The translations under genes and the position numbers were made by a program. The notes beneath the pieces are model-generated. The model was not told the DNA's origin and did not search any database. It was given only the letters and a program-made list of their open reading frames with translations. Shown here in pieces: positions 1 through 64,000 of a DNA stretch of 64,000 bases (position 1 is the first letter of the stretch; every line of letters starts with the position of its first letter). The stretch is from contig JAHDHX010000004.1 in assembly GCA_020631075.1 (NCBI GenBank), positions 1 to 64,000 on the forward strand, in the 5' to 3' direction. The DNA is from Candidatus Altimarinota bacterium. GTDB lineage: Bacteria; Patescibacteriota; Gracilibacteria; UBA4473.

Positions 1-2462
1 TTTTCAAGGGATAATTCTTTGAGATTTGTCAGTTGCCCGAGCTCTGTCGGGATGGCGCCTGAGAGTTGATTATCGAAGAGGTATAATTCTTTGAGATTTG
101 TCAGTTGGCCGAGCTCGGGGGGGATGGGGCCTGAGAGTTGATTACTTTCGAGGTCTAATTTTGTGAGATTTGTCAATTGACCGAGCTCTGGGGGGATGGG
201 GCCTGAGAGATTTTTTGAAGATAGATCTAAAATAGTAATTTTCTTCAGCGTTTCATTATCCTTTAGGACGACTGACCAGGGGGCGGTAGTGTCAATGTCT
301 TCTATTTTTACGTTGGCTTGCTGTAGTACGGCGAGGAGAGTCTTGTACTCATCGGGGCTGGATTCCTGCAGTGTGTCGAGGCTGCGGTCGGTGGGGGTTT
401 CTGGTTGCTCTATCACGGTGTTTATTTCGTTGGCGATGGCTTGTTTGTCAGCTTCTTGTTTGAGAATGGCTTTGTTGGCCATCCGCTGAGTGATGAGCTG
501 ACGCATAATGTTGTCAGTTTTGGAGCCCCGAAACCACGTAGCGACAGAGTTTTCGCCTATGGAAAGGGCGGGGTTGGCCTGCTGGGGGTCGACCTCCCGC
601 GGGAGCTGGGCCGACGGGCCGATAGCGTAGGCATTGGGACCGATCTGGCGGGCGATGGCGGTGTTGTCCTCGTCGCGGATGATCTGGGTGTTGTCTGGCA
701 GCTTGTCAGGGCGGTAGCCACGACAGTCAACCAAACAGGTGGTGACGACCTGTGCGGGTTGGCCGTTGAAGGTGGTGGAGATCAACCACTGGCCGTTGCC
801 GAGGTCTTTTTGGTTTTCGACGCGGTCCTGAAAGGTGATGATGGGCCGCCACGATGTAGAGGCGGATAGTGTCTTAATGCTTTGTCTGAGCTTGGTGGTG
901 GCGTCCTCGACGGAGCTCATGAGCAGTGTGTTTTTGGAGCTGATGGCTTGCAAAAACAGTGAGAGGTCACGACTGATGTCGACGGCCTCCTGACCGAAGT
1001 TGGTCGTGACTTCGGCCAGTGGGCCAGCGAGCTGCTGGCACTGGGTGGTGAGCTGCTGGATGAATGCTTGTTGCTGGGTTTCGGTATTGCTGAGGGCGCT
1101 AAGGCCGAGCTCGGCCTGTCTGACCCAGAACTCAAGCTGGCGCAGGAGGTCGGCTCGTTGGCGTTCTGCTGCAAATCTATTTCTTTCCTCGGGGGTAGCG
1201 TCAGCGCGGAGGTTGTCTAGATTGGCAGGGCCACTGATGGTGTAGGCGTCGGCGAGGCTGGCGTAGCGGGAGCGTTCCTTTTTGGTCTGGTGGTCGGCGC
1301 CAGAGGTGGGGGTGTTTTGCCCGAAGACCATTACAAAATCGAGGTTTGACGCAGCCTGTGGGGTTTGACGCTCGAGGATGAGTTTTTCTAAGATGACGCG
1401 AGCATTGTCGCCGTAGCCCATGAGGGCGGGCTGGGTGCCCAGCGGGGCGTAGGGGTCACGCACCTCTGTGTTGCCGATGCCGTCAAGGACGTCGTCGGCG
1501 GAGAGGGTGGCGTCGGGGTTGGGGCCAGACATGGTGGGCTGGCCGAGCCCCGTGGAGGAGACGATTTGCACCTTGTCGGGGATAGGGATGCGGATGGGGT
1601 CGCCGTCTGCATTGGTCCACTCGAGGCTGCGGTTTTGCAGGTTGAAGCGGGCTTCGGTGAGGATCTTGGCTCGGTTGAGGTAGAGATTGGCCATGAGGCC
1701 GAGGCCAAACACATGGTTTTCCATGTATTGGTCACCAGAGATTTGCGTGGCTTCGACGGTGGGGTTGGGGCCGTAGCTGAGCGTGGAGCCGCGGAAGTAG
1801 GCGGCTTCGTTGTCGCCTGCACTTTGGGGGGTAATACGATTATTGAGTCTGTGGGCGCTGCGGTCACCGTGGGCAAATTGGCCACCGATCTTGGCACTTT
1901 TATCGATGAGGAGGGTGTGCTGGATGGTCAGGCTGGGGTTGACTTCCAGCTGGGCGAGGAAGCCCCGCGTGCCGTGGTAGCCCGTGCCGACAATGATTTG
2001 GTCGATCTCGGCCCAGAATTTCTCCAGTTGCTCGGGGTCGCGGGTTTCGATGCGAGCTTTTCGGCTCTCGGACTGCTGGTTGGCCCACTGGTTGATCTGT
2101 TGGTGGATCTCACGCAGGACGGCGGGGTTCTCAGTGATGGCGTTGACGAGGGCGCTGTAGCGCTGCTGCGGGAGGCTTTGCCCGTCTGACAGGGTGATGA
2201 GCGCACTTACTGCCTCGGGGGTGAGGAACTTCTCAGCGGAGGCGGCGAGGAATTCGGAGTTTACACCGCTGCTGCGGAGGCGAGACAGCAGGCGTTTGAC
2301 TTGGTTTCGGTTGACCAGGTCGCGGTAGGCAGTGTCTGGGTTGGCTTCCAGCTGGTCGCTGGGGGTCAAGATCTCTGCCATGCCGTCGAGTGGAACGAGC
2401 TCGGGCACTTTGGGGGTAATTTCTTCAGGACTGTCGGAGCCAGGCGCGTTAGTTTCGGGCAT
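1..2462 (-). CDS. FAD/NAD(P)-binding oxidoreductase-like protein fused to leucine-rich repeats (partial)
   Basis: The frame is open from an ATG at 2460-2462 to the window edge, about 820 codons with no stop, so the C-terminus is missing. Residues 1-150 are acidic and helical. A dinucleotide-binding signature GTGYHG lies at 159-164, followed about 23 residues later by LLIDKSAKIGGQFA, the strand-2 acidic end and GG typical of FAD monooxygenase/oxidoreductase folds. Later segments VQIVSSTGLGQP and VVTTCLVDCRGYRPD resemble the ATG-type motifs of these folds, and AYAIGPSAQLP resembles the C-terminal FAD contact. From about residue 745 plant-type LRRs begin (LSGPIPPELGQLTNL). The catalytic activity is unknown and no signal peptide is obvious. 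The divergent neighbour at 2633 is a glycosyltransferase. The open frame and LRRs are certain; the flavoprotein call is from motifs only. Confidence 0.75.
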   Translation of the reverse strand, partial: MPETNAPGSDSPEEITPKVPELVPLDGMAEILTPSDQLEANPDTAYRDLVNRNQVKRLLSRLRSSGVNSEFLAASAEKFLTPEAVSALITLSDGQSLPQQRYSALVNAITENPAVLREIHQQINQWANQQSESRKARIETRDPEQLEKFWAEIDQIIVGTGYHGTRGFLAQLEVNPSLTIQHTLLIDKSAKIGGQFAHGDRSAHRLNNRITPQSAGDNEAAYFRGSTLSYGPNPTVEATQISGDQYMENHVFGLGLMANLYLNRAKILTEARFNLQNRSLEWTNADGDPIRIPIPDKVQIVSSTGLGQPTMSGPNPDATLSADDVLDGIGNTEVRDPYAPLGTQPALMGYGDNARVILEKLILERQTPQAASNLDFVMVFGQNTPTSGADHQTKKERSRYASLADAYTISGPANLDNLRADATPEERNRFAAERQRADLLRQLEFWVRQAELGLSALSNTETQQQAFIQQLTTQCQQLAGPLAEVTTNFGQEAVDISRDLSLFLQAISSKNTLLMSSVEDATTKLRQSIKTLSASTSWRPIITFQDRVENQKDLGNGQWLISTTFNGQPAQVVTTCLVDCRGYRPDKLPDNTQIIRDEDNTAIARQIGPNAYAIGPSAQLPREVDPQQANPALSIGENSVATWFRGSKTDNIMRQLITQRMANKAILKQEADKQAIANEINTVIEQPETPTDRSLDTLQESSPDEYKTLLAVLQQANVKIEDIDTTAPWSVVLKDNETLKKITILDLSSKNLSGPIPPELGQLTNLTKLDLESNQLSGPIPPELGQLTNLKELYLFDNQLSGAIPTELGQLTNLKELSLE
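20..215 (-). repeat. 72-bp tandem repeats encoding LRR units
   Basis: Three near-identical blocks start at about 20, 92 and 164, a period of 72 bp or 24 codons. Each encodes one LRR of the pattern NQLSGxIPxELGQLTNLxxL in the fusion gene. The array continues past the left window edge. The near-identity at DNA level suggests recent unit duplication. Confidence 0.9.
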
Positions 2463-2632
2463 TTCTTGAAAATCTTCTAGAATGATCGTTCTATTTTATC
2501 ATTTGTGTGTTTATAATGCAAAAGTGTTGAGATGCAAATTCCTTTGGACGGAGGGGGAGGGTGTCGGGGCTTGTAATTTGTCTTTATCTGTTTACATTCG
2601 CGCTGATCAGGCTCTCTCAGGTGTGCTGTGAC

Positions 2633-4252
2633 ATGATACATGAATTACAACAATGGCTGCGCGTGGGGGGAAATCGGTCGGTTTTTTGGCTGGGGGTGGG
2701 CGTGCTGCTGGGGGCTATTGGCCTGCGGTGGGGGTGGCTGGGGTCTTACCCCTATGGGATATTTGGTGATGAGACCTTCAGTGCGATGGAGGCGATCGCG
2801 ACGTGGGACAACCTTGATTTTAAGGTGTTTTATAACACGAATGGTGGCCGTGAGGGGGGGCATATTTGGATATTTGCGTTGATACATGGGCTGTTTGAGC
2901 CCTCCCGCTGGACGCTGCGGGCAGGGGTGGCGCTGGTGGGGACGCTGTCGGTGCTGTGGACGCCCTTTGCGGTGTATGAGTGGCTGCGCCCCAACCCGAA
3001 CACCGAAGAAGGCACCTCTGAAAAACAGACTGACGAGACAGTGCCCGAGGGAATGACCGCTGAAACACGAACGGTGATCGCTTTAGCGGCGATGGTGCTG
3101 ATTGCGTTTAGTTATTGGCATGTGAATTTCTCACGCTATGCGATCCGAGGAATTTTAGACGTGATGTACGGAGCGTTGAGTATTTTTTGTCTGTCGCGGG
3201 CCTTCCGTCCGCAGGCGGGCTGGGGCGTGTGCCTGTTGACGGGGCTGGTGGTGGGGCTGGGGCTTTATGGGTATGGGACGTATAAATTCTTGGCGGTGCC
3301 GATGGCGTACTGGATGGTGCACCGACGGGCTGACCCTAAGCGCGTGGCCGTGGTGGCGGTGGTGACGCTCTTGATCATCTCGCCGCTGATTACGTACATC
3401 GTGACGCAAGGTGACGCGTACTTTGCGCGGCTCAATAAACTCTCTGTCCAGGGGACCGGGCACCCTGTGGTGGCCTTCGTGGTGAATGTGCTGGAGCACC
3501 TGAAAATGCTGTTTTTGGAGGGGGACTCGAACGGTCGGCACAACCTGTGGCCGCAGCCGCAGCTGAGCCCCATCCTGTCGGTGCTGATGCTCCTCGGGGT
3601 TTGGCAGGCGGGTCGGGCTGTGTGGCGGGGGCAGTCGGCCTTACTCACCCGACCGCAGGGGATTTTTCTCTTCATCTGGCTGGCGGTGATGTTCATCCCC
3701 GCTTCGGTGACCAACCAGCGCATCCCCCACGCGCACCGTACCATCGGGTTGATCCTCCCTTGCGTGACGCTGGGGGCCATTGGCTGGGGGACGCTGTGGC
3801 ACTGGCTGCGGCACCAGCCGACTGAGCGTCGTGTGCTGGGGGCGCTGGGGAGTGGGCTGCTGTTTGTTTCGGTGGCGTGGAATTACTTTGTGACGTATGG
3901 GAATGTGCTGTTTGATGAGTACCCGCACGAGGCCGTCAAAGCGGCGGAGCATATGCGGTCGCTGCCAGCGCAGGTGCCGCGGGTGATCGTGACGGGGAAC
4001 AACGGCAAGTCGCATGACCATAATGTGTACACGTTTGAGTATTTGCTCAATGACCGCGATCAAACCTATGTGAAGTCGCTGCTGTTGCCCGTGAGTGAGC
4101 TGCCAGCGCGGCTGAAGGCGCAGCCCAACACCCATGTGTATAGCTCGGTGAAGTATGAAAAACAGGTGCGGAAGCTGAAGCTGCCCGCGGGGCAAATGCA
4201 CCTGTATGAAGCGGGGCTGCGGCCGAAGCCCGAGCAGCACCTCTTCCCATAG
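2633..4252 (+). CDS. GT-C family glycosyltransferase, ArnT/PMT (GT39)-like
   Basis: Multi-spanning membrane protein of about 539 residues. After the first membrane segment comes YGIFGDETFSAMEA, an Asp-Glu in the first extracytoplasmic loop as in ArnT/PMT-type GT-C enzymes, which transfer sugar from a polyprenyl phosphate to an acceptor outside the membrane. Many further hydrophobic segments follow, and the C-terminal ~110 residues are soluble. The ATG at 2633 places this motif just after the first membrane helix. A GTG at 2561, preceded by a purine-rich GAGGGGGAGG, would add another hydrophobic segment and cannot be excluded. It is followed by an LRR lipoprotein and an ALG10-like enzyme on the same strand, which suggests one glycosylation operon. 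Donor and acceptor are not predictable from sequence. Confidence 0.75.
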   Translation: MIHELQQWLRVGGNRSVFWLGVGVLLGAIGLRWGWLGSYPYGIFGDETFSAMEAIATWDNLDFKVFYNTNGGREGGHIWIFALIHGLFEPSRWTLRAGVALVGTLSVLWTPFAVYEWLRPNPNTEEGTSEKQTDETVPEGMTAETRTVIALAAMVLIAFSYWHVNFSRYAIRGILDVMYGALSIFCLSRAFRPQAGWGVCLLTGLVVGLGLYGYGTYKFLAVPMAYWMVHRRADPKRVAVVAVVTLLIISPLITYIVTQGDAYFARLNKLSVQGTGHPVVAFVVNVLEHLKMLFLEGDSNGRHNLWPQPQLSPILSVLMLLGVWQAGRAVWRGQSALLTRPQGIFLFIWLAVMFIPASVTNQRIPHAHRTIGLILPCVTLGAIGWGTLWHWLRHQPTERRVLGALGSGLLFVSVAWNYFVTYGNVLFDEYPHEAVKAAEHMRSLPAQVPRVIVTGNNGKSHDHNVYTFEYLLNDRDQTYVKSLLLPVSELPARLKAQPNTHVYSSVKYEKQVRKLKLPAGQMHLYEAGLRPKPEQHLFP

Positions 4253-4301
4253 GGGGGAGGATGTGGAAGTATGTGGGGGGTGTTTTATCAGAAAATAATG
4301 C

Positions 4302-5498
4302 GTGATGCGTAGTGGAATGAGACTGGGGGTGCTGCTGCTGGGGGTTTGCCTGCTGAGTGGGTGTGGCACGGGGCGAACCGCCATGGAGACCTTCCGCGTG
4401 AAGAAGAACCTGTGCTATAGCAGTGCCGAAGTCGTGAAAGGCGAGTGTGAGGCGCTGGTGGATTTGTACTTCGCCACGGGGGGGCGTGACTGGCACCGTC
4501 AGGGTGACTGGCTGAGTCGCAAACCTGTCCGCCAGTGGGAGGGGGTGACGGTGGAGAACCGTCGGGTGGTGAAGCTCGACTTGGGGGAGAATAACCTGCG
4601 GGGGGAGCTGCCTGACACGCTGCATTCCTTCCCCAAGCTGAAGGAGCTGCGCCTCGACCGTAACCAGCTGTCGGGGGGGCTGCCCGCGGCGCTGGGGCAA
4701 CTGAAGCAACTGCGAGTGATAGACCTGTCAAAAAACCTGTTTGTGGGGAAGCTGCCGAGTGACTGGAAGAAGCTGGGCAATGTGCGTGAGCTGGACTTGA
4801 ATGGGAATTACATCGGAGGGGAGATCCCCCCGTGGATAGACCGCTGGGTGGAGCTGCGGCGTCTTGACCTGCATCGGAATATGTTTGCGGGAGAAATCCC
4901 TCCGCGGTTGGCGGCGCTGCCCCAGCTGCAGGATGTGCGGTTGTCGTTTAATCTCTTCCGTGGGGAGCTGTCGCCTGAGCTGCTGTATGGGCCAGGGCGG
5001 ACGCGGGTGGTGCTGAACCGTAACAAACTGACAGGGCCGCTGCCCGCGCCACTGCCTGGGACGGTGATAGAGTACCTGGATGTGAGTCAAAACCAACTGA
5101 CGGGTGAGCTGCCGACCGCGCTGGGTGAGGTGCCGACGCTGTGGCGACTGGACGTGTCGGTCAACCAGCTGACGGGGCCACTGCCACCCGGGCTGCTGGG
5201 TTTGCCAGAGATGCGCTGGGTGAGCCTCGGGCATAATAACTTCGTGGATGACCTGAACCAATATTGGGAGGACCTGCACCCGCAGATCAAGCACTTGGAC
5301 CTGGCGGGCAATCACCTATGGAGTGGGGGGGCGCTGCCCCTGCCGCGGGCCAAGATGCTCAAGCTGGGGGGAAACTGCTTGCGCTTCCCCCCCGGGACGA
5401 GCGAGAATGTGCGCCTGGGGAACCGTCGGCTGTGGCCGCAGCGCGCGGTCGACGACTGTGTGCGGCGGTCAGAAACCGTGATGACTCAAACCCTCTAA
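4302..5498 (+). CDS. Leucine-rich-repeat lipoprotein
   Basis: 398 residues. The N-terminus is a lipoprotein signal: basic start, hydrophobic core and lipobox LLSGC with Cys at residue 21. The mature N-terminal part (ALVDLYFATGGRDWHRQGDW) resembles the cap region that precedes plant-type LRRs in many bacterial surface proteins. About ten LRRs follow in the style LRxLDLxxNxxxGEIPxxL. It is likely exported and membrane anchored, acting in binding. It ends 4 nt before the next gene's ATG, so it is probably co-transcribed with the ALG10-like gene and could be an acceptor or partner of the flanking glycosyltransferases (inference). The LRR style matches that of the fusion protein at the left edge. 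Confidence 0.85.
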   Translation: MMRSGMRLGVLLLGVCLLSGCGTGRTAMETFRVKKNLCYSSAEVVKGECEALVDLYFATGGRDWHRQGDWLSRKPVRQWEGVTVENRRVVKLDLGENNLRGELPDTLHSFPKLKELRLDRNQLSGGLPAALGQLKQLRVIDLSKNLFVGKLPSDWKKLGNVRELDLNGNYIGGEIPPWIDRWVELRRLDLHRNMFAGEIPPRLAALPQLQDVRLSFNLFRGELSPELLYGPGRTRVVLNRNKLTGPLPAPLPGTVIEYLDVSQNQLTGELPTALGEVPTLWRLDVSVNQLTGPLPPGLLGLPEMRWVSLGHNNFVDDLNQYWEDLHPQIKHLDLAGNHLWSGGALPLPRAKMLKLGGNCLRFPPGTSENVRLGNRRLWPQRAVDDCVRRSETVMTQTL

Positions 5499-5502
5499 GA
5501 CT

Positions 5503-6789
5503 ATGACTGATATGATGACCCGATGGCGGCTATTTATGCAGCGCAACGAAGTGCCGATGGCGGTGAGCGTGCTGCTGCTGGTGTGCTGGGTGCTGCTGTG
5601 GGAGGTGCCGTGGTTTAATGATGAGAATACGCACTTCCACCAGACGCTGCTGTTTGAGCAGGGTCAGTGGGAGATGCTGACCATCGTGACGACGTTGCCT
5701 GGGTTTAACGCGCTGATGTCGCTGGGCGGGAAACTGCTGCCACTGCCGTATGAGCCCGGGGCGTACCGCTTGCTGCCAACGCTGGTGGCGATCGGGAGTG
5801 TGTGGCTGGTGTGGGACATCATTGCGCAGCTGCGCCAGCGCGACGCGACGACGCGTCTGCTGCAATACGCCTTCTTGCCGGCGGTGTTTTATTTCGCGGT
5901 GAGCTTCCACACGGAGTACACCGCCCATGCGGGGCTGCTGCTGGGCCTCATGCTGGGGCTACGGAAGCACTACGCCCTGAGTGCGCTCGCGCTGGGGGTG
6001 GCGGTGCTGGTGCGACAGCAAAACCTGATCTGGCTGGGGGGAATACCCCTGATAGTCGCCATGTGCGCGGGCCAGCGCCTGACGGACGTCAAAGCCCTGT
6101 GGACGTGGGGGTGGCAGCGGTACTGGACGCTCATCCCCGTGGGGGTGGCGTGGTTGGCCTTTTTTGCCTGGAACGGAGGGGTGGCGCTCGGGCACCAGCA
6201 CATGCACAGTGGGGGGTTTTATTTGTCTAACCACTTCGTGCTGCTGGCAGTGTGCGGCGTGCTGTGGTGGCCGCTGTTGCTGACGCGCTGGGCGACGGTG
6301 TGGGCGGTGCTGCGCCGACGCTGGTGGGTGACGCTGCTGGTGGGGGTACTGCTGGCGGGGGCATACTGGTGGGGGATGAGCCCGACGCATGAATTTTTGT
6401 ACTATAAGCTAGAAGCGCGGAACTACGGCGACTGGGGCGTGCTGTGGGAGGAAGGTGGGAAGCTGAAGAATTACATTATGGACAATGTGCGTCAGTCCGC
6501 CGTGGCGCGCGCGGCCTTCGGGGGGGTGAGTGCGCTGGGGGGGCTGGTGCTGCTGTCGCTGCGTGGCGGGTGGCGGATAGGCGTGGCGGGGCTTCTTTCG
6601 CTGGTGGTATTGCTCCCGCAGGAGCATATCTCCCTCCGCTATTATGTGACGCCCCTCCTCCTGCTGGTGCTGCTGCAGGGGGAGCAAAGTGACCGCGAGG
6701 CCAAACTCATGACGGGGTATTTCCTTGGGCTGGCGGTGTTTATTTTCTACACGCAGTTTGTCGGTGACTGGACGGTGCACTTTTATTAG
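5503..6789 (+). CDS. ALG10/DIE2-like polytopic glycosyltransferase
   Basis: 428 residues with about ten membrane segments. Three signatures match the eukaryotic ALG10/DIE2 (GT59) alpha-1,2-glucosyltransferase: FNDENTHFHQ (39-47, cf. DEIFHxPQ), TTLPGFNA (63-70, cf. ITTLPGLY) and VRQQNLIW (170-177, cf. FRQTNIIW). In eukaryotes ALG10 adds the terminal glucose to the lipid-linked oligosaccharide using dolichyl-phosphate-glucose. A bacterial homologue would use a polyprenyl-phosphate sugar on the outer membrane face (inference). The convergent gene at 6861-8030 encodes an ALG5-like polyprenyl-phosphate-glucose synthase, the expected donor supplier. The exact start is uncertain because several in-frame ATGs lie at the N-terminus. 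Substrate and acceptor are unknown. Confidence 0.75.
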   Translation: MTDMMTRWRLFMQRNEVPMAVSVLLLVCWVLLWEVPWFNDENTHFHQTLLFEQGQWEMLTIVTTLPGFNALMSLGGKLLPLPYEPGAYRLLPTLVAIGSVWLVWDIIAQLRQRDATTRLLQYAFLPAVFYFAVSFHTEYTAHAGLLLGLMLGLRKHYALSALALGVAVLVRQQNLIWLGGIPLIVAMCAGQRLTDVKALWTWGWQRYWTLIPVGVAWLAFFAWNGGVALGHQHMHSGGFYLSNHFVLLAVCGVLWWPLLLTRWATVWAVLRRRWWVTLLVGVLLAGAYWWGMSPTHEFLYYKLEARNYGDWGVLWEEGGKLKNYIMDNVRQSAVARAAFGGVSALGGLVLLSLRGGWRIGVAGLLSLVVLLPQEHISLRYYVTPLLLLVLLQGEQSDREAKLMTGYFLGLAVFIFYTQFVGDWTVHFY

Positions 6790-6860
6790 GCCGACTGTCC
6801 TTGTCCCCTGCCCTGCTCTGGAAAATACAGCTGTAGGGCGTCAGGGGGTTTTTCGAGGGC

Positions 6861-8030
6861 TTAGTGGTAGCGCTGGGTCCAGATATTGAGCTTGATGTAG
6901 ACGAGCTCCAACAAGGTGCGAACGGTGTCGCGCAGGGGGCTGAACTGACCGCCGTCGCAGTGGGCCCAGGTGACGGGCACTTCCGCGATGCGGTACCCGA
7001 GCATCCGCCCGATGGACAAGGCTTCGATGTCGAAGCCCCAGCGGTGAATTTTTTGGCGGGGAAAGATCTGCTGGGCGGCCTCAAATGAGAAGAGTTTGAA
7101 CCCGCACTGGGTGTCGTCGATGCCGTCGAGCACCATGAGCTGGATGAGCTGGTTGCCCAGCCGCCCAATGCGCTGACGGAGGGGGGACTGTTCGACGGTG
7201 ATCTGGGCGCGGTTGGCGTGGCGCGACCCAATGACGATGTCGTGGTCGGTGGCGTAGGGCAAGAGCTTGCTGAGGTCACGCAGGGGGGTGGAGTTGTCGG
7301 CGTCCATAAACAGGAGGTGACCGCCGTGCCCCAGCGCCATGCCGTGGGCGACCGCGGCGCCTTTGCCTTGATTATGCGGGAGGGACACCACCGTGGCGTG
7401 GGCGTACCCCGACAGGGCCGTGCGGGCCACAGCAGCGGTGTCGTCGCCTGAGCCGTCATCCACCACGATGATCTCGATGGTTTGCTGGGCTTGGTCGGGG
7501 GCTTGGACCCAGGCCAGCACGTCGGCCAGGGTGGCGGGCAGGCGTTGGGTTTCTTTGTACGCGGGGATGATGACCGATAAGTCCACGGACTGGTCACGGG
7601 TGGTGCGGATGGCGCGCTTCTGGATGCGGAACGTCCAGTACTTATTAGCAGAAAAATTCCACAGGACAACCAGGGCGGAAGTCAAGAGCTTGGACAGGAT
7701 GTGGTGCCACTGAAACACGTGCACGAAGAGGTACATGAGGGCGAGCGTCAACGCCAGGCCGACTAGGGCAACGCTGAGGAATTTCAGGAAAAACTTGCGG
7801 TGGTGGGACTCTTTGATCTGGAAGGTCCAGACTTTGTTGAGGAGATAATTATGAATGACGGCAAGGACAAACGCCACTGCCGAAGCCGGCAGCACCCGCA
7901 CCCCTGCCCAGTCGTGCAGGACGAAAAGGGTCAGCACGTCGACCGCGGTGCCTGCCACCCCGACGATGGCGTAGCGGACGAGGGCCTGAAACTGGGGCGG
8001 GATGAGGCGGGTGAGTTGGGTGAGCATCAC
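6861..8030 (-). CDS. GtrA-like membrane domain fused to ALG5-type polyprenyl-phosphate glucosyltransferase
   Basis: 389 residues. Residues about 15-136 are a four-helix GtrA-like domain (YAIVGVAGTAVDVL, NYLLNKVWTF, NFSANKYWTF), a family linked to flipping polyprenyl-phosphate glucose. Residues about 151-370 are a GT2 catalytic domain with IIPAYKE, VVDDGSGDDT, NQGKGAAVAHGM, MDADNSTP (243-249), DTQCGFKLF and FDIEALSIGRMLGYRIAEVPV. This motif series is characteristic of dolichyl-phosphate glucose synthase (ALG5-type). Such an enzyme transfers glucose from UDP-glucose to a polyprenyl phosphate on the cytoplasmic face, and the fused GtrA part could flip the product. It converges on the ALG10-like gene. 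The start may be the first or second ATG (8030 or 8027). Confidence 0.88.
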   Translation of the reverse strand: MMLTQLTRLIPPQFQALVRYAIVGVAGTAVDVLTLFVLHDWAGVRVLPASAVAFVLAVIHNYLLNKVWTFQIKESHHRKFFLKFLSVALVGLALTLALMYLFVHVFQWHHILSKLLTSALVVLWNFSANKYWTFRIQKRAIRTTRDQSVDLSVIIPAYKETQRLPATLADVLAWVQAPDQAQQTIEIIVVDDGSGDDTAAVARTALSGYAHATVVSLPHNQGKGAAVAHGMALGHGGHLLFMDADNSTPLRDLSKLLPYATDHDIVIGSRHANRAQITVEQSPLRQRIGRLGNQLIQLMVLDGIDDTQCGFKLFSFEAAQQIFPRQKIHRWGFDIEALSIGRMLGYRIAEVPVTWAHCDGGQFSPLRDTVRTLLELVYIKLNIWTQRYH

Positions 8031-8155
8031 GCGGGAGTGTAGGAGGGAGGGACGCGTGTGTAAACGGTCGTCGGGGGGAAGTGTGACAAATGGTGGGAAT
8101 GTAGTTGACTTATTTGTAATTGCTTTTAATAATTATTTTAGTTTAATATGAACAT

Positions 8156-8476
8156 ATGGCTGTCTTTCAAAAGCGCCCCTGTGAAAACGAATCGGACATA
8201 GATATTTCTTATTCAAATATTTCTATTGGCCTACAAGGATTTTCTAAGATTGAGCTGAGTGGTGAGCTGATCGATAAACCTCTGGAAATAAGTGTGAAGA
8301 GTAAATCTCACTGCAACCTGCAATTGCTGCAAAACAACACTGGTCAATATGTACTCAACATTATCGGGGATGATGAGACCGCTGAACAGTTATGCTTTAC
8401 CGTTCGAGATGGAGCGATTGCAGTCATTATGCAATCAAAAGGGATTATTGCTGGTGAAGTGATTGTTGCGTCATAG
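8156..8476 (+). CDS. Hypothetical small protein, AT-rich gene
   Basis: 106 residues (MAVFQKRP...), not recognised. It has no signal peptide or membrane segment; alternating hydrophobic and polar residues suggest a beta-rich fold. The gene is clearly more AT-rich than its neighbours. The next ORF (8603) begins similarly (MATFEKIE), is of similar size and has the same order of predicted strands, so the two may be distant paralogues. An AT-rich stretch upstream (8100-8150) may hold the promoter. The ORF is plausible but the function is unknown. Confidence 0.55.
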   Translation: MAVFQKRPCENESDIDISYSNISIGLQGFSKIELSGELIDKPLEISVKSKSHCNLQLLQNNTGQYVLNIIGDDETAEQLCFTVRDGAIAVIMQSKGIIAGEVIVAS

Positions 8477-8602
8477 CATCTGGCGAGACGTGTGTGCTTT
8501 AGTCTGGCTTTCAATCTTGCAGTAACCAATAGAACGAAAGTATCTCTTGACGGTCATGTTATATTATCTATAAATTCCTTGTAATTTTTATTGTATTTGC
8601 AG

Positions 8603-8935
8603 ATGGCTACATTTGAAAAAATTGAACATAAGCATGAGGGGGAATCTGGCATGCAATCTTGGGTAACACCACTATCGGTTGGGAAAAACCCACAGGGGAA
8701 TTCGATGTTGTTCGTTGGAGGTAAAAATTTGTCTCATTCCTATGCACTCAAACTTTCAGGCGAAGGAGTGTATAATGTAAATTCGATTGAGTATAATTCA
8801 GAGCTTTTGGTCATTAATGCAATTTCTGATGGAACGAGCATGGAACAATTCATTCTGAAGGTGGTTTATGATGTGCTGGAAGTAGTGAACAAAACGGACG
8901 CATTCTCTATTTCGACCTTTAATGATGGGGTTTAG
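8603..8935 (+). CDS. Hypothetical small protein, possible paralogue of the 8156 ORF
   Basis: 110 residues from ATG 8603 (MATFEKIEHKHEGESG). Four more codons are possible from an upstream ATG at 8591. AT-rich, soluble, probably beta-rich, and not recognised. It follows the similar-sized 8156 ORF after about 125 bp and is followed by a strong bidirectional terminator at 9008-9036. The N-terminal likeness to its neighbour (MAxFxK) is suggestive but weak. Confidence 0.55.
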   Translation: MATFEKIEHKHEGESGMQSWVTPLSVGKNPQGNSMLFVGGKNLSHSYALKLSGEGVYNVNSIEYNSELLVINAISDGTSMEQFILKVVYDVLEVVNKTDAFSISTFNDGV

Positions 8936-9007
8936 ATGGATTTGTAGTTTGTAGGTTTTCATTCACTCCCCTCCCCCACTTTCCCCCTCCACCCCGCTAC
9001 TCCAAAA

Positions 9008-9036
9008 AAAAGCTGGTCAGTGACTGACCAGCTTTT
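9008..9036. terminator. Bidirectional Rho-independent terminator
   Basis: Perfect 10-bp stem AGCTGGTCAG / CTGACCAGCT (9011-9020 and 9024-9033) with a TGA loop, flanked by an A-run on the left and TTTT on the right. It separates the small ORF ending at 8935 from the convergent dnaE. Confidence 0.9.
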
Positions 9037-9065
9037 CTGGCATACGCGGGGAGAAGGTGTGGCCG

Positions 9066-12000
9066 TCACGACTGGTGCAGGAGGCTGTCGATCTGGGTGA
9101 TGGTGGCTTCGGGCATCTGCAACACGAAGGGCAGCAGGACGTCTTGCCCGCGGACGAGGATGTGGCAGGGGAGGCCCTTGGGGCAGCGCTGGGCGATGAG
9201 GAGGCGTTTGAGCTCGGTGACGGTGGCCTTGGGTGTGCGCTCGGGGATGCTGATAGTGATGGCGTCAGGGGTGAGCTGGACGTGCGTGGGGCGCAAGGTT
9301 TCGCCTTTCAGCTGGTGGACAGACACGGACTGGACGTCGCTGGCGATGACTTCGTTGCCTTCGTCGCGGGTTTGGTATTTGCCGTCGACGCGGACGAGCT
9401 GGTCGACCGCTAAGCTGTCAGCGGTGAGCGTGGCGTAGACACGCGGGAAGACCGTCACGCTGACCGACCCCGTCAGGTCCGCCACGGTCAGACGGGCCAT
9501 GGGGGTGCCCGCGCGGGTCATGATCTTCTTACTGGTCTGGACCAGGCCATGAATGGTGACGGGGAGTTTGCTGGATTTGGCGGGAGGGGGTGGAGGTGGG
9601 GCGTCCTCAGCTCCGCTGTGGCCACTACTCCCCTCTTCGCCGTCGAGCAGTGGGTCGTGGGGGGCCTTCGGGGTGAGGTCACCCAGCTGGCCGATGGGGG
9701 TGCCTTGCTCGGCGAAGATCTCGCCCAGACCACTGAGCGGGTGGTCGGAGACGTACATCCCGAGGGACTCGCGTTCCCACGCGAGGCGCTGGGCTTTGGT
9801 CGACTGGGCTTTGGGCAGGGTGAAGCCGATCTGCTGGGGGGCCTCCGCCGCGCCGAAGAGGCCCATCTGGCCCGTGTCGGCTTGCTTCTGCTGCTCGCGG
9901 GCGTATTTGGTCAGGTCGTCGATGGACTGGACGATCGCCAGTCGGTCGCCGAACTGGTCGAGGCCGCCGCTGAAGGCGAGGGCTTCGAGGGTTTTTTTAT
10001 TGATGAGTTTGGCGGGCACGCGGGCGGCAAAATCTGCCAAGTCGCGAAACGCCCCTGCGCGGTCGCGCTCGGCGATGATGGTGGCGACGGTGTCCTCGCC
10101 CATGCCTTTGATGGCGCTGAGGCCGAAGCGGATGACCGTATCTGGGCCCTGTTGGGCGAGGGCGAAATTGGCGCTGGACTGGTTGAGCGAGGGGGGCAGG
10201 ACGGTGATGCCCATCTGGGCGCATTCGTGCATTTCCATCACGATGCGGTCGGTGTTTTTATGGTCGACTGACATCATCGCTTGCATAAACTGCAAAGGGT
10301 AGTTGGCCCGTAGGTAGGCGGTTTCGTAGGCGATGCGGGCGTAGCAGACGGCGTGGGAGCGGTTGAACCCGTAGCCCGAAAACGGAATGACGATGTCGTC
10401 GAAGAGCGACACGGCCAGTGACTCTTCGTACCCTTTGGCCACGGCACCGTCGATGAACTTGGCTCGTTGCTGCTGCAAGATCTCGGCGATCTTTTTCCCG
10501 ATGGCTTTCCGCAAGATGTCCGCCTGGCCGAGGCTGAACCCCGCGAAGACTTGGGCGATTTTGAGGACTTGCTCCTGATAGACGGCAATCCCGTAGGTCT
10601 TAGCCAGGATGGGTTCGAGGTCGGGGTGCATATATGTCACGGTGGTGGGGTCGTGTTTGCCCTCGATGTAGGTGGGGATGTACTCCATCGGGCCAGGGCG
10701 ATAGAGGGCATTCATGGCGACGAGGTCCTCAAACTCCGTGGGGCGGAGTTCCTTAAGGTAGCGGCGCATACCCGCGGACTCAAACTGGAAAACGCCCGTG
10801 GTTTCGCCCTCCGACATCATAGCGAAGGTGGCGGGGTCTTGCTCGGGGATGGTTTCTAAATCAATCGTCTGGCCCGTGGAGGCGGTGATGGACGCGAGGG
10901 TGCGTTCGAGGATGGACAAGTTGCGGAGGCCGAGGAAGTCCATCTTCAGCAGGCCGAGGGACTCAAGCTGCTGGTAGGGGTACTGCGTGATGGTGACGGT
11001 GTCGTCGGAGGGGCTGGGCTGGATGGGGGCTGTCTGGCGGAGGTCACCCCGACCGATGATGACCGCGCAGGCGTGCACTGACACATGGCGGACGGTGCCT
11101 TCGAGCTGGCAGGCGATGTCATAGACCTGCTGCAGCAATGGGCTGCGAGAGATGACGGTCATGGCTTCCTCAATGTCGGGGACTTCGCTGAGCTTGAAGC
11201 CTGGTTTGGAGGGGAGGAGCTTGGTGAGGGCGTTCATGTCGGTGAAGGGCACGCCCAGGGCGCGGCCAGTGTCTTTAAGGGCGGCCTTGGCGGAAAGCGT
11301 CCCGAAGGTGCAGACTTTGGCGACTTTCTCGGCGCCGTATTTCTGGACGACGTAGTCAAAAACCTCTTCGCGGCGTTCGTCAGAGAAGTCGATGTCGATG
11401 TCGGGCATCGAGACACGCTCAGGGTTGAGGAAGCGTTCGAAGAGGAGCTCGTACCGCAGGGGGTCAACATTGGTGATGCCCAGCAGGTAGGCGACGATCG
11501 ACCCTGCGGCACTCCCCCGCCCCGGCCCGACGGCGATCTGGTGGTCTTTGGCGTATTGCACGAAGTCTTCGGTGATCAAAAAGTAGGCGTCAAAGCCCAT
11601 ACGGGAGATGACGGAGAGCTCGTAGTCGAGCCGCTGGTGTATGTCGGACTCGGGGATGTCGGTCTGGGTGTAGCGCCCCGCGATGGCGGCCAGGCAGCGG
11701 GCACGGAGCTCGTCGGCTTCGGTGCGGCCGTCGGGTACGGGGTATTCGGGCAGGAGGTTTTGGCCGAACTCCAGCTGCAGGGTGACACTGTCGGCGATGG
11801 CGAGGGTGGTGCGGCGGGCCGTTTCGAGGTCGGCGTCGTCGATGTAGGACAAGATCTGGCACATTTCGGGCCACGACTTGTGGTGGTAGTCAGCCATGGG
11901 GCTGACGCGGCCTGGGGCGGTGCGGACCTCCGACCGACCGATGCACCAGAGTGTGTCGGCGGCCGTCTGGTCGTCTGGCTGGAGGTAGCGGGCCTGGTGC

Positions 12001-12647
12001 GTGACGACCCACTGCAGGCCGCGAGCTTTGGCTTGGGCGAGTTGCCAGAGATTAAGCGACTGGTGCGCGGGGCCCGACCGCGCGATGAGCTCACACACGG
12101 TGCGCTCGGCGCCGACCGTCGCCACCAGCCGATCGAGCAGGGCACTGGCGGCGGGTTCGCCTTTGTCGGTCAGGGTCTGGCCCAGGGCCCCCTGTGGGCC
12201 ACTAAGCAAGAAGATCAGGCCGTCGTGGTGGGCAGCGAGGAGCTCGAAGTCGATGCGGGGCTGGTGAAAGTAGCCCTGCTGGTGCGCGGCGGAGATGAGC
12301 GCCATCAGGTGGCGGTAGCCCGTGTCGGTCTGGGCGAGGATGACGAGGCGGCCCTCATGCCCGTCGAGGCCGGGGCGGCGCTCCCACCGGGCGGAGTCAG
12401 ACGCGTCGGTGCTGAGCGCGAGCTCAACCCCGAGGATGGGCTGGACGGTGTGGTCGAGCTTGGCGGCGGCTTGGGTGAGCTCTATCAAGCCGTAGCCGCT
12501 GTGGGTGTCGGTCAGGGCCATGGCGGTGGCCCCTGTGCTGGGCGCGTGGGTGAGGAGGTCACGCGGGCTGGGCGTGGCGCTGAGCAGGCTGTAGTAGCTG
12601 TGGGTATGCAGCGAGGCAAAGGCGGGAAGGGGCTCGGGGTGGGGCAT
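9066..12647 (-). CDS. dnaE: DNA polymerase III subunit alpha
   Basis: 1193 residues from ATG 12647 (MPHPEPLPAFASLHTHSYYS). The longer open frame to 12746 adds only a Pro/His-rich shadow. The order is that of DnaE1: an N-terminal PHP domain (LHTHSYYSLL, then ALTDTHSGYG), the polymerase core with GPGRGSAAGSIVAYLLGI and the catalytic PDIDIDFSDERR, then fingers with YRPGPMEYIP and GYGFNRSHAV. A helix-hairpin-helix region and a C-terminal OB fold (VTIHGLVQTSKKIMTRAGTP) follow. A Pro-rich acidic linker (GEEGSSGHSGAEDAPPPPPP) interrupts the region before the OB fold. The second PHP motif reads DTH rather than DH, so PHP metal binding may be altered. It is the main replicative polymerase, with no other replication gene adjacent. 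Confidence 0.97.
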   Translation of the reverse strand: MPHPEPLPAFASLHTHSYYSLLSATPSPRDLLTHAPSTGATAMALTDTHSGYGLIELTQAAAKLDHTVQPILGVELALSTDASDSARWERRPGLDGHEGRLVILAQTDTGYRHLMALISAAHQQGYFHQPRIDFELLAAHHDGLIFLLSGPQGALGQTLTDKGEPAASALLDRLVATVGAERTVCELIARSGPAHQSLNLWQLAQAKARGLQWVVTHQARYLQPDDQTAADTLWCIGRSEVRTAPGRVSPMADYHHKSWPEMCQILSYIDDADLETARRTTLAIADSVTLQLEFGQNLLPEYPVPDGRTEADELRARCLAAIAGRYTQTDIPESDIHQRLDYELSVISRMGFDAYFLITEDFVQYAKDHQIAVGPGRGSAAGSIVAYLLGITNVDPLRYELLFERFLNPERVSMPDIDIDFSDERREEVFDYVVQKYGAEKVAKVCTFGTLSAKAALKDTGRALGVPFTDMNALTKLLPSKPGFKLSEVPDIEEAMTVISRSPLLQQVYDIACQLEGTVRHVSVHACAVIIGRGDLRQTAPIQPSPSDDTVTITQYPYQQLESLGLLKMDFLGLRNLSILERTLASITASTGQTIDLETIPEQDPATFAMMSEGETTGVFQFESAGMRRYLKELRPTEFEDLVAMNALYRPGPMEYIPTYIEGKHDPTTVTYMHPDLEPILAKTYGIAVYQEQVLKIAQVFAGFSLGQADILRKAIGKKIAEILQQQRAKFIDGAVAKGYEESLAVSLFDDIVIPFSGYGFNRSHAVCYARIAYETAYLRANYPLQFMQAMMSVDHKNTDRIVMEMHECAQMGITVLPPSLNQSSANFALAQQGPDTVIRFGLSAIKGMGEDTVATIIAERDRAGAFRDLADFAARVPAKLINKKTLEALAFSGGLDQFGDRLAIVQSIDDLTKYAREQQKQADTGQMGLFGAAEAPQQIGFTLPKAQSTKAQRLAWERESLGMYVSDHPLSGLGEIFAEQGTPIGQLGDLTPKAPHDPLLDGEEGSSGHSGAEDAPPPPPPAKSSKLPVTIHGLVQTSKKIMTRAGTPMARLTVADLTGSVSVTVFPRVYATLTADSLAVDQLVRVDGKYQTRDEGNEVIASDVQSVSVHQLKGETLRPTHVQLTPDAITISIPERTPKATVTELKRLLIAQRCPKGLPCHILVRGQDVLLPFVLQMPEATITQIDSLLHQS

Positions 12648-12712
12648 CGGGGCGGAGTGTAGGGCGTGGGGGCGTGGAGGGGAAACTTTTGCGGGGGGAG
12701 AAGGGGGTGTGG

Positions 12713-12728
12713 TATGGTGTGGGGGATG
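12713..12728 (+). promoter_or_regulatory. -10 hexamer placed for a leaderless start
   Basis: TATGGT at 12713-12718 lies 7 nt before the ATG of the 55-codon ORF at 12726, so transcription would begin at or next to the start codon. No clear -35 box was found. Weak evidence on its own; listed because four other starts in the window have the same spacing. Confidence 0.35.
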
Positions 12729-12893
12729 GGAAATAAAACACCACAAACGACGAAGCGAGTGTCAGGGCAAAATGATGCTGCTGAAGAGTTGATATTTATT
12801 CACGTTGTGACGGACTCGCCCGAGACACGCTCTATTGCAGCAAAGGCTATTACAGAATCTGCCTCTATGCTTAAAACGCTGGCGCATGAGTAA
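12726..12893 (+). CDS. Short ORF upstream of Doc-like gene (possible antitoxin or broken N-terminus)
   Basis: 55 residues, soluble (MGNKTPQTTKRVSGQ...MLKTLAHE). It ends 55 bp before the GTG start of the Doc-like ORF. It could be a small antitoxin. Alternatively AAEELIFIHVV resembles the EELIxxH start of Doc proteins, so it could be a detached N-terminus of the neighbour. Neither is certain. Its base composition is more AT-rich than dnaE. Confidence 0.4.
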   Translation: MGNKTPQTTKRVSGQNDAAEELIFIHVVTDSPETRSIAAKAITESASMLKTLAHE

Positions 12894-12948
12894 GTGGGAG
12901 TACAATGTTTGAGATTTCCAATTTTTCAAAGCAGTAGTATTTCCCTTC

Positions 12949-13329
12949 GTGCAGCATGTTTTTGATGAAGACTATGAAGCACATCATTCGTATGAATCTG
13001 ATACGTCTGGCTTAGAAAGACTTGAATCTGTATGGCATTTCTTAACTTACCCTGAGAAGGATTTTTTCTCTGCCATTGAGCATATTCTCTGGAAAATCTC
13101 GCAAGGGCATATTTTTGGAAATGGAAACAAACGTCTTGCTACGATTACGTCCTTGTTGCTCTGTTACATGAATGGCTATGTTACTGCGCAGAATTCCAGT
13201 CATGAAGTACAGCAGCTTTTCTTTACCCGTTTTCCGTATTTGCCGAACGACTTTTTTCCGCATTGGGGAGGAAACCCCACCGTTGCAGACGTTCTTTTAT
13301 GGCTTGGCGAAGGTGTGTGCAGCGGGTGA
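12949..13329 (+). CDS. Doc/Fic-family toxin-like protein, possibly truncated
   Basis: 126 residues starting with GTG; an in-frame stop lies just upstream (12910-12912). SGLERLESVW and then GHIFGNGNKRLATITSLL match the Fic core in its Doc form (HxFxxxNKR). Doc proteins phosphorylate EF-Tu and act in toxin-antitoxin pairs; Fic proteins AMPylate. All core residues (His, Phe, Asn, Lys, Arg) are present. The C-terminus may be frameshifted: the frame ends in a short GVCSG tail, while another frame through about 13330-13440 reads LRPETPNAVVREQLIVLLED and looks coding. The 55-residue ORF just upstream may be its antitoxin or lost N-terminus. Whether it is active is unclear. Confidence 0.6.
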   Translation: MQHVFDEDYEAHHSYESDTSGLERLESVWHFLTYPEKDFFSAIEHILWKISQGHIFGNGNKRLATITSLLLCYMNGYVTAQNSSHEVQQLFFTRFPYLPNDFFPHWGGNPTVADVLLWLGEGVCSG

Positions 13330-13904
13330 CCTGCGCCCCGAAACCCCCAACGCGGTGGTGCGGGAGCAGCTGATAGTGCTTCTTGAAGACTCATTAGTAA
13401 AAGTAGCAGATCCCCTTGCCAACCATGAAAACACGCCCTAGAGTCAGGTGAGCCTTATGAACGCTGTGATTTCAACGACGACGATCACCACGACGCTCCT
13501 AATTACAGGGAGTGTCGGGATGAGTGTCTGTGGGAGAAACCCGCACGCATAGGCCCAGCTGGTAGCACTGCACCGTGGCAAACAACCGCCACCAAGTCAG
13601 TGCCCACTGTGACTCAGAATCATCCCAGACGACTCCCCTCCTCTGACGCAGAGGTCACTTCGACGTGGCTGACTGTGGCGGAGGCGTGGGCGAGGTTTGG
13701 GGTTTTGGTCGTGGGCCAGCAACGTTTGATCTTTGACAACATTACAACACATTATAGCACTGTAAGCAGCTGTTGCGGCTCGCTTGCTGGTGTCACGCAC
13801 TCTGGACGAAGGTTTATTTTGATCAAACATTTTTTTCTTATTTATTTTATCTTAACCCGTGGAATGCGGCCGTGATGGCTGCATGAAGCACAAACGTAAT
13901 TTGT
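13330..13904. other. 575-bp region without a confident gene
   Basis: Its first ~110 bp may be the frameshifted tail of the Doc-like gene. A 31-codon ORF at 13457 and an ORF at 13600-13875 are open, but neither has a recognisable sequence or a convincing start. 13732-13760 contains TTGACA followed by an AT-rich TTATAG-like segment that could be a promoter for the 13905 gene. No tRNA was found. Confidence 0.4.
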
Positions 13905-14789
13905 ATGAATTATCGAAATTTAGCCCGTAAAATAGTACGAGGCGAAATCTCACACTCGGAACTGGCGGAGTATGACTACGCGCATGATCCGCAATTTCTG
14001 GAGTATTATGGCCAGATGGCTCCTTATCTGCAGTGTGACCAGACCCTGGCGGAGATGTATGTCCGTTCGCTGGGGGGGGAGCTGGACCAACGGTCCAACC
14101 TGAAGCGCAGCCCTGAGCAGATCTGGCACTATGACTGTTTAGGCTTACTCGACACTCTGCCAAAGGCCCTGGGGGAGCGGTCACCCGTGGCGAAGCAGTG
14201 CATCGTGCTGGAAACCAAGCAGGGAAGCACGCACCATGTCCCCCGAGGGTTGATGCTGCGCGTGACTTCGCATGACAGAGCTGTCGTGCGCTGGGTGAAG
14301 TATTTCCGCCATGCGCTGAAGCAGGTACCACCACCGAGGCACTTTTCGGAGCGGACTTTACCTGTCTGGGCCAATCGACTGATGGCGAAGCTCAACGCAC
14401 CGATGCAGGCCGTGGCGGACGCTTATCATTACTATCATGTAGCGGAAAGAGCCCGCATAACAGGCAATGGAGATGAGCTGCTGCACCTGACAAAACCCAC
14501 GAGAGACGTGGAACACCCGTGGATGAAGCAGATTGTAAGTTTTAACTACCGCGTGCCACCGACACAGACTTTGATTGCTCTGCATTTCATCCGTGGTGAT
14601 CAGTGGTTTGAGGTGCATTTTGAACTGGGTCTGAAGGGCTTTCGTCAGCGCCAGTGGCGGCTGACGGCCCAGCGTGACCAGGTGGTGGATGGGTCACTCT
14701 TTACGGGGAAAGTCCGTGAGCTGGTGCAACTGTGGGGGGACGAATATGTGGGGTTTTGCCCTGCTGACCTGTCTGACTTGCAGCTGTAG
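13905..14789 (+). CDS. Hypothetical protein, 294 aa
   Basis: Not recognised. Soluble, with no signal peptide or membrane helix, rich in Arg, His, Tyr and Trp, mixed alpha/beta. The N-terminal segment (MNYRNLARKIVRGEISHSEL) is helical and basic. The ORF is long and followed by a clear terminator at 14859-14904, so it is very likely a real monocistronic gene. It is more AT-rich at its 5' end than the genes to its right. It lies just upstream of the V/A-ATPase B gene but does not resemble any ATPase subunit. Confidence 0.75.
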   Translation: MNYRNLARKIVRGEISHSELAEYDYAHDPQFLEYYGQMAPYLQCDQTLAEMYVRSLGGELDQRSNLKRSPEQIWHYDCLGLLDTLPKALGERSPVAKQCIVLETKQGSTHHVPRGLMLRVTSHDRAVVRWVKYFRHALKQVPPPRHFSERTLPVWANRLMAKLNAPMQAVADAYHYYHVAERARITGNGDELLHLTKPTRDVEHPWMKQIVSFNYRVPPTQTLIALHFIRGDQWFEVHFELGLKGFRQRQWRLTAQRDQVVDGSLFTGKVRELVQLWGDEYVGFCPADLSDLQL

Positions 14790-14858
14790 GGGTGAGATTC
14801 CTGTATATCTGTCTGTGATGTGTGTTATTGTTTGTGATTGATGAACGGTATTATTTGC

Positions 14859-14904
14859 TATCCGATGGCTGACTCATTATGAGTGTAGCCTTCGGATATT
14901 TTTT
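14859..14904 (+). terminator. Rho-independent terminator
   Basis: Stem TATCCGA...TCGGATA (14859-14865 / 14892-14898) with an inner GGCT/AGCC pairing and an ACTCA/TGAGT apical stem, followed by a run of seven T. It ends the 13905 gene. Confidence 0.85.
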
Positions 14905-15037
14905 GTAGGTGGGTCTGGCGGGGGCACGTGGGCGCACTGGGTCACATTTTTTGAGGTGATTTTTTGACACAATTTGCCGTGCTCATACTATCGCGCTGAT
15001 TTTATTACTTTTTACTTTCTTTCCCTCCGTTGGCACT

Positions 15038-16435
15038 ATGCAGAAGATTTACCAAAACATTCAGTCGATCATGGGGCCGATTCTCGTCGTGGAAGGCGTG
15101 GAAGGGGTCAAATATGAAGAACTGGTCGAAGTCACCACCGCGGAGGGGAAAACCAAGATGGGGAAAGTGCTGGAAGCCAATGGTGACAAGGCGCTGGTGC
15201 AGATGTTTGAATCAACACAGGGGCTGAGCACGACCGGCCTGAAAGCAAAATTCCTCGGGAAGGTGGCCAAGCTGGGGGTGAGCCCTGACATGCTGGGTCG
15301 GATATTTAACGGGGCGGGTGAGCCCATCGACGGGGGGCCTGCGGTGCTGGCGGAAAAGCACATTGACATCAGCGGGATGGCTATCAATCCGTATTCACGG
15401 AACTTTCCGTCGGACTTCATCCAGACGGGGATTTCTTCCCTCGACGTGATGAACACCCTCGTGCGGGGCCAGAAGCTGCCGGTCTTCTCGGGTTCGGGGC
15501 TGCCCCACGCGGAGCTCGCTACCCAGATTGCCCGTCAAGCGAAGGTGAATGACGGCTCGGAGTTTGCGGTGGTCTTTGGAGCGATGGGGGTGACCTTTGA
15601 GGAGGCGATGTACTTCCAGAAGGAGTTTGAACGGACGGGGGCGATCGAGAAGTCTACGCTGTTTGTCAACACGGCAGCGGACCCCGTGGTCGAGCGGATA
15701 GCTGTGCCACGGATGGCGCTGTCATATGCAGAGTACCTGGCGTTTGAAAAAGATATGCACGTGCTGGTGGTGCTGACCGACATGACCAACTATGCCGAGG
15801 CCCTGCGGGAGGTGAGTGCCGCGCGGAAGGAAGTGCCTGGGCGACGGGGGTACCCTGGGTACCTCTACACCGACCTGGCGACGATCTATGAAAGGGCGGG
15901 GCGGATCAAAGGGGCGAAGGGTTCGGTGACGCAGATGCCAATACTCTCGATGCCTGAAGATGACATTACGCACCCGATCCCTGACCTGACGGGGTACATC
16001 ACGGAGGGGCAATTTGTGATGGACCGTGACCTGAACCAAAAAAAGCAACTGCCACCCGTGGACGTGCTGAAGTCACTCTCGCGGCTGGCGGGGGCGGGCA
16101 TGGGGGAAGGAAAAACGCGTGATGATCACTCGAAACTCAAAGACCAGCTGTTTGCCTGCTATGCGCGAGGCAAAGACGTGCGTGAGCTGGCGGTGGTGCT
16201 GGGTGAGAGCTCGCTCTCGGAAATTGACCGTGTGTACCTCGGGTTTGCGACGGACTACGAAGAGCAGTTCATCGGGCAGGGGTTCAAGGAAGAGCGTGAC
16301 ATCATTGAAAGCCTCGAGCTGGGGTGGGAGCTATTGCGACGCTTCCCGGTGACGGAACTGAAACGTCTGAACGAGAAGACAATCAAGAAGTTTCACCCTG
16401 ACTACCGTGATAAGAAAGACGAAGTAGCTGCGTAA
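15038..16435 (+). CDS. atpB: V/A-type ATP synthase/ATPase subunit B
   Basis: 465 residues, normal length for the family. Non-catalytic B subunit of the V1/A1 head: [19 protein letters not shown] replaces the Walker A loop of catalytic A subunits, and [55 protein letters not shown] and [20 protein letters not shown] are typical. It forms the head hexamer with subunit A and contacts the peripheral stalk. No other V/A-ATPase subunit (A, D, E, F, I, K) is in the window, and the gene is bracketed by terminators on both sides, so it is transcribed alone here. That is unusual, since B is normally in an operon. No Shine-Dalgarno is visible before the ATG (CCCTCCGTTGGCACT). Confidence 0.97.
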
Positions 16436-16492
16436 ATCTTGCGTTGCAGCCCGTTGGCGCTATTTCCTTGGTTGTGACTAGAGAACACTGTT

Positions 16493-16525
16493 GGCCCTGC
16501 CCCCGCTCGGGGGTGGGGCCTTTTT
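16493..16525 (+). terminator. Rho-independent terminator after atpB
   Basis: A 12-bp stem, including two G-T pairs, from GGCCCTGCCCCC and GGGGGTGGGGCC around a GCTC loop, then TTTTT. Confidence 0.92.
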
Positions 16526-16600
16526 GGTGGTCAGTGTACTTGCTTTGTGTTTACTTATAATGTAATATTAAAAAGTAAATAATTTTTCACACACACAGAT

Positions 16601-19099
16601 ATGCAAAGAAACATCATATCGGCTTTGGGGATATTTGCCCTGACGGTGATCGCTACGGCGGGGTACCTGTCGGCGACTGGGCCGACGGCCCCTGCGGGCG
16701 AAGAGGGCTTTAAGAATGCGGCGCGCAAGGTGGCGCTGAAGGAGGGCGCCGTGGTGCAGCAGCTCCCTTCGCGGGAGGTGAGTACCCAAAAAAAGCAGGT
16801 GACACCTATCAAGCTGAACCAGACGGTCGGGAAGCCAACGCTGACCGTGCCCAATATGGATGGAGATACCACCAGTGAAGAATCGTCAGCCACTGGTGCC
16901 GAGCCGACGAATGCTGAGAGCACTGACAGCCCTGCCACCACGCAGGCCACTGGCTCGAGCGGGTCAGCCAGTGGCTCCAGCCTCGGGCTGGAGTATGTGT
17001 TTTCGGTGATGAACCTGACCGAGGGGGGGCAGTTTGCCACGGCGGTGGGGGCGCAGCCCGGTGACTTGTTGCGGTTTGGGTACACGGTGATAGCAGAAGG
17101 CAATGCGACCACCACCGTGGCGCCGAGCTTCGACGTGGGGGGAATGATGCTTGGGGTGGACGTAGTTGACCTGGGCCTGATGACCGTTGCCGATGACACC
17201 CTGACGGGGACTCCTTACACCGACGAGGCGCCATTTGAAAAACAGTATGTGTGGGTGGCTACCGTCAAAGCAGACTGTGGCGGGGTGGACGAGCTGGTCG
17301 TGAAGCCCAACAACGGGGCGACGCAGTTCATAGACTTGCGGAACTGTGACGGTGGCCCCGGGCCGTATGCCAACGGTGTGCTGGACAATCAGTACATTAC
17401 GAATGCGAATTTCACGGTGGAAATCTGTGATGGAATCGGTATCTGTAACACGATGCAGTATGGGGTGAGCTCGGCGGAATTTATAGATTGTCTGGATGAG
17501 CAGGTGATGGAGTTTTTTGGGTCTGACATAGACGCGGGGGAAGAGACGGAAATCAAGCGGTACTGTGCGGAGCAAGTTGACGGCATAGAGGGGGGCGTGG
17601 TGTGCGCGGGGAGCTGTGTCAATGGGGCGGGTACCACGCCCGTGACCACAGGCGAAAATGAGCCAGATGGCAGTGCTGACAACCCTTACCTGGCGGGGTT
17701 TGACGGGACGGTGTCGTATTGCAGCACGGAGGAGATAGGCAAGTGCCAGACGGTGGCTTTTCGCTTTACGCCTGAGGGGGCGGCGAACTTTAGTGCGGAG
17801 GAGTGGCTGGCGCAGAATAATTACCAAGCGTGTGAGACGGATGCGGATTGCCTGGGGGTAATAGAAGGATTTGAACCGACTTGCCCAGTGGGCATGATCG
17901 CCAATGGGGTCACCTGCGAATGCCCTAAGGGGCAAGTAGAACTGGTTGGAGGTGGGTGTGCGTGGGAAGAAACACCTGATTTCATCGTCTGCCCTGAGGG
18001 GACTGAGTTGGTTGAATTCTTAGGGGAGTGCCTGGCGGTGGGTGTGGCTGAACCCGAATGTAGTCCGTTTGAAACCTTCGTCGATGGGGCTTGCGTGTGC
18101 AACGTGGGGCCAGTGGATGAGTATTGCTCTCTGGTAGAGAGCAATGGTGAGTGCATCATGGGGTGCGCGATGCCTTCGGCTGAGGAAGAAGAGGCAGATT
18201 TCATGGTTGAGAATGTGTATCGTGAGGGTGGTAAAGTCGTGATTGAAGCTTGTAACATTGGTGGTGTGACGACTGAAATGGGTTGGATACAAGCCCAAAT
18301 TACGGCCTTTTCTCAAGCGCCTTATAATGGGTTTTACAGTGGAGTTACCAGTGAAGTACAAGTAGAACGTGGCTATGAAAGTGGCTGTGTTGAGTTGTCT
18401 GTCCTCGTGGATGGCCCCTTTATTGATAGCTTAGGGAGCTTAGATATGGTGATTGCACCGTTTCAAGTGACACTCAATGTCTTCACTATCAATGAGTCAA
18501 ACACGGAGAATAACACCCTCACTTTGAGTGGGATTTGCCTGGACGACAATGGCGACTGTGCGACGACATTTGCGCCAGAGAGCCCAACCAGTAGTACGAG
18601 CAGTAGCACCACGGGGAGTAGTAGCACGCCGCCTGCCGCAAACCCTGCGCCCGCTGCGCCTGCGCCAGAGACTGACGCTTACACCGGGCCGACAGACCTG
18701 GCCCCCAAAGCGTGGCTGCTGGAAAACAACGTTGGGGGGCAGTACAAACGCAAGTTGCAGATCTTAGCAGACAATGTGCCCCGCAAAGACACCAGCGCGG
18801 ATGAGATCACGTTTCGATATGATTTCTATGACCTGAATGGGGCGCTGCTGGCGGGGAAAACGGTGGTGTATGAGTGGCCAGAGAGCCTGCAACGGTGGGC
18901 GGACGCGGGGATAGTGCTGAGTGAGAGTGGTTTGCACCTGTTGCTGGCCAATGCGGGGGGCCTGCGGTATGGGGAGTACTATGAACTGGCGGTGACGGTG
19001 GACGTCAATGATGACGAGCCTGAGACCAATGAGGGCAATAACTCCAAAAGTTTCTTTGTCTGTATGCCCCACACGCCCAACGGGATCACCTGTGAGTAG
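16601..19099 (+). CDS. Secreted multidomain Cys-rich protein
   Basis: 832 residues. An N-terminal hydrophobic helix (about 6-25) is a signal peptide or anchor, followed by a Ser/Thr/Ala-rich linker (about 85-127). Residues about 127-252 form a domain shared with the convergent gene at 19200-20408 (GAxPGDxxRFxY near the start, a DCGG motif near the end). Residues about 395-520 are Cys-rich with short EGF/TIL-like spacings (CECPKGQVELVGGGCAWEE, CVCNVGPVDEYC). Two CARDB-like beta domains follow (AVTVDVNDDEPETNEGNNS), separated by a Ser/Thr then Pro/Ala linker. It is likely exposed on the cell surface and adhesive or binding; the function is unknown. The segment 18180-18530 is more AT-rich than the rest. 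Terminators bracket it, so it is a single-gene unit. Confidence 0.85.
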   Translation: MQRNIISALGIFALTVIATAGYLSATGPTAPAGEEGFKNAARKVALKEGAVVQQLPSREVSTQKKQVTPIKLNQTVGKPTLTVPNMDGDTTSEESSATGAEPTNAESTDSPATTQATGSSGSASGSSLGLEYVFSVMNLTEGGQFATAVGAQPGDLLRFGYTVIAEGNATTTVAPSFDVGGMMLGVDVVDLGLMTVADDTLTGTPYTDEAPFEKQYVWVATVKADCGGVDELVVKPNNGATQFIDLRNCDGGPGPYANGVLDNQYITNANFTVEICDGIGICNTMQYGVSSAEFIDCLDEQVMEFFGSDIDAGEETEIKRYCAEQVDGIEGGVVCAGSCVNGAGTTPVTTGENEPDGSADNPYLAGFDGTVSYCSTEEIGKCQTVAFRFTPEGAANFSAEEWLAQNNYQACETDADCLGVIEGFEPTCPVGMIANGVTCECPKGQVELVGGGCAWEETPDFIVCPEGTELVEFLGECLAVGVAEPECSPFETFVDGACVCNVGPVDEYCSLVESNGECIMGCAMPSAEEEEADFMVENVYREGGKVVIEACNIGGVTTEMGWIQAQITAFSQAPYNGFYSGVTSEVQVERGYESGCVELSVLVDGPFIDSLGSLDMVIAPFQVTLNVFTINESNTENNTLTLSGICLDDNGDCATTFAPESPTSSTSSSTTGSSSTPPAANPAPAAPAPETDAYTGPTDLAPKAWLLENNVGGQYKRKLQILADNVPRKDTSADEITFRYDFYDLNGALLAGKTVVYEWPESLQRWADAGIVLSESGLHLLLANAGGLRYGEYYELAVTVDVNDDEPETNEGNNSKSFFVCMPHTPNGITCE

Positions 19100-19130
19100 G
19101 GCCTGTGTCCCCTTCGATGACAAAGATAAT

Positions 19131-19167
19131 ACCCCCCTGACTCAGCCGAGTGAGGGGGGTGATTTTT
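19131..19167. terminator. Terminator between two convergent secreted-protein genes
   Basis: Stem ACCCCCCT/AGGGGGGT (19131-19138 / 19153-19160) with an inner CTC/GAG pairing, then TTTTT on the + strand. Confidence 0.85.
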
Positions 19168-19199
19168 GCTTCGTGGCGCACGGTAAGAGGCGGTAGGCC

Positions 19200-20408
19200 C
19201 TACTCGATGATGTGCACGCCGCTGGACATGATGGTGCTCAGGTCGCTGCGGCAGACTTCGAGGGAGTAGTCGAAGAGGGCGAGCATCATGAAGGGTTCGA
19301 CGTCGGTGGCGGTGGGGGCGTACCAGTCGGAACTTTCACCCCCTACGTGGAGCTGCATACGGCGGATTTCTGGATGAGGGTTGGTGGTGCCAGTCAGCGT
19401 GTCCCAGTAGCCAGGGCCAGCGGCGGGGAAGTCGAGGATGACTGTCTCGCAGGTGTCTGAGGTGGTGGCGGCCATGGGGCTCGGGTGGCTGCTGGTCGGT
19501 GTGCCTGCGGTGGGGCAATCGGTCAAGGGGATGACAATAGCTTGCCCAGTATCAATGCTCAGTGACATATTTGATTTCCCACCACAGTCTTGCTCAACCC
19601 GTGCAAACAGTGAAAAGGTATGGTCAAATTTGTCAGTAAAGTTTTTTTGGTATCCGCCGACAATGTTACCATTCGCTTTGAGGAGACCGCTATCTATGAT
19701 TTCTGCGGCTGGAGTGAGGTGCTGTGCGTGGAATTGCGGCATGACAGACTGTGCGATGTCACTCTGCACTCGGTAATCAAAACGGATCACGTCCCCTGGC
19801 TTAGCACCGACAATCGACGCGTCGCGGTTCGCTTGTGAGGTGTTGAGGCTTTCAAATGTGACTTCTAAATTTGAATTTTGAGATGAAACGGGTGTAGGAG
19901 ATGAAGTGGTGTGGCTGTTCGCCTCAGGCATGGTGGCCTTTACTGGACTGGCGTGAGTGACTGCCTGTGAGCCTGTGGTGTGGCGTGCGGATGCGTAGTC
20001 ATAGGCGCTGTGTCCCTGGTGGGCGGCCATCAGTTTGGCTTTGAGCGGGACGTAGGGCCGTGGGGTAAACGGTTGGCTGGTAGGGGTTTCGACTGCGGGG
20101 CGGATAGCCGTGTCGCAGTCATTGCTGGCGATGATGCGTCGCACCCCCGCGCCCTCCAGACTGCGGAGGCACTTGTGCGGGCGGTAGTGGCCGTCCATCA
20201 AGTGAGGACCGTTGGCCCCTGCGCGCAGGGCGCGGGTCTGCAGGGCGCGCTCGAGGGAGAGGGGCTCGGTGCCGAGTGAAATTACTTTTTTGGGGCCGTC
20301 GTCCTCGGCCAGAGACTGGTCGAGCAGGGTGTATCCCCCCGCCAGCAAGCCCAGCACAAACAGGCCCAGCGTGAGCCGACGAAACGAAAACGAGAACAGG
20401 GTGATCAT
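19200..20408 (-). CDS. Secreted protein sharing a domain with the convergent 832-aa protein
   Basis: 402 residues from ATG 20408 (MITLFSFSFRRLTLGLFVLG), which gives a basic, hydrophobic signal/anchor. An upstream extension of the open frame runs over ribH in antisense and is rejected. Residues about 40-100 contain two Cys, and 105-180 are a Ser/Thr/Pro linker. Residues about 180-300 align with residues 127-252 of the convergent neighbour: LEVTFESLN vs LEYVFSVMN, GAKPGDVIRFDY vs GAQPGDLLRFGY, VEQDCGG vs VKADCGG, IPLTDCP vs IDLRNCD. The C-terminal ~90 residues are unique. Function unknown; probably surface exposed. It is divergent from ribH with about 90 bp between them. Confidence 0.85.
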   Translation of the reverse strand: MITLFSFSFRRLTLGLFVLGLLAGGYTLLDQSLAEDDGPKKVISLGTEPLSLERALQTRALRAGANGPHLMDGHYRPHKCLRSLEGAGVRRIIASNDCDTAIRPAVETPTSQPFTPRPYVPLKAKLMAAHQGHSAYDYASARHTTGSQAVTHASPVKATMPEANSHTTSSPTPVSSQNSNLEVTFESLNTSQANRDASIVGAKPGDVIRFDYRVQSDIAQSVMPQFHAQHLTPAAEIIDSGLLKANGNIVGGYQKNFTDKFDHTFSLFARVEQDCGGKSNMSLSIDTGQAIVIPLTDCPTAGTPTSSHPSPMAATTSDTCETVILDFPAAGPGYWDTLTGTTNPHPEIRRMQLHVGGESSDWYAPTATDVEPFMMLALFDYSLEVCRSDLSTIMSSGVHIIE

Positions 20409-20501
20409 GACAGTAGAAGCAAAATAAATCTGAGTAGTATAGCGGAAAAATTGCGGGAATTCAACTCGCGCTGCTGGGGGTGGGGCCCTACAGTGCGGGG
20501 G

Positions 20502-20903
20502 ATGATTATCGTGGTGGTGGCGGAATTTAACGCGGAGGTGACGGAGCAGCTCGCCGACGGCGCGGTGGCGGAGCTGCAGCAGGCGGGCATGGCCCATAAA
20601 CTGGTGCGGGTGCCGGGAGCGATAGAGCTGGTGGCGGCGGCGGACCTGGCCGTGCAGAGCTACCCCCAGGCGCAGGCCGTCGTGTGCCTCGGGTGTGTGG
20701 TGCAGGGGGAAACTGACCATTACCAGTATGTGATGGACACCGTCAGCCGTGGGCTGACGCTGGCGACGGTCACCCACAGTGTGCCGATGGTGCACGGGGT
20801 GCTGTGCTGCCGCACCCCCGAGCAGGCTCATGCCCGCGCGCACCTCGGGCGGGAGTATGCTCAAACGGCCCTGACCATGGCGCGGACGATGCCCTTGCTG
20901 TAG
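20502..20903 (+). CDS. ribH: 6,7-dimethyl-8-ribityllumazine synthase
   Basis: 133 residues from ATG 20502 (MIIVVVAEFN), slightly short for the family. Motifs: AEFNAEVTEQLADGA, VRVPGAIELVAAA, CLGCVVQGETDHYQYV (canonical LGxVIRGxTxHFxxV), PMVHGVLCCRTPEQA and the C-terminal helix REYAQTALTMA. The enzyme condenses 5-amino-6-ribitylaminouracil with 3,4-dihydroxy-2-butanone 4-phosphate to form lumazine. The substrate-binding His (DHYQY) is present; the usual Arg next to it is Gln (VVQGET). ribB, which makes the second substrate, follows about 110 bp downstream. No FMN riboswitch is seen upstream. Confidence 0.93.
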   Translation: MIIVVVAEFNAEVTEQLADGAVAELQQAGMAHKLVRVPGAIELVAAADLAVQSYPQAQAVVCLGCVVQGETDHYQYVMDTVSRGLTLATVTHSVPMVHGVLCCRTPEQAHARAHLGREYAQTALTMARTMPLL

Positions 20904-21016
20904 GGGGTTTTGGTGGGGGGAGTCCCCTCCTCTGCTTGGCTCTATCTGGTAGTGGTGCTGTTCCCTTCTCTGATTTACTTCTCTGTTGTTTCTGCTGTGT
21001 TCTCTCCCCTTCTCTT

Positions 21017-21649
21017 ATGACCATCCACGCTGCTGACCTGAGCCCAATGACTGACGTGTTGTCGGCGCTCAAAAATGGTGATCTGATCCTCGTGCATGAC
21101 CCTGACCGTGAGGAGGAAGCGGACCTGATGGTACTGGCGGAGGGGGTGACGGCGGAGACAGTCAACACGTTGCTGACGCGTGGGAAGGGGCTGATATGTG
21201 TGGCGTGTAGTGGCGCGGTGTGTGACCGCTTGCAGCTGCCGCTGATGGTGCAGGTAAACGAGAACCTGCACGGGACGAACTTTACGTTGTCGGTCGATGC
21301 GCGGGAGGGGATAACCACTGGGGTGAGTGCGCCTGACCGCGCCCTGACGATGCGGCGGCTGGCGGCGGGTGACGCTTCGCCGCGGGACTTCGTGCGGCCT
21401 GGGCATACCTTCCCCCTGCGCGCTATGCCCCTGACCGAGCGGTTTGGCCACACGGAGTGCGCCGTAGCCCTGGCCGAGATGTGCGGTGGGCAGCCCGTGG
21501 TGGTGATATGCGAGGTGCTGGACGACCAGGGCGAAAAAGCCAGCTGGCCCCAAGTGCAGGCGCTGGCGGCCGAACTAGGGTGCCCGATCACTGACATGGG
21601 GGCGTGTCGGGCGGCGATTGCTTCGCACTATAAGGTGGATGTGTGCTAG
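21017..21649 (+). CDS. ribB: 3,4-dihydroxy-2-butanone 4-phosphate synthase
   Basis: 210 residues from ATG 21017 (MTIHAADLSPMTD); the upstream open frame is a shadow over ribH. Motifs: DPDREEEADLMVLAEG (active-site Asp/Glu and Arg), GLICVACSG, TNFTLSVDAREGITTGVSAPDRALTM, RPGHTFPLRA and ERFGHTECAVALAEM. It converts ribulose 5-phosphate to DHBP plus formate. It is a stand-alone RibB without a fused GTP cyclohydrolase II (RibA) domain. The DHBP made here feeds RibH, encoded just upstream, so the two form a small riboflavin operon. RibA, RibD and RibE are not in the window. Confidence 0.95.
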   Translation: MTIHAADLSPMTDVLSALKNGDLILVHDPDREEEADLMVLAEGVTAETVNTLLTRGKGLICVACSGAVCDRLQLPLMVQVNENLHGTNFTLSVDAREGITTGVSAPDRALTMRRLAAGDASPRDFVRPGHTFPLRAMPLTERFGHTECAVALAEMCGGQPVVVICEVLDDQGEKASWPQVQALAAELGCPITDMGACRAAIASHYKVDVC

Positions 21650-21693
21650 AAAGTTGGTGTTGCGGAGAGGATGTTCTTACAGCAATTCAGATC

Positions 21694-21975
21694 TTAGTAG
21701 GGATCCGCGCTGGTGGAGGTGAGCTCGATGATCTTGCCCCAGAGGTGGATGAGCTTGTCGGTGGCGAGCATGGAGTCGTGGATGAGTGCGGTGAGCTGGG
21801 CGAGGTCGGCCCCGGTGTCACTCAGGACTTGGTGCTCGGAATGGTGGTGATGCTGGTGTCGCTCACGCCTTTGGGCGGTGACGAGGCGGGTGCGCTCTTC
21901 CAGCAGCTTCAGGATGCCTGCGTCGGTGTGGGCGATCTGTTGCTGGAGGCTGCGGCGGGGGGAAGGAGCACTCAT
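21694..21975 (-). CDS. Small helical protein, chorismate-mutase type II-like
   Basis: 93 residues. The pattern LQQQIAHTDAGILKLLEERTRLV resembles helix 1 of AroQ-type chorismate mutase (IDxIDxxLLxLLxERxxL), and IHLWGKIIELTSTS resembles its last helix. Most catalytic positions (first Arg, Lys, DxRE, terminal Gln) are not conserved and a HHHH run replaces the middle region, so enzymatic activity is doubtful. Its ATG overlaps the rsmI stop (ATGA at 21972-21975), which indicates translational coupling with rsmI. It could be a degenerate or non-catalytic relative, or just a helical bundle with chance likeness. Confidence 0.5.
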   Translation of the reverse strand: MSAPSPRRSLQQQIAHTDAGILKLLEERTRLVTAQRRERHQHHHHSEHQVLSDTGADLAQLTALIHDSMLATDKLIHLWGKIIELTSTSADPY

Positions 21976-22661
21976 GACTGGGGGGGCAAAGAGAAGCGGC
22001 GGGGGGCGATGAGGATGACGAATTCGCCCCGAATGCGGTCAGGTGTGAAATGGTCGGCCAGGGCCGACACGGGGCCGCGGAAGACTTCCTCGTGGAGCTT
22101 GGTGAGCTCACGCCCGACCACCACGATCCGCTCGGGGGGGAGGTGCTGGGGGAGCTCTTGCAAGAGGCGTGGGAAGCGGTGGACGGACTCATAAAACGCG
22201 ACGGTGATGTCGCTGTCAGTCAGTGACTGGAGCAGGGTCTGGCGGCCTTTTTTATGCGGGAGGAAGCCCTCAAACCGAAAGCGGTTGACGGGGATGCCCG
22301 CCACCGCCAAGCAGGCCGTGAGTGCCGAGGGCCCCGGCACGGTGACGATCTGGGCCCCTGCGCCCAAAAATGCCTGCAGCAAGCGAAACCCTGGGTCGGA
22401 GATGCCCGGAGTGCCTGCGTCGGTGACGTACCCGATGTGGCTGAGCCCCGCGCACCGTCGCACCAGTGCGGCCAGCTGGCCCTGACTGGTGCGGGCGTGG
22501 AAGGGTGCTAAGGGGACTTCGAGGCCGTAGTGCTGCAGTAGACGGCGTGTGTGGCGGGTGTCCTCACACAAGAGGAGCTGGACAGACTGCAGCGTGGCGA
22601 CTGCCCGATGGGTCAGGTCGCCCAGGTTGCCGATGGGGGTGGCGATGACGGAGAGTTGCAT
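21972..22661 (-). CDS. rsmI: 16S rRNA (cytidine-1402-2'-O)-methyltransferase
   Basis: 229 residues from ATG 22661 (MQLSVIATPIGNLGDLTHRA). Motifs: ATPIGNLGDLT, LLCEDTRHTRRLL, YVTDAGTPGISDPGF, TVPGPSALTACLAVAGIP, FEGFLPHKKGRQ, FYESVHRF and GRELTKLHEEVFRG. These are diagnostic for RsmI of the tetrapyrrole-methylase fold, which methylates the ribose of C1402 in the ribosomal P site using SAM. It lacks the long C-terminal extension of some homologues. It is followed by the overlapping small helical ORF. The 485 bp upstream contain no clear gene and may include its leader. Confidence 0.96.
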   Translation of the reverse strand: MQLSVIATPIGNLGDLTHRAVATLQSVQLLLCEDTRHTRRLLQHYGLEVPLAPFHARTSQGQLAALVRRCAGLSHIGYVTDAGTPGISDPGFRLLQAFLGAGAQIVTVPGPSALTACLAVAGIPVNRFRFEGFLPHKKGRQTLLQSLTDSDITVAFYESVHRFPRLLQELPQHLPPERIVVVGRELTKLHEEVFRGPVSALADHFTPDRIRGEFVILIAPRRFSLPPQS

Positions 22662-23146
22662 GGTCGGGGTCAGTGTAGGCGGTGGGGGGAGGATAGGAAA
22701 ATGAGATTGGGTGGGGGGGGGGAAAAGTCGACCAAATAGCGCGCGGGGCAGTCCGCTGGAAAGTCTGCGGGAAAGCGAACCGTGGTTCGTTGTCGCAGCT
22801 GGATCACTCCGCTGCGGCTTTTTGGGGCTTGGTCGCCCCAAAGGCGCGCTGCTTCGTCGCTGGGTGATTTCGCCGTAGGTCGCTCATCGCTCCCGACTAG
22901 CTCAATCACCGCTCCTCTTTCCTCGGCGATCGCTTGGGTGTGAGTGAGGTGGCGCGATCACCTCGGAGGACGGCATCTGCATTCAAGCAACAATCACCTG
23001 TCACCCTTGAAAACGATCGCTGTGGTTTGTCCTTCCGAGGGTCGGACAGCGATGGCGACGCAATCACTTGGGAGGTGTATGTGAGTGGTTTTGTGGACTG
23101 CGGCAGCGAACCATCGTGGGACAGTTTTAGGGTGTTGTTTACACTC
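22662..23146. other. 485-bp region rich in GATCG words and hairpins, no confident gene
   Basis: It lies between two minus-strand genes. On the minus strand it carries repeated variants of GCGATCGC/GTGATCGC/GTGATTG, near-repeats such as GCGATCGCTTGGG and GCAATCACTTGGG (read on the + strand), and hairpins such as GGGGC(G)ACCAAGCCCC and CGAACC/GGTTCG. Two open minus frames (22670-22909 and 22906-23160) lack recognisable proteins. It could be a structured RNA, a decayed repeat or a long rsmI leader. Confidence 0.45.
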
Positions 23147-26100
23147 CTACATTGCATCAAGCACCTCTTTGTATTTTTGCGCGATGTCTACGCATTCATT
23201 TTTGATTTCTGTCGAAGTATTTCTGTAAACTCCTGATGTCTGCTGTGGCATTGATTTCATAAAATGAATGAATGCCTCTATTATTTCTTGGTTGTTTTTA
23301 ATGTATTCAGTGTCATTTAGTTTTTCGAGATTGCAGAGGGAGAGGAATTCGTCTTCGGAGAGATCAAGTGGCTCTTCGAATAAGTAAATGAAAACTAATT
23401 GTATATAAGAGAAAAAATCTTCTCGGTGTTCTTTAGGGAAAGTTTGTACTACTTCATTTTTTGGATTATCATGAAAATATTTATTTATCGATATGTTTTT
23501 TTTGAATATTTCTTTTCGAATGATTGTTTCAAGATGTGTGACGACTTCTTTAGCGTGAGAATAGAAGGGATCATCGGAACATATGCTATAGTCATGGATA
23601 AATTCTGATAAATGACCAAAATCATCTGCGTCACGGAAGCAATCGGTGATGAACCAGTAGATTTTTTTTGCGTGAATTTCTAACTCTTTTAGCTCCTCTG
23701 CGGAGGCGTGGCCAGGGGAAACGAGGCTGAAGAACTCTTGGCGAGTGAAGGAAGTGAAGTCGCCGAAATTTTTTGTGTTCCAGTTTTTAAATTGATCGTA
23801 CTTTGTGTTCCAAAAATCTTTAAGAGATTCTAGTTCTATGTTGTTAATTAATTCCAAAGAAGAATCATCCAGTTGTGTGGCATTCTCTTTTGACAGCTGC
23901 TCTCTATGAATATCTGACAGTCGGTTGGTCACATTCATACAATTTTTAAAGAACTCATTGTCGCCTGACAGAAGAAATTCTTCATATTCATCATTAAAAT
24001 TATTGTTATTTTGAAGAGATATATTTCTTAAAAACTCTGTGATGCGTGAAAATATCTGCCAATCGTCACTCGTGAAGCCTTCAGGAATTTTTTCTAACTT
24101 AATGTAGAATAAAAAATCTTCAATATCAGTGTAAGCGAGTCCGTTTGGATAGGTGTCTAATTCCCAAGATGTAAAATGTGTATGAACGTTTAACCAGAAA
24201 CTTAAAAGAGGCTCGGGGTTTTCAGTCTTGGCATCTGGGGCATATGTACGGTTTTCATCAGTATTGCTGGTTTCTGGATAGTTCAAGAGGGCTTGTGTCA
24301 GCACCTCATTAGCATGCTGAAGTAGCGGATAGAATTCGTGCTCTGTGGAAATGCCTATAGGCTCAAGCTTATTATGCTCTGCCATATCAAGAGTGTGGGT
24401 AATATATTTTTTTACGTATTCAAGATTTGCCTTTTCTTGCAACATTAACTCATCTGCATTTTTACATTTTATAATTTCCTCAAAATTATAATTATGAAAA
24501 TTATTTAAAACAATGCCGTCAGATTCCAGCCAATTTTTAAAATTATAGTAATAATTGTGAACAAATAGATCTCTTCGCACTATCCGAGCTTTTTCTGCTT
24601 CAATTTTATCTTTCAGATTTTTTAATTGTTTGTACATTTTGGTGTCTTTGTAGGCGTTTTTTTTGAACTCTATATCTTCTTCCATTCTTTTGTCGGCGTT
24701 CAATCGTTCTTGGCGGTCTTGACGGGCTTCTTCTGCTTTTTTGAATTGTCGAACGTGGTAGGCGACTTGCTGCTGCCAGTGGGAGAGCTTGCCGTCAGGT
24801 TTGTAGGAAATGGGAAGGTTATCGTAGCGATCTTGGAGGTTGTAGAGCTCTAAAATTTGCTGCTGGGCATTGGGGTTGTTTTCGGAAAGATCGAGCTGGA
24901 GGAGGGCTTTTTGCTGGTCGGGGGAGGATGATTTTAGAATGTAGTTGAAATCTTGGCTGGAAAGCTGGCGCGGGATGGGGCCGCCGAAGAGGGTTTCGGC
25001 TTTGGTGAGGTCGGCGCGGGAAAGGTTTAGGCCCTGGAAGACATTGTCACTGCCACGGAGGAAGGGCAGCTGGGCGAAGAACTGCTTGGTGGGGTTGTCT
25101 GGGTCGGTGGTGGTGGCGTCCTCCTGCTGGCGGAGGCGCAGTGCCAGTGCGTAGAGGGCGGGGTCGTCAAGCAGGGCGCGGGTGCCAGAGAGTGGTGAGT
25201 CGAACCGATTACGCCCATGGCGGCGGTGTGGCATGAGGCCGTGGGGCTGGGTGGCTTCGAGGAAGGCTTGCAGAGCGCCCGTGGTGGCGTTGCGGGAGAG
25301 GACGCCAAAGCGTAAGAGTTGCTCAAACAGTTGGGCGAAGGCGGGTACGAACTGAAACATGGACTGGTCCGTATCAGGGGTGTAGTCGGTGCCGTTGAGC
25401 TGGATGCGTTCGTGGGACTGGTAGTTGCGGGGGTGGTTGCTGTGCTGGCTGTGACTGGTGAGCGTGGTGTAGCGGGTGGTGTCTTGCTGAAAGAAGGCCT
25501 GAATGCGGGGTTTGAGGGTGATGTCATAGAATGACTGCAGCTGGGGGGTGATGGCTGCTTCGGCTTCAGTGGGGAGGGCGGCGAGGGCGGTGCCGATCTG
25601 TTGGGACTTGGTAATGAAAGCTGCCCCTGGGGTGAGGCGGGAAAACTCGCTGTCGCCGAGGAGCGACTGGACTTCGGTCAGGGCGCGAGTGAGCGTGGTG
25701 GCGGCTTCGTCGGGGTGCTGGGTGAGCTGGTGCGTGAGGAGGCTGGCGGGGGCGTCAGCGCGCTGCTGCAGGGCGATGTGCGTGAGGGCGGTCAAAACGT
25801 TTTGCTGAGCGGGGGTGACGTGTGGCAGGGCCGCTGTGAGGGCGTGGGCCCACTGGCCAGAGTGGTAGAACTGAAAGTAGGTGGCTGGGTCGCGCTGCCG
25901 CAGGCCGTCAAGCGCGGGGAGGAGCTGGCCGCTGTCGTGTGCGGCGGCGAGGGCGTCGAGCAGGGGGGTGAGCACCTTCGGTGTGGGCGCCAAGGCCGGC
26001 AGGAGCTGGCACACGAGGGGGAGGAGCTGTGCGGGGGGGACGCTGGCGGTGAAATCTGTGAGACGTTCAGCAAGAATTCCGTCTATGCTGGTTTTTTTCA

Positions 26101-26716
26101 TCGGTGCTTGCGCTTCGGACAGGATGAATTCAATTTCTTGTAATTTGTCGATCACGACGGAGAGGTCAGGCGTGGGGTAGCGGGAATTTGAATTGGCTTG
26201 CGGTGAGAGCGCCGAGAGCAGCTGGATGAGCTGCTGGCCGTCAACGTGAAGGTCGAGGAATTTTGCACGGAGGTGCTCGAGGTGCTGGACGTGAAAAAGG
26301 AGCTCTGGCTGGTGGTCAGCGGACTGGCGGTACTGCGCGAGGTAGTCGATGACGGTGTGGGGGTTGACCTGCCCCATGTGCAGTTGCTGCTTGGTGGTCT
26401 TGGCCGTGGCCAGCTGGCGGAGGGTGCGGAGGCTGATCTGGTCACGGAGGAGAGTGAAAATGGTTTGAACTGTTTCTGGGTCTTTGATGCTCAGTTTCCA
26501 GTTATGAGTGTCTCTAATTTCTTCATCTTGGTCCCAGGGGAGGTCAATCTTGTCGTTGCCCAGGGCGGCGTAGAGGGCCTCGTGGATGGCAATCAGTACC
26601 TCGCTGCTGATACCCTCAAGGTTGGCTTCAGGGCCCTTTTCGACCGTCTTGACCAAAGTGAGGAAGGCTTGCTGGGCAGAAGGGCAGTCGAGGGTGGGTT
26701 TGGTGGGGCGGGGCAT
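23147..26716 (-). CDS. Giant hypothetical protein, 1189 aa
   Basis: Not recognised. Predominantly helical with no signal peptide or clear membrane segment. The N-terminal two thirds (about 1-660) are encoded by GC-rich DNA and are Ala/Leu/Gln-rich. The remaining third (about 23147-24720) is AT-rich and Asn/Lys/Glu/Phe-rich, with a charged coiled-coil-like stretch (about 665-720: RQDRQERLNADKRMEEDIEF). The composition switch inside one ORF recurs in the 29949 and 31006 genes. ATG 26716 is preceded on the minus strand by an AT-rich promoter-like segment (GATTATAAG). It is monocistronic. It may be a structural or effector-like protein; no function can be assigned. Confidence 0.8.
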   Translation of the reverse strand: MPRPTKPTLDCPSAQQAFLTLVKTVEKGPEANLEGISSEVLIAIHEALYAALGNDKIDLPWDQDEEIRDTHNWKLSIKDPETVQTIFTLLRDQISLRTLRQLATAKTTKQQLHMGQVNPHTVIDYLAQYRQSADHQPELLFHVQHLEHLRAKFLDLHVDGQQLIQLLSALSPQANSNSRYPTPDLSVVIDKLQEIEFILSEAQAPMKKTSIDGILAERLTDFTASVPPAQLLPLVCQLLPALAPTPKVLTPLLDALAAAHDSGQLLPALDGLRQRDPATYFQFYHSGQWAHALTAALPHVTPAQQNVLTALTHIALQQRADAPASLLTHQLTQHPDEAATTLTRALTEVQSLLGDSEFSRLTPGAAFITKSQQIGTALAALPTEAEAAITPQLQSFYDITLKPRIQAFFQQDTTRYTTLTSHSQHSNHPRNYQSHERIQLNGTDYTPDTDQSMFQFVPAFAQLFEQLLRFGVLSRNATTGALQAFLEATQPHGLMPHRRHGRNRFDSPLSGTRALLDDPALYALALRLRQQEDATTTDPDNPTKQFFAQLPFLRGSDNVFQGLNLSRADLTKAETLFGGPIPRQLSSQDFNYILKSSSPDQQKALLQLDLSENNPNAQQQILELYNLQDRYDNLPISYKPDGKLSHWQQQVAYHVRQFKKAEEARQDRQERLNADKRMEEDIEFKKNAYKDTKMYKQLKNLKDKIEAEKARIVRRDLFVHNYYYNFKNWLESDGIVLNNFHNYNFEEIIKCKNADELMLQEKANLEYVKKYITHTLDMAEHNKLEPIGISTEHEFYPLLQHANEVLTQALLNYPETSNTDENRTYAPDAKTENPEPLLSFWLNVHTHFTSWELDTYPNGLAYTDIEDFLFYIKLEKIPEGFTSDDWQIFSRITEFLRNISLQNNNNFNDEYEEFLLSGDNEFFKNCMNVTNRLSDIHREQLSKENATQLDDSSLELINNIELESLKDFWNTKYDQFKNWNTKNFGDFTSFTRQEFFSLVSPGHASAEELKELEIHAKKIYWFITDCFRDADDFGHLSEFIHDYSICSDDPFYSHAKEVVTHLETIIRKEIFKKNISINKYFHDNPKNEVVQTFPKEHREDFFSYIQLVFIYLFEEPLDLSEDEFLSLCNLEKLNDTEYIKNNQEIIEAFIHFMKSMPQQTSGVYRNTSTEIKNECVDIAQKYKEVLDAM

Positions 26717-26927
26717 GGATATGTTCTTATAATCGTTGTATTTATAGCTTCTGTGGGGTCAGTGTCAAATGTGGTTACAGTGAATTAAAGGAGTGGTTGT
26801 ATTGGGGTTTTAGGAGGGTGCGGATAAAAAAATGCTGTGAATATGAAGAGTGGTAAAATATGACCCTGCGTGTCAGAGCAGGTGTGGGAGGCTTCTGGGG
26901 ATTGGTAATATGTACGCTTTGCACTTT

Positions 26928-28430
26928 TTAGCCGTAGAGCATTTTCATGGCTTCCTCGGCGGACATATCGCCGAAGTCGTCCTGTGGCTGCTGGGCGGGG
27001 TCGTCGGTGCCGCGGACGGAGGGGGTGAAGCCAGCCATGTTGGACATGGACGTATTCGTCGTGGCGTTGGGGGTTTGTTTCTTTTTGACGAGCTTGTAGA
27101 CTTCCTCCAGTGAGGTGTCGCCGTCGAGGGCCTTAATGATGCCGTCTTGCTCAAGCGTGATCATGCCTTGCTCCTGCGCGATGCGGTGGAGCTCATACGC
27201 GGGGAGGCCCTCCAAGATGCTGGCTTTCATTTTTTGGTCCATGGTGAGGATCTCATAAATCCCACATCGGCCTTTGTAGCCTTTGCCCTCACACTGGGGG
27301 CAGCCGCCTTGTTTGGGGCCGTAAAATACGGGGTCGTTGAGCAGGCCCATGTCGAACCCTGGGTAGGGCTTGAAGTGTTCGAAGGCTTTTTGGATAATCT
27401 TTTTCCCTTCCTCGGACGGGGGGGCCGCCACCTTGCAGTGCGGACACAAACGCCGCGCGAGCCGCTGGGCGATGATGAGATTAATGGCGGCGGAGAGGAG
27501 AAAGTCGGGGACTTTCATGTTTAAGATACGCGTGATGGTCTGGACGGCGGAGTTGGTGTGGATGGTGGACAAGACCAGATGCCCCGTGAGGGCGGCTTCG
27601 ATGGCGATGTCTATGGTCTCTCGGTCTCGGATCTCACCGACCATGATGACGTCGGGGTCCTGCCGTAGGGCCGTCCGCAGGCCCGCGGCGAAGGTATAGT
27701 TGATATGGGGGCGGATCTGGGACTGGTTGAGGCCTTCCATTTGGTTTTCGATCGGGTCCTCGAAGGTCATGACGTTGCGCTCGGGAGTATTAAGCACGGT
27801 CATCGACGAATACATGGTGGTGGTTTTCCCTGAACCTGTGGGGCCTGAAGTGAGGATGATGCCGTTGGGTTCGGCGAGGGCGGCCATGAAACGCTGGAGG
27901 TTACGCCCGGTGATGCCGAGCTGGTCGAGGGTGGGAATTTTTTTTGATTTATCGAGCACCCGCATAACGACCTTCTCGCCGTTGACGGTGGGGAGGGTGG
28001 AGACCCGTAGGTCGACTTCTGTCTCGCCGATGAAGGTGGAAATGCGGCCGTCTTGCGGGATGCGGGACTCGTCGATCTTGAGGTTCGACATGATTTTGAT
28101 CTTCGACACTACCCCTGGGTGGAGGTTGTGTGGGTACTCGACGATGATCTGTAGGACGCCGTCGACCCGCACGCGCATCCGCACGACGGTGCGGTTGGGC
28201 TCAATGTGGATGTCGGAGGCGCCTTTGTCGAGGGCGTATTGCATGATGGACTCGATCATGTCGGGGATGTTGCCGCTGATGATCGCGTTGCGGAGCTTCT
28301 GGGCGGTGAGGCTGCTGGCGGCGGGGGCCTGTGCTGCCTGCGGTGTGGGCTGCGCGTGCGGTCGGGCGGCGGGTGCGGCAGTCGGCGGTGTCGGGGGGGT
28401 CTGGGGGGTGGGTTGAGCGTCGGGGGTCAT
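26928..28430 (-). CDS. pilB: Type IV pilus assembly ATPase PilB/GspE family
   Basis: 500 residues. It starts with a Pro/Ala/Gln-rich tail (1-40) instead of the usual N-terminal GspE domain. Next come KGASDIHIEP, Walker A GPTGSGKTTT (196-205), the Asp box around MTFEDPIE, Walker B DPDVIMVGEIRD (258-269) and the His box STIHTNSA. A tetracysteine zinc site follows (CPHC 329-332, CPQC 377-380, ending GRCGIYE), diagnostic for PilB/GspE rather than PilT. It powers pilin polymerisation at the cytoplasmic face. It is divergent from pilC at 28625. A C-terminal tail (about 450-500) is Asn/Thr/Gln-rich. No PilT is in the window. Confidence 0.95.
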   Translation of the reverse strand: MTPDAQPTPQTPPTPPTAAPAARPHAQPTPQAAQAPAASSLTAQKLRNAIISGNIPDMIESIMQYALDKGASDIHIEPNRTVVRMRVRVDGVLQIIVEYPHNLHPGVVSKIKIMSNLKIDESRIPQDGRISTFIGETEVDLRVSTLPTVNGEKVVMRVLDKSKKIPTLDQLGITGRNLQRFMAALAEPNGIILTSGPTGSGKTTTMYSSMTVLNTPERNVMTFEDPIENQMEGLNQSQIRPHINYTFAAGLRTALRQDPDVIMVGEIRDRETIDIAIEAALTGHLVLSTIHTNSAVQTITRILNMKVPDFLLSAAINLIIAQRLARRLCPHCKVAAPPSEEGKKIIQKAFEHFKPYPGFDMGLLNDPVFYGPKQGGCPQCEGKGYKGRCGIYEILTMDQKMKASILEGLPAYELHRIAQEQGMITLEQDGIIKALDGDTSLEEVYKLVKKKQTPNATTNTSMSNMAGFTPSVRGTDDPAQQPQDDFGDMSAEEAMKMLYG

Positions 28431-28588
28431 GGGAGGTTGGGGGGGTGAGTGTGTGTTGGGTCAAAAAAAATGGTGCCCCGTGCCGACTGTTGGCGGTGGG
28501 GGGTGTGCTGTTGGGGTAGTATACCTGAGGTGGGGGGGGGCTGTCGAGTGAGGATCCCCATATGACTGGCAATCATGGCGGGGGGCAC

Positions 28589-28624
28589 TTGTGGTGGGGG
28601 GAGGAATGGGGGTATAATGTACAG
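28589..28624 (+). promoter_or_regulatory. pilC promoter, apparently leaderless
   Basis: TTGTGG (28589-28594), an 18-nt spacer and a consensus TATAAT (28613-28618). The pilC ATG begins only 6 nt after the -10 box, so the start codon would be at the 5' end of the mRNA. Confidence 0.7.
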
Positions 28625-29944
28625 ATGGCTGACCCCCTAACTGTACAGATGCCCACCGTGGCCAGTGCGCCACCCCCGCTGGGGGAGGGGCAGTCCCCTC
28701 CCCTTGCCAGTGCGGGGAGCAATGCAGGGGCGGTCGTGATGCCCGCCATGCCGGCGGCGCCTGCGCCAGTGGCCAAGAAGGGGGGGGAGGAGATATTTTT
28801 TGAAATACGGGACAGTGACGCGCGACGCCAGAGTGACGAGCGGCGCTATGACCTGACGAACCTGCGTGAACTCTATGCGTTTGTGAATGACTGGGTGGTG
28901 AACCAGAGTGGGATCAAACTGGAAGAAAAGTTGCGGGTGTTTGAGATGCTGTCGGGGATCATTAATGCGGGGGTGAGTGTGAATGAGGCGCTGGATATGC
29001 TGGTGGATCAGATCACGAATGAAAAGCTGAAGCGCACGCTGGCGGACATACACATCCTGATAGATGACGGAGAGAGCCTGGCGGACGCGATGGCGCGGAA
29101 CCCTGATATATTTGATCATCCGACGTGTAGCATCATCCGCGCGGGGGAGAAGTCGGGGAAGCTCAATGAGGTGCTGGTGGAGCTGTCGCGGCAGTATGGG
29201 CGGATGGATTCGATCCGCAAGAAGGTCAAAAGTGTGATGACGTACCCAGTGATAGTCATGGTGGTGATGCTGCTGCTGGGGGCGGTGGTGATGATATTTG
29301 TGGTGCCGAAGCTGATCGGGCTGTTTGAGGGGGCGGACAACCTGCCGCTGCCGACGCGGATCATGATCGGGATGAGTGACTTCCTGATCGGGAACCCTGT
29401 GCTCATCACGCTGGCGGGTCTGGGGCTGGGGCTGGGGTGGGTGCTCTTCAAGCGGAGTAAGGCGGGGAGTCGGGCCATCGCGCAGATGATGATGCGGTTG
29501 CCCGTGGTGGGGAGTGTGTATAAGGGGTCTATCCTCAGTCGGTTGACGCGGATGCTGAGCTTTCTGATCAATGCCGGGTTGCCGATCGTCGAGAGCATAA
29601 AAATCGTGGCGGATATTGCGGGGGATCCGATATACCGCGAGAAGCTGCTGCTGGCGAGTGATGACCTGACGAAGGGGATCATGCTGGCGGAGAACCTAGC
29701 GGATGATCAGCGGTACTTCCCGCGGATGCTGGTGGACATGGTGGCGATCGGGGAGAAGACGGCCAACCTGGAACAGGTGATGGGGAAGGTGGCGGACTTC
29801 TATGATGATGAGCTGGAAAGGATCATCGGGACGCTGTCCAAGGCGCTAGAGCCTTTGATCATTATGGTGATCGGGGTGGGGGTGGTGTTTATGATCTTGG
29901 CGATTTATCTGCCGATATTGCAGATCAATGAGACGGTGGTTTAG
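28625..29944 (+). CDS. pilC: Type IV pilus inner-membrane platform protein PilC/GspF family
   Basis: 439 residues from ATG 28625 (MADPLTVQMP). A Pro/Ala-rich tail (about 1-60) is followed by two T2SSF repeats. The first contains FEMLSGIINAGVSVNEALDM and IRAGEKSGKLNEVL; the second contains LTRMLSFLINAGLPIVESI and VAIGEKTANLEQVM. Three hydrophobic segments include VIVMVVMLLLGAVVMIFVVP and LIIMVIGVGVVFMILAIYLP. PilC couples the PilB motor to the growing pilus. It is divergent from pilB and ends 4 bp before the stop of the convergent 29949 gene. The in-frame ATG at 28562 lies upstream of the promoter and is not used if the promoter call is right. Confidence 0.95.
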   Translation: MADPLTVQMPTVASAPPPLGEGQSPPLASAGSNAGAVVMPAMPAAPAPVAKKGGEEIFFEIRDSDARRQSDERRYDLTNLRELYAFVNDWVVNQSGIKLEEKLRVFEMLSGIINAGVSVNEALDMLVDQITNEKLKRTLADIHILIDDGESLADAMARNPDIFDHPTCSIIRAGEKSGKLNEVLVELSRQYGRMDSIRKKVKSVMTYPVIVMVVMLLLGAVVMIFVVPKLIGLFEGADNLPLPTRIMIGMSDFLIGNPVLITLAGLGLGLGWVLFKRSKAGSRAIAQMMMRLPVVGSVYKGSILSRLTRMLSFLINAGLPIVESIKIVADIAGDPIYREKLLLASDDLTKGIMLAENLADDQRYFPRMLVDMVAIGEKTANLEQVMGKVADFYDDELERIIGTLSKALEPLIIMVIGVGVVFMILAIYLPILQINETVV

Positions 29945-29948
29945 GGGG

Positions 29949-31028
29949 TCAGGAAAAGCACTGGCTTAGCCTCATGAGGAAATCTTGGTATGTGGTGTTT
30001 TTTTTGTTGCTTAGGGGAAGGCGTTTAATCTCAAAGCTAAGATTTTTCTTATTATTTTTATTATCTTCCCAGAATGTGATTATAATAAGCTCTCTAGATG
30101 AGGTGAAATTTATTTTTTCTATTACACTATTTTTTCTTGCAGATTTTACTAAATTTTTGTGTTTATTAGGTGTTCCAAAAAACCAACCTGTAACCCAATT
30201 TGATACAACAAACTCCCGACTATGAATTTCATGTGCTGAAACTACTTTTACAATGTCAGCTATTATTTCAGAATACTTTTTATCAAAATATTTTTGAATG
30301 AGAATGATTACACTCATTTCAACGCTAAAATTAAAATCAGACAGCTTCACTCTGACCTGCTGATTAATGTTAGAATAAAAAATATTGATGATTTCATTCT
30401 TATTAAAATCGAACTCACAAAGACCATTAGATTTAATTAATTTAGTTAAATCAAGTTTATAAAGCTCGGTAAACACGTCTGGGGTTAACCCCATAGCGGT
30501 AAAGTTGGGGGCGATGGTCCAGTCTAGGCCGCCTGCGCGGGATGCCATTTCTGGGTGGGGGATCTTTGGGAGCTGGTCCGAAACTGGTGGGAGGGTTACT
30601 TCATTCATTTCGACCTTACGCTGCTGGGCAATGGTTTGCTGGGTGGCGATTTGGGCTTTGGTGATGTCGCCCAGGAGCTGGATCAAATGGTCGATGTGCA
30701 GGGGCAGGCCCGTGGTGGGGTCGATGAGCTCGGCGAGGGTGGTTTTTAGCTTGGCGAGGTCGGGGTTGCCGTCGGGGTTGGTTTCGAGGGTGCTGAGGTG
30801 GCCCAGAACGGAGTCCTGGGTCTCAGCTTTGTAGGCTTCGATCTGCCGTAGGTGCTGGACGATGATGGCGTAGAGGTAGGGCGCCTGGCGGACGAACGTT
30901 TGGATCTGGGCGATGGCGACGCGGGCGTCAATGTTCTCAGATTTCAGCTCGGAAACTTTGTCGGGCCATTGGTCGCGGTCGCTGGGGACTTTATCGAGGA
31001 TTTCGTCACCGTCGAGGGGGGAGGGCAT
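29949..31028 (-). CDS. Hypothetical protein, paralogue of the 31006 gene
   Basis: 359 residues, not recognised. It aligns with its upstream neighbour (31006-32112) over the middle: NPDGNPDLAKLKTTL vs DPDGNENLATLKAYT, then LPLHIDHLIQLL vs LPLQFLERTLEL, then VTLPPVSDQLPK vs ITLPPLFSGQLPK, and at the end TTYQDFLMRLSQ vs TSYRHFLASLSQ. Soluble, helical N-terminus; the C-terminal half (29970-30480) is AT-rich and Lys/Asn/Ile-rich. The start overlaps the end of the upstream paralogue by 23 bp, so the two are probably one operon. Function unknown. Confidence 0.8.
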   Translation of the reverse strand: MPSPLDGDEILDKVPSDRDQWPDKVSELKSENIDARVAIAQIQTFVRQAPYLYAIIVQHLRQIEAYKAETQDSVLGHLSTLETNPDGNPDLAKLKTTLAELIDPTTGLPLHIDHLIQLLGDITKAQIATQQTIAQQRKVEMNEVTLPPVSDQLPKIPHPEMASRAGGLDWTIAPNFTAMGLTPDVFTELYKLDLTKLIKSNGLCEFDFNKNEIINIFYSNINQQVRVKLSDFNFSVEMSVIILIQKYFDKKYSEIIADIVKVVSAHEIHSREFVVSNWVTGWFFGTPNKHKNLVKSARKNSVIEKINFTSSRELIIITFWEDNKNNKKNLSFEIKRLPLSNKKNTTYQDFLMRLSQCFS

Positions 31029-32112
31029 GGGGGATGAAATTTGAGTGAATGAACTGACTGAGGGACGCGAGGAAGTGGCGGTAGGAGGTGTTTTGGGTGT
31101 TTATTTTTTCTTCATATTTTTTTAGATAGTGATAGGCGAGTTGATTGGGATTTTCAGTATCAACTTTTATGTGAATATTTTTATTTGTAAATATGTTGAT
31201 ATTGGTTTTTTGAGGCTGAAGGAACTCTGATTTGGGGCCTTGGGCCTTGGTGTCGTAGCCCAGGCCGTCACGCCAGACAGAGTAGCCGCGGTAGCGATGT
31301 ACGTCGGTCACAAGCAGGATGAGATGTTTGATAAATGTTTCACGGGTTATGTCGGGGTAAACGTGCTGGAAGAGGTTTTCGACTTCTTCGTCAACGGAGA
31401 CGTATGTCTTGGTTGAAGAGTCATCAAATTTTTTTGAAAAATTCATAATATAGTATTTTTCTTTTTCATCGTTTATTACCTCACGAAGTGTGAAAGGCAT
31501 GGGTTGGTTTCGGTGTAGTTCTTTTGTCCAGAAGGGGGTGAGGTCGTAGTCAGGGTGGGTGAGCTGGGTGATGAAGTCGGCGGTGTAGCCGCGGCGCATG
31601 AAGTGCGGGCAGAGCTGCCACTGGCCAGCGAGGTAGTCAAGGTGGGCGGTGGGGGTGGAGGCCTCAACCTTCGGAAGCTGGCCAGAAAAGAGTGGTGGGA
31701 GGGTGATGTCCTCCAGCTTGACGGCCTGGCCCGAGGTGGCGGACTGAGTGTCGGCGATGACGGCTTTCTGGGCTAACTCCAGCGTGCGCTCGAGGAATTG
31801 CAGCGGGAGGATGACGCCGTTGGTCTGGTCAGCCATGGCGTCGGTGTAGGCTTTGAGTGTGGCGAGGTTTTCATTGCCATCGGGGTCGAGCCCCGAGACA
31901 AATGACAAGTTGCCTGGTTGGTCTGACTTGAGCTGCTGGTGTCGCTGGTGGTAGTCGGTGAGTTGCTGGGCGATGATCTTGTATAAAATACCTTGGGTGG
32001 TGATGCTCTGACGCAGAAGCTCAACCGCTTCGCGGCCTGTGAGGTCCAAGTGACCGAGGGCGTCGAGGTGGGCTTTTTCTTCGGGGGTGAGGTCGAGCTG
32101 GTTGGGGTTCAT
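31006..32112 (-). CDS. Hypothetical protein, paralogue of the 29949 gene
   Basis: 368 residues, not recognised, first gene of a two-gene unit. Helical, soluble N-terminal half with DPDGNENLATLK and LEDITLPPLFSGQLPK conserved in the partner. The C-terminal half (about 31080-31500) is AT-rich and Lys/Asn/Tyr-rich. Upstream on the minus strand, TTGACATATAGCAATTATTC gives a plausible -35 with an AT-rich downstream segment. Tandem duplication and divergence are evident from the aligned blocks. No signal peptide. Confidence 0.8.
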   Translation of the reverse strand: MNPNQLDLTPEEKAHLDALGHLDLTGREAVELLRQSITTQGILYKIIAQQLTDYHQRHQQLKSDQPGNLSFVSGLDPDGNENLATLKAYTDAMADQTNGVILPLQFLERTLELAQKAVIADTQSATSGQAVKLEDITLPPLFSGQLPKVEASTPTAHLDYLAGQWQLCPHFMRRGYTADFITQLTHPDYDLTPFWTKELHRNQPMPFTLREVINDEKEKYYIMNFSKKFDDSSTKTYVSVDEEVENLFQHVYPDITRETFIKHLILLVTDVHRYRGYSVWRDGLGYDTKAQGPKSEFLQPQKTNINIFTNKNIHIKVDTENPNQLAYHYLKKYEEKINTQNTSYRHFLASLSQFIHSNFIPHALPPRR

Positions 32113-32222
32113 GGTGGGTTGATAGCGGAATAATTGCTATATGTCAATAATCAGTTTTATTTATACCTTGGCCAAAGATGTGTTATACTCGAAAGTGAAC
32201 GTACACACTAACAAATACACAC

Positions 32223-32492
32223 ATGTGGTTTTGGATATTGTTTCTGGGGTATTTTCTTCTCTTTCACCAGGAGGGGCGGAAGATAGGGAAGGCGCTGCTG
32301 GGGGGGCTGCGGGAAGTGATACACTCGACCAAGCACGCGCAAGCCGGCGAGCCGCCACGGGCGGGGAGCCACCGCCACATGGAAGAGCCGACGTGCTACC
32401 GCCCAGACACCAATGCACGCTGTCAGACGACAAAACTCGGGAAGGTGAAGTATGACCGCCACGGAGTGGCCAAGCCTTTTGCTGGTGAATAG
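32223..32492 (+). CDS. Small membrane protein of the CYRP...GVAKPF family (copy 1)
   Basis: 89 residues. One N-terminal membrane helix (MWFWILFLGYFLLF), a basic linker, then a 29-residue C-terminal block of pattern CYRPx4RCxTTx5Yx4GVAKPF. The same block with the same spacing ends the next ORF (32495). Two conserved Cys suggest metal binding or a disulfide; topology is probably N-out/C-in, but not certain. Not recognised as a known family. A TATACT at about 32180 upstream could be the -10 box. It ends 2 nt before the next start. Confidence 0.7.
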   Translation: MWFWILFLGYFLLFHQEGRKIGKALLGGLREVIHSTKHAQAGEPPRAGSHRHMEEPTCYRPDTNARCQTTKLGKVKYDRHGVAKPFAGE

Positions 32493-32494
32493 AC

Positions 32495-32779
32495 ATGATA
32501 GAAGTCCTCAAAACGGTTGCGGAGAGCGTGGGGTGGGAGTTTGTGGTGTTTGTGCTGGTGATGACGGGGGTGCCACTGGTGCTGACGCTGCGGGTGCTGG
32601 GGTTGATATTTGGCACGATGTGGGGAGGACGCGGCCCAGCCACAGGGCAACGGCGCAGTGTGAAAGACGGGGGGGAGGCGCGGTGCTATCGCCCAGCGGA
32701 TGAGCAACGGTGTGACACGACCAGGGTCGAGCACTATGCGCGGGACAACCGTGGGGTGGCCAAGCCGTTTGGGATGTGA
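32495..32779 (+). CDS. Small membrane protein of the CYRP...GVAKPF family (copy 2)
   Basis: 94 residues. A membrane segment (FVVFVLVMTGVPLVLTLRVL) is followed by a basic linker and the block CYRPADEQRCDTT...YARDNRGVAKPF, colinear with the preceding ORF's C-terminus. The spacing between the ORFs is 2 nt, consistent with one transcript and tandem duplication. Function unknown. Confidence 0.72.
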   Translation: MIEVLKTVAESVGWEFVVFVLVMTGVPLVLTLRVLGLIFGTMWGGRGPATGQRRSVKDGGEARCYRPADEQRCDTTRVEHYARDNRGVAKPFGM

Positions 32780-32809
32780 GGGGGATATGTTTCTTAAAAA
32801 TCTTAAAAC

Positions 32810-33316
32810 ATGAGTTGGATGTGGTTGCTGTTGATCGGGGTGGGGGCGTTTGTGGTGTTTGCGGTGGTGCCGCTAGTGGCGCTAAAACACAGTGTGCCAC
32901 AACAGCGACAAGACCATGAAGCGTGGCAGCGGGGGCTGCTGGGGGAGTATGGGGCGGTGCTGCGCGAGTGTACGAACCTGAGCCAGCTGTCGCAGCGCTG
33001 GGGGCGGGGTGACAATGGGATAGTCAAAGATGAGCCGACGTGGATGTGTGATGAGGGGCTGATAGTCGGGAGTGAGATCGATGATGAGCGGGTGATCCTC
33101 ATCCCCTGGGGGGACCTGACCCACCGTGGGCAGCGGGTGCACAAGTGGCCGAGAATGGTAGAGATGGCTGATAATTTTGATTATCAAGCAAGAATGAGAA
33201 TGATGCCTGATGGGCAAGAGCACCTGCTGGAGATAGCGCGACGGAGTGGACGCGAGACCCTGCTGGTGGTGACGACCGACGCGGATGCGGAGCGGCTGCT
33301 GGCGCGGTTTGCTTAG
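32810..33316 (+). CDS. Hypothetical membrane-anchored protein, 168 aa
   Basis: One N-terminal transmembrane helix (LLLIGVGAFVVFAVVPLVAL) and a soluble domain, probably cytoplasmic, with ILIPWGDLTHRGQR and a C-terminal LLVVTTDADAERLLARFA. It resembles membrane-anchored PH-like or DUF proteins only in outline and is not recognised. It lies 31 bp after the CYRP pair and is likely in the same operon. Its TAG stop (33314-33316) is the first TAG of a palindromic element (33314-33506), so the present C-terminus may have been set by that element. Confidence 0.7.
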   Translation: MSWMWLLLIGVGAFVVFAVVPLVALKHSVPQQRQDHEAWQRGLLGEYGAVLRECTNLSQLSQRWGRGDNGIVKDEPTWMCDEGLIVGSEIDDERVILIPWGDLTHRGQRVHKWPRMVEMADNFDYQARMRMMPDGQEHLLEIARRSGRETLLVVTTDADAERLLARFA

Positions 33317-33506
33317 GCAGTGTTAACAGAACGGTGTCAATGAAGTGATAGATTGAAAAAAGAAGTCTCGAACAAAAATGAATCTTTTTCGCGAGGGGGC
33401 GCTTGAGAACTGCAAAAGGTACGAAGGTACCTTTTACAAACCTCGCACTACCCTCACAAAAAATCTCCTATTTTTGTTGCGAGACCGTTCATGTTAACAC
33501 TACCTA
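33314..33506. mobile_element. Palindromic ~190-bp element, copy A (MITE-like)
   Basis: Terminal inverted repeats: left TAGGCAGTGTTAACAGAACGG, right reading outward TAGGTAGTGTTAACATGAACGG. The interior has AATCTTTTT on the left arm and AAAATCTCCT on the right arm, as in the other copies, and a central perfect stem AAAAGGTAC-GAAG-GTACCTTTT. No ORF inside. It starts at the stop codon of the 32810 ORF. Confidence 0.8.
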
Positions 33507-33585
33507 GAATTAGGAAGTGATAGAACTTGTGCTGTGATATGCTTTTGGGTATTTACAGGGTGAAAAATTTATAACTCTGTAAAAA

Positions 33586-35472
33586 ATGCGTGTGGGTGTC
33601 GACAAGACGGCGATCGATATTAACCCCGAAGAGATGGCGGGGGTGGGGTTTATGGGGTATGGGGCGCCTGAGAATTACCTGCACCCTGAGGCAAAGCACG
33701 AGACGCCGTATGTGCGGACGATTGCCATGGAAGACGAGGCGGGGGGGCGGCACCTGTGGGTGAACATAGAAGCGCAGGGGCCCGGGAACATCGTGCGGAT
33801 GAAGCTGTGGCACCTGCTGAATGAGGGACTGGAGCCGAGTGACCCTGCGTACATTCACCATGAGCAGCTGACGGTCATTGCCAACCATACGCACTCGATG
33901 CTGGGGGGGGACCGTGAGCACAGTATATATAACGCGACGGTGCCTGGGTACCAGCCGCGGGTAGCGGACCTGTATGCGCGGACGATGGCGGAGTCTGTCC
34001 GTAAGGCGCTGGGGAAGCTGCAACCTGGGGTAGTGCAATGGGAAAGAGCGTATTTTAATGATGATGCAAAAGACGAACGGGTGAGTAAGCCAACGGCTGA
34101 CACGGGGGGGAATCGATCAATTTTGGCTTACCTTGCTGCTGAGGGGTTGGACATAGACAGTCACTGGGTGATCCGTCAAAAAAGGATGCAAGATGCGGGG
34201 AACTATAAACGGCATGCGGTGGAACTGATGGTGGTGAAAGATCTGAAGCATGAAATACTCGGGATGATGAACTGGATCGATGTGCATGCAACGAGTGTCA
34301 GGAACACGAACCAAGCGATAGACACGGACAACAAAGGTGAGCTGAGCCGTATGGCGGAAGAAGACCACGGCCTGGCGGCGGTGGTGGCCAGCAACCCCGG
34401 GATGGGGACAGGTGATGTGTCGCCGAACAGAGCCCAGACAACGGGGCTTATATCTTATCACCCTGACTGGGAAAGAGGGATGTTTGAAAAGGATGACTTT
34501 AAGAGCAAAAGACGGAATGCGAGGGAGCAACTGGAAACTCTATACCACGGACTGAAACAATTGAAGTATAAAAATGTAGATGAGGGAAAGATAAAGCAAC
34601 GGAGTGTGACGGTGCGGATGGATGGTCTGTGGGTGCGGCCAGAGTACCGACTGACGACGGCGGATGGGCGGTATGTGTATGAAGGGGAGCGGGTAAGTGG
34701 GCCAGCGCTGGGGCGGGCATTCACCGATGGGACGCCCGTGGACGGGCGTGGGGAGCCGCTGGCGGGGAAGGCGCTGGTGATGCTGAGCCATCTGACGGGG
34801 GTGGACAAGGACATGAAGGCCGAGCACGGGTCGAAACAGATAGTGGTAGACGGGCGCAACCAGCAACTGGCGGGGCTGCGGGCAAAAACGCTCAAAAATA
34901 CGCTGGGGGTACTGCTGAGTCCGACGCCTGATGAGCCGTATACGCATGATGTGGCGCGGGAGCTGGGGTATATGTCTTACTTTGGGGGACTGGAGGAGAC
35001 GGAATACCTCCCGCAGGAGGCGACGCTGCAACTGGTGCAAGTGGGGGAACAATATGTGCTGACGTTGCCTTTTGAGCTGACGACGCAGGCGGGGCGGGTG
35101 CTGCTGGAGCAAACAGCCAAGAAACTGGGGGTGGAGGATGACCGTGTGCTGATCGTCCCTTACGCCAATGGGTACAACGGGTATGTGACCACGCCGAGTG
35201 AGTACGAAGTGCAGCAGTATGAAGGTGGACACACGCTGTATGGGCCCAACACGCTGGGGGGGATATGCACAGTGATGGCTGGGTTGGTGGATCGTCTGCA
35301 AAATGATTTCTCACTGACGGGAGTAGCGAAAGACATTTCTGAGCCGAAGTATGCAGACCCGATGAAGTTAAAGAATTTTAATAATTCGCGGTATGTGCAG
35401 TCGTACTTACAACGGTGGGAGGCCAACAGAAAGTGGTGGCGGGAGCAGCGTGAAAAAAAAATGGGGGGATAG
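33586..35472 (+). CDS. Neutral/alkaline ceramidase family hydrolase
   Basis: 628 residues. Family motifs run in order: VGVDKTAIDI...GFMGYGAP at the N-terminus, ANHTHSMLGG (99-108, zinc-binding His), WIDVHATSVRNTN (second His), SNPGMGTGDVSPN (Ser nucleophile in GDVSPN, 276-281) and YANGYNGYVTTPSEYEVQQY...LYGPNTLGG. These enzymes hydrolyse the N-acyl bond of ceramide. No signal peptide is visible, unlike the usual secreted bacterial enzymes, so it may be cytoplasmic or exported by another route. A non-ceramide N-acyl lipid substrate is possible. It follows palindromic copy A by 80 bp; a CaCA exchanger follows downstream on the same strand. Confidence 0.9.
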   Translation: MRVGVDKTAIDINPEEMAGVGFMGYGAPENYLHPEAKHETPYVRTIAMEDEAGGRHLWVNIEAQGPGNIVRMKLWHLLNEGLEPSDPAYIHHEQLTVIANHTHSMLGGDREHSIYNATVPGYQPRVADLYARTMAESVRKALGKLQPGVVQWERAYFNDDAKDERVSKPTADTGGNRSILAYLAAEGLDIDSHWVIRQKRMQDAGNYKRHAVELMVVKDLKHEILGMMNWIDVHATSVRNTNQAIDTDNKGELSRMAEEDHGLAAVVASNPGMGTGDVSPNRAQTTGLISYHPDWERGMFEKDDFKSKRRNAREQLETLYHGLKQLKYKNVDEGKIKQRSVTVRMDGLWVRPEYRLTTADGRYVYEGERVSGPALGRAFTDGTPVDGRGEPLAGKALVMLSHLTGVDKDMKAEHGSKQIVVDGRNQQLAGLRAKTLKNTLGVLLSPTPDEPYTHDVARELGYMSYFGGLEETEYLPQEATLQLVQVGEQYVLTLPFELTTQAGRVLLEQTAKKLGVEDDRVLIVPYANGYNGYVTTPSEYEVQQYEGGHTLYGPNTLGGICTVMAGLVDRLQNDFSLTGVAKDISEPKYADPMKLKNFNNSRYVQSYLQRWEANRKWWREQREKKMGG

Positions 35473-35537
35473 TTTGGCGGAAGTGGCGGTAGGGGGAAAT
35501 AGGGTTTGCAAGGTGGGGGGGATGACTAGGGTGGCGG

Positions 35538-36473
35538 GTGATGACAATTCTCCTTCCGTTTTTGGTCTTTGCCGTGTGCACGGCGGTGCTGGTGAAGTCG
35601 GCTGATTATTTCATTGGGGCGATCGAGCGGATCGGCCTGTCGCTAGGGTTGCCTGAGTTTTTTACGGGGGTGCTGTTTGTCGCGCTGGGGACGAGCCTGC
35701 CTGAGCTGACGACGGGGCTGGCTTCTGTGTGGCAGGGGGAAGCGGACATGCTGACCGGGAATGTGCTGGGGTCAAATGTGGCCAACGTGCTGCTGGGGCT
35801 CGGGTTGGTGGTGTTTTTGTCTGGGAAGCGGATACACTACCAAAAAAATGTGTTTTCGGGGCATATACCGATCTTACTGATTGCCACGGCGTTGGCGACC
35901 TTTGCCATGCTGGACGGTCAGATAGTGCGGCCAGAAGGCTGCCTGCTGCTGGGGGTGCTGGGGTCGTATCTGTGGTTTTTGCATTCGGAGACGCCTGCGA
36001 TCAAGATGGTGGACGGGAAGCGTGAGTTTGACTGGAAGGACTTTGCGGTGGCGGGGGGAGCGCTGCTGGGGATCTTGGTGAGTTCGCATTTTTTGATAAC
36101 GAGTGTGATCACCCTGGCGGAGATGCTGAACCTGGCCAAGACGGCGCTGGCGGCGACGCTGGTGGCGCTGGGGACGAGCTTGCCCGAGATGGTGGTGGTG
36201 TATGCGGCGCTGAAAAACGGGAACCCTGACATTGCGATCGGGAATGTGCTGGGGTCGAATATTTTTAACATTGTGCTGATACTCGGGCTGGGGGCAGTGG
36301 TGGCGCCGTTGCCCGTGAGTGAGCTGAACCTGACGGTACTGTTGCCCTTCATGGTCGCGACGACGGTGCTGTACTGGGGGGTGAGTCAGACCCGCGAGGT
36401 GACGCGGCAGGAGGGGTTTTCGCTGACGATGTTTTATGTGTTGTTTTTGGCGGCGTTGTATAAGTTGTTTTAG
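35538..36473 (+). CDS. Calcium/sodium:proton antiporter, CaCA family (YrbG-like)
   Basis: 311 residues, about ten membrane segments. The two inverted alpha-repeats are clear: GTSLPELTTGLASVWQG with GNVLGSNVANVLLGLG in the first half, and GTSLPEMVVVYAALKNG with GNVLGSNIFNIVLILG in the second. These carry the ion-binding Glu and Asn residues. It exchanges Ca2+ (or another cation) for Na+ or H+ across the cytoplasmic membrane. It lies 65 bp after the ceramidase gene and may be co-transcribed. The start could be the first or second of two adjacent ATG codons (35538 or 35541). Confidence 0.93.
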   Translation: MMTILLPFLVFAVCTAVLVKSADYFIGAIERIGLSLGLPEFFTGVLFVALGTSLPELTTGLASVWQGEADMLTGNVLGSNVANVLLGLGLVVFLSGKRIHYQKNVFSGHIPILLIATALATFAMLDGQIVRPEGCLLLGVLGSYLWFLHSETPAIKMVDGKREFDWKDFAVAGGALLGILVSSHFLITSVITLAEMLNLAKTALAATLVALGTSLPEMVVVYAALKNGNPDIAIGNVLGSNIFNIVLILGLGAVVAPLPVSELNLTVLLPFMVATTVLYWGVSQTREVTRQEGFSLTMFYVLFLAALYKLF

Positions 36474-36479
36474 TCGGTA

Positions 36480-37625
36480 TTACAGGGTGAGATCTTGCAG
36501 CGCGGACTGAAGCGCGGTGATGTCGGCCAAGGTGCTGGTGTGCCCGAAGCTGAACCGTAGGCCGCGGTGGGTGGCCGTGTCAGGCAAGCCAAGCGCGGCC
36601 AGAGCGCGTGAGCCCTGGGCGGCGCCGCTGCTGCACGCGGGGCCAGTGGCGGCGCACACGCCACGGAGGTCGAGCTGGGTGGTAATGATCTGCCCCGTGG
36701 TGCGAGGCAGCACCCAGTGGGTGATGTGGCTGGGTGACTGGGGGGTGGCCCAGGGCGACGCGGGGACGCCGAGCTGGTCGCGCAGGTCACGTAGGGCGTG
36801 GGTGAGTTGCTGGTAGCGGGTGACCTCCTGCGGGCGGTGGGTGGTGAGCTCTGACAAGGCGAGGGCGAGCGTGCGGGCGCCGAGGAGACTCTGGGTGCCT
36901 GGGCGGAGGCCCCACTCGTGCGTGCTGGGGCCTAACGGTTTGAGGGGGGTGCCTGACTGCACGACGAGCACGCCACTGCCGCCAAGGCCGCCGAATTTCT
37001 CAGCGGAGAGGGCGATGATGTCGGCGGGCAGGGTGGCGTGGTCGACTGGCTGGCTGACGACGGCGGCACAGGGGTCGATGATGGTGACGGGGCGCTGCCC
37101 GACGGGGCCCAGGGCGGTGACGAGCTGGCAGAGATCCGCAACGGGCTGGGCGATGCTTGTCTCGGAGCAGAGGGATTCGCCGATGATGGCGTCAAAGGAC
37201 TGGAGGAAGTCGGGGGTGAGTGCCGAGAGCGCCCATTGGCCCGTGGGTGTGAGGGGGATGGGATGAGACTCTACCCGATGGTGAAGAGCGAGGTAGCTGA
37301 CGGCTGACCAAACGGCGGAGTGGCACAAGGGAGACACCAACAGTCGCCGGTGCTGGCCCGCGAGGGCGACGCCGACGATCGCCCGCCAGAGGGCCTCGGT
37401 GCCGCCGCTGGTGAAGATGACTTCGGCGGGGTGGGCACCGAGGAGGTCGGCCACGGTGCGGCGGGAGGTGTCCAACACGGAGCGGGCGGTCCGCCCAAGC
37501 GTGTGCGGGCTGGAAGGGTTGGCCGTGAGGGCGGGGTCAGCCAAATGCTCGGTGATGAGGTCGGCCACGGCGGGGCGCAGGGGGGTGGCGGCGGCGTGGT
37601 CGAGGTAGGTGACAGGGGAGGGCAT
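36480..37625 (-). CDS. Cysteine desulfurase (NifS/IscS-like), divergent
   Basis: 381 residues. Class V aminotransferase fold: YLDHAAATPL at the N-terminus, FTSGGTEALWRAI, Asp184 in TIIDPCAAV (pyridine N contact), PLP lysine K210 in SAEKFGGLGG, and Cys331 in ATGPACSSGAAQGSRAL, the loop that carries the persulfide. It would mobilise sulfur from cysteine for Fe-S clusters or tRNA thiolation. Several usual residues are changed: SGATExNN reads SGGTEALW, the His before the PLP Lys is Glu, and the EHxA motif reads CHSA. Ordinary activity is therefore likely but not certain. It is alone, with no IscU/SufU nearby, and converges on the exchanger gene 6 bp away. Confidence 0.85.
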   Translation of the reverse strand: MPSPVTYLDHAAATPLRPAVADLITEHLADPALTANPSSPHTLGRTARSVLDTSRRTVADLLGAHPAEVIFTSGGTEALWRAIVGVALAGQHRRLLVSPLCHSAVWSAVSYLALHHRVESHPIPLTPTGQWALSALTPDFLQSFDAIIGESLCSETSIAQPVADLCQLVTALGPVGQRPVTIIDPCAAVVSQPVDHATLPADIIALSAEKFGGLGGSGVLVVQSGTPLKPLGPSTHEWGLRPGTQSLLGARTLALALSELTTHRPQEVTRYQQLTHALRDLRDQLGVPASPWATPQSPSHITHWVLPRTTGQIITTQLDLRGVCAATGPACSSGAAQGSRALAALGLPDTATHRGLRFSFGHTSTLADITALQSALQDLTL

Positions 37626-37674
37626 GGGTCACGGTCAGTGATAGGGGGGCGGGGGGGGCTTGTAAAGCGGGGGG

Positions 37675-37820
37675 GCAGTCCCCTGCTCTGGGGTGAAAGA
37701 TAGGGGTGGAGAGTATGGACGAGTGGCTGGATGAAGAGGTTGGGTATTGGGCGAAGGCTTCAGCCAGTCAGAGTGGGGGGGGCGAATAAAGAGGAAAGGG
37801 AGTCCCCTGCTCTGGGGTGA
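37675..37820. repeat. Direct repeat of a short hairpin AGTCCCCTGCTCTGGGGTGA
   Basis: The 20-nt sequence occurs exactly at about 37677-37696 and 37801-37820. CCCC...GGGG gives a short stem. Related CAGTCCCCTxC segments occur elsewhere (e.g. 6797, 20920, 28690). Function unknown; it may be a small dispersed repeat or terminator-like motif. Confidence 0.5.
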
Positions 37821-37833
37821 TGGTTTCGGGGGG

Positions 37834-38022
37834 CTAGAGGCGGTTTTGGACGCGCTGGTAGACGACTTCTTGGACATCAAAGGTGGTGGTGTCACCCACG
37901 GGGGCAACCGGGGCAAAGGCCAGCGCGAGGCCGCTGCAAAAACAGAGGAGACAGAGGACAGGCCAGAAGTTGGCCACGTCGGGGGTGTGGCGGCGGGAGC
38001 GGGTAGAGCGGGAGAATTGCAT
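37834..38022 (-). CDS. Small single-pass membrane protein, 62 aa
   Basis: MQFSRSTRSRR basic start, one hydrophobic helix (FWPVLCLLCFCSGLALAFAP), then a short polar tail. It is positioned downstream of a minus-strand promoter (38290-38317) and a ~220-nt structured leader, which supports it being expressed. Not recognised. The overlapping 216-codon frame (37635-38285) is low-complexity and less likely. Confidence 0.5.
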   Translation of the reverse strand: MQFSRSTRSRRHTPDVANFWPVLCLLCFCSGLALAFAPVAPVGDTTTFDVQEVVYQRVQNRL

Positions 38023-38059
38023 GATGGGGATGGGTTAAGCAGAAAGTGTAGGTGAAAGG

Positions 38060-38283
38060 GAATGGGGTGCAGGGCCCCTGACGGCTGCGGTGTGAACGAA
38101 GCACAGCAGCGGTCAAGAACCGACCCGAGGGAGAGCGTCGCGCGTGAGCCACGGTGTCTTCGGGTGGCGCGACGGTGAGGAGGCGGAGGACTCTCAGCCT
38201 GCGTAAGGCGAGAGGGGGGCGACGACAGCGCTGCAATGAGCGCGGGGACAGGAGCTTCCTCAAACCTGTCCTGCGTCGCCTCC
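38060..38283 (-). ncRNA. Candidate structured RNA or long leader
   Basis: On the minus strand a promoter (TTGACC-N16-TATTCT) would start transcription at about 38283. The first transcribed ~220 nt are GC-rich and form consecutive hairpins: GGACAGG...CCTGTCC inside an outer GGCGACG...CGTCGCC-like stem, CTCTCGCCTT...AGGCTGAGAG, CGTCGCGCCAC...GTGG...GCGCGACG, CGGTTCTTGACCG and GCTGCTGTGC...GCAGC. It does not match RNase P, tmRNA, SRP or 6S consensus as far as I can see. It precedes the 62-aa ORF and could be its leader or an independent RNA. Confidence 0.5.
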
Positions 38284-38289
38284 ATTTCT

Positions 38290-38317
38290 AGAATATTTAG
38301 GAAAAACTTTAGGTCAA
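38290..38317 (-). promoter_or_regulatory. Sigma-70-like promoter for structured RNA/62-aa ORF
   Basis: On the minus strand TTGACC (plus 38312-38317), a 16-nt spacer, and TATTCT (plus 38290-38295). The predicted start falls on the GG of GGAGGCGACGCAGG. Confidence 0.6.
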
Positions 38318-38374
38318 TATTTTTCTTACTATTTGAGAGATGTGGGTAATAGAGGCTTGATTAACGTGAGGATC

Positions 38375-38569
38375 TAGGGAGTGTTCACAAATTGGAAAAA
38401 ACAGGTTGATCCTAAAGTCTAAGGAGTGATTTGAGTGAAAAAAGAATCTTTTTGGCTGCAAAATGGTTGCGTATTTTTGCCTTGATCCATCAAGGCTGCA
38501 AATACGCGCTCATTTTTCGCTCAAAAATCTCTCTTTTTTCTTCTCAAACCAATTTGTGAACACTCCCTA
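38375..38569. mobile_element. Palindromic ~195-bp element, copy B (MITE-like)
   Basis: Perfect 21-bp terminal inverted repeats TAGGGAGTGTTCACAAATTGG (38375-38395 and, inverted, 38549-38569), with TA at both outer ends. Interior: TTTGAGTGAAAAAAGA pairs with TCTTTTTTCTTCTCAAA. Shared boxes GAATCTTTTTGG and AAAATCTCTC are present, and the central stem is GCGTATTTTTGCCTTGAT / ATCAAGGCTGCAAATACGC. No ORF. About 95% identical to copy C. Confidence 0.88.
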
Positions 38570-38655
38570 AGCGGGAGGGAGCAAAGTGGGCATGTTATCT
38601 GGCTCTATGGGCTTAGCACAAAAAGGCGACGTGTCGTCGCCCAAGCGCATGCAAG

Positions 38656-38769
38656 TCAGGCCAGGGGGGCACTGGACGCCGCCGCAGGTGGGTTCATGAA
38701 GATGATGAGCACGACGGCAACGAGCAGGGCGCCGATGAGGAAACCGATGACGTGGTGGCGGGTGAGCAT
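38656..38769 (-). CDS. Small membrane peptide, 37 aa
   Basis: MLTRHHVIGFLIGALLVAVV... is a single hydrophobic helix with a short Pro/Ala/Ser tail ending in TGA. It follows the 38783 gene on the minus strand by 13 bp and may be co-transcribed with it. Similar short single-helix ORFs occur at 37834 and 39522. Evidence is hydrophobicity and context only. Confidence 0.45.
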   Translation of the reverse strand: MLTRHHVIGFLIGALLVAVVLIIFMNPPAAASSAPLA

Positions 38770-38782
38770 GGGGGGGGAGAAA

Positions 38783-39262
38783 TTACTCCGTGGTGGAGAG
38801 GTGCGCGGAGAGGTGGGGGCGGACGTAGGTCTGGTCGGCGTTAATATTGGCGTAGAAGATGGCCCGATCGGCGGGGCTGGCGGAGGCGATCTGGGATTCG
38901 AACTCCTCCACGGTGAGGGAGATGTACTCAAACGTGGCTTCGCGGTCGGCGGTGGCGGGGGTGAGCATGACTTCGATGTAGATGCGCTGACCAGTGGGCC
39001 AAGTGACCTGCAAGATGCAGTCGATGGTGCCGTATGTCTGGCCGAGGAGGCGACGGATGTAGTCTTGGTCACGGATGAGGTCGTAGCCGAGGGCGGAAAC
39101 CTGCACGCGGTCAACCCCGTGGGCGCGCACGAGAGTGCCTGTGTGGGGCATCTGGGCGACGGCGATCTTGCCGTGTTCTTCTATGACGTGTAAGGGAATG
39201 GTCAGAGCAGTGTCAGAGCAGATGTACTGGCCAGTGGAGTTACAGCTGCAGGGATTGGCCAT
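38783..39262 (-). CDS. Hypothetical protein, 159 aa
   Basis: Start taken at ATG 39262 (MANPCSCNSTGQYICSD); the open frame extends upstream into the palindromic element but is not expected to be used. The N-terminus has three closely spaced Cys. The rest is a soluble alpha/beta domain (VQVSALGYDLIRDQDYIRRL) with an acidic helical C-terminus. The translated hydrophobic alternation and its conventional codon use support it as a real gene. Not recognised. Palindromic copy C lies 72 bp upstream. Confidence 0.6.
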   Translation of the reverse strand: MANPCSCNSTGQYICSDTALTIPLHVIEEHGKIAVAQMPHTGTLVRAHGVDRVQVSALGYDLIRDQDYIRRLLGQTYGTIDCILQVTWPTGQRIYIEVMLTPATADREATFEYISLTVEEFESQIASASPADRAIFYANINADQTYVRPHLSAHLSTTE

Positions 39263-39333
39263 CCTGGCCCAACTGGTCGCAAATGGAGTCAGTCGAAAAC
39301 ACTGGTAGTCAAAAAAGGCGAGGCGCTGCCAGC

Positions 39334-39529
39334 TAGGGAGTGTTAACAAATTGGAAAAAACAGGTTGATCCTGAAATATAAGGAGAGATTTGAGTGAAAA
39401 AAGAATCTTTTTGGCTGCAAAATGGTTGCGCATTTTTGCCTTGATCCATCAAGGCTGCAAATACGCGCCCATTTTTCGCTCAAAAATCTCTCTTTTTTCT
39501 TCTCAAACCAATTTGCGAACACTACCCAA
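39334..39529. mobile_element. Palindromic ~195-bp element, copy C (MITE-like)
   Basis: Left end TAGGGAGTGTTAACAAATTGG, right end (inverted) TGGGTAGTGTTCGCAAATTGG; 17 of 21 positions match. The interior is almost identical to copy B, differing at about a dozen positions, several of them in paired positions of the stem. No ORF. Its right end supplies the stop codon of the short ORF at 39522-39596. Confidence 0.88.
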
Positions 39530-39596
39530 AATTAATGACGGCGAGGTAGAGCACGGGAATAGTCACAATCAACAGCAGAGAGCGGAGGTATTTCAT
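39522..39596 (-). CDS. Possible 24-aa membrane peptide
   Basis: MKYLRSLLLIVTIPVLYLAVIN, then FG and TAG. A single hydrophobic helix with a basic start. The stop codon (39522-39524) lies inside the terminal repeat of copy C. Too short for confidence; it could be a truncated signal sequence. Confidence 0.3.
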   Translation of the reverse strand: MKYLRSLLLIVTIPVLYLAVINFG

Positions 39597-39853
39597 GGTG
39601 GCGGTGGGGGGGGAGTGAATAGTGGGTCGTGGGGATAATAGAATACATAGATGAGAAGGGAAAGCGGCGGTCGAAGGAGGCGGGGGGATGACGCTGGTGG
39701 ACAGGGGAAATTCTTCTCATTTTTACACTTTATTTATTTATAAAAATATTATATAATAAAAACATAAATACATATTCACCCCCACATATATGGATTGGAT
39801 GAGTTTCTGATGTAGTGAAACAGCACACTGTCACGGTGCAGTAGAGCACAGAA

Positions 39854-39884
39854 AACCAAAGGTGAATATCACCTTTGGTTTTTG
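39854..39884. terminator. Perfect 12-bp hairpin with T-run
   Basis: AACCAAAGGTGA-ATA-TCACCTTTGGTT followed by TTTT, with AA on the other side, so it can work in both directions. No confident gene ends immediately before it. Confidence 0.7.
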
Positions 39885-39929
39885 GTAGAGAAGAAATGTA
39901 GAATAGGCGTGGTGTGTGGAGTGCACACA

Positions 39930-39957
39930 AAAAAAAGCCCGAGCAGGGGCTCGGGCT
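39930..39957 (-). terminator. Terminator of the 39987 gene
   Basis: AGCCCGAG-CAGGGG-CTCGGGCT (39936-39957), preceded on the + strand by a run of A that reads as a T-run on the minus strand. It lies 30 bp after the stop of the 39987-40520 gene. Confidence 0.88.
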
Positions 39958-39986
39958 AAGTGTATTGCACTCGGAATGCGGTAAGA

Positions 39987-40520
39987 CTAGGCTCTGTAGG
40001 GAGATTTCATATTTTGCATCATTTGGTCTCTGTCAGTGGCAATGGTCTCACACAGCTGGGTGAGGGGTTCCCAGTTTTGCTTTCGTGCTTGCTGAAAGGC
40101 GACGGCAATCTCGTCTTGGTAGTTGGCTTTTAGGTAGCTCAAACTCAGGCCACGTTTGGCTTCGTCAAAGGTAGCGAGTAGCGCTGGATTATTGGCTTCG
40201 AGGATGCGCAGGTCACCAAGCGAAAGGCTTTCTGTCACGCCATCAACTTTTGTTGATTCCACTAAAGCCTCTTGGTCTATCTCTTCATAGTGCTTATCAA
40301 ATAAGTCTTGAACAGATTGTCGGGTGTTTTGGGCGAAATATTTGACAACTTCGGCATCAGTGATGGTCTCTGGATTTAATGGCCATGTGTCAGGCATTGG
40401 ATTCTTAGCTGCTCCGCTCTTATCAAAAAAAGCTTTCATATTGGATAAGTCAGCAATTGAGTCAGGCCAGTTGCTCAAATTTTCAGGTGGATTTTCAGGT
40501 GGATTTTGCTTGGGTCTCAT
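39987..40520 (-). CDS. Hypothetical protein, 177 aa
   Basis: Soluble, helical, acidic. Begins MRPKQNPPENPPENLSNW with a duplicated NPPE. The remainder is helical (DAEVVKYFAQNTRQSVQDLF; YLKANYQDEIAVAFQQARKQ). Not recognised. It has its own terminator and an AT-rich upstream promoter-like region (TACTATATT on the minus strand), so it is a single-gene unit. Its helical, Gln/Ala/Asn-rich make-up resembles the other orphan proteins of the window without detectable alignment. Confidence 0.75.
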   Translation of the reverse strand: MRPKQNPPENPPENLSNWPDSIADLSNMKAFFDKSGAAKNPMPDTWPLNPETITDAEVVKYFAQNTRQSVQDLFDKHYEEIDQEALVESTKVDGVTESLSLGDLRILEANNPALLATFDEAKRGLSLSYLKANYQDEIAVAFQQARKQNWEPLTQLCETIATDRDQMMQNMKSPYRA

Positions 40521-40614
40521 GGGATAAAGTGGAGAGGAGAAATAAGATTAACAACTTGAATATAGTACTAAAACTCTTATTTGTCAAATTTTTTTATTAA
40601 TTTTAAATAATAAT

Positions 40615-40950
40615 TTAACGTGAAGGGCGGGGTCTTACGACTTTGTTTTCACCCAGCTCGGGGCGCATAGCTTCGAGGGATTCTTGCCAGTGGTTTCGCT
40701 CCGCCTGGGTGATGGGGGGCTGGGACGTGGGGCGGAGGTCGAGCGCGGGGCTGGGGGGGGAGGGTTGGAGCTGGTCCAGCCGAGTGGTGGAGAGGCCTGC
40801 GCTGTCGGCGGGCTTGGGGGCGCTGTATTTCGGGGCGAAGTGGTCTGGGTCGACGTGAACCTTGAAGGGGTTTTGGCAGGCGGTCAGCAGCACGCCCAGC
40901 AAGGGAACGAGGCACAGGGCGCGGGGGCGGCTAGCGGTGAAATTGGGCAT
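40615..40950 (-). CDS. Small lipoprotein
   Basis: 111 residues from ATG 40950 (MPNFTASRPRALCLVPLLGVLLTACQNPFK). The lipobox LLTAC gives a mature N-terminal Cys at residue 25. The mature part is Pro/Ser-rich and probably disordered, ending in a basic helical segment. The first 20 bp overlap the 3' end of mutL in another frame, so it is translationally close to mutL. Function unknown. Confidence 0.65.
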   Translation of the reverse strand: MPNFTASRPRALCLVPLLGVLLTACQNPFKVHVDPDHFAPKYSAPKPADSAGLSTTRLDQLQPSPPSPALDLRPTSQPPITQAERNHWQESLEAMRPELGENKVVRPRPSR

Positions 40951-42793
40951 TGAGCTGGTGGTATGACAGAGCGTGGTAGACGGGGCGGCCATGCGGGCAG
41001 AGGTGGCCCCACTGGGTGTGGGGGAGGGCGTCGAGGAGGTTTTGGGCGGCCGCTGGGGTGAGGGCGTCGCCGAACTTGACGGCGGCGCGACAGGCGCGGT
41101 ATTCCGTCCGAGTGCGGCGCCAGTGCGTGAGAGGGTCTTCGGCGGTGGGGGGGGCTTGCAGGTGGTCGAGCAGCTGGTCGAGGAGGGATTCGGCGTCGTG
41201 CTGGGCCATGTCAGTGGGGACGGCGGTGAGGTGCAATGCGCCAGTGGGGGCCTCCGCCACGGTGAAGCCAAGCTGGGCCACGGTGGGGAGGCTGGTGCGC
41301 AGGAGCTGGACCTCGGACGGGGCGCGATGGACGGGGTGCGGGGTGAGCAGGGACTGGGGAGTGGGGTCTTGCTGGCGGCGTTCGGCCCAGAACTGGTCAA
41401 AGAGAATGCGCTCGTGCACGGCGTGCTGGTCAAGCACGACGAGGCCGAGGTGATTGCTGGCGAGGAGGTATTTGCGTTCGAGCTGGGTGATGAACTGTAG
41501 GTCTGACAGGATGCCCTGGGCGGTGGGCTCGTGGGGGGGCGGGTGAGTGGTGGGAGTGGTGTGGTCAGCACCCTGCTGGCTGAGGGCGGTGTCGCGGGCG
41601 GTGTGCCCCGCGGCGAAGCTCGACCAGAAGTGGTGACTGGCCGCCACCTGCCGACGACTGGGGCGCGCGGGGGCGCCCCCCGTGGAGGCGGGGCGGGGGG
41701 CAGAGCTGGCGGGGTTGCCTGAGATGCTGCTGGGGCCAGCGGGCGGTGTGGGCCAGTGGGCGACCGTGCTGGGGGGGCTGGTGAAGGTCTGGTCGCGGGC
41801 TGCGGTCAGGGCGGTGGTGAGGGCGTCTTGGGTGAGGTGCCAGATCTCTTCCGGTTCGGCGAAGGTGACTTCGGTCTTGCGGGGGTGGACATTCACGTCG
41901 ACCATCAGCGGGTCGATGGCGTATTGCAGGCACCAGACGGGGTGGAGGTGTTTTTCGATCCCGCAGGTTTTGAGGTAGGTCTGGCGGACGCAGTAGCTGA
42001 CGCGGGTGTCTGTGACGGCGCGTTGCTGGACACTGAGCCACTGGTGCCGACGGCTGCGGGCGTATGACCCCGGGGCACTGACCCAGCCACTGACCGCGGC
42101 CAGCTGGCTGCGGGCCTCCACCCGCAGGAGCGTCGTGTCCGGAGGGACAATGGCTGTCAGGCGCTGGTGGAGGGTCTGGCCCGCGGGGAGGTGGAGAGTT
42201 TGTTTACCGTTGTGGTGGAGGCGGAACTCCACTGTGGGGTGGTCGAGCCCGAAGGCCGTCAGAGTGCGGAGGATGTGGCGATATTCGGTGGCTTCGGCTT
42301 TGAGGTATTGCAGGCGGGCGGGGACCGTCAAAAATAGGTCGCGCACCGACACGAGGGTGCCCGTGACGGGCGGGCAGGGGGTGACTTCTACCTCCCCGCC
42401 GCCGTGACGGGTGAGGCAGGTGCCTGACTCGGCGGTGGCGGTGGCTGTCTCAAGCCGAAAGTCGCTGACGGCGGCCACGGCAGCGAGTGCCTCCCCCCGA
42501 AAGCCGAAACTGCCTAAGGAAAAAAGGTCGGCGGCGGTGGTGATCTTGCTCGTGGCGTGGCGGGTGATGGCCATCTGGGCGTTTTGCGGGGTCATGCCGT
42601 GGCCGTTGTCGACGATCTTAATCAATTTCTTGCCGCCTTTCTCGACCCAGACGGTGACCTTGGTCGCGCCTGCATCAAGGCTGTTTTCGACGAGCTCTTT
42701 CACCACGGAAGCTGGGCGCTCGACCACTTCGCCAGCGGCGATCTGGTCGCGGACTTCAGCTGACAAGAGTTGTATGTCTCGCATCTTTTTCAC
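40931..42793 (-). CDS. mutL: DNA mismatch repair protein MutL, endonuclease-type
   Basis: 620 residues. N-terminal GHKL ATPase: IAAGEVVERPASVVKELVENSLDAGA is split by the usual spacing, DNGHGM, RHATSKI and GSFGFRGEAL. A Pro/Thr-rich linker (about 345-430) joins the C-terminal dimerisation domain. That domain has LDQHAVHERILFDQF (the DQHAx2Ex4E endonuclease motif with a final Asp), CRAAVKFGDALT and LCPHGRPVYHALS, the metal-binding motifs of nicking MutL proteins. MutL links MutS mismatch recognition to strand incision; MutS is not in the window. The start could be the first or fourth codon. Confidence 0.96.
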   Translation of the reverse strand: MKKMRDIQLLSAEVRDQIAAGEVVERPASVVKELVENSLDAGATKVTVWVEKGGKKLIKIVDNGHGMTPQNAQMAITRHATSKITTAADLFSLGSFGFRGEALAAVAAVSDFRLETATATAESGTCLTRHGGGEVEVTPCPPVTGTLVSVRDLFLTVPARLQYLKAEATEYRHILRTLTAFGLDHPTVEFRLHHNGKQTLHLPAGQTLHQRLTAIVPPDTTLLRVEARSQLAAVSGWVSAPGSYARSRRHQWLSVQQRAVTDTRVSYCVRQTYLKTCGIEKHLHPVWCLQYAIDPLMVDVNVHPRKTEVTFAEPEEIWHLTQDALTTALTAARDQTFTSPPSTVAHWPTPPAGPSSISGNPASSAPRPASTGGAPARPSRRQVAASHHFWSSFAAGHTARDTALSQQGADHTTPTTHPPPHEPTAQGILSDLQFITQLERKYLLASNHLGLVVLDQHAVHERILFDQFWAERRQQDPTPQSLLTPHPVHRAPSEVQLLRTSLPTVAQLGFTVAEAPTGALHLTAVPTDMAQHDAESLLDQLLDHLQAPPTAEDPLTHWRRTRTEYRACRAAVKFGDALTPAAAQNLLDALPHTQWGHLCPHGRPVYHALSYHQLNAQFHR

Positions 42794-42866
42794 CCTAGTG
42801 GTTTTTGCGGGGGATGCACGCTGACTTATTTGACGAAATATTTTAATCTAATTACAAAATACACTG

Positions 42867-43694
42867 ATGAAAATTGGATATACACTGGCGTTGGCTGGGG
42901 CTCTCTTGGCGGGCGGGGACGCAGCGGAGGGGCAAGTCCTCAAGAAAGAGTGGCCGAAAAACCCTTATAGTACGGCCGTACCTGTGCACCGACCAGCGGT
43001 CAATGCTGCGGAGGTTGACCTGTATGGAGGGCAGCTGACGGAGGGGCCGTCAGCGCTGCTGGCGACGCCGTCTGACCGTACTTCGCGCCAGACGCTGCGC
43101 CAGATATGGCAGATCGTCTGGGCGACGAGCACGGAGCAGGACGAAGACGAAACAGACGCCATCGTCACGCGGTCGCTGGCGGTGAGCACGCCGCACTATG
43201 ACTTTCTGATAGAGGTGGGGACGCCGACCTACGCCTTTGTGCCGTTTATGGCGGTGACGATCCGCCATAAACTAAAGCAGCAGGTAACGACCATCATCGA
43301 CGGGGCGCCACTGCCGAAGTCGCTGGTGACCTTTCGGCGCCGTGGTGAGGAGCTGCGGATGAACGGAGTGGCGGACTACGCCATGATGACGCCTGCGGCG
43401 GCGGTCGTGCGGACGCACGCAGGGACTCAGACAGTTGACGCTGACTATCGCACCCTGAGCCAAGACAAAAAGGTGAAGCGGTTATTTCAAAAATTTAACC
43501 CACTGTCGGGGGCGCCTGTGCCCGAGCGGGAGGCGATAGAGTTTTACTTCGATGATGAGCCTGTGTTGCGGGAGATACAGGAGGAGTATCAGATGGCGAC
43601 AAGTCAAATATTAGCGGTGTTGCAAGCGCTTTACCCTGACTATACGGTGTCGCCGTATCACCCGACGGTGAAGACCGCCTCACCCACACAATGA
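42867..43694 (+). CDS. Secreted/periplasmic hypothetical protein, 275 aa
   Basis: Signal-like N-terminus (MKIGYTLALAGALLAGGDAA) then a soluble domain rich in Thr, Arg and Glu (RQIWQIVWATSTEQDEDETD; YAFVPFMAVTIRHKL). Not recognised. Divergent from mutL with about 70 bp between. Its ATG is preceded by AAAATACACTG, with no Shine-Dalgarno. tsf follows about 100 bp downstream, but a shared transcript is uncertain. Confidence 0.65.
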   Translation: MKIGYTLALAGALLAGGDAAEGQVLKKEWPKNPYSTAVPVHRPAVNAAEVDLYGGQLTEGPSALLATPSDRTSRQTLRQIWQIVWATSTEQDEDETDAIVTRSLAVSTPHYDFLIEVGTPTYAFVPFMAVTIRHKLKQQVTTIIDGAPLPKSLVTFRRRGEELRMNGVADYAMMTPAAAVVRTHAGTQTVDADYRTLSQDKKVKRLFQKFNPLSGAPVPEREAIEFYFDDEPVLREIQEEYQMATSQILAVLQALYPDYTVSPYHPTVKTASPTQ

Positions 43695-43793
43695 GTCACT
43701 TCAACGCTGGTGGGAAAACTTCAGCCTTCCTCTTGCCGACAGAGGGTTATTGTCTACATTCCGTGTGATTTATTTTTCTAAACTTTACTCAAG

Positions 43794-44543
43794 ATGACTG
43801 TGACAGCACAAGACGTTAAGGCGCTGCGTGACCGCACTGGTGTGGGGATGATGGCCTGCCGCAAGGCGCTGGAAGAAGCGGGCGGCGACATGGACCAAGC
43901 GATTGAACTGCTCCGTAAACGTGGGGAAGCCAAAGCGGGTGCCAAGGCTGACCGTGAAACCAGCGAAGGGGCGGTGGCTATCAGCGGGCGGGGGATGGTG
44001 CAACTGAAATGTGAGACGGACTTCGTGGCGCGCAATGAAAAGTATGTCGCGCTGGTGCAAACGCTGGCTGACGCGACCGCGGCGGGGGACATCGACACCA
44101 TGTGGGAAGAAACCCGCACCGACGCAATGCAAGAAATGGGCGAAAACCTCGTGCTAGAGCACACGACCATCGCGGGCGGGACAACCGTGGGGGGGTATGT
44201 GCACGGGAACAAAAAGATCGGGGTGCTGGTGGCGCTGGATGGTGGCACCGAAGACATGGCCCGCGACGTGGCCATGCACGCGGCGGCCATGGACCCACTG
44301 GTCGCTAACCCTTCAGACGTGCCAGCCGAGGCGATCGAGAAAGAAAAAGAAATCTATCGAGAGCAACTGATCGCGGAGGGGAAGCCTGAGCAAATCTTGG
44401 ATAAGATCATTGCGGGGAAGGTGCAAAAGTTTTGTGCGGAGCGGGCACTCAGTAGCCAACCCTTTGTCAAAGATCCTTCACAGACAGTCGCGGAGTACCT
44501 CGGGGACGCCACGCTGGTGGCCTTCATTCGCTACGCAGTGTAG
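43794..44543 (+). CDS. tsf: Translation elongation factor Ts
   Basis: 249 residues. VKALRDRTGVGMMACRKALEE is the TDFV-preceding N-terminal motif of EF-Ts, and KCETDFVARNEKYVAL is the conserved GDP-release motif, preceded by the core domain signature YVHGNKKIGVLVAL. EF-Ts recycles EF-Tu-GDP to EF-Tu-GTP. rpsB, the usual upstream partner, is not here: the preceding gene is a secreted hypothetical. A strong terminator follows at 44595-44624. Confidence 0.97.
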   Translation: MTVTAQDVKALRDRTGVGMMACRKALEEAGGDMDQAIELLRKRGEAKAGAKADRETSEGAVAISGRGMVQLKCETDFVARNEKYVALVQTLADATAAGDIDTMWEETRTDAMQEMGENLVLEHTTIAGGTTVGGYVHGNKKIGVLVALDGGTEDMARDVAMHAAAMDPLVANPSDVPAEAIEKEKEIYREQLIAEGKPEQILDKIIAGKVQKFCAERALSSQPFVKDPSQTVAEYLGDATLVAFIRYAV

Positions 44544-44594
44544 GTAAGGGCAGGTAATGGGGGGTACTGGCTTTTGGTCTTGCAACTGTGAGTG

Positions 44595-44624
44595 AAGCCC
44601 CTGCGCGTTGCAGGGGCTTTTTGA
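44595..44624. terminator. Bidirectional terminator between tsf and the M20 peptidase
   Basis: AAGCCCCTGC-GCGTT-GCAGGGGCTT (44595-44619), then TTT. Convergent genes on both sides. Confidence 0.93.
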
Positions 44625-44632
44625 AAGAGTGT

Positions 44633-45736
44633 TTACTGGGGTTGTTTGAAAGTGCTTTTGTCGAGGGAGGTAACCCAACGGACGGCGGACTCGTAGCAGC
44701 GCTGGAGGGAGTCTAGGTCTACATATTCGTCATACTGATGGGCGAGCTTGGCGGGTGAAGGGCCGAGGTTGATCGTGGGGATGCCCGCCTGTGACCATTG
44801 GCTTTGGTCTGTCCAGTATTGCAGGACTTGGCCGACCTGGTCACCGATGAGGCTACGAAAGACTTCGCGGTCGGCCAGCGGGGTGATGCCGCCACGGTGG
44901 GACTGGTAGTCGAAATCGCGACCTTCGAGGAAGGTCAACCGATGCAGGACTTCTTCGTCTGTCAGGGCGGGGTCGGCGCGGAAGTTGAAGCTGAGCGAGG
45001 CAGCGTCGGGGATGACATTCAAGGCTTGGCCGCCCTCTATGAGGGTGATGTGGAGCTTTTCGCGGACACCTGTCTCGACCTCGCGCAGGAGGCTGTCGGC
45101 AAAGAACACAACCTGCTGGGCGACTGACAGAAGCTCGTGGATGGCGTTGGGCCCTGCATCGAGCGCGGTGTGACCCGCCTGGCCACTGGTGCGGATGGTG
45201 AAATTGTAGGTGCTGAATGTGCCTAGGACGGCGGATTCGTCCGTGGGCTCGGGGACGACGAGGGCATCGATGTCTGGCAAGATGCCCGCGGCGATGAGCT
45301 CCGTCACGCCGTCGGGGATGCCCGTCTCTTCGCCGTGGGTCAGCACCCCGATGAGGTTGACCCGTCGGTCGGCGGGGGGGTGCTGCAACAGGTGCAGCCA
45401 CACGGCGTTGCCGCCAGCCATGTCGACGGCACCGCGGCCGTAGAGTCGTCCGTCACGCACCACTGGTACAGTGGGCTGGGTGACGTGCCATTTGCTGAGG
45501 TCCCCGTAGGGGACGGTGTCAACGTGGCCGTTGAACCCGACCGTCGGTCGGGTGGGGTCGTAGGCGGGGTCGAGGAGGATGAGGTTGTGGCCGTGGCGGA
45601 TGATTTCGCCAGTGAAGGACTTGAGCACGGTGTGCTGCAGGTGGTCGAGCACGGCGGACTCGGTGCCGGTGACGGAAGGGATGCGGATCTGCTCCTCCGC
45701 CAGGTGGCGGATGGCGTCAATGTCAGAAACGGTCAT
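44633..45736 (-). CDS. M20 family metallopeptidase, DapE/ArgE-like
   Basis: 367 residues. Zinc-site motifs: GFNGHVDTVPYGD (first His, catalytic Asp), YGRGAVDMAGGNAVW (bridging Asp), LTHGEETG (catalytic and metal Glu), VPEPTDE (third ligand) and LAHQYDEYVDLDSLQRCYE (last His). A dimerisation lid domain with SGQAGHTALDAG sits between. This is the form of succinyl-diaminopimelate desuccinylase and related deacylases, so it may act in lysine/peptidoglycan precursor synthesis, but substrates in M20 proteins are hard to infer. Convergent with tsf. Start at ATG 45736. Confidence 0.9.
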   Translation of the reverse strand: MTVSDIDAIRHLAEEQIRIPSVTGTESAVLDHLQHTVLKSFTGEIIRHGHNLILLDPAYDPTRPTVGFNGHVDTVPYGDLSKWHVTQPTVPVVRDGRLYGRGAVDMAGGNAVWLHLLQHPPADRRVNLIGVLTHGEETGIPDGVTELIAAGILPDIDALVVPEPTDESAVLGTFSTYNFTIRTSGQAGHTALDAGPNAIHELLSVAQQVVFFADSLLREVETGVREKLHITLIEGGQALNVIPDAASLSFNFRADPALTDEEVLHRLTFLEGRDFDYQSHRGGITPLADREVFRSLIGDQVGQVLQYWTDQSQWSQAGIPTINLGPSPAKLAHQYDEYVDLDSLQRCYESAVRWVTSLDKSTFKQPQ

Positions 45737-45760
45737 GGTGTGAAAATTGGAAAAAACAAA

Positions 45761-45793
45761 AAAACCCGAGGGCCAATAGGAGATTGGTCTCAG
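45761..45793 (-). terminator. Terminator between the 45956 gene and the M20 gene
   Basis: On the minus strand, GAGACCAAT-CTCCT-ATTGG-CCCTC forms a stem (imperfect) followed by a T-rich run (TTTTTTTGTTTTTT). It precedes the M20 peptidase start by about 25 bp, so the two minus-strand genes are likely separate units. Confidence 0.6.
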
Positions 45794-45955
45794 GTCGGTG
45801 GGCTATGTGCGCGCGTTTACACCACTCCTACCGCCTAGACCTTTTGGTCAGACGTCATCATGGTGCGTGTGCAGCAGATGAGTGGTGTTTTCATAGCTCG
45901 CCTGACTCTGGCGATCTTTGGGGTGGGTGTCAAATTTATCTGAATATCAAAGTGT

Positions 45956-47797
45956 CTACTCACTGGCTTTGAACTCTGCCCGAGCGGCGGAGAGGATGGC
46001 GGCGCGCTGGTCGTAGAGCGTGTACATATCACTGATGGTAGCGAGCAGGGCGTCGAGCTGCTGCTGGTAAGCGGGGGGGAGGTTGAGCTGGGCGATGTCG
46101 AGGAGGGACTCGGCCTGAAGCTGGGCGATGCGGGCGGCGGTGTCGTCCGCGAGGCTCTGGTAGGTGTGCCAGTAGAGTGATGGCTGTGAGGAAGCGGGCC
46201 AGTAGGTGCCGTCCGCAAGGCCGAGGTCAGCGTGCTGGCGCTGGGCAAACTCCGTGAGGATTTTTTGGTATTCGGTGGGGTCGACGGCTTTGGTCTGGAG
46301 GGCGATTTCAAGCTGAGTGGATATGAGTCGGGCTTGCTGCTCTTTGATAGCGGTGGTGAGCTGCTGGTCGAGGTTTTGGCGTTGCCACTGGTAGTGCTCA
46401 TTCATCAGGCGGTGGAGGTGTTTGATCTTGGCTTCGGTTTCAGCGATGGAGCCGTCGTCCGCGGCACGCGCGGCGTCGATGCGGGCGTTGACCGCGGCCA
46501 GGGGGGCGAAGTGGTGGCTACTGACCAGCCAGTGGGTGAAGTAGGCTTCATTGACACGCTGACGGATCTGGTCGTGGTCGGTGGCGGTTGTGGTGTCGTC
46601 CTCAATGGCGGAAGACTGCTCTGGCTGGGGGACTTCCGCTGGGTGGTCGGTGTGGTAGAGGGTGAGCAGGCTGTCGGTGAAGTCTTGCCCAGCGAGCCGA
46701 GGTGGGTGGATAAGGTCACGGATCTGGGTGGTGAAATCCTTGAACGCGAGGAGAGACTGGGTGGAGGAGGCGTCAAGCGGGGCGCCGTGCTGTGACAGGA
46801 AGTACGCTTCGAGGCCTGACTGGTAGGTGGCGGCTTTGTCGGGGGTGTCGAGCACTTGGGCTTGGGCAGCGGCCCAGGTGGGGACCGGGTGTTGGCGCTC
46901 GGCCAGGCTGTCGCCTGCTTGGGTGAGGAGGAGTCTGTCGCTGTCATCATAAAACAGCCATGGGGTTTCGTTTATCACAGTTTGCCAGTTGTGGTAGGTC
47001 TCGGGCGCGGTGGGGTCGGTGTCCGCCAAGGCGAGGAGGTCGGAGAGTTTTTGCTGGAGGCGATTTTTGTCCTTGTACTTTTCGATCTTCAGACCTGCGA
47101 AAAAGGCCAAGGTAAACAAAACAGCGGCGAGGGTGGCCTTTGAGGCAAACTGCGTGAGGACTTTGCCTTGGTTTTGTTGCTGGAGGATCTGGCGGATGGT
47201 GTCGACGGTGGGGGAAGGGGGCTGGGTGTCGAGCCAAGCGGCGATGAGCGGCAAGAGCTGGGAGGGAAATTCTGGGTCGCGGTAAAAATCACGGTTGGTG
47301 AGCTCGGTTTCGGGGACGAGGTAGGCGGGGAGGTCAGCTGCGGGGGCCTGGGTGGCAGCCGTCGCCCGAGAGAGCCGTGTGAGTGACAAGAAGTCACGGC
47401 GTAAGCTGTCGCGGTAGGGCCTGACTGTGGTGGGGTCGACCCCTGACTGCAAGGGGGCGGGGATGAAGTCAAGTTGCTGGATGACCGTCAGCCAGTGCTG
47501 CGGAGGGGCTAGGTCTTTGAGCTGGATCCGCAAGACGAGGAGATGTTGGTCGTTGATATTTTGGATGCGGGAGAGGTTGGCGAGAGCTTGTTGGCGTTCT
47601 TGGCGTTCTGAAGAATTGAGGTGAGGGCTAATATGTGCTACACGCAGTGAGTCTTCATTAACGGGAAGGTTGTTTTCATCGAGTAGAAAATCGTGCCAGT
47701 TTGACTGCACGGCAGCAACCAATGACTGGAGAATGGGTTCTAATTCAAGGGAATTTCGGTCTGGTTCGTTGTGTGGGGTGGAGGTTTCTGGTGACAT
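45956..47797 (-). CDS. Hypothetical helical protein with one central membrane helix, 613 aa
   Basis: Not recognised. Residues 1-220 are soluble and helical. One hydrophobic helix lies at about 222-240 (LAAVLFTLAFFAGLKI) followed by a basic stretch. Residues 245-613 are helical and Gln/Ala-rich with likely coiled coil (about 440-500). It could be a bitopic membrane protein with two soluble domains. The ATG at 47797 follows an AT-rich stretch. Alone, ended by a terminator. It resembles the window's other orphan minus-strand genes in composition but has no obvious sequence match. Confidence 0.8.
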   Translation of the reverse strand: MSPETSTPHNEPDRNSLELEPILQSLVAAVQSNWHDFLLDENNLPVNEDSLRVAHISPHLNSSERQERQQALANLSRIQNINDQHLLVLRIQLKDLAPPQHWLTVIQQLDFIPAPLQSGVDPTTVRPYRDSLRRDFLSLTRLSRATAATQAPAADLPAYLVPETELTNRDFYRDPEFPSQLLPLIAAWLDTQPPSPTVDTIRQILQQQNQGKVLTQFASKATLAAVLFTLAFFAGLKIEKYKDKNRLQQKLSDLLALADTDPTAPETYHNWQTVINETPWLFYDDSDRLLLTQAGDSLAERQHPVPTWAAAQAQVLDTPDKAATYQSGLEAYFLSQHGAPLDASSTQSLLAFKDFTTQIRDLIHPPRLAGQDFTDSLLTLYHTDHPAEVPQPEQSSAIEDDTTTATDHDQIRQRVNEAYFTHWLVSSHHFAPLAAVNARIDAARAADDGSIAETEAKIKHLHRLMNEHYQWQRQNLDQQLTTAIKEQQARLISTQLEIALQTKAVDPTEYQKILTEFAQRQHADLGLADGTYWPASSQPSLYWHTYQSLADDTAARIAQLQAESLLDIAQLNLPPAYQQQLDALLATISDMYTLYDQRAAILSAARAEFKASE

Positions 47798-47941
47798 GGT
47801 GCTGATTGATAATTTTTTTTCTATTTTTTACTTTTTACACTCAAACGGTCAAGCTCGCGTAGTATGATTCATAATTTATAAAATGAAATAGCAAATAAAG
47901 AAAGGCGAGAGACATGGCGTGACGTATTTATAGACCGGGCG

Positions 47942-47953
47942 TATAATATGATG
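47942..47953 (+). promoter_or_regulatory. Likely mscS promoter -10 box
   Basis: TATAAT at 47942-47947. The start would be near 47954, giving a ~27-nt leader before the chosen mscS ATG at 47981. ATG codons at 47948 and 47951 lie inside or at the -10 region and are unlikely starts. Confidence 0.6.
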
Positions 47954-47980
47954 AGTATTTGTTTTTCATTTTGTACACTC

Positions 47981-48814
47981 ATGGAATTTGTTACTAATTA
48001 CTTGGCCAACAACACTGACGACCTGATAGAAATGGTGACGAGCTGGGGCGGGAAGCTGCTGGGGGCACTGGTTGTGCTGTGGATCGGATTTAAGATCGTG
48101 GGGGTGGTCAAACGGATGGTGCAGAAGGCTTTTGGGCGGACGCAGCTCGACCCGTCGTTGGAGGGATTCCTTCTGTCGGTGATCGGGATGACGCTCAAGG
48201 TGCTGGTGTTCATAACCGCGGCGGGGGTGCTGGGGATAGAGATGACGTCATTCATCGCGCTGCTGGGGGCGGCTGGTCTGGCGGTAGGGATGGCGCTGCA
48301 GGGGGCGCTGAGTCACTTTGCGGGGGGGGTGATGATCTTGCTGTTTCGGCCATTTAAGAATGGTGACCTGATCGAGGCGCAGGGGTTTCTGGGCCATGTG
48401 AAACAGATCGGGATCACGGCGACGGAGATCAAGACGTTGGACAATAAAACCGTGTTCATCCCCAATGGGCCGCTGTCTGGGGGGACGATTAAAAATTACT
48501 CAACGGAGCCGCAGCTGCGGGTGGATCTGGAGTTTGGGATTGGGTATGATGATGACATTGATCAAGCGAAAAAAGTGATCATGGAGATCGTCAAAGCGCG
48601 CAGTGATGTGCTGAGTACGCCTGCGGAGCCCTTTGTGGCGGTGATGTCGCTGGGGGACAGTGCGGTGAACCTTGTGGTGCGGGTGTGGACCAAGACGGAG
48701 ACGTACTGGGATGTGTACTTCGGCCTCAACGAAGCGGTGAAAAAGGCTTTTGATAGTAATAAAATCTCGATCCCCTACCCCCACCAAGAGGTGTATATGC
48801 ACACGGTGAGTTAG
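47981..48814 (+). CDS. mscS: Small-conductance mechanosensitive channel, MscS family
   Basis: 277 residues from ATG 47981 (MEFVTNYLANNTDDLIEMVT). Three N-terminal helices, the third being the pore helix with FIALLGAAGLAVGMALQGAL. Then the beta domain (FRPFKNGDLIEAQGFLGHVKQIGITATEIKTLDNK split over the conserved region) with VFIPNGPLSGGTIKNYS, and the C-terminal alpha/beta domain ending IPYPHQEVYMHTV. It opens on membrane tension to relieve hypo-osmotic stress. Size and order match E. coli MscS. A terminator follows. Confidence 0.95.
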   Translation: MEFVTNYLANNTDDLIEMVTSWGGKLLGALVVLWIGFKIVGVVKRMVQKAFGRTQLDPSLEGFLLSVIGMTLKVLVFITAAGVLGIEMTSFIALLGAAGLAVGMALQGALSHFAGGVMILLFRPFKNGDLIEAQGFLGHVKQIGITATEIKTLDNKTVFIPNGPLSGGTIKNYSTEPQLRVDLEFGIGYDDDIDQAKKVIMEIVKARSDVLSTPAEPFVAVMSLGDSAVNLVVRVWTKTETYWDVYFGLNEAVKKAFDSNKISIPYPHQEVYMHTVS

Positions 48815-48840
48815 AAATTGATCAGAGATTGTTTCTCTCA

Positions 48841-48873
48841 AAAAAAGTGGCCCTGAGAGGGGTCGCTTTTTTT
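48841..48873. terminator. Hairpin terminator after mscS
   Basis: AAAAAAGTGGCCCT-GAG-AGGGGTCGCTTTTTTT: an imperfect stem with A- and T-runs on either side. Confidence 0.65.
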
Positions 48874-48898
48874 GTCTGGGGGGATAGGGTGCGGGGTG

Positions 48899-50293
48899 AT
48901 GACAAATCTAAAACGTGGTGAGGAACTGACACTGGAAATAACCCAAGCGGCCTGGGGCGGCAAAGGGCTGGCGAAGCACGAGTCGGGGCGGGTGGTATTT
49001 GTGCCGGGGGCGTTGCCCGGGCAAACCGTGACGGCCAAGGTGACCCGCGTGAAAAAGCGCCACGCGGACGCGAAACTGCTGCGGGTGGAGGCGCGGGCGG
49101 ACTATGAAATAGAGACGAACTTTCAGGAGACGCCTGGGGGGCCTTACCTGCGGGTGCCGTATGCCACCCAGCTGGAGTGGAAGCAAACCCAAGTGACCGA
49201 GCTGCTGCGGCGGGTGGCGGGGGTGGACATTACGCCCGTGCTGCGCGCGGTGGTGCCCAGCCCGCAGATACACTTCGCGCGGAACAAGATGGAGTACTCC
49301 TTTGGCCCGAATGCCGCGGGGGGCCCAGCGCTGGGGTCGAAGGTGCGGGGGCAGTTTTGGTGTGTGGAGGGGCTGGCGAAGCCGTCGGGGATGTTTGACG
49401 AGCAGCTGGAAACCCTCTTGCCGGGGCTGCTGGAGCAGTGTCTGGGCGTGGCGCCGACGGTGTATGACCAACGCACCCACGAGGGGGTGTGGCGGCAGCT
49501 GGTGGTGCGGAAGTCATTTGCAAAAGATGAGCTGCTGGTGTGTGTGGTGACGTCTTCGCAGGGGGGGGAGCTGGCGCTGGGGCCGCTGGTGGAGTGGCTG
49601 CAAGCGGAACTGGGGCCACGGCTGGCGGGGGTGCTGCACCAAGTGTCAGACGATGTGTCGGATTCGGCCAGTAAGTACACCAGTCGCGACACTCTGTGGG
49701 GGCGTGACACGCTGGTGGAGGCGATCAACGGGCTAGAATTTCAGCTATCGGTGGACTCCTTTTTTCAAACGAACCCGTTGGCGGCGGAGCGCCTGTATGA
49801 ACAGGTGGTGCGGTTGGCGGGGATCCCCGCGGGGGGGCTGGGCCTTGACCTCTGCTGTGGGACGGGCACTATTGCCCAGCTGTTGGCGGCGGGGCAGCCC
49901 GACGCCAGGGTGATAGGCGTGGAGATAGTGCCCAGTGCGGTGCAAGACGCCGAGGCCAACGCCCAGCGCAATGGCCTGACCAACGTGGAGTTTGCCGTGG
50001 GGGACGTGCGGCCGTGGCTGAAAAATTTTCTGGACGGGGGCGATGACCGCCCCACCGTGGACGTCGTGACGCTCGACCCGCCGCGGTCGGGGGTGTCGCC
50101 GAAGGTGCTGCGGCGGCTGATAGAGGTGGCGCCGCCGACGCTGGTGTATGTGAGCTGTAACCCAGGGAGTCTGGCGGCGGACCTGCAACAATTGCTGGAA
50201 AGTGGGTACCGACTGACGGACTTCGTGCTGGTGGACCAGTTTCCGCACACGCACCATGTGGAGTGTGTGGCGCGGTTGGAACTTAGTCCCTGA
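48899..50293 (+). CDS. TrmA/RlmC/RlmD-family RNA 5-methyluridine methyltransferase
   Basis: 464 residues from ATG 48899 (MTNLKRGEELTLEITQ). N-terminal TRAM domain (GGKGLAKHESGRVVFVPGALPGQ), central domain, and C-terminal SAM methyltransferase with FFQTNP, LDLCCGTGTIAQLLA, LDPPRSGVSPKVL and the catalytic Cys in YVSCNPGSLAADL. It methylates uridine C5 in rRNA or tRNA. The Cys cluster that binds 4Fe-4S in E. coli RlmD is missing after the TRAM domain: the sequence reads ETPGGPYLRVPYATQLEWKQ where CxxCGGCxxQH is expected. It therefore resembles Fe-S-less TrmA/RlmC-like members. The target RNA is unknown. Confidence 0.9.
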   Translation: MTNLKRGEELTLEITQAAWGGKGLAKHESGRVVFVPGALPGQTVTAKVTRVKKRHADAKLLRVEARADYEIETNFQETPGGPYLRVPYATQLEWKQTQVTELLRRVAGVDITPVLRAVVPSPQIHFARNKMEYSFGPNAAGGPALGSKVRGQFWCVEGLAKPSGMFDEQLETLLPGLLEQCLGVAPTVYDQRTHEGVWRQLVVRKSFAKDELLVCVVTSSQGGELALGPLVEWLQAELGPRLAGVLHQVSDDVSDSASKYTSRDTLWGRDTLVEAINGLEFQLSVDSFFQTNPLAAERLYEQVVRLAGIPAGGLGLDLCCGTGTIAQLLAAGQPDARVIGVEIVPSAVQDAEANAQRNGLTNVEFAVGDVRPWLKNFLDGGDDRPTVDVVTLDPPRSGVSPKVLRRLIEVAPPTLVYVSCNPGSLAADLQQLLESGYRLTDFVLVDQFPHTHHVECVARLELSP

Positions 50294-50362
50294 GAATTTT
50301 GCCAGTGAACTGAGAAGCTGCTAGGGTGGTCTAGTTTGCTATATTCTCGCCCCTAGTCAACC

Positions 50363-51124
50363 ATGAATGAGAACGGTCAAAATGCGCCAGAGAGGGCTGC
50401 CTGCGCCCCGACGGAGTTGCTGTATCTGGCGGACACGGGCCGCACACAGGCCAGTGCGACGGTGGTGGCCCTCGTGACTGACCCGCACCGTGGCGTGGGC
50501 GTAGTGCTGGACCAGACGGTGTTTTACCCGCAGGGGGGTGGGCAGCCCGCTGACCATGGGGTGATGACCACGGCCGCGGGAGAGAAGTACGCCGTGGGGG
50601 ATGTGCGCCTGCACCCTGACGGCACTGTACACCACTATGGCCAGGGGACGCTGGCCGTCGGTGACCAAGTGACGTTGCAGATAGACGCGGCGCGGCGGGC
50701 GCTGCACGCACGGTTGCATTCGGCGGGGCACCTGGTGGACATTGCCGTGCGGCGGGTGGGGCTGGCGGAGGTGCTGACCCCGACGAAGGGGTATCACTTC
50801 CCTGAGGGGCCGTATGTGGAGTTTGCGGGGACGCTGCCCGATGCAAGCAGCTGGGCTAAGCGGATCGAACAGGCGCTGGGGGAACTGGTCACGGAGGGTG
50901 GGGCGATCATCGCGCGGGAGCTGACCCACGAGGAGGCCGCCGAAAAAGGGGTAGTAGCACCACCCGGCAAGACGGTGCGTTGGGTGGAATTTATGGGGTA
51001 TGAAGCTGACGGCTGTGGCTGCGGGGGGACCCACGTGGCGGACATATCCGACATCGGGCCCGTGGTGGTGCGGCAGGTGAAAAGCAAAAAGGGGGTGACG
51101 AAGGTGAAGTATGGGCTGGGGTGA
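50363..51124 (+). CDS. Alanyl-tRNA editing protein, AlaX type
   Basis: 253 residues. Begins with an AlaRS-like N-terminal domain (YPQGGGQPADHG) followed by the editing domain with HSAGHLVDIAV (HxxxH zinc motif) and CGCGGTHVADISDIG (CxxxH half of the zinc site). It hydrolyses mischarged Ser-tRNA(Ala) or Gly-tRNA(Ala) as a free-standing AlaX. Natural TGA stop after YGLG supports the standard code. About 70 bp after the RNA methyltransferase on the same strand; a TATATT upstream (about 50339-50344) may be its own -10. Confidence 0.95.
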   Translation: MNENGQNAPERAACAPTELLYLADTGRTQASATVVALVTDPHRGVGVVLDQTVFYPQGGGQPADHGVMTTAAGEKYAVGDVRLHPDGTVHHYGQGTLAVGDQVTLQIDAARRALHARLHSAGHLVDIAVRRVGLAEVLTPTKGYHFPEGPYVEFAGTLPDASSWAKRIEQALGELVTEGGAIIARELTHEEAAEKGVVAPPGKTVRWVEFMGYEADGCGCGGTHVADISDIGPVVVRQVKSKKGVTKVKYGLG

Positions 51125-51195
51125 GGAGAGGAGCGATTTCCCACGCCCATGAACTTATCTGTACTGATGAGGATAAACGTGCAAAGAAGAGAAGC

Positions 51196-52473
51196 CTAGA
51201 AGGCGTCGTAGTCGTATGAGGGCTGGTCTACGTAGACATTTTTGCCGTCGAACATGATCTGGACCACTTGCCGGGAAATGTACAAGCGCTGGGTGTTGAC
51301 TTGGGGGAGTAGACTGTCTGGTGCTGCCTCTTGCCCGAGGAGGGCCAAGCCGCCGTTGCGCAGGGCGGTCTGGGTGGGGCCAAAAAGGGAGTGGTCCATG
51401 GCGGAATCCGTGTTGGTGTCGTTGTAACCAGTGTAGGGAATGAAGGCTTTGATCTGGTCTTCAAACTCCTTGATGGTGGCGTTTACACTGCGGGCAAAGT
51501 GTTCCTTAAACGGGGCAGAAGGACTCCAGAGAATGCCGTCGGTGCCTTCGAGGTCGCGAGGCATGACCGAGTGAGCGGCTGTATCTGCATTGGGGGCGAT
51601 GACGTGGCGTAGTCGGAGTGGGGTCTGGGTGGCGCCAAAGATGCGGCCGCGGCCAATGCCCTGTAGTCCGTACCAGCCATGAGGGGGTCTGGTCAGCGTG
51701 CGGGTGATGCGTTCGGCGAACTCTTTAACTTCGTAGGTGAAGAGTTTTTGGTCGTTGCCGAGCATGGGGAGCTTGTCGCTGTGGCCCATTTCAAATGAGT
51801 AGGCCACCGCTGGGTCGAGGAGGCCGAGATCTCTGATCTTGGCATGATAGGCCAGAACCTTCCTGACGACTTCAGGGTGGTGCTGGGGGGTGTTTAGATA
51901 CGCATCATAAGCCAAATTGTCAGAGGAATATGATTGTGAAAAATTTTGGCCGCGGACGTCAACCATAATGTGCTGATCGTCATTGGGGTTTTCGGTGAGG
52001 GTGATGTGGGTGCCGTTGATCAGACGAGAAATACTGATCTGGAAATCGTCGAGTGACAGGGGCTGACCGAAGTATTCTTCGTAGCGAGGGAGGTTCTCAA
52101 TCACTTGCTGTTTGATCCCTTCAAGAGCATTAGACACCTTGGGCGTAGCACCGACGAAGTCGGTGAATGCAAAATTTTCTTTAATGGTGGGGAAAACATT
52201 GACCGCGTGGCGGCGAGTGAGAGGGTGCTCGACACGGATGACGGCATTGGGGGCGTCAAGGACTTCCCCTTCGGATTTAAACATATAGTCCATATTCCCC
52301 ATATGAGCGCCATGCTCATGCGGTTTGTAGGGATCATTAAAACCGAGAAGGATAAATGGTGGGGTGAAGTGGTAGTCAGGAGAGTTTTTTGGGTACTCTT
52401 TTTCCCATTCGTTCTTGATTTCCCCGACGGCGCCGCTGAATTTGGAACCGCTTTCAAATATATTATTTTTCAT
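51196..52473 (-). CDS. Hypothetical protein, 425 aa
   Basis: Not recognised. Soluble. Start chosen at ATG 52473 (MKNNIFESGSKFSGAVGEI) because a TATAAA lies 6 nt upstream on the minus strand; an ATG at 52506 would add 11 residues. It has mixed alpha/beta content with conserved-looking segments such as PPFILLGFNDPYKPHEHGAH, NAVIRVEHPLTRRHAVNVFP, and HGWYGLQGIGRGRIFGATQT. Several His residues in the first segment could bind metal, but no family is identifiable. The 3' part is GC-rich, the 5' part AT-richer. Single-gene unit. Confidence 0.75.
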   Translation of the reverse strand: MKNNIFESGSKFSGAVGEIKNEWEKEYPKNSPDYHFTPPFILLGFNDPYKPHEHGAHMGNMDYMFKSEGEVLDAPNAVIRVEHPLTRRHAVNVFPTIKENFAFTDFVGATPKVSNALEGIKQQVIENLPRYEEYFGQPLSLDDFQISISRLINGTHITLTENPNDDQHIMVDVRGQNFSQSYSSDNLAYDAYLNTPQHHPEVVRKVLAYHAKIRDLGLLDPAVAYSFEMGHSDKLPMLGNDQKLFTYEVKEFAERITRTLTRPPHGWYGLQGIGRGRIFGATQTPLRLRHVIAPNADTAAHSVMPRDLEGTDGILWSPSAPFKEHFARSVNATIKEFEDQIKAFIPYTGYNDTNTDSAMDHSLFGPTQTALRNGGLALLGQEAAPDSLLPQVNTQRLYISRQVVQIMFDGKNVYVDQPSYDYDAF

Positions 52474-52485
52474 GTCTTTTTTATA
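52474..52485 (-). promoter_or_regulatory. -10 box at a leaderless start (51196-52473 gene)
   Basis: TATAAA on the minus strand (plus 52480-52485) with 6 nt (AAAGAC) before ATG 52473. Confidence 0.5.
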
Positions 52486-52553
52486 CACATGAAAAATGAA
52501 AAACAAAGTTTTTTGCTACTTAAACTGAAAAGTGTGGAGACAAGAAGTGACGT

Positions 52554-53276
52554 CTAGTCACGCGGTTGGCTGTAGAAAACAGCTTTGAGATTCACGCTGA
52601 GGAGGCCGTCTTCGGCTTCGTCGAGGGTGATGCTTTCAATGTTGGTCACGGGGGGGAGGTTGCCTTCGAGGAAGGTGATGTCGGCGGGTTCGAGGACGCT
52701 GCGGGGGCCCTGCAGGGCGGCGAAGATGACGTCTGGGAGGCGGCCCTGCTGGAGGTAGTCAACCCAGAGCTTCAGGCTGGGGCGGTCGCAGGTGAGCGAC
52801 ATAGAAACGTCTGAGAGCTGGTAGGTCTTGCCCTCGACGGCGGTGGGGGGGCCTATCTGTAGTGAATTAAGCCGCATGCGGGCGTCACGCAGCTGGCCGT
52901 CGGTGTCGACGCCGTCGAGGTTTTCGAGCTGGTAGGCCATGAGCTCCAGCGCGCGGGCCAGGGCCATGGTGTCGATGGACGCGGGGAGGAGCTGGGACTC
53001 GCGGTTGACGAAGGACTGACTGCGGGAGTCGAACTCTTCGGTGATGGTGGCGAGCTCTTGTTCGAGGGCTTTGACGTCGGACTGGAGCTGCGGAATGGCG
53101 GCTGTCTGGCGGGTGGTCTGGGCGCGGAGGTCAACCCACTCCAGTCCGCGTGGCAGCAACCACAGCACGCCCCACAGGCCCACGATGACCAGCAGCACCA
53201 CCCACGGGAGGGGGTTGTGGCGCATCCGCTCGTAGCGGGAGGACTTGCGGCCGCTCTGGGGGAGGGAGGGGGTCAT
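52554..53276 (-). CDS. pilO: Type IV pilus assembly protein PilO-like
   Basis: 240 residues. Short basic cytoplasmic tail (RKSSRYERMR), one membrane helix (PWVVLLVIVGLWGVLWLLP), then a coiled coil (about 60-100) and a ferredoxin-like C-terminal domain. The overall plan matches PilO, which forms inner-membrane heterodimers with PilN that connect the pilus motor to the periplasmic parts. Its ATG overlaps the stop of the PilN-like gene (ATGA at 53273-53276), supporting translational coupling and partnership. Sequence identity is low, so the name rests on topology and context. Confidence 0.6.
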   Translation of the reverse strand: MTPSLPQSGRKSSRYERMRHNPLPWVVLLVIVGLWGVLWLLPRGLEWVDLRAQTTRQTAAIPQLQSDVKALEQELATITEEFDSRSQSFVNRESQLLPASIDTMALARALELMAYQLENLDGVDTDGQLRDARMRLNSLQIGPPTAVEGKTYQLSDVSMSLTCDRPSLKLWVDYLQQGRLPDVIFAALQGPRSVLEPADITFLEGNLPPVTNIESITLDEAEDGLLSVNLKAVFYSQPRD

Positions 53277-54448
53277 GGGCTGGGGGTGTCAGCGGAGGGC
53301 GGGCGTGGGGAGGGGCGGGGGCCTGGGGTGGGCTTGTCCGTCGTGGAGTCGGGTTTGAGGGCGCTGGCCTTAAACGTGTCGGTCAGCGTGTCGGTGACGG
53401 CCTGCTCGAGCAGCTGCCCGCCGCGCTGGAGGTTGGCGCCGACCTGCTGCAATGCGCCACCGAGTGAGCGTGTGCCCGCCGTAGGAGCGGACGTGCCCAC
53501 GGGGCGGCCCGTGGGCAATGTGCCCTGAGTGCGGACGTGCCAGTCACTGTAGAGTGCGAACTTGGCGTCGTGGGTGTCGGGGAGGCCGCCGAGGGTGGAG
53601 TCACGCTGGATGGCGAGTTGGAGATTAAAGCCCATGGTGTCCTCGCCACTGGGGGCGGAGCTGCGGCTGAAGTTGCTGAGGGAGCCGTCACGCAGGAAGT
53701 CGTAGGAGTTCATCATCTCGGTGAATTCGCTGGCGAGGAAGAAGACCTTGCCGTAGAGGTTGGTGGCCTGGACGGAGAGACTCATGCCCGAACGGTCGAC
53801 CGAGAGGCCCGAGAGGTCGATGGTGTTATTGGCTAAAATCTGGTGCTCGTATTCTACGGAGTTGAAGTAGTGCATCATGCGGTCGGGGGCGTCGAGCAGG
53901 CCGATGACGGCCTGGCCCTGGGTGTCAACCCCGTCAAACCAAGTCCACTGGTTGCTGATGGCTTCGTCTATAATGTGCTGGTATTCGGTGTATTTCTCGG
54001 CGTCGATGTTGCCGGTGAGTTCGTTTTTTTGCTGTTGGTACTTATCAGCCAAGGTGGCGAGCTCGCTGTGGGTGGCGAGGACGGACTGGCTCTGGACGCG
54101 GAGGTTTTGCACGCCTGCGAGCTGGGCGATGACGCGGTTGTCGGGGTCGAGGTCGACCGCCAGCCACGCTGACCCCAGCCCGACAACGAGGGTGAGGGTG
54201 ATGGCGGAGTACTTCAGCGCGTAGAACCACCATGGGGCGGCGCCGCGCTTTTTCTTATAGGCGGCTTTTTCGGCTTGGTTGAGCTTCGTGCTGGCGAGCA
54301 TGGCCGCGGCGGGAGTGGCGAGAGTGCCCTTGTCTGCTTTAGCGGTCGTGTCGGTGGCGGAGCCCTGGGCGGGCGCAGCCGCGGTGCCACTGGGGGTAGT
54401 GCCCCAGACACGGCCATATAATTTCTCGAAGACGCTGGGGACTTTCAT
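53273..54448 (-). CDS. pilN: Type IV pilus assembly protein PilN-like
   Basis: 391 residues from ATG 54448 (MKVPSVFEKLYGRVWG). A long cytoplasmic N-terminal region rich in Ala/Thr/Gly, one membrane helix (YSAITLTLVVGLGSAWLAVD), a coiled coil, then a folded domain and a Pro/Ser/Thr-rich tail. PilN normally has a short cytoplasmic peptide binding PilM; here the tail is about 70 residues long. It is coupled to the PilO-like gene. PilM, PilQ and pilins are not in the window; pilB/pilC lie 25 kb away. Confidence 0.6.
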   Translation of the reverse strand: MKVPSVFEKLYGRVWGTTPSGTAAAPAQGSATDTTAKADKGTLATPAAAMLASTKLNQAEKAAYKKKRGAAPWWFYALKYSAITLTLVVGLGSAWLAVDLDPDNRVIAQLAGVQNLRVQSQSVLATHSELATLADKYQQQKNELTGNIDAEKYTEYQHIIDEAISNQWTWFDGVDTQGQAVIGLLDAPDRMMHYFNSVEYEHQILANNTIDLSGLSVDRSGMSLSVQATNLYGKVFFLASEFTEMMNSYDFLRDGSLSNFSRSSAPSGEDTMGFNLQLAIQRDSTLGGLPDTHDAKFALYSDWHVRTQGTLPTGRPVGTSAPTAGTRSLGGALQQVGANLQRGGQLLEQAVTDTLTDTFKASALKPDSTTDKPTPGPRPSPRPPSADTPSP

Positions 54449-54484
54449 CAGATGAGTATACCATGAAATGCGGGGCACGTACAA
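54449..54484 (-). promoter_or_regulatory. Promoter of the pilN-pilO unit, apparently leaderless
   Basis: On the minus strand TTGTAC (plus 54479-54484), an 18-nt spacer and TATACT (plus 54455-54460). ATG 54448 follows the -10 box by 6 nt. Confidence 0.7.
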
Positions 54485-54641
54485 GCGCGGCGACCGAAGA
54501 GAAACAGAGAAATTTCACACTGGGAAAGGTTGTCTTTACAAAGTGAGGTGGCGGGATAGCTTGGCCGTCGTGACTGGTTTTTTGCCAGCTTCTCTCCTCC
54601 TGTTACTCCTCCCACACTCCCCTCCTCCCCCCCTCTACCGA

Positions 54642-56189
54642 ATGACTACTGCTCTGAAAACTTGGTATGAAAATAGTCGGCCGTATTTCCGTGCGGATAT
54701 ATTAGCGGGGATCACGGTGGCCTTAGCGCTCATCCCTGAAGCGATTGCGTTTGCGTTTGTGGCGGGGGTGACTCCCCTGCTCTCACTCCAGACGGCGGTG
54801 ATGATCGGGTTGATTGCGGCGACCTTCACGGGGCGACCTGGGATGATCAGTGCGTCGACGGCGGCGATTTCCATTGTGGTGGCGCCGCTGATCGCCGCGC
54901 ATGGGTTGGAGTATTTGTTTGCCTGTGTGGTGCTGATGGGGGTGATTCAACTCCTGATCGGGGTGTTTCGGTTGGGGAAGTACACGACGCTCATCCCCCA
55001 CTCGGTGGTGCTGGGGTTCCTCAACGGGTTGGCGATCGTGATCTTCCTGGCGCAGTGGGACCAATTTCAGCTCACCCAAACTGTGCTGGTGGACGGCGTA
55101 GAGCAGACCGTCAAGCAGTGGCTGCCACTGTTTGATTTCGGGGTGATGTTGCTGGGGGTGGGCTTCACGATGGGGGTGATACACCTCGGGCCGAAATTAA
55201 CCAAACTGGTGCCTTCTTCGCTGCTGGCGATCGGGGTGATGACGGTGATCTCGATGCTGTTGTCGCACTTCGGGGTGTATGACTTCCGCACGGTGGCGGA
55301 CTTCGCGGGGGTGGCGCTGGTCGGGGAGCTGCCCAGTTGGCACCTGCCGCAGGTGCCGCTGACCCTTGAGACGCTGCGGATAGTCACGCCGTATGCGGTG
55401 ATAGGGGCGCTGGTGGGGCTGACCGAGGCGGCGCTGACCCTGCGGGTGCTGGACGAAATGACCCAGAGTAAGGGGCGGATGAATCGAGAGTTCTTGGCGC
55501 AGGGGTTGGCGAATTTCGTCAATGGGTTTTTCGGTGGGATGGGGGGTGACGCGATGATCGGTCAGTCGATCGTGAATGTGAACTCGGGCGGGCGGACGCG
55601 GATATCGGGGATAGTAGCGGCTTTAGCCTTGCTGGGCTTCCTGCTGTGGGCGGGGCCAGTGGTCAATGCGATCCCGCTGGCGGCGCTGGTGGGGTTGATG
55701 TTTATGGTGGTGATTTCGACTTTCAAGTGGGAGAGCCTGCGCTATGGCGGGCGGATACCGCGGAGTGAATACTTTGTGATCGGGCTGGTGACGGTGGTGA
55801 CGATCTTGGCTGACCTCGCGACGGCGGTGATCCTTGGCGTGGTGGTGTCGACGGTGATGTTTGCGTGGCGAAAGGGCAAAAGCGTGGAAGTGCGCACACA
55901 GCTGACCGCTGACGGCACCAAGGTGTATAAGGTCAATGGGTTGCTGTTTTTTGCTTCGACCCAGCACTTCGCTGAGCTGCTGACCGTCGAGGATGACCCG
56001 CAGGAGGTGGTGGTGGACCTGAAGTACGCGAAGGTGCTGGATATATCGGCGCTGAAGGTGCTCAACGATGTGGCGCGGCGGTACCGCGAGCGCGGCACGC
56101 ACCTGACCGTCACGCGCCCCGGGGAAAACTGCCGTCAGCTGATCGAAACAGCCGGGACGCTGATGGAGTTTGACATTAGGAAACACTGA
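54642..56189 (+). CDS. SulP family anion transporter with STAS domain
   Basis: 515 residues from ATG 54642 (MTTALKTWYENSRPYFRADI); the longer frame from 54468 crosses the pilN promoter and is unlikely. SulP core motifs: ADILAGITVALALIPEAIAF, GRPGMISASTAAISIVVAPL, FVNGFFGGMGGDAMIGQSIVN and about 12 membrane segments. The C-terminal STAS domain (about 410-510) ends ...TLMEFDIRKH. SulP proteins carry sulfate, bicarbonate or dicarboxylates; substrate is not predictable. The last codons and the TGA stop lie within palindromic copy D (56177-56367), so the C-terminus is set by that element. Confidence 0.93.
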   Translation: MTTALKTWYENSRPYFRADILAGITVALALIPEAIAFAFVAGVTPLLSLQTAVMIGLIAATFTGRPGMISASTAAISIVVAPLIAAHGLEYLFACVVLMGVIQLLIGVFRLGKYTTLIPHSVVLGFLNGLAIVIFLAQWDQFQLTQTVLVDGVEQTVKQWLPLFDFGVMLLGVGFTMGVIHLGPKLTKLVPSSLLAIGVMTVISMLLSHFGVYDFRTVADFAGVALVGELPSWHLPQVPLTLETLRIVTPYAVIGALVGLTEAALTLRVLDEMTQSKGRMNREFLAQGLANFVNGFFGGMGGDAMIGQSIVNVNSGGRTRISGIVAALALLGFLLWAGPVVNAIPLAALVGLMFMVVISTFKWESLRYGGRIPRSEYFVIGLVTVVTILADLATAVILGVVVSTVMFAWRKGKSVEVRTQLTADGTKVYKVNGLLFFASTQHFAELLTVEDDPQEVVVDLKYAKVLDISALKVLNDVARRYRERGTHLTVTRPGENCRQLIETAGTLMEFDIRKH

Positions 56190-56367
56190 TAAACTCAAAA
56201 GGAGGTGAAAACAATGGAGAAAGAGTCACCATCAAAAAAGAATCTTTGGGGTGCTTTTTCACTCCAGAACCGTCACGGGGTCTCTCGACCCCGTGAGAAC
56301 CTGTCGCAAAAAATCATCCCCAAATCTCTCTTTTTGTGATTGGCGAGACTTCATCAGTGTTTCCTTA
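56177..56367. mobile_element. Palindromic ~190-bp element, copy D (MITE-like)
   Basis: Inverted ends AGGAAACACTGAT (56178-56190 and, inverted, 56353-56365) with TA at each outer edge. Interior AAAAAAGAATCTTTGGGG on the left and CCCCAAATCTCTCTTTTTG on the right match the shared boxes, and TTTGGGG/CCCCAAA pair. The central stem is CACGGGGTC-TCTC-GACCCCGTG. No ORF. It spans the gap between convergent sulP and yebC and includes the sulP stop codon. Confidence 0.8.
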
Positions 56368-56448
56368 GTGAGGATGACCCTACGGCTAGGGAGTGAGGGG
56401 GGGAGTGAGGTGAAACGGCTGGTGCACTGGAGGCTCTAGCGGTGGAAG

Positions 56449-57180
56449 CTAAACAGCTGCTAGGTGCCAGCCGCCGTAGACATCGTCGATGTCGACGGAC
56501 TCCTCGACGGCGGCGGTGAATTTCTCCAGCTGGGCGAGGACTTTCGCGTCGGTGATGGGGCGGGAGTCCTTGGCGTGGTAGGCGGGTTCGGCTTTTTTGA
56601 TGGTGAGGTCTGTGGTGGCCAGCGCGTCGCGCACGGTGCCCAGCTGGGTGAATTCGGTGATGACCTGGGCGGTGTCGGTGTCAAAAATCAAGTCAGAGGC
56701 ACCTGCGTCGGCGATGAGCTCAAAGAGGGACTCTTCGGTGTGGGTGCCTGTGTCAACGGTGATGACACCGACGTGGTCAAACAAAAACCCGACTGACCCT
56801 GAGGTGCCGAGGTTGCCGCCGTTTTTACTGAAGGTGAGGCGGAGCTCGGGGAAGGTGCGGTTGGGGTTGTCTGTCAGGGCGGTGACGATGAACGGGACAC
56901 CGTCGGGGCCGAAGCCTTCGTAGACCATGGGGCTGTAGACGGCGCCGTCTTTGCCCTCGCCGCGGAGTTTTTTGAGGATTTTGTCAATGTTTGACCCAGG
57001 GACGGAGTCGGCCTTGGCGTTAGCGATGGCGGCGCGGAGGGAGGCGTTGGTCTCGGGGTTGGGGTCGTTGCGCCCGACGACCATGAGGATCTTGGAATGC
57101 TTATTGAGCACCTTGCCGCGTTTGGCGTCGGTGATGGCTTTCTTATGCCTGATCGAGTGCCATTTGCTGTGCCCAGCCAT
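56449..57180 (-). CDS. yebC: YebC/PmpR family protein (DUF28)
   Basis: 243 residues. N-terminal MAGHSKWHSIRHKKAITDAKRGK, split in the usual way, AIANAKADSVPGSNIDKIL, YEGFGPDGVPFIVTALTDN, TFSKNGGNLGTSGSVGFLF, and C-terminal IDDVYGGWHL. The family includes DNA-binding regulators and factors helping translation at proline stretches. The gene converges on sulP. Start ATG 57180 fits the invariant MAGHSKW. Confidence 0.96.
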   Translation of the reverse strand: MAGHSKWHSIRHKKAITDAKRGKVLNKHSKILMVVGRNDPNPETNASLRAAIANAKADSVPGSNIDKILKKLRGEGKDGAVYSPMVYEGFGPDGVPFIVTALTDNPNRTFPELRLTFSKNGGNLGTSGSVGFLFDHVGVITVDTGTHTEESLFELIADAGASDLIFDTDTAQVITEFTQLGTVRDALATTDLTIKKAEPAYHAKDSRPITDAKVLAQLEKFTAAVEESVDIDDVYGGWHLAAV

Positions 57181-57242
57181 GTGAAAGGGAGGAAAAAATC
57201 AGCGACAGTGTAGGCGGGCGGGGGGTGGGTGTCGAGGGGGGT

Positions 57243-58514
57243 TTACTGGAGGTGCAGGTAGCCTTCGCCTGGGTCACCGTGCAGACGAGCAAACACCTCT
57301 TCGAGGTATTCACTGATGCTGAAAGAGTCACCGAATGATTTTTGCAGGCGACGAAAGGCTGTCTCGGAAAGATTATCGAGATAGTGCTGAAATAGAGGCG
57401 TCTCAAGGATGTCTAGGAACTGGTCAGCAATGAGATCACCCTCAAGCGGCAAATGAAGGCGATTTGTGGCTTGATCGCGGAAAACATTAATGAAGCGAGG
57501 GATGTCGCTGAGGTCAGAAACACGTTTTAGGTTGTCAGTAACCCAAGTGGCTAGCATTTCGCTGCGCTCGGCTTCCGAGGCGTCTATAATATTTCGTGTT
57601 TTGGCTTTCCTAGGTAAAAGGTCGGCAAATTTTTGGCCTATGGTAGGGTCAATGGCTGTGAGAGCGGAAGCGTTGGCTTTAATTACGTCTCGATTGAGCT
57701 GGTAAAAGATGTCTGTGTTGACATAGTACGCAAAGGCGTCGGCGACTGTCTGGGCGGTGGGGGTGCAGGCAATGAACTGACGCGGGGCCAGCTGGGCGAA
57801 GTGGGCGAGCGCGGTGAGAGGCATTCTATGTGGTTTGCTCTGCAATGAGTGGCGAATTGCTTCAAGGTGGTGAGGCAGATGCGCAGAGAGGATGGTGGCT
57901 TCTATGTCTTTAACGTTTTGCGGCATGAGGGGGCTGTCACCTGTAAACTGGTAGGGTGAATTAGCTGCCTTCAGATACGGTAAAACAGGGTTCTTGTATT
58001 TCCTTAATCGGTTGTAGTTGATAGCCAACGTGTTGATGAAATCATTGTGGTGGGCGTGGGTGCAGTACTTGGGGATTGACTCTTGATATTGGTAGACGGG
58101 TATCTGATCGATGAAGCCGAATAGCGCTTGGCTAAATTCCGAAGAGTAGTGGGAGGGGTCGAGCTGGAATTCGTGCTGGTGGGCGTCGAGCGCCCCCCAC
58201 AGCGCGTGAATGACGTGCTGCGGGACAGTCGGGGTGACTGTCACCGAAGACTGGGCAGGGCCCAGGGTGTGGCCAGCTTGCTGGTGCAGGGGCAGGGTGT
58301 CGATGTCAGTGCCATCCAACGAGTGGTCACCCGTGCGGGTGATGACCTGACTGGTACGGATGTCTTTGGAGAGCTTTACAAACTGCTCAAGCGTAGTGAG
58401 GACCTCTGTGCTGGTGTTGCCTAAAATCTGTGCAACGGCCTCGGGGTCAGTGTGCGGCTGTGCCGCCTGTGTGGTGAGCACACCACAGAGTAACTGTTCG
58501 AATTTATTTTCCAT
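57243..58514 (-). CDS. Hypothetical protein, 423 aa
   Basis: Not recognised. Soluble, mostly helical (MENKFEQLLCGVLTTQAAQ..., later PRKAKTRNIIDASEAERSEM). Contains His-rich segments (HAHHNDFINTL, HLPHHLEAIRHSL) without a clear metal motif. GC content is lower in the 3' half. Divergent from dnaK by 275 bp. Similar in style to the window's other single minus-strand orphan genes. Confidence 0.75.
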   Translation of the reverse strand: MENKFEQLLCGVLTTQAAQPHTDPEAVAQILGNTSTEVLTTLEQFVKLSKDIRTSQVITRTGDHSLDGTDIDTLPLHQQAGHTLGPAQSSVTVTPTVPQHVIHALWGALDAHQHEFQLDPSHYSSEFSQALFGFIDQIPVYQYQESIPKYCTHAHHNDFINTLAINYNRLRKYKNPVLPYLKAANSPYQFTGDSPLMPQNVKDIEATILSAHLPHHLEAIRHSLQSKPHRMPLTALAHFAQLAPRQFIACTPTAQTVADAFAYYVNTDIFYQLNRDVIKANASALTAIDPTIGQKFADLLPRKAKTRNIIDASEAERSEMLATWVTDNLKRVSDLSDIPRFINVFRDQATNRLHLPLEGDLIADQFLDILETPLFQHYLDNLSETAFRRLQKSFGDSFSISEYLEEVFARLHGDPGEGYLHLQ

Positions 58515-58630
58515 CGATGGTTTCCTACTCTTTACAATTTAATTTTCAAGTTTAATTGGTTTTAAAGAAAAATTCGCGCCTTACTGTGGAAGGGCTATCG
58601 GGGCAAAAATTTGTGCTTCATAATGTCGCT

Positions 58631-58657
58631 CTAGCACTCACGCAAAAAGACTGCTAA
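58631..58657. promoter_or_regulatory. CIRCE operator 1 (HrcA binding site)
   Basis: CTAGCACTC-N9-GACTGCTAA, 16 of 18 positions of TTAGCACTC-N9-GAGTGCTAA. Located about 130 bp upstream of dnaK. Binding of the repressor HrcA is expected from the family. Confidence 0.85.
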
Positions 58658-58676
58658 AAAAGTTTGACTTTCACTT

Positions 58677-58703
58677 TTAGCACTCACATAATTGCTCTGC
58701 TAA
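58677..58703. promoter_or_regulatory. CIRCE operator 2 (HrcA binding site)
   Basis: TTAGCACTC-N9-CTCTGCTAA: left half perfect, right half 6 of 9. Lies 19 bp after the first CIRCE. The tandem arrangement suggests cooperative repression of dnaK. Confidence 0.75.
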
Positions 58704-58789
58704 AAAAGTCAGTCAGAGATGTTTCGTTTGAAAAATCGTGTGACTGTCGACCACTTACTCATCTATTTTTCTTAAAAACCTTCAAGAGT

Positions 58790-60703
58790 ATGTCAAAAAT
58801 CATTGGAATCGATCTCGGGACGACTAACAGCTGTGTGGCCGTCATGGAAGGGGGCAAGGCGACGGTGATCGCCAACGCAGAGGGGCAGCGAACGACACCG
58901 TCGATCGTCGCGCAGAAAGACGAGCAGACGCTCGTCGGGCTGCCTGCTAAACGCCAAGCGCTGACGAACCCAAAAAATACTATCTTCAGTGCGAAGCGGT
59001 TTATCGGGCGGATGTATGATGAAGTGACGTCAATCGCCGAAAAGATGCCGTTTGACATCCACAAGGGGAAGAAGGGCGACGTGCGGATAGGGTTCCAGGG
59101 GAAAGAAGCGCGGCCACTGGAAATCAGCGCGAAGGTGCTGGCGAAACTCAAAGCGGATGCGGAGAAGTACACGGGGGGGCCAGTGACGAAGGCGGTGATC
59201 ACGGTGCCGGCGTACTTCAATGATGAGCAACGAAAAGCCACCAAAGACGCGGGCAAGATCGCGGGGCTGGAGGTCGAACGAATCATCAACGAGCCGACGG
59301 CGGCGGCGCTGGCGTATGGCATAGACAAGAAAGGAGCCGACGAAAAAGTGGTGGTGTATGACCTCGGGGGGGGGACGTTTGACGTGTCTGTGCTGGAGAT
59401 CGCTGACGGGACATTTGAGGTGCTTGCCACCAATGGTGACACGCAGCTGGGGGGGGACGACTTCGACGAGGCGATCATTCACTGGCTGGTGGAAGGGTTT
59501 GAGGCGGAGCACGGCGTGGACTTGACCAAAGACCCGCTGGCCATGCAGCGGATCAAAGAAGAGGCGGAAAAAGCCAAAAAAGAGCTGTCGACCACGACGG
59601 AGTATGACCTGAACCTGATGTATCTGACGGTGAGTGACAGCGGGCCGTTGCACCTCAACACGAAGCTGAGCCGAGCGAAGCTGGAGCAGCTGGTCGATGG
59701 GCTGGTCGAACAGAGCATAGAGCCGTGTAAAAAAGCACTGAAGGACGCGGGGATGAGCGTCAAAGACATTGACCATGTGCTGCTGGTGGGGGGGATGACC
59801 CGTATGCCAGCGATCAAGGCGGCGGTGGAGAATTTCTTTGGTAAGGCGCCGAGTGAAGGCGTGAACCCCGATGAAGTGGTGGCACTGGGGGCGGCCGTGC
59901 AAGGGGGCGTGCTGCAGGGGGATGTGACTGACGTGCTGCTGCTGGATGTGACTCCGCTGACGCTGGGGATAGAAACAGCTGGTGGGGTGCGGACGGCTAT
60001 GATCGAGCGAAACACGACCATCCCGACGAGTAAGTCGCAGGTCTTCTCAACCTATGCGGACAACCAGACGAGTGTGGAGATCCATGTCTTGCAGGGGGAG
60101 CGCGAGATGGCCAAAGACAACAAGTCGCTGGGGCGGTTTATCTTGGGGGACATTCCCTCCGCGCCGCGGGGCGTGCCGCAGATCGAGGTGACTTTTGACC
60201 TGGACGCGAATGGGATCTTGTCTGTGAGTGCGAAAGATAAGTCGACGGGCAAAGAGCAGTCGATCCGCATTGAGGGGAGTAGTGGGCTGAGTGATGAGGA
60301 GATCGAACAGATGCGCCAAGACGCCGAAGCCAACGCGGAGGCTGACGCTAAGGTCAAGGCCGGGGTGGAGGCGCGGAATCACCTCGATAGTTTGGTGTAC
60401 CAAGCGGACAAGACCGCCCGCGAAGCCGAAGAGCAAAACAAAGAAGAACTCAAGGAGATGATCAAAGACGTGAATGAGGCGGTAGCTAGCGCCAAGGAGA
60501 CGCTCGGGCAAGACGACGCTGACGCTGACACCCTGAAGGCAGCGGCCGACACCGTGCAAGAGAAGCTGATGGCGCTGGGGGGCAAGATGCATGAGCTGGG
60601 CGCCGACGCCCACGCCGCCGACGGCGAAAAAGCCGCCCACGACAGCGGAGAGAAAGAAATCAAAGACGCGGAGTACACCGAGGTGGACGCCGACAAAGAG
60701 TAG
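58790..60703 (+). CDS. dnaK: Molecular chaperone DnaK (Hsp70)
   Basis: 637 residues from ATG 58790 ([20 protein letters not shown]). Nucleotide domain: [72 protein letters not shown]. Substrate domain: [35 protein letters not shown]. An acidic Ala/Asp/Glu-rich C-terminal lid follows. An upstream extension of the frame runs over the CIRCE sites and is not coding. GrpE and DnaJ are not adjacent, unlike the usual operon. Regulated by two CIRCE operators; ends in a strong terminator. Confidence 0.98.
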
Positions 60704-60749
60704 GGGGAGTTTTGGGGGAGGGAGAGGGGGAAGTGGGGGGAGCTAGATG

Positions 60750-60784
60750 CCACCCCACCAGCGAAAGCTGGTGGGGTGGTTTAT
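60750..60784 (+). terminator. Strong terminator after dnaK
   Basis: CCACCCCACCAGC-GAAA-GCTGGTGGGGTGG (60750-60779), a perfect 13-bp stem with a GAAA tetraloop, then TTTA. Confidence 0.92.
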
Positions 60785-60795
60785 TGCCCAAAGAT

Positions 60796-61218
60796 TTATT
60801 CTTCAGGGCTGGTTGAAATTACTTCGAGTGGTTGCTCAACGGTGATAGCGGTGCGAAGCGGGTCAGACGTGGATGAGGGCGGGGTGAAGAGCGAAGCGAC
60901 TGTGTTGACCACGGCATAGAGCAGCAGCACCGCAATGATGCCCCCAATAGTGATGACAAAAGAGTAGCCACAATAGCGCAGCACACGACGAACGAGTGCG
61001 TAGTCACCCTGAAAGAAGCCCCAGACCGCAAAGACAGGCACGATCAGCAAGAGCACGGCCGTAGACAGGGCGAGGACAATGATGGCGATCAACCCAATGA
61101 GCCAGAGCACAAAGTGCAGCACCGTGAGGAGCAAAGACCCCATGCTGGCAGTGCCGCCGCCACTGACAGCTGCGGTGGGCAGGGGGCTGGTGCTGACGGG
61201 AGTGATGACTTGGAGCAT
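60796..61218 (-). CDS. Small integral membrane protein, 140 aa
   Basis: Two to three membrane helices (FVLWLIGLIAIIVLALSTAV; FVITIGGIIAVLLLYAVVN) with a short loop FFQGDYALVRRVLRYCGYS. N-terminus Thr/Pro/Gly-rich, C-terminus acidic. The layout resembles the small pilin-like TrbC/VirB2 type or CPR membrane proteins, but no motif proves this. It ends 16 bp from the dnaK terminator and starts 34 bp downstream of the SLH gene's stop, so it may be co-transcribed with it. Confidence 0.65.
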   Translation of the reverse strand: MLQVITPVSTSPLPTAAVSGGGTASMGSLLLTVLHFVLWLIGLIAIIVLALSTAVLLLIVPVFAVWGFFQGDYALVRRVLRYCGYSFVITIGGIIAVLLLYAVVNTVASLFTPPSSTSDPLRTAITVEQPLEVISTSPEE

Positions 61219-61251
61219 AGGGAGAGGGGGGAGGGCTGAGTGGCGGTGAAA

Positions 61252-62784
61252 TCACTGCTCAGGGTACTGAGTCAGGTCGAAGGGGTACAAATGTAGCACG
61301 TCACGCTGGGCGGTGGTCAGCCACAGGTGGTTGCTGGCTACTCCGCCCATAGAGCCGTGGTAGGCGTGCAGGACAGACCCTGTCTGGTCTGGGGTCAGGC
61401 GGAAGTTGCTCGATGGTTCGGGGCCGGCTATCCGCTGGAGCACCTGCGTGCCAGGGCGGTAGTAGAACAAGCCGTGGTAGGTGAGATTAACGATGATGAG
61501 GTCTGACCCTACGGTGTGGCAGGCTTGCTGGTTGGGCAAAGGGCCGACGAGATGCTGGTAGGTGTCTATGACGTCCTCGTGCGGGTCAGCAAATAGGGTG
61601 GAGACGTCCACACTGGCGGGGTCGGGTTTTGGGCCGACAATCGTGTCATTACTAATGACTTGGGTGAGCTTACTGGTGAAATCGTCCCACCACGGAGTCG
61701 ACTGGTACCCACTGAGCGGGCCGCAGGCCACGACCTCTGGCGGGGGGGTGGTGCACTGGGCGGTGGTGGCCCCGCTGACCCGGCCGAGGTGATAGAAGTA
61801 TTCGCCAGTGGTGGTGAGGGTGCAGAAGTCGTCAGACTGGGTGCCGCTGACAGTGATGCGGTCGCCCGTGCGCTGGCCGATGGTGTCGATGCAGATGTTG
61901 CTGTGGGGGGAATGCAAGGCCGTGGTAATATGGCGGTCAGTGTCTGACCACTGGTCGAGGTGGAGGACCTGCATCCGGCCGCAGGGGATGGCGCCGTACT
62001 CGAGGATGAAGATCAACCGCTGGGCGTCGGGGCTCAGGCACAGGTCACCCAGCTGGGCGGAGCGGTCGGCCGCATGGGCAACAAGGGCGTCGTGCCAGGG
62101 CTGGTCGGTGAAGTCTTCTATCAACCCACACTGGGTAAACTGCCAGTCGGTGAAGTGCTGGCGAGTGCGGGCGACGAGGGCGACCATCTCGGCCCGAGTG
62201 AGTCGCTGCTGGGGGTCGACGAGTGAAGCGGGGAGGGTGATGCGGGCGTCGAGCTCCGTCGTGTAGGGGAGGTACCAGATGTCGGCGGTGCTGGGGTCGG
62301 TGCCGAGGGGGAGGTCGTAGAGGCGGACGATGATCTTGGCGGCTTCGGCGTAGTTGATCGTGCGGTCGGGGCCAAACGATCCGTCGGGGTACCCCTGCAC
62401 GATCTGACGGGCGGTGGCCAGCGCGACGTAGGGGCCGTACCAGCTCTGACGCGGCACGTCAGTGTACCACTCATCACCCGCGAAGGGCTGATGCGGGAGG
62501 TCGACCGACTCGGACTCCGCCAGGGTGGAGCGGATGAGGATTTTGAGGAATTCGGCGCGGTTGACGGAGGCGTCGGGGCGGAAGGTGCCGTCGGGGTAGC
62601 CGCTGGCGATGCCTTGCTCCGCTGCGTAGGTGACCTCGGCCCGTAGGGGGTGGTCACGCGGGACGTCGGGGAAGGTGGAGGCCGAGGCGGTAGTGGCGAG
62701 CAGCACCGTGCTGAGCATGCTGCCCAAAAGAACACACAACGTGAGAGCGAGCAGGTGGCGACTGCGGGTAAAAATTGTATTCAT
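61252..62784 (-). CDS. SLH-domain surface protein
   Basis: 510 residues. Signal peptide (basic start then LLALTLCVLLGSMLSTVLLA). Two clear SLH repeats follow: FPDVPRDHPLRAEVTYAAEQ with GYPDGTFRPDASVNRAEFLK, and TDVPRQSWYGPYVALATARQ with GYPDGSFGPDRTINYAEAAK; a third, degenerate one is at about 160-200 (RLTRAEMVALVAR). SLH domains bind secondary cell-wall polymers and hold S-layer proteins. The ~300-residue C-terminal part is unrecognised, rich in Cys, Thr and His and probably beta. Single-strand orientation with the small membrane protein downstream. Confidence 0.92.
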   Translation of the reverse strand: MNTIFTRSRHLLALTLCVLLGSMLSTVLLATTASASTFPDVPRDHPLRAEVTYAAEQGIASGYPDGTFRPDASVNRAEFLKILIRSTLAESESVDLPHQPFAGDEWYTDVPRQSWYGPYVALATARQIVQGYPDGSFGPDRTINYAEAAKIIVRLYDLPLGTDPSTADIWYLPYTTELDARITLPASLVDPQQRLTRAEMVALVARTRQHFTDWQFTQCGLIEDFTDQPWHDALVAHAADRSAQLGDLCLSPDAQRLIFILEYGAIPCGRMQVLHLDQWSDTDRHITTALHSPHSNICIDTIGQRTGDRITVSGTQSDDFCTLTTTGEYFYHLGRVSGATTAQCTTPPPEVVACGPLSGYQSTPWWDDFTSKLTQVISNDTIVGPKPDPASVDVSTLFADPHEDVIDTYQHLVGPLPNQQACHTVGSDLIIVNLTYHGLFYYRPGTQVLQRIAGPEPSSNFRLTPDQTGSVLHAYHGSMGGVASNHLWLTTAQRDVLHLYPFDLTQYPEQ

Positions 62785-62832
62785 CGGGCGTGAGTATAGC
62801 CCGAGTCGGCCCGAAGGGCAAGTGGGGGATGC

Positions 62833-63195
62833 TCAGCTTGATTTCACGCTGGGGGTGAGGTGAGACTCCAGCGCGGTGAGGCGGGACTCCAGCGCGGTCA
62901 GGCGGGCGGTGACCAGCGGGCGGGGGGCGGGGCGACTCTGAGTGGCGGGTTGCAGCGTGAGGGTCGGTGGGATGGGGGCTGGGGCAGAGAGGTCAGTCGA
63001 TGCAGCCGCGGGCGCGGGGAGGGTGGTGAAGTCGATCTGCAGGTGGCCGGTGACGAGCTGGGCGTATTCGCCTGGGTCAATGGTGTAGGGCACAGCACCG
63101 ACAAAAAACTGGTCAGAGAAGCGAGACTGGTCAGGGTCGAGGTAGAGCAGCATACGGGAAAATGAGTCGAAAAAGCAGGCAACAGTCACAGCCAT
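62833..63195 (-). CDS. Hypothetical protein with C-terminal LTALES repeats
   Basis: Up to 120 residues; start at ATG 63195 or 63153 (MLLYLDPDQSRFSDQF). N-terminal soluble segment (GAVPYTIDPGEYAQLV), then a Pro/Ala-rich linker, then tandem RLTALESRLTALESHLT, encoded by a 21-bp direct repeat near 62860-62905. The repeat predicts a short coiled coil. The upstream open frame to 63525 is antisense to the next gene and is not used. Not recognised. Confidence 0.55.
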   Translation of the reverse strand: MAVTVACFFDSFSRMLLYLDPDQSRFSDQFFVGAVPYTIDPGEYAQLVTGHLQIDFTTLPAPAAASTDLSAPAPIPPTLTLQPATQSRPAPRPLVTARLTALESRLTALESHLTPSVKSS

Positions 63196-63265
63196 AGCAT
63201 GAAGGGGGGATAAAATGGGAATGGATCTTCTGTGGGGAGCGGGTGTAAAATCCTCTGAAATAGGG

Positions 63266-63278
63266 TATAATAAACACG
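63266..63278 (+). promoter_or_regulatory. -10 box at leaderless start
   Basis: Consensus TATAAT at 63266-63271, followed after 7 nt (AAACACG) by the ATG at 63279. No good -35 seen. Confidence 0.6.
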
Positions 63279-64000
63279 ATGAAGGAAAAACCACTGCAAG
63301 AAGATGGGCTGAAGCAGCCAGAGCGGACAGAAGAAGATCAAGAGCTAAGCCAAGAGCACATTCAAACTGCGGGGATAAACCAGCAGACGGAGACCGTGCA
63401 ACAAGATGTGGCTGACGTGCTACCTCCCCACGCGCTGGCCTGGCCCAAGCCCGAGCAATATGCCGCGGTGGTGGCGGAGATGAAGGCGATGAAGGAGAGA
63501 CTGAAGCAAGAAAGTGATCGGTCACACTGTCGTCGAACAGTCGAGAATTACTACCAAGGACTCACCCTCACGGTCGTGGTGTCCCAAAGTATGATTGATC
63601 TCTATCTGACTGACCCATGTGACGAACGCCAGACAAGGCGGGTGTATATGCACACTGAGGGGGTGCACGTCAGCCACCCTGTGGGCACACTGACCGACGT
63701 GGAGGGGGATGCCCATGTGTTGCATGACCTGATAGACGCGGTGCAGGGCGTCGTCGAGGGTGACTACGCCATGGTGCCGAGCCGCTTTCGGATGTATGTG
63801 TCGCGCTGTCAGCTGCCGTACGAAGTGGATGATTATAGCTATCTGAGTGATGAAACGTTGCTGCGCCCGACCATGGGGGAGCCAGTGGCAGCGATGGTAA
63901 AATATTATGAAGAGTACTATCGACCAGATCTGCCCATAGCCGAAAAGGTACGACTGTTGCAGCGAGGCCCTGCGGGGTTACAATACAAAGAAAATGGAGA
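63279..64000 (+). CDS. Hypothetical protein, partial
   Basis: Open from ATG 63279 to the window end, about 240 codons with no stop. N-terminus Gln/Glu-rich and disordered (MKEKPLQEDGLKQPERTEED), then a soluble alpha/beta domain (NYYQGLTLTVVVSQSMIDLY; VYMHTEGVHVSHPVGTLTDV). Not recognised. Driven by an apparently leaderless promoter. The frame is supported by normal codon use and the absence of stops. Confidence 0.75.
   Translation, partial: MKEKPLQEDGLKQPERTEEDQELSQEHIQTAGINQQTETVQQDVADVLPPHALAWPKPEQYAAVVAEMKAMKERLKQESDRSHCRRTVENYYQGLTLTVVVSQSMIDLYLTDPCDERQTRRVYMHTEGVHVSHPVGTLTDVEGDAHVLHDLIDAVQGVVEGDYAMVPSRFRMYVSRCQLPYEVDDYSYLSDETLLRPTMGEPVAAMVKYYEEYYRPDLPIAEKVRLLQRGPAGLQYKENG

Follow-up and report, generated by a model that had tools for sequence, protein, structure and literature searches.

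DIE2/ALG10 (PF04922, CAZy family GT59) is an alpha-1,2-glucosyltransferase of the eukaryotic endoplasmic reticulum, and the locus described here raises the question of whether a Candidatus Altimarinota bacterium encodes a member of this family next to the maker of its lipid-linked sugar donor and, if so, whether the pair amounts to a eukaryote-style pathway. The window, that is, the whole stretch of 64,000 nucleotides that was analyzed, is the start of a 202,789-base contig (C8) in a genome of 1.46 Mb (50 contigs, 95.9% complete). The initial annotation gave the coordinates and the reading of the genes correctly but did not mention the convergent orientation of the putative donor-maker and the ALG10-like gene. 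The locus contains the following features:

2561..4252, + strand: second GT-C-like membrane protein (PMT_2, PF13231), first gene of the probable operon
4302..5498, + strand: leucine-rich-repeat (LRR) protein with a lipobox recognized by eye (LRR_1, 100.3 bits), possible acceptor or surface partner
5503..6789, + strand: ALG10/DIE2-family GT-C membrane glycosyltransferase of 428 aa (PF04922), candidate user of a lipid-linked sugar
5620..5625, + strand: codons of the acidic pair Asp40-Glu41, located where the first extracytoplasmic loop starts (from the alignment and the model)
6861..8030, - strand: GtrA-GT2 fusion of 389 aa (PF04138, PF00535), putative polyprenyl-phosphate-sugar synthase and probable flippase
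7629..7976, - strand: N-terminal GtrA domain (PF04138, full length, 1-117), candidate flippase
7062..7577, - strand: GT2 catalytic domain (PF00535, 1-168 of 168) with the motif DTQCGFKLF, taken from the translation

The three genes on the forward strand look like a single operon because the gaps between them are just 49 bp (2561-4252 to 4302-5498) and 4 bp (4302-5498 to the ATG of 5503-6789), and the order GT-C, LRR lipoprotein, ALG10-like gene (2561-6789) is, accordingly, a probable operon. The GtrA-GT2 gene faces the ALG10-like gene across 71 bp, and given this convergent orientation, the two are probably not co-transcribed; a promoter and terminator scan of the locus gave a signal near chance. 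The LRR lipoprotein that had been placed in this cluster is indeed there (4302-5498). So is the GT-C gene described as ‘ArnT-like’, but its likeness to ArnT consists only of a marginal PMT_2 match (27.7 bits, barely above the cut-off of 26.1); the genome has three PMT_2 matches, this one included. At the edge of the window, an ORF on the reverse strand (3-2462) runs off the contig start and ends in plant-like leucine-rich repeats that resemble those of the nearby LRR lipoprotein; its N-terminal 730 residues match no family above the Pfam cut-off.

The protein encoded by 5503-6789 (ATG start) has DIE2_ALG10 as its sole Pfam match (E 2e-19, 70.6 bits against a cut-off of 27), falling in two stretches of the profile (5-159 and 213-310 of 391 in the genome search), and no other protein in the genome matches this family. 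A profile built from 28 relatives matches the protein over positions 1-407 of 409. The match is not due to chance, because just two of the 379 sampled genomes of the phylum pass the PF04922 cut-off, namely the window genome and G238. Weak matches in seven genomes of the phylum, partial and below the cut-off, were taken to be other GT-C proteins and left uncounted. In the family tree, the protein has the longest branch (2.97, compared with a median end branch of 0.67), without a supported sister, and its closest relative is 27% identical (both tree and alignment omit L065 and L069, in which the ORF is in two pieces, and L050, L053 and L071 are in the tree and absent from alignment A6). The protein also departs from the family at near-invariant sites (H69N, Y136H, D138E, N299L and E377S, family residue first); together with the long branch, these departures indicate that its specificity may have drifted. 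The protein is a real but drifted member of the ALG10 family.

In the AF2 model (28 aligned sequences, mean pLDDT 88.9), the protein folds confidently as a GT-C enzyme. The top VIA-align matches of the model are all GT-C enzymes, ALG12 (Z 20.9, rmsd 4.2, 304 aligned), OST/STT3, ArnT and PMT, with no ALG10 chain among the best 50; Foldseek yielded nothing at E <= 0.001, with ArnT as the best match at 5.9e-3. ALG12, OST, ArnT and PMT use polyprenyl-linked donors. The PDB sequences gave no phmmer match to the protein itself, and a profile of 13 relatives found a single spurious short match and no ALG10 chain. With PF04922 above its curated cut-off and a GT-C fold in the model, the assignment of 5503-6789 as an ALG10/DIE2-like transferase holds, and neither HMM nor structure searches put the protein in an unrelated GT-C family. 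Eleven columns are invariant across the 28 sequences (M1, D40, E41, R89, P126, T137, R171, Q172, N243, R379 and Y380), and in the model, all these residues except the start Met lie in outer loops or in the outward-facing half of helices, the conserved residues being placed in or at the outer ends of EL1, EL2, EL3 and EL6. Asp40-Glu41, invariant in 28 of 28 sequences and located after TM1 in the model, would be the expected catalytic base region. The loops of the protein carry 14 Lys and Arg residues on the inner side versus 7 on the outer side. Counting on the model helices gives 13 TM segments in a 1-8-4 plan, the plan proposed for eukaryotic ALG10 in PMC6801728. The window protein thus resembles eukaryotic ALG10 in Pfam family, in modeled topology and in having an acidic pair in the first outer loop, but differs in lacking several near-invariant residues and in being encoded in a genome without STT3.

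The latter difference bears on the wider claim of a ‘eukaryote-style pathway’, which goes too far: STT3 (PF02516) has no match in the 95.9%-complete genome, whereas control archaea give matches, and the two window genes are convergent. The lack of an STT3 match means that the eukaryotic acceptor pathway is missing, and the module in the window is not an N-glycosylation pathway.

The description of the convergent gene as a GtrA-ALG5 fusion is borne out, inasmuch as GtrA and an ALG5/DPM-type GT2 are both clear in one polypeptide (GtrA_DPMS_TM, PF04138, residues 19-134, 102.4 bits; PF00535, residues 152-323, 98.5 bits), which is also the only GtrA match in the genome. The GT2 domain resembles the ALG5/DPM1/GtrB-type synthases in its DTQCGFKLF motif, which is ALG5-like, and in its nearest solved chains, Pyrococcus DPMS (5mlz), ArnC and GtrB (first 314 of 389 residues searched). 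Unlike these synthases, it has GtrA fused at the N-terminus and no NCBIfam equivalog at cut-off (24 models match and none reaches its own cut-off); in the Pyrococcus DPMS, the membrane domain comes after GT2.

Which sugar the fusion would handle is a separate matter. Bacterial PMT (GT39) uses polyprenyl-P-Man made by a GT2. Glucose, named in the initial annotation, is not supported, considering that no curated model reaches its cut-off for this GT2 and that the Peribacterial GT2 often lies beside a PMT. Moreover, the sugar does not follow from membership in the ALG5 clade, because the Dol-P-Man synthase AglD falls nearer this clade, as noted in Lombard 2016 (PMC4973528). The same module might, then, use polyprenyl-phosphate mannose (or another hexose) and extend O-mannosyl-type glycans, with no glucosylation and with a sugar different from that of eukaryotic ALG10, a reading that is possible if unlikely and that the placement of AglD favors. 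It is also favored by the Peribacterial relatives, in which the unfused GT2 adjoins PMT in five of the ten genomes of family f5 that have this GT2, as judged by Pfam (PF02366 and/or PF16192) in G569 (L031/L042), G573 (L093) and G582 (L096) and by phmmer only in G238 (L041) and G558 (L044, a 141-aa piece at the contig start), so that mannose is favored there; GT87, too, flanks ALG10 in L031/L042. The similarity to bacterial O-mannosylation lies in this presence of PMT in the same cluster (L031, L093), but the window genome differs in having no PF02366 match. Mannose is further disfavored by the Myxococcota, which pair an ALG5-type GT2 (with DTQCGVKFF, read from the sequence, where the window GT2 has DTQCGFKLF) directly with ALG10, with no PMT or GT87 match in those loci.

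The ALG10 family extends far beyond the window. Within the class, a two-sequence profile detects ALG10-like proteins in 13 of 353 genomes, the window genome and 12 of one other family (a 51-aa match in G687 was left out), and a search of 84,980 species genomes that used five Peribacterial relatives as queries gives, besides the window, 32 loci that span about ten bacterial phyla and one archaeon (ORFs were defined by the longest-ORF rule, with no gene finder, and the GT2 and ALG10 coordinates in L031, L093 and L098 come from the ORF list or the search). These loci belong to Peribacteria, Moranbacteria, Pseudomonadota, Myxococcota, Gemmatimonadota, Omnitrophota, Spirochaetota, Planctomycetota, Bacteroidetes and one Woesearchaeote, and the carriers include isolates (Archangium, Corallococcus, Jeongeupia, Tahibacter) along with many MAGs. 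All nine of the 32 loci that were compared with Pfam exceed the PF04922 cut-off, in two of them with a single stretch that covers nearly the whole profile, and coverage in the relatives reaches profile positions 3-390.

This distribution, together with the properties of the ORF, makes it exceedingly improbable that the gene is a eukaryotic contaminant or was very recently acquired from a eukaryote. Such an origin is suggested by the patchy distribution of the family and by PF04922 being named for eukaryotic enzymes. However, the ORF is intron-free and is embedded in a 202,789-base contig with otherwise bacterial-style ORFs, its best identity to any relative in the tree is 27%, and relatives are found in isolates; on these grounds, contamination was rejected.

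Several of the other loci have peculiarities of their own. In Omnitrophota (L056:3-11197, JAKLFP010000004.1), six ALG10-like ORFs lie in a row on one strand, a tandem family expansion; the first is partial at the locus edge and about 4 kb from the rest, the whole ORFs are about 405 aa, and the ORFs score 108-159 bits to the Peribacterial protein. In four Lysobacterales loci (L057, L061, L067, L068), the ALG10-like gene is located just downstream of ribosomal-protein genes (rpsM/rpsK/rpoA/rplQ-like by eye), an odd but repeated arrangement. Surface-glycan genes adjoin the ALG10-like gene in L049 (Polysacc_synt flippase), L058 (sugar dehydratase) and L072 (UDPG/GDPMan dehydrogenase and GT2).

The proximity of a donor-maker to a donor-user (71 bp in the window), emphasized in the initial annotation, recurs elsewhere. 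Within 2 kb of the ALG10-like gene, 6 of the 32 loci, all from Peribacteria or Myxococcota, have a strong ALG5-type GT2 (scoring at least 80 bits against that of the window): the pairs are on the same strand in L041 (9 bp apart) and L042 (51 bp apart), separated by 1.95 kb in L044, and divergent in three Myxococcota (L051, 142 bp; L053 and L055, 54 bp each). Weaker GT2 genes occur within 2 kb in L054, L062 and L072, and L042 holds a second, weak one. The remaining 23 of the 32 loci have no GT2 within 2 kb (phmmer E 1e-4), and with the window included, 26 of 33 are without a strong ALG5-type GT2 at this distance, some flanks ending at contig ends. Across the class, a strong ALG5-type GT2 (E below 1e-30) is found in 6 of the 13 genomes with ALG10 compared with 28 of the 340 others (Fisher p 5e-4, uncorrected for kinship), a co-occurrence that is not phylogenetically independent because five of the six genomes belong to one family. 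The recurrence of the pairing with GT2 lends indirect support to the parts acting together. Between the GT2 and the ALG10-like gene of G558, and adjoining the PMT end, lies a 594-aa membrane protein that is GT-C-like by eye (L030:1370-3154, - strand).

That the GtrA-GT2 fusion is dedicated to ALG10 is not borne out, since 28 of the 34 genomes of the class with a strong ALG5-type GT2 have no ALG10-like match. Neighbors were inspected in 27 of these 34 genomes, and among the 14 GtrA-fused cases fetched besides the window, seven adjoin a polytopic membrane protein (at least 8 TM by simple count, excluding two NRAMP-like and one MraY-like neighbor identified by eye): one with PF02366, one with PMT_2 below the cut-off, one with DUF2079 and the rest without a Pfam match among those scanned, the scan leaving out the neighbor in L084. 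Because half of the cases adjoin other polytopic proteins, the GtrA-GT2 fusions seem to be donor-makers of general use whose partners can be exchanged. In two genomes of the same class (G499:C125 and G542:C11), the GT2 matches span 13 and 16 in-frame TGA codons, respectively, as expected for lineages that reassign TGA.

The window pair could also be a coincidence of neighborhood, the GtrA-GT2 protein serving 2561-4252 or another GT-C enzyme and the ALG10-like protein receiving its donor from elsewhere, for example from a second ALG5-type GT2 encoded in the same genome (G000:C7:132617-133321, without GtrA, 108 bits to the first). The existence of this second enzyme, the convergent orientation of the two genes and the GtrA-GT2 fusions in the class without any ALG10-like gene all favor this explanation, which nevertheless appears doubtful: pairings occur independently in Peribacteria and Myxococcota, the single GtrA and the single ALG10 of a 1.46 Mb genome are 71 bp apart, and the C7 copy has no polytopic or GT-C-like neighbor within about 4 kb (by TM count).

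Somewhat better than even is the case for a three-component-type module for extracytoplasmic glycosylation with an ALG10-family transferase. The three-component logic of synthase, flippase and GT-C transferase is established, as set out in PMC11127046 and PMC7389260. By analogy, the window module would work like the Gtr and Csb-Gtc-Yfh systems, with an ALG10-family transferase: as in GtrA/GtrB/Gtr and CsbB/GtcA/YfhO, a GT-A synthase, a GtrA flippase and a GT-C transferase are clustered (PF00535, PF04138, PF04922), but the synthase and flippase form one polypeptide, the GT-C enzyme is of the ALG10 family and the genes are convergent rather than in one operon. On the cytoplasmic face, the GT2 domain of 6861-8030, as its family suggests, would load polyprenyl phosphate with a hexose (most likely glucose or mannose) taken from a nucleotide sugar, and the fused GtrA domain would help the lipid-linked sugar across the membrane. 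The 5503-6789 protein, which has Asp40/Glu41 in its first outer loop, might then receive the sugar from the lipid at a site that faces outward and pass it on to an extracytoplasmic acceptor. The second GT-C protein (2561-4252) probably adds another sugar or draws on the same donor, and the LRR lipoprotein (4302-5498), encoded in the same probable operon, is a candidate acceptor. The cell probably employs the pair to attach sugars on its outer side; as a type of glycosylation module this is familiar, and what is unusual is the transferase.

According to section 13 of Lombard 2016 (PMC4973528), Alg10 appears unique to eukaryotes, BLASTp having given no prokaryotic homologs and HMM searches having returned mostly PMT and DUF2029 proteins. 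A literature search found no title or abstract opening that reports a bacterial ALG10, most subscription journals being outside its coverage. A far-reaching scenario, in our judgment improbable, is that pairs of ALG5-like and ALG10-like proteins represent an old prokaryotic module that glucosylates extracytoplasmic glycans and was transferred among bacteria and to some archaea, and that the last glucosylation of the eukaryotic N-glycan was recruited from this module rather than invented in eukaryotes. Now that family members are known from about ten bacterial phyla and one archaeon, a tree can test where the terminal glucosylation step of eukaryotes came from. There being no ALG10 chain in the PDB sequence search or among the best 50 VIA-align matches, the bacterial ALG10-family enzymes are candidates for structural work. 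For the glycobiology of bacteria with tiny genomes, the locus suggests that a compact set of donor and user genes adds a surface glycan.

Follow-up and report, generated by a model that had tools for sequence, protein, structure and literature searches.

The window analysed here, a 64,000-nucleotide stretch of contig C8 in a 1.46-Mb Gracilibacteria-class (CPR) assembly of 50 contigs, contains four elements of 190–196 bp in which the longest stop-free run is 47–61 codons. They comprise an A-type element of 193 bp at 33314..33506 (-), two B-type elements at 38375..38569 (-) and 39334..39529 (-), and a D-type element at 56177..56367 (-) with IS5-type ends TAAGGAAACACTGAT; in each case the minus strand is the one that folds in an RNA-like form. 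Consistent with an earlier note on this DNA, the coordinates match, TA-bounded inverted ends are seen in all four copies, and the two B-type copies (the second of which it called copy C, giving a similarity of about 95%) are identical at 185 of 195 positions. The two internal boxes that it described are present as well, with ATCT occurring exactly twice per window copy at those boxes, which represent the two sides of a single conserved tandem G.A internal loop. The 3′ and 5′ AGAU boxes, as read on the folded strand, lie at 33382..33385 (-) and 33463..33466 (-) in the A element, 38446..38449 (-) and 38527..38530 (-) in B copy 1, 39405..39408 (-) and 39486..39489 (-) in B copy 2, and 56242..56245 (-) and 56324..56327 (-) in the D element.

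The ORF at 32810-33316, upstream of the A element, ends in a TAG stop (33314..33316, +) made of the TA target and the first base of the element. A sulfate permease (STAS-domain) ORF at 54468-56189 enters the D element by 12 bases and has its stop supplied by the element. The ten window ORFs scanned include no transposase, as had been stated. Two G-rich repeats of ~59 bp, 124 bp apart (GGGGGGGG...AGTCCCCTGCTCTGGGGTGA), are located at 37651-37833, and other homopolymer G runs occur near gene starts.

Genome searches identified about 50 short, gene-less mobile elements in the host genome. Queries with copy C, A and D returned 24, 16 and 40 matches, respectively (totals that include some reverse-strand self-matches), so the further copies on which the earlier proposal depended do exist. 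These correspond to 21 full copies plus fragments of B/C-type, 10 copies of A-type, and about 18 full plus partial copies of D-type. What had been described as a single four-copy family is better divided into three subfamilies (A, B+C and D) with two end types and mutually unalignable stems, although all of them contain a common core. The elements are short, multi-copy and free of a transposase gene, and have terminal inverted repeats (TIRs) and target duplications (4 bp in D; TA in B, from a nested insertion), as in mini-transposons (MITEs).

Element ends, target sites and transposases

D-type elements have the TIR GGAAACACTGATA and are flanked by exact 4-bp duplications in eight of 16 copies, compared with 1.0 expected and a count that none of 5000 shuffles reached; these duplications are TA-centred (TTAA, CTAG, TAAC, TAAA, TTTA, TTGA, and TATA). 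Related elements of Selenomonas show duplications in 15 of the 30 copies used for this test (2.8 expected; 34 copies are in the element list). The A/B-type ends (TAGGnAGTGTTnACA) are unlike those of D-type, and the duplicated target is TA. A B-type copy nested within a D-type copy (L019) reveals this directly: comparison of the D consensus, CCTGTCG-TA-AAAAATC, with the interrupted copy, CCTGTTG-TA-[element]-TA-AAAAATC, indicates that the empty site carries one TA, the arrangement that the earlier note suggested looking for. The elements are mobile, as demonstrated by near-identical copies (up to 97% mutual identity), the nested insertion, and clean duplications. Other families of the class have A/B-type ends as well, on MITEs whose interiors are unrelated, which indicates that ends and interior are separable; no transposase could be linked to these ends.

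In Selenomonas sp. oral taxon 892, an autonomous element of 1.24 kb (L213:4788-6032) that encodes a 332-aa IS5-family transposase (NF033581, 1.5e-87) has ends matching those of D-type. Four IS5_4 elements, the strongest in the Gracilibacteria class, have ends of the form TTAAGGAnCnCTGA, similar to D-type, and a fifth shows a looser match (GGAACTCCTG). Judged by these sequence matches, the D-type ends are of IS5 type and the elements IS5-derived. No match to PF01609 or to IS5_4 (NF033581, transpos_IS5_4) was identified in the whole host assembly, and the ends of its one IS630-type (DDE_3) gene do not match, which speaks against that gene as the mobiliser. A full IS with the same ends, as sought by the earlier note, thus exists for D-type in Selenomonas, with similar ends among the IS5_4 elements of the class, but was not found in the host genome, where no transposase with these ends was detected in a 50-contig assembly that a collapsed copy could escape. 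An autonomous partner in the same genome is usual for MITEs and not strictly required. D-type elements would be moved by an IS5-type transposase absent from the host assembly.

Long TIR pairs in G014 were considered as IS and rejected, the ORFs between them being host genes. At L279-L281, L408 and L409 (G083, G197, G203, G115), frames resembling transposases contain numerous in-frame TGA codons, as would fit a lineage of the class in which TGA encodes an amino acid. At L203:5653-5812, in sequence that is partly N, a core-bearing MITE lies inside a Centipeda IS5-type copy (4809-6060).

The hairpin core and its folded strand

A-, B- and D-type elements have in common one hairpin core, a long helix with a conserved 5′-AGAU...AGAU-3′ tandem G.A internal loop. 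The core AGAUUU...AAAGAU (DNA AGATTT..AAAGAT, on the minus strand in window copies) is exact in 39 of 46 host-genome copies. RNA folding z-scores are -13.8 for A, -10.6 for B, and -8.7 for D, with none of 200 shuffles folding as well. The AGAU loop is also present in elements of G014, a genome of the same family (L127, L161), and of G001 (L278), and the core recurs within elements of ~160 bp in Selenomonas and Centipeda. Each of these genomes has 12 to >45 scored matches, with first-look candidates numbering up to 207, and similar elements in the distantly related Selenomonas amount to hundreds. The loop is invariant in all 33 Selenomonas copies aligned, whereas the flanking helices covary and 97.7% of cells are paired. 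Pairs changed on both sides number 12 in these 33 copies (5.3 when shuffled, at most 6 when slid), and the count of cells is 49 against 12.6. The covarying stems proposed earlier are therefore strongly evident as compensatory change, as expected of a structured RNA, in the Selenomonas relatives but weakly so in the host genome, where each subfamily has 0–3 compensated pairs.

Many MITEs of the class bear long hairpins without this core. A kink-turn was rejected because in Selenomonas the tandem G.A loop is symmetric and lacks the 3-nt bulge. The elements have no Rfam match at E<=1, the window has none at the gathering threshold, and skipping-rope RNA, considered as a candidate, was likewise without an Rfam match. 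No relevant publication on MITEs of Gracilibacteria or Selenomonas emerged from our literature searches.

Consensus structures are more stable on the AGAU strand than on the opposite strand in all groups (B, -62.7/-57.4; A, -69.9/-53.6; D, -70.7/-51.9; Selenomonas, -77.7/-34.0). As structures of this kind are built in a way that favours G.U, G.U and A.C were counted on strand-symmetric helices from a fold excluding G.U pairs. Consensus mismatches included 13 G.U and 0 A.C, and polymorphic columns included 44 G.U and 27 A.C, giving a combined strand-neutral ratio of 57:27 (p=0.0014). The better folding of the AGAU strand together with the preference for G.U over A.C suggests that selection acts on the folding of one strand, probably in an RNA form. 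Core-bearing elements exceed core-less MITEs in strand asymmetry (p=0.011), and individual B copies show almost none. Folding with DNA parameters prefers the AGAU strand too, and single-stranded DNA could be the folded form since G.T and A.C also differ there; RNA is the simplest reading. The copies, TIRs, duplications, nested insertion and one-strand selection bear out the earlier view of a MITE-like element with a folded functional form.

Seating at stop codons and orientation

Among 46 copies with flanks, 22 have the stop codon of a gene at the element edge, the target TA and the first element base making TAG or TAA. The expected share is 7.3%, that of stop-codon TAs among non-coding TA sites in the window, and the resulting p-value of 1e-13 is an order of magnitude only, as the null is simple and stops were defined after insertion. 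Selenomonas copies have the same seating. In both the host genome and Selenomonas, copies are oriented at random with respect to neighbouring genes, a result that speaks against a simple cis-acting 3′ UTR function and against a cis-acting terminator of fixed polarity. No promoter or terminator above chance was found within the elements.

Orientation is biased relative to GC skew, used here as a proxy for replication direction in place of a mapped origin and terminus. In the host genome, 39 of 46 full copies have AGAU on the C-rich strand, and the ratio over all 49 places is 41:8 (p=2e-6). Contigs are internally consistent (10/10 on C5, 5/5 on C3, and 6/6 on C22), and the bias is present in both end types. 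Selenomonas copies show no such bias (38/67), which does not fit a general rule that the hairpin is counter-selected when on the lagging template.

Interpretation and comparison with known systems

We propose, with a probability of roughly 0.7, that these are non-autonomous MITEs moved by DDE transposases, with a conserved one-strand hairpin as cargo and near-silent insertion at stop codons. The transposases would act in trans by reading the inverted ends, which in D-type are IS5-type with 4-bp duplications centred on TA, and in A/B-type another end with TA duplicated. The cargo common to all would be the long hairpin with its tandem G.A (AGAU/AGAU) loop, selected for folding on one strand. 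With TAG or TAA rebuilt by the ends, insertion at a stop codon would be nearly silent, and the hairpin would join the 3′ end of the gene. Since no promoter is evident, the RNA would arise by read-through from neighbouring genes, and the hairpin may stabilise, process or terminate transcripts, or bind a protein.

The hairpin might instead function in single-stranded DNA form where the replication fork passes, by strand-specific insertion or tolerance of one orientation, with no RNA role. This would account for the AGAU strand being the C-rich (leading-template) strand; as the inverted ends are nearly symmetric and both end types are biased alike, the cue for the asymmetry most likely lies in the core, and DNA-parameter folding prefers the same strand. 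Such an account seems unlikely, though not negligible, given that Selenomonas combines the strongest strand asymmetry with no orientation bias, that B-type has the strongest bias but the weakest folding asymmetry, and that IS5-type transposition proceeds via double-stranded DNA. We also entertain, as doubtful, the idea that the AGAU/AGAU hairpin, as RNA or single-stranded DNA, is a module carried between phyla by unrelated ends, and that this module rather than the transposase fixes fork-relative orientation in the host genome.

Bacterial MITEs are usually passive, and many in this class have long core-less hairpins, both of which favour an explanation by ordinary IS-derived MITEs with passive inverted repeats as interiors and common boxes inherited without function. 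It is quite improbable in view of the loop, invariant in 33/33 Selenomonas copies while its flanking helices covary, of a core that persists between phyla and with both end types where the remainder is unalignable, and of the one-strand preference for G.U over A.C. About half of the copies adjoin stop codons, as might a host-domesticated REP-like family of terminators or mRNA stabilisers that had lost mobility; copies up to 97% identical, the nested insertion and clean duplications all signify mobility, and orientation is unbiased relative to genes, making this very unlikely. The proposed mobile elements with a hairpin cargo can be compared with several described systems.

Like IS5-family MITEs (NF033581 element ends), the present elements have a D-type TIR, 4-bp TA-centred duplications, no notable ORF and many copies; they differ in their conserved strand-specific hairpin core, in the A/B-type ends, and in a host genome in which no partner transposase was found. 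QMITE2 of Coxiella burnetii, found for the most part in intergenic regions and 3′ UTRs and linked to small RNAs, is the closest described counterpart, being a MITE of 150-190 bp with ~50 copies, although its direct repeats are of 7-11 nt and its REP core is GTAG (PMC5896051), instead of the 2-/4-bp duplications and AGAU/AGAU core seen here. A 2024 survey reported ~250 “mobile/repeat sequence candidates,” including MRSC-65-2, which resembles the present elements in having one long covarying stem, dozens of copies in each genome, a distribution over several phyla, and a form that may be RNA or DNA (PMC11109978). Its stem contains a UYCCGG repeat, which is absent from the four window copies and the Selenomonas consensus; as MRSC-65-2 alone of the ~250 motifs was compared, the core may already be catalogued there without a name. 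Orientation that follows replication direction, as in the host genome, is known for Tn7 (TnsE), IS200/IS605 and others (review PMC5371812), whereas the present MITEs are near-symmetric with two end types, no single-stranded DNA transposase was seen, and the bias is absent in Selenomonas.

Bacterial MITEs are generally viewed as passive leftovers, whereas the ends and interior here are separable modules, with an interior conserved across phyla and apparently selected for one-strand folding, and with insertion at stop codons that would be nearly harmless. The purpose of a MITE interior thereby becomes testable, as does the replication-following orientation of an element with near-identical ends, and Selenomonas, with many copies per genome, may provide laboratory hosts for such study.

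Several further arrangements of these ends were observed. Class MITEs at L389 and L391 (G085), L372 and L385 (G086), and L386 (G218) have A/B-type ends around different long hairpins, and some contain CCTGAG..GACGAAGGGTG-like sequence. At L388:1496-1516 (G000:C3:about 133720-133741), a 20-odd-bp palindrome, AAGTAGTGTTAACACTACCTA, consists of two directly abutting A/B ends and is probably the remnant of an element after deletion. Two D-type elements (L056, L059) form a direct tandem at G000:C3:229988-230330 with a GTA junction in common.
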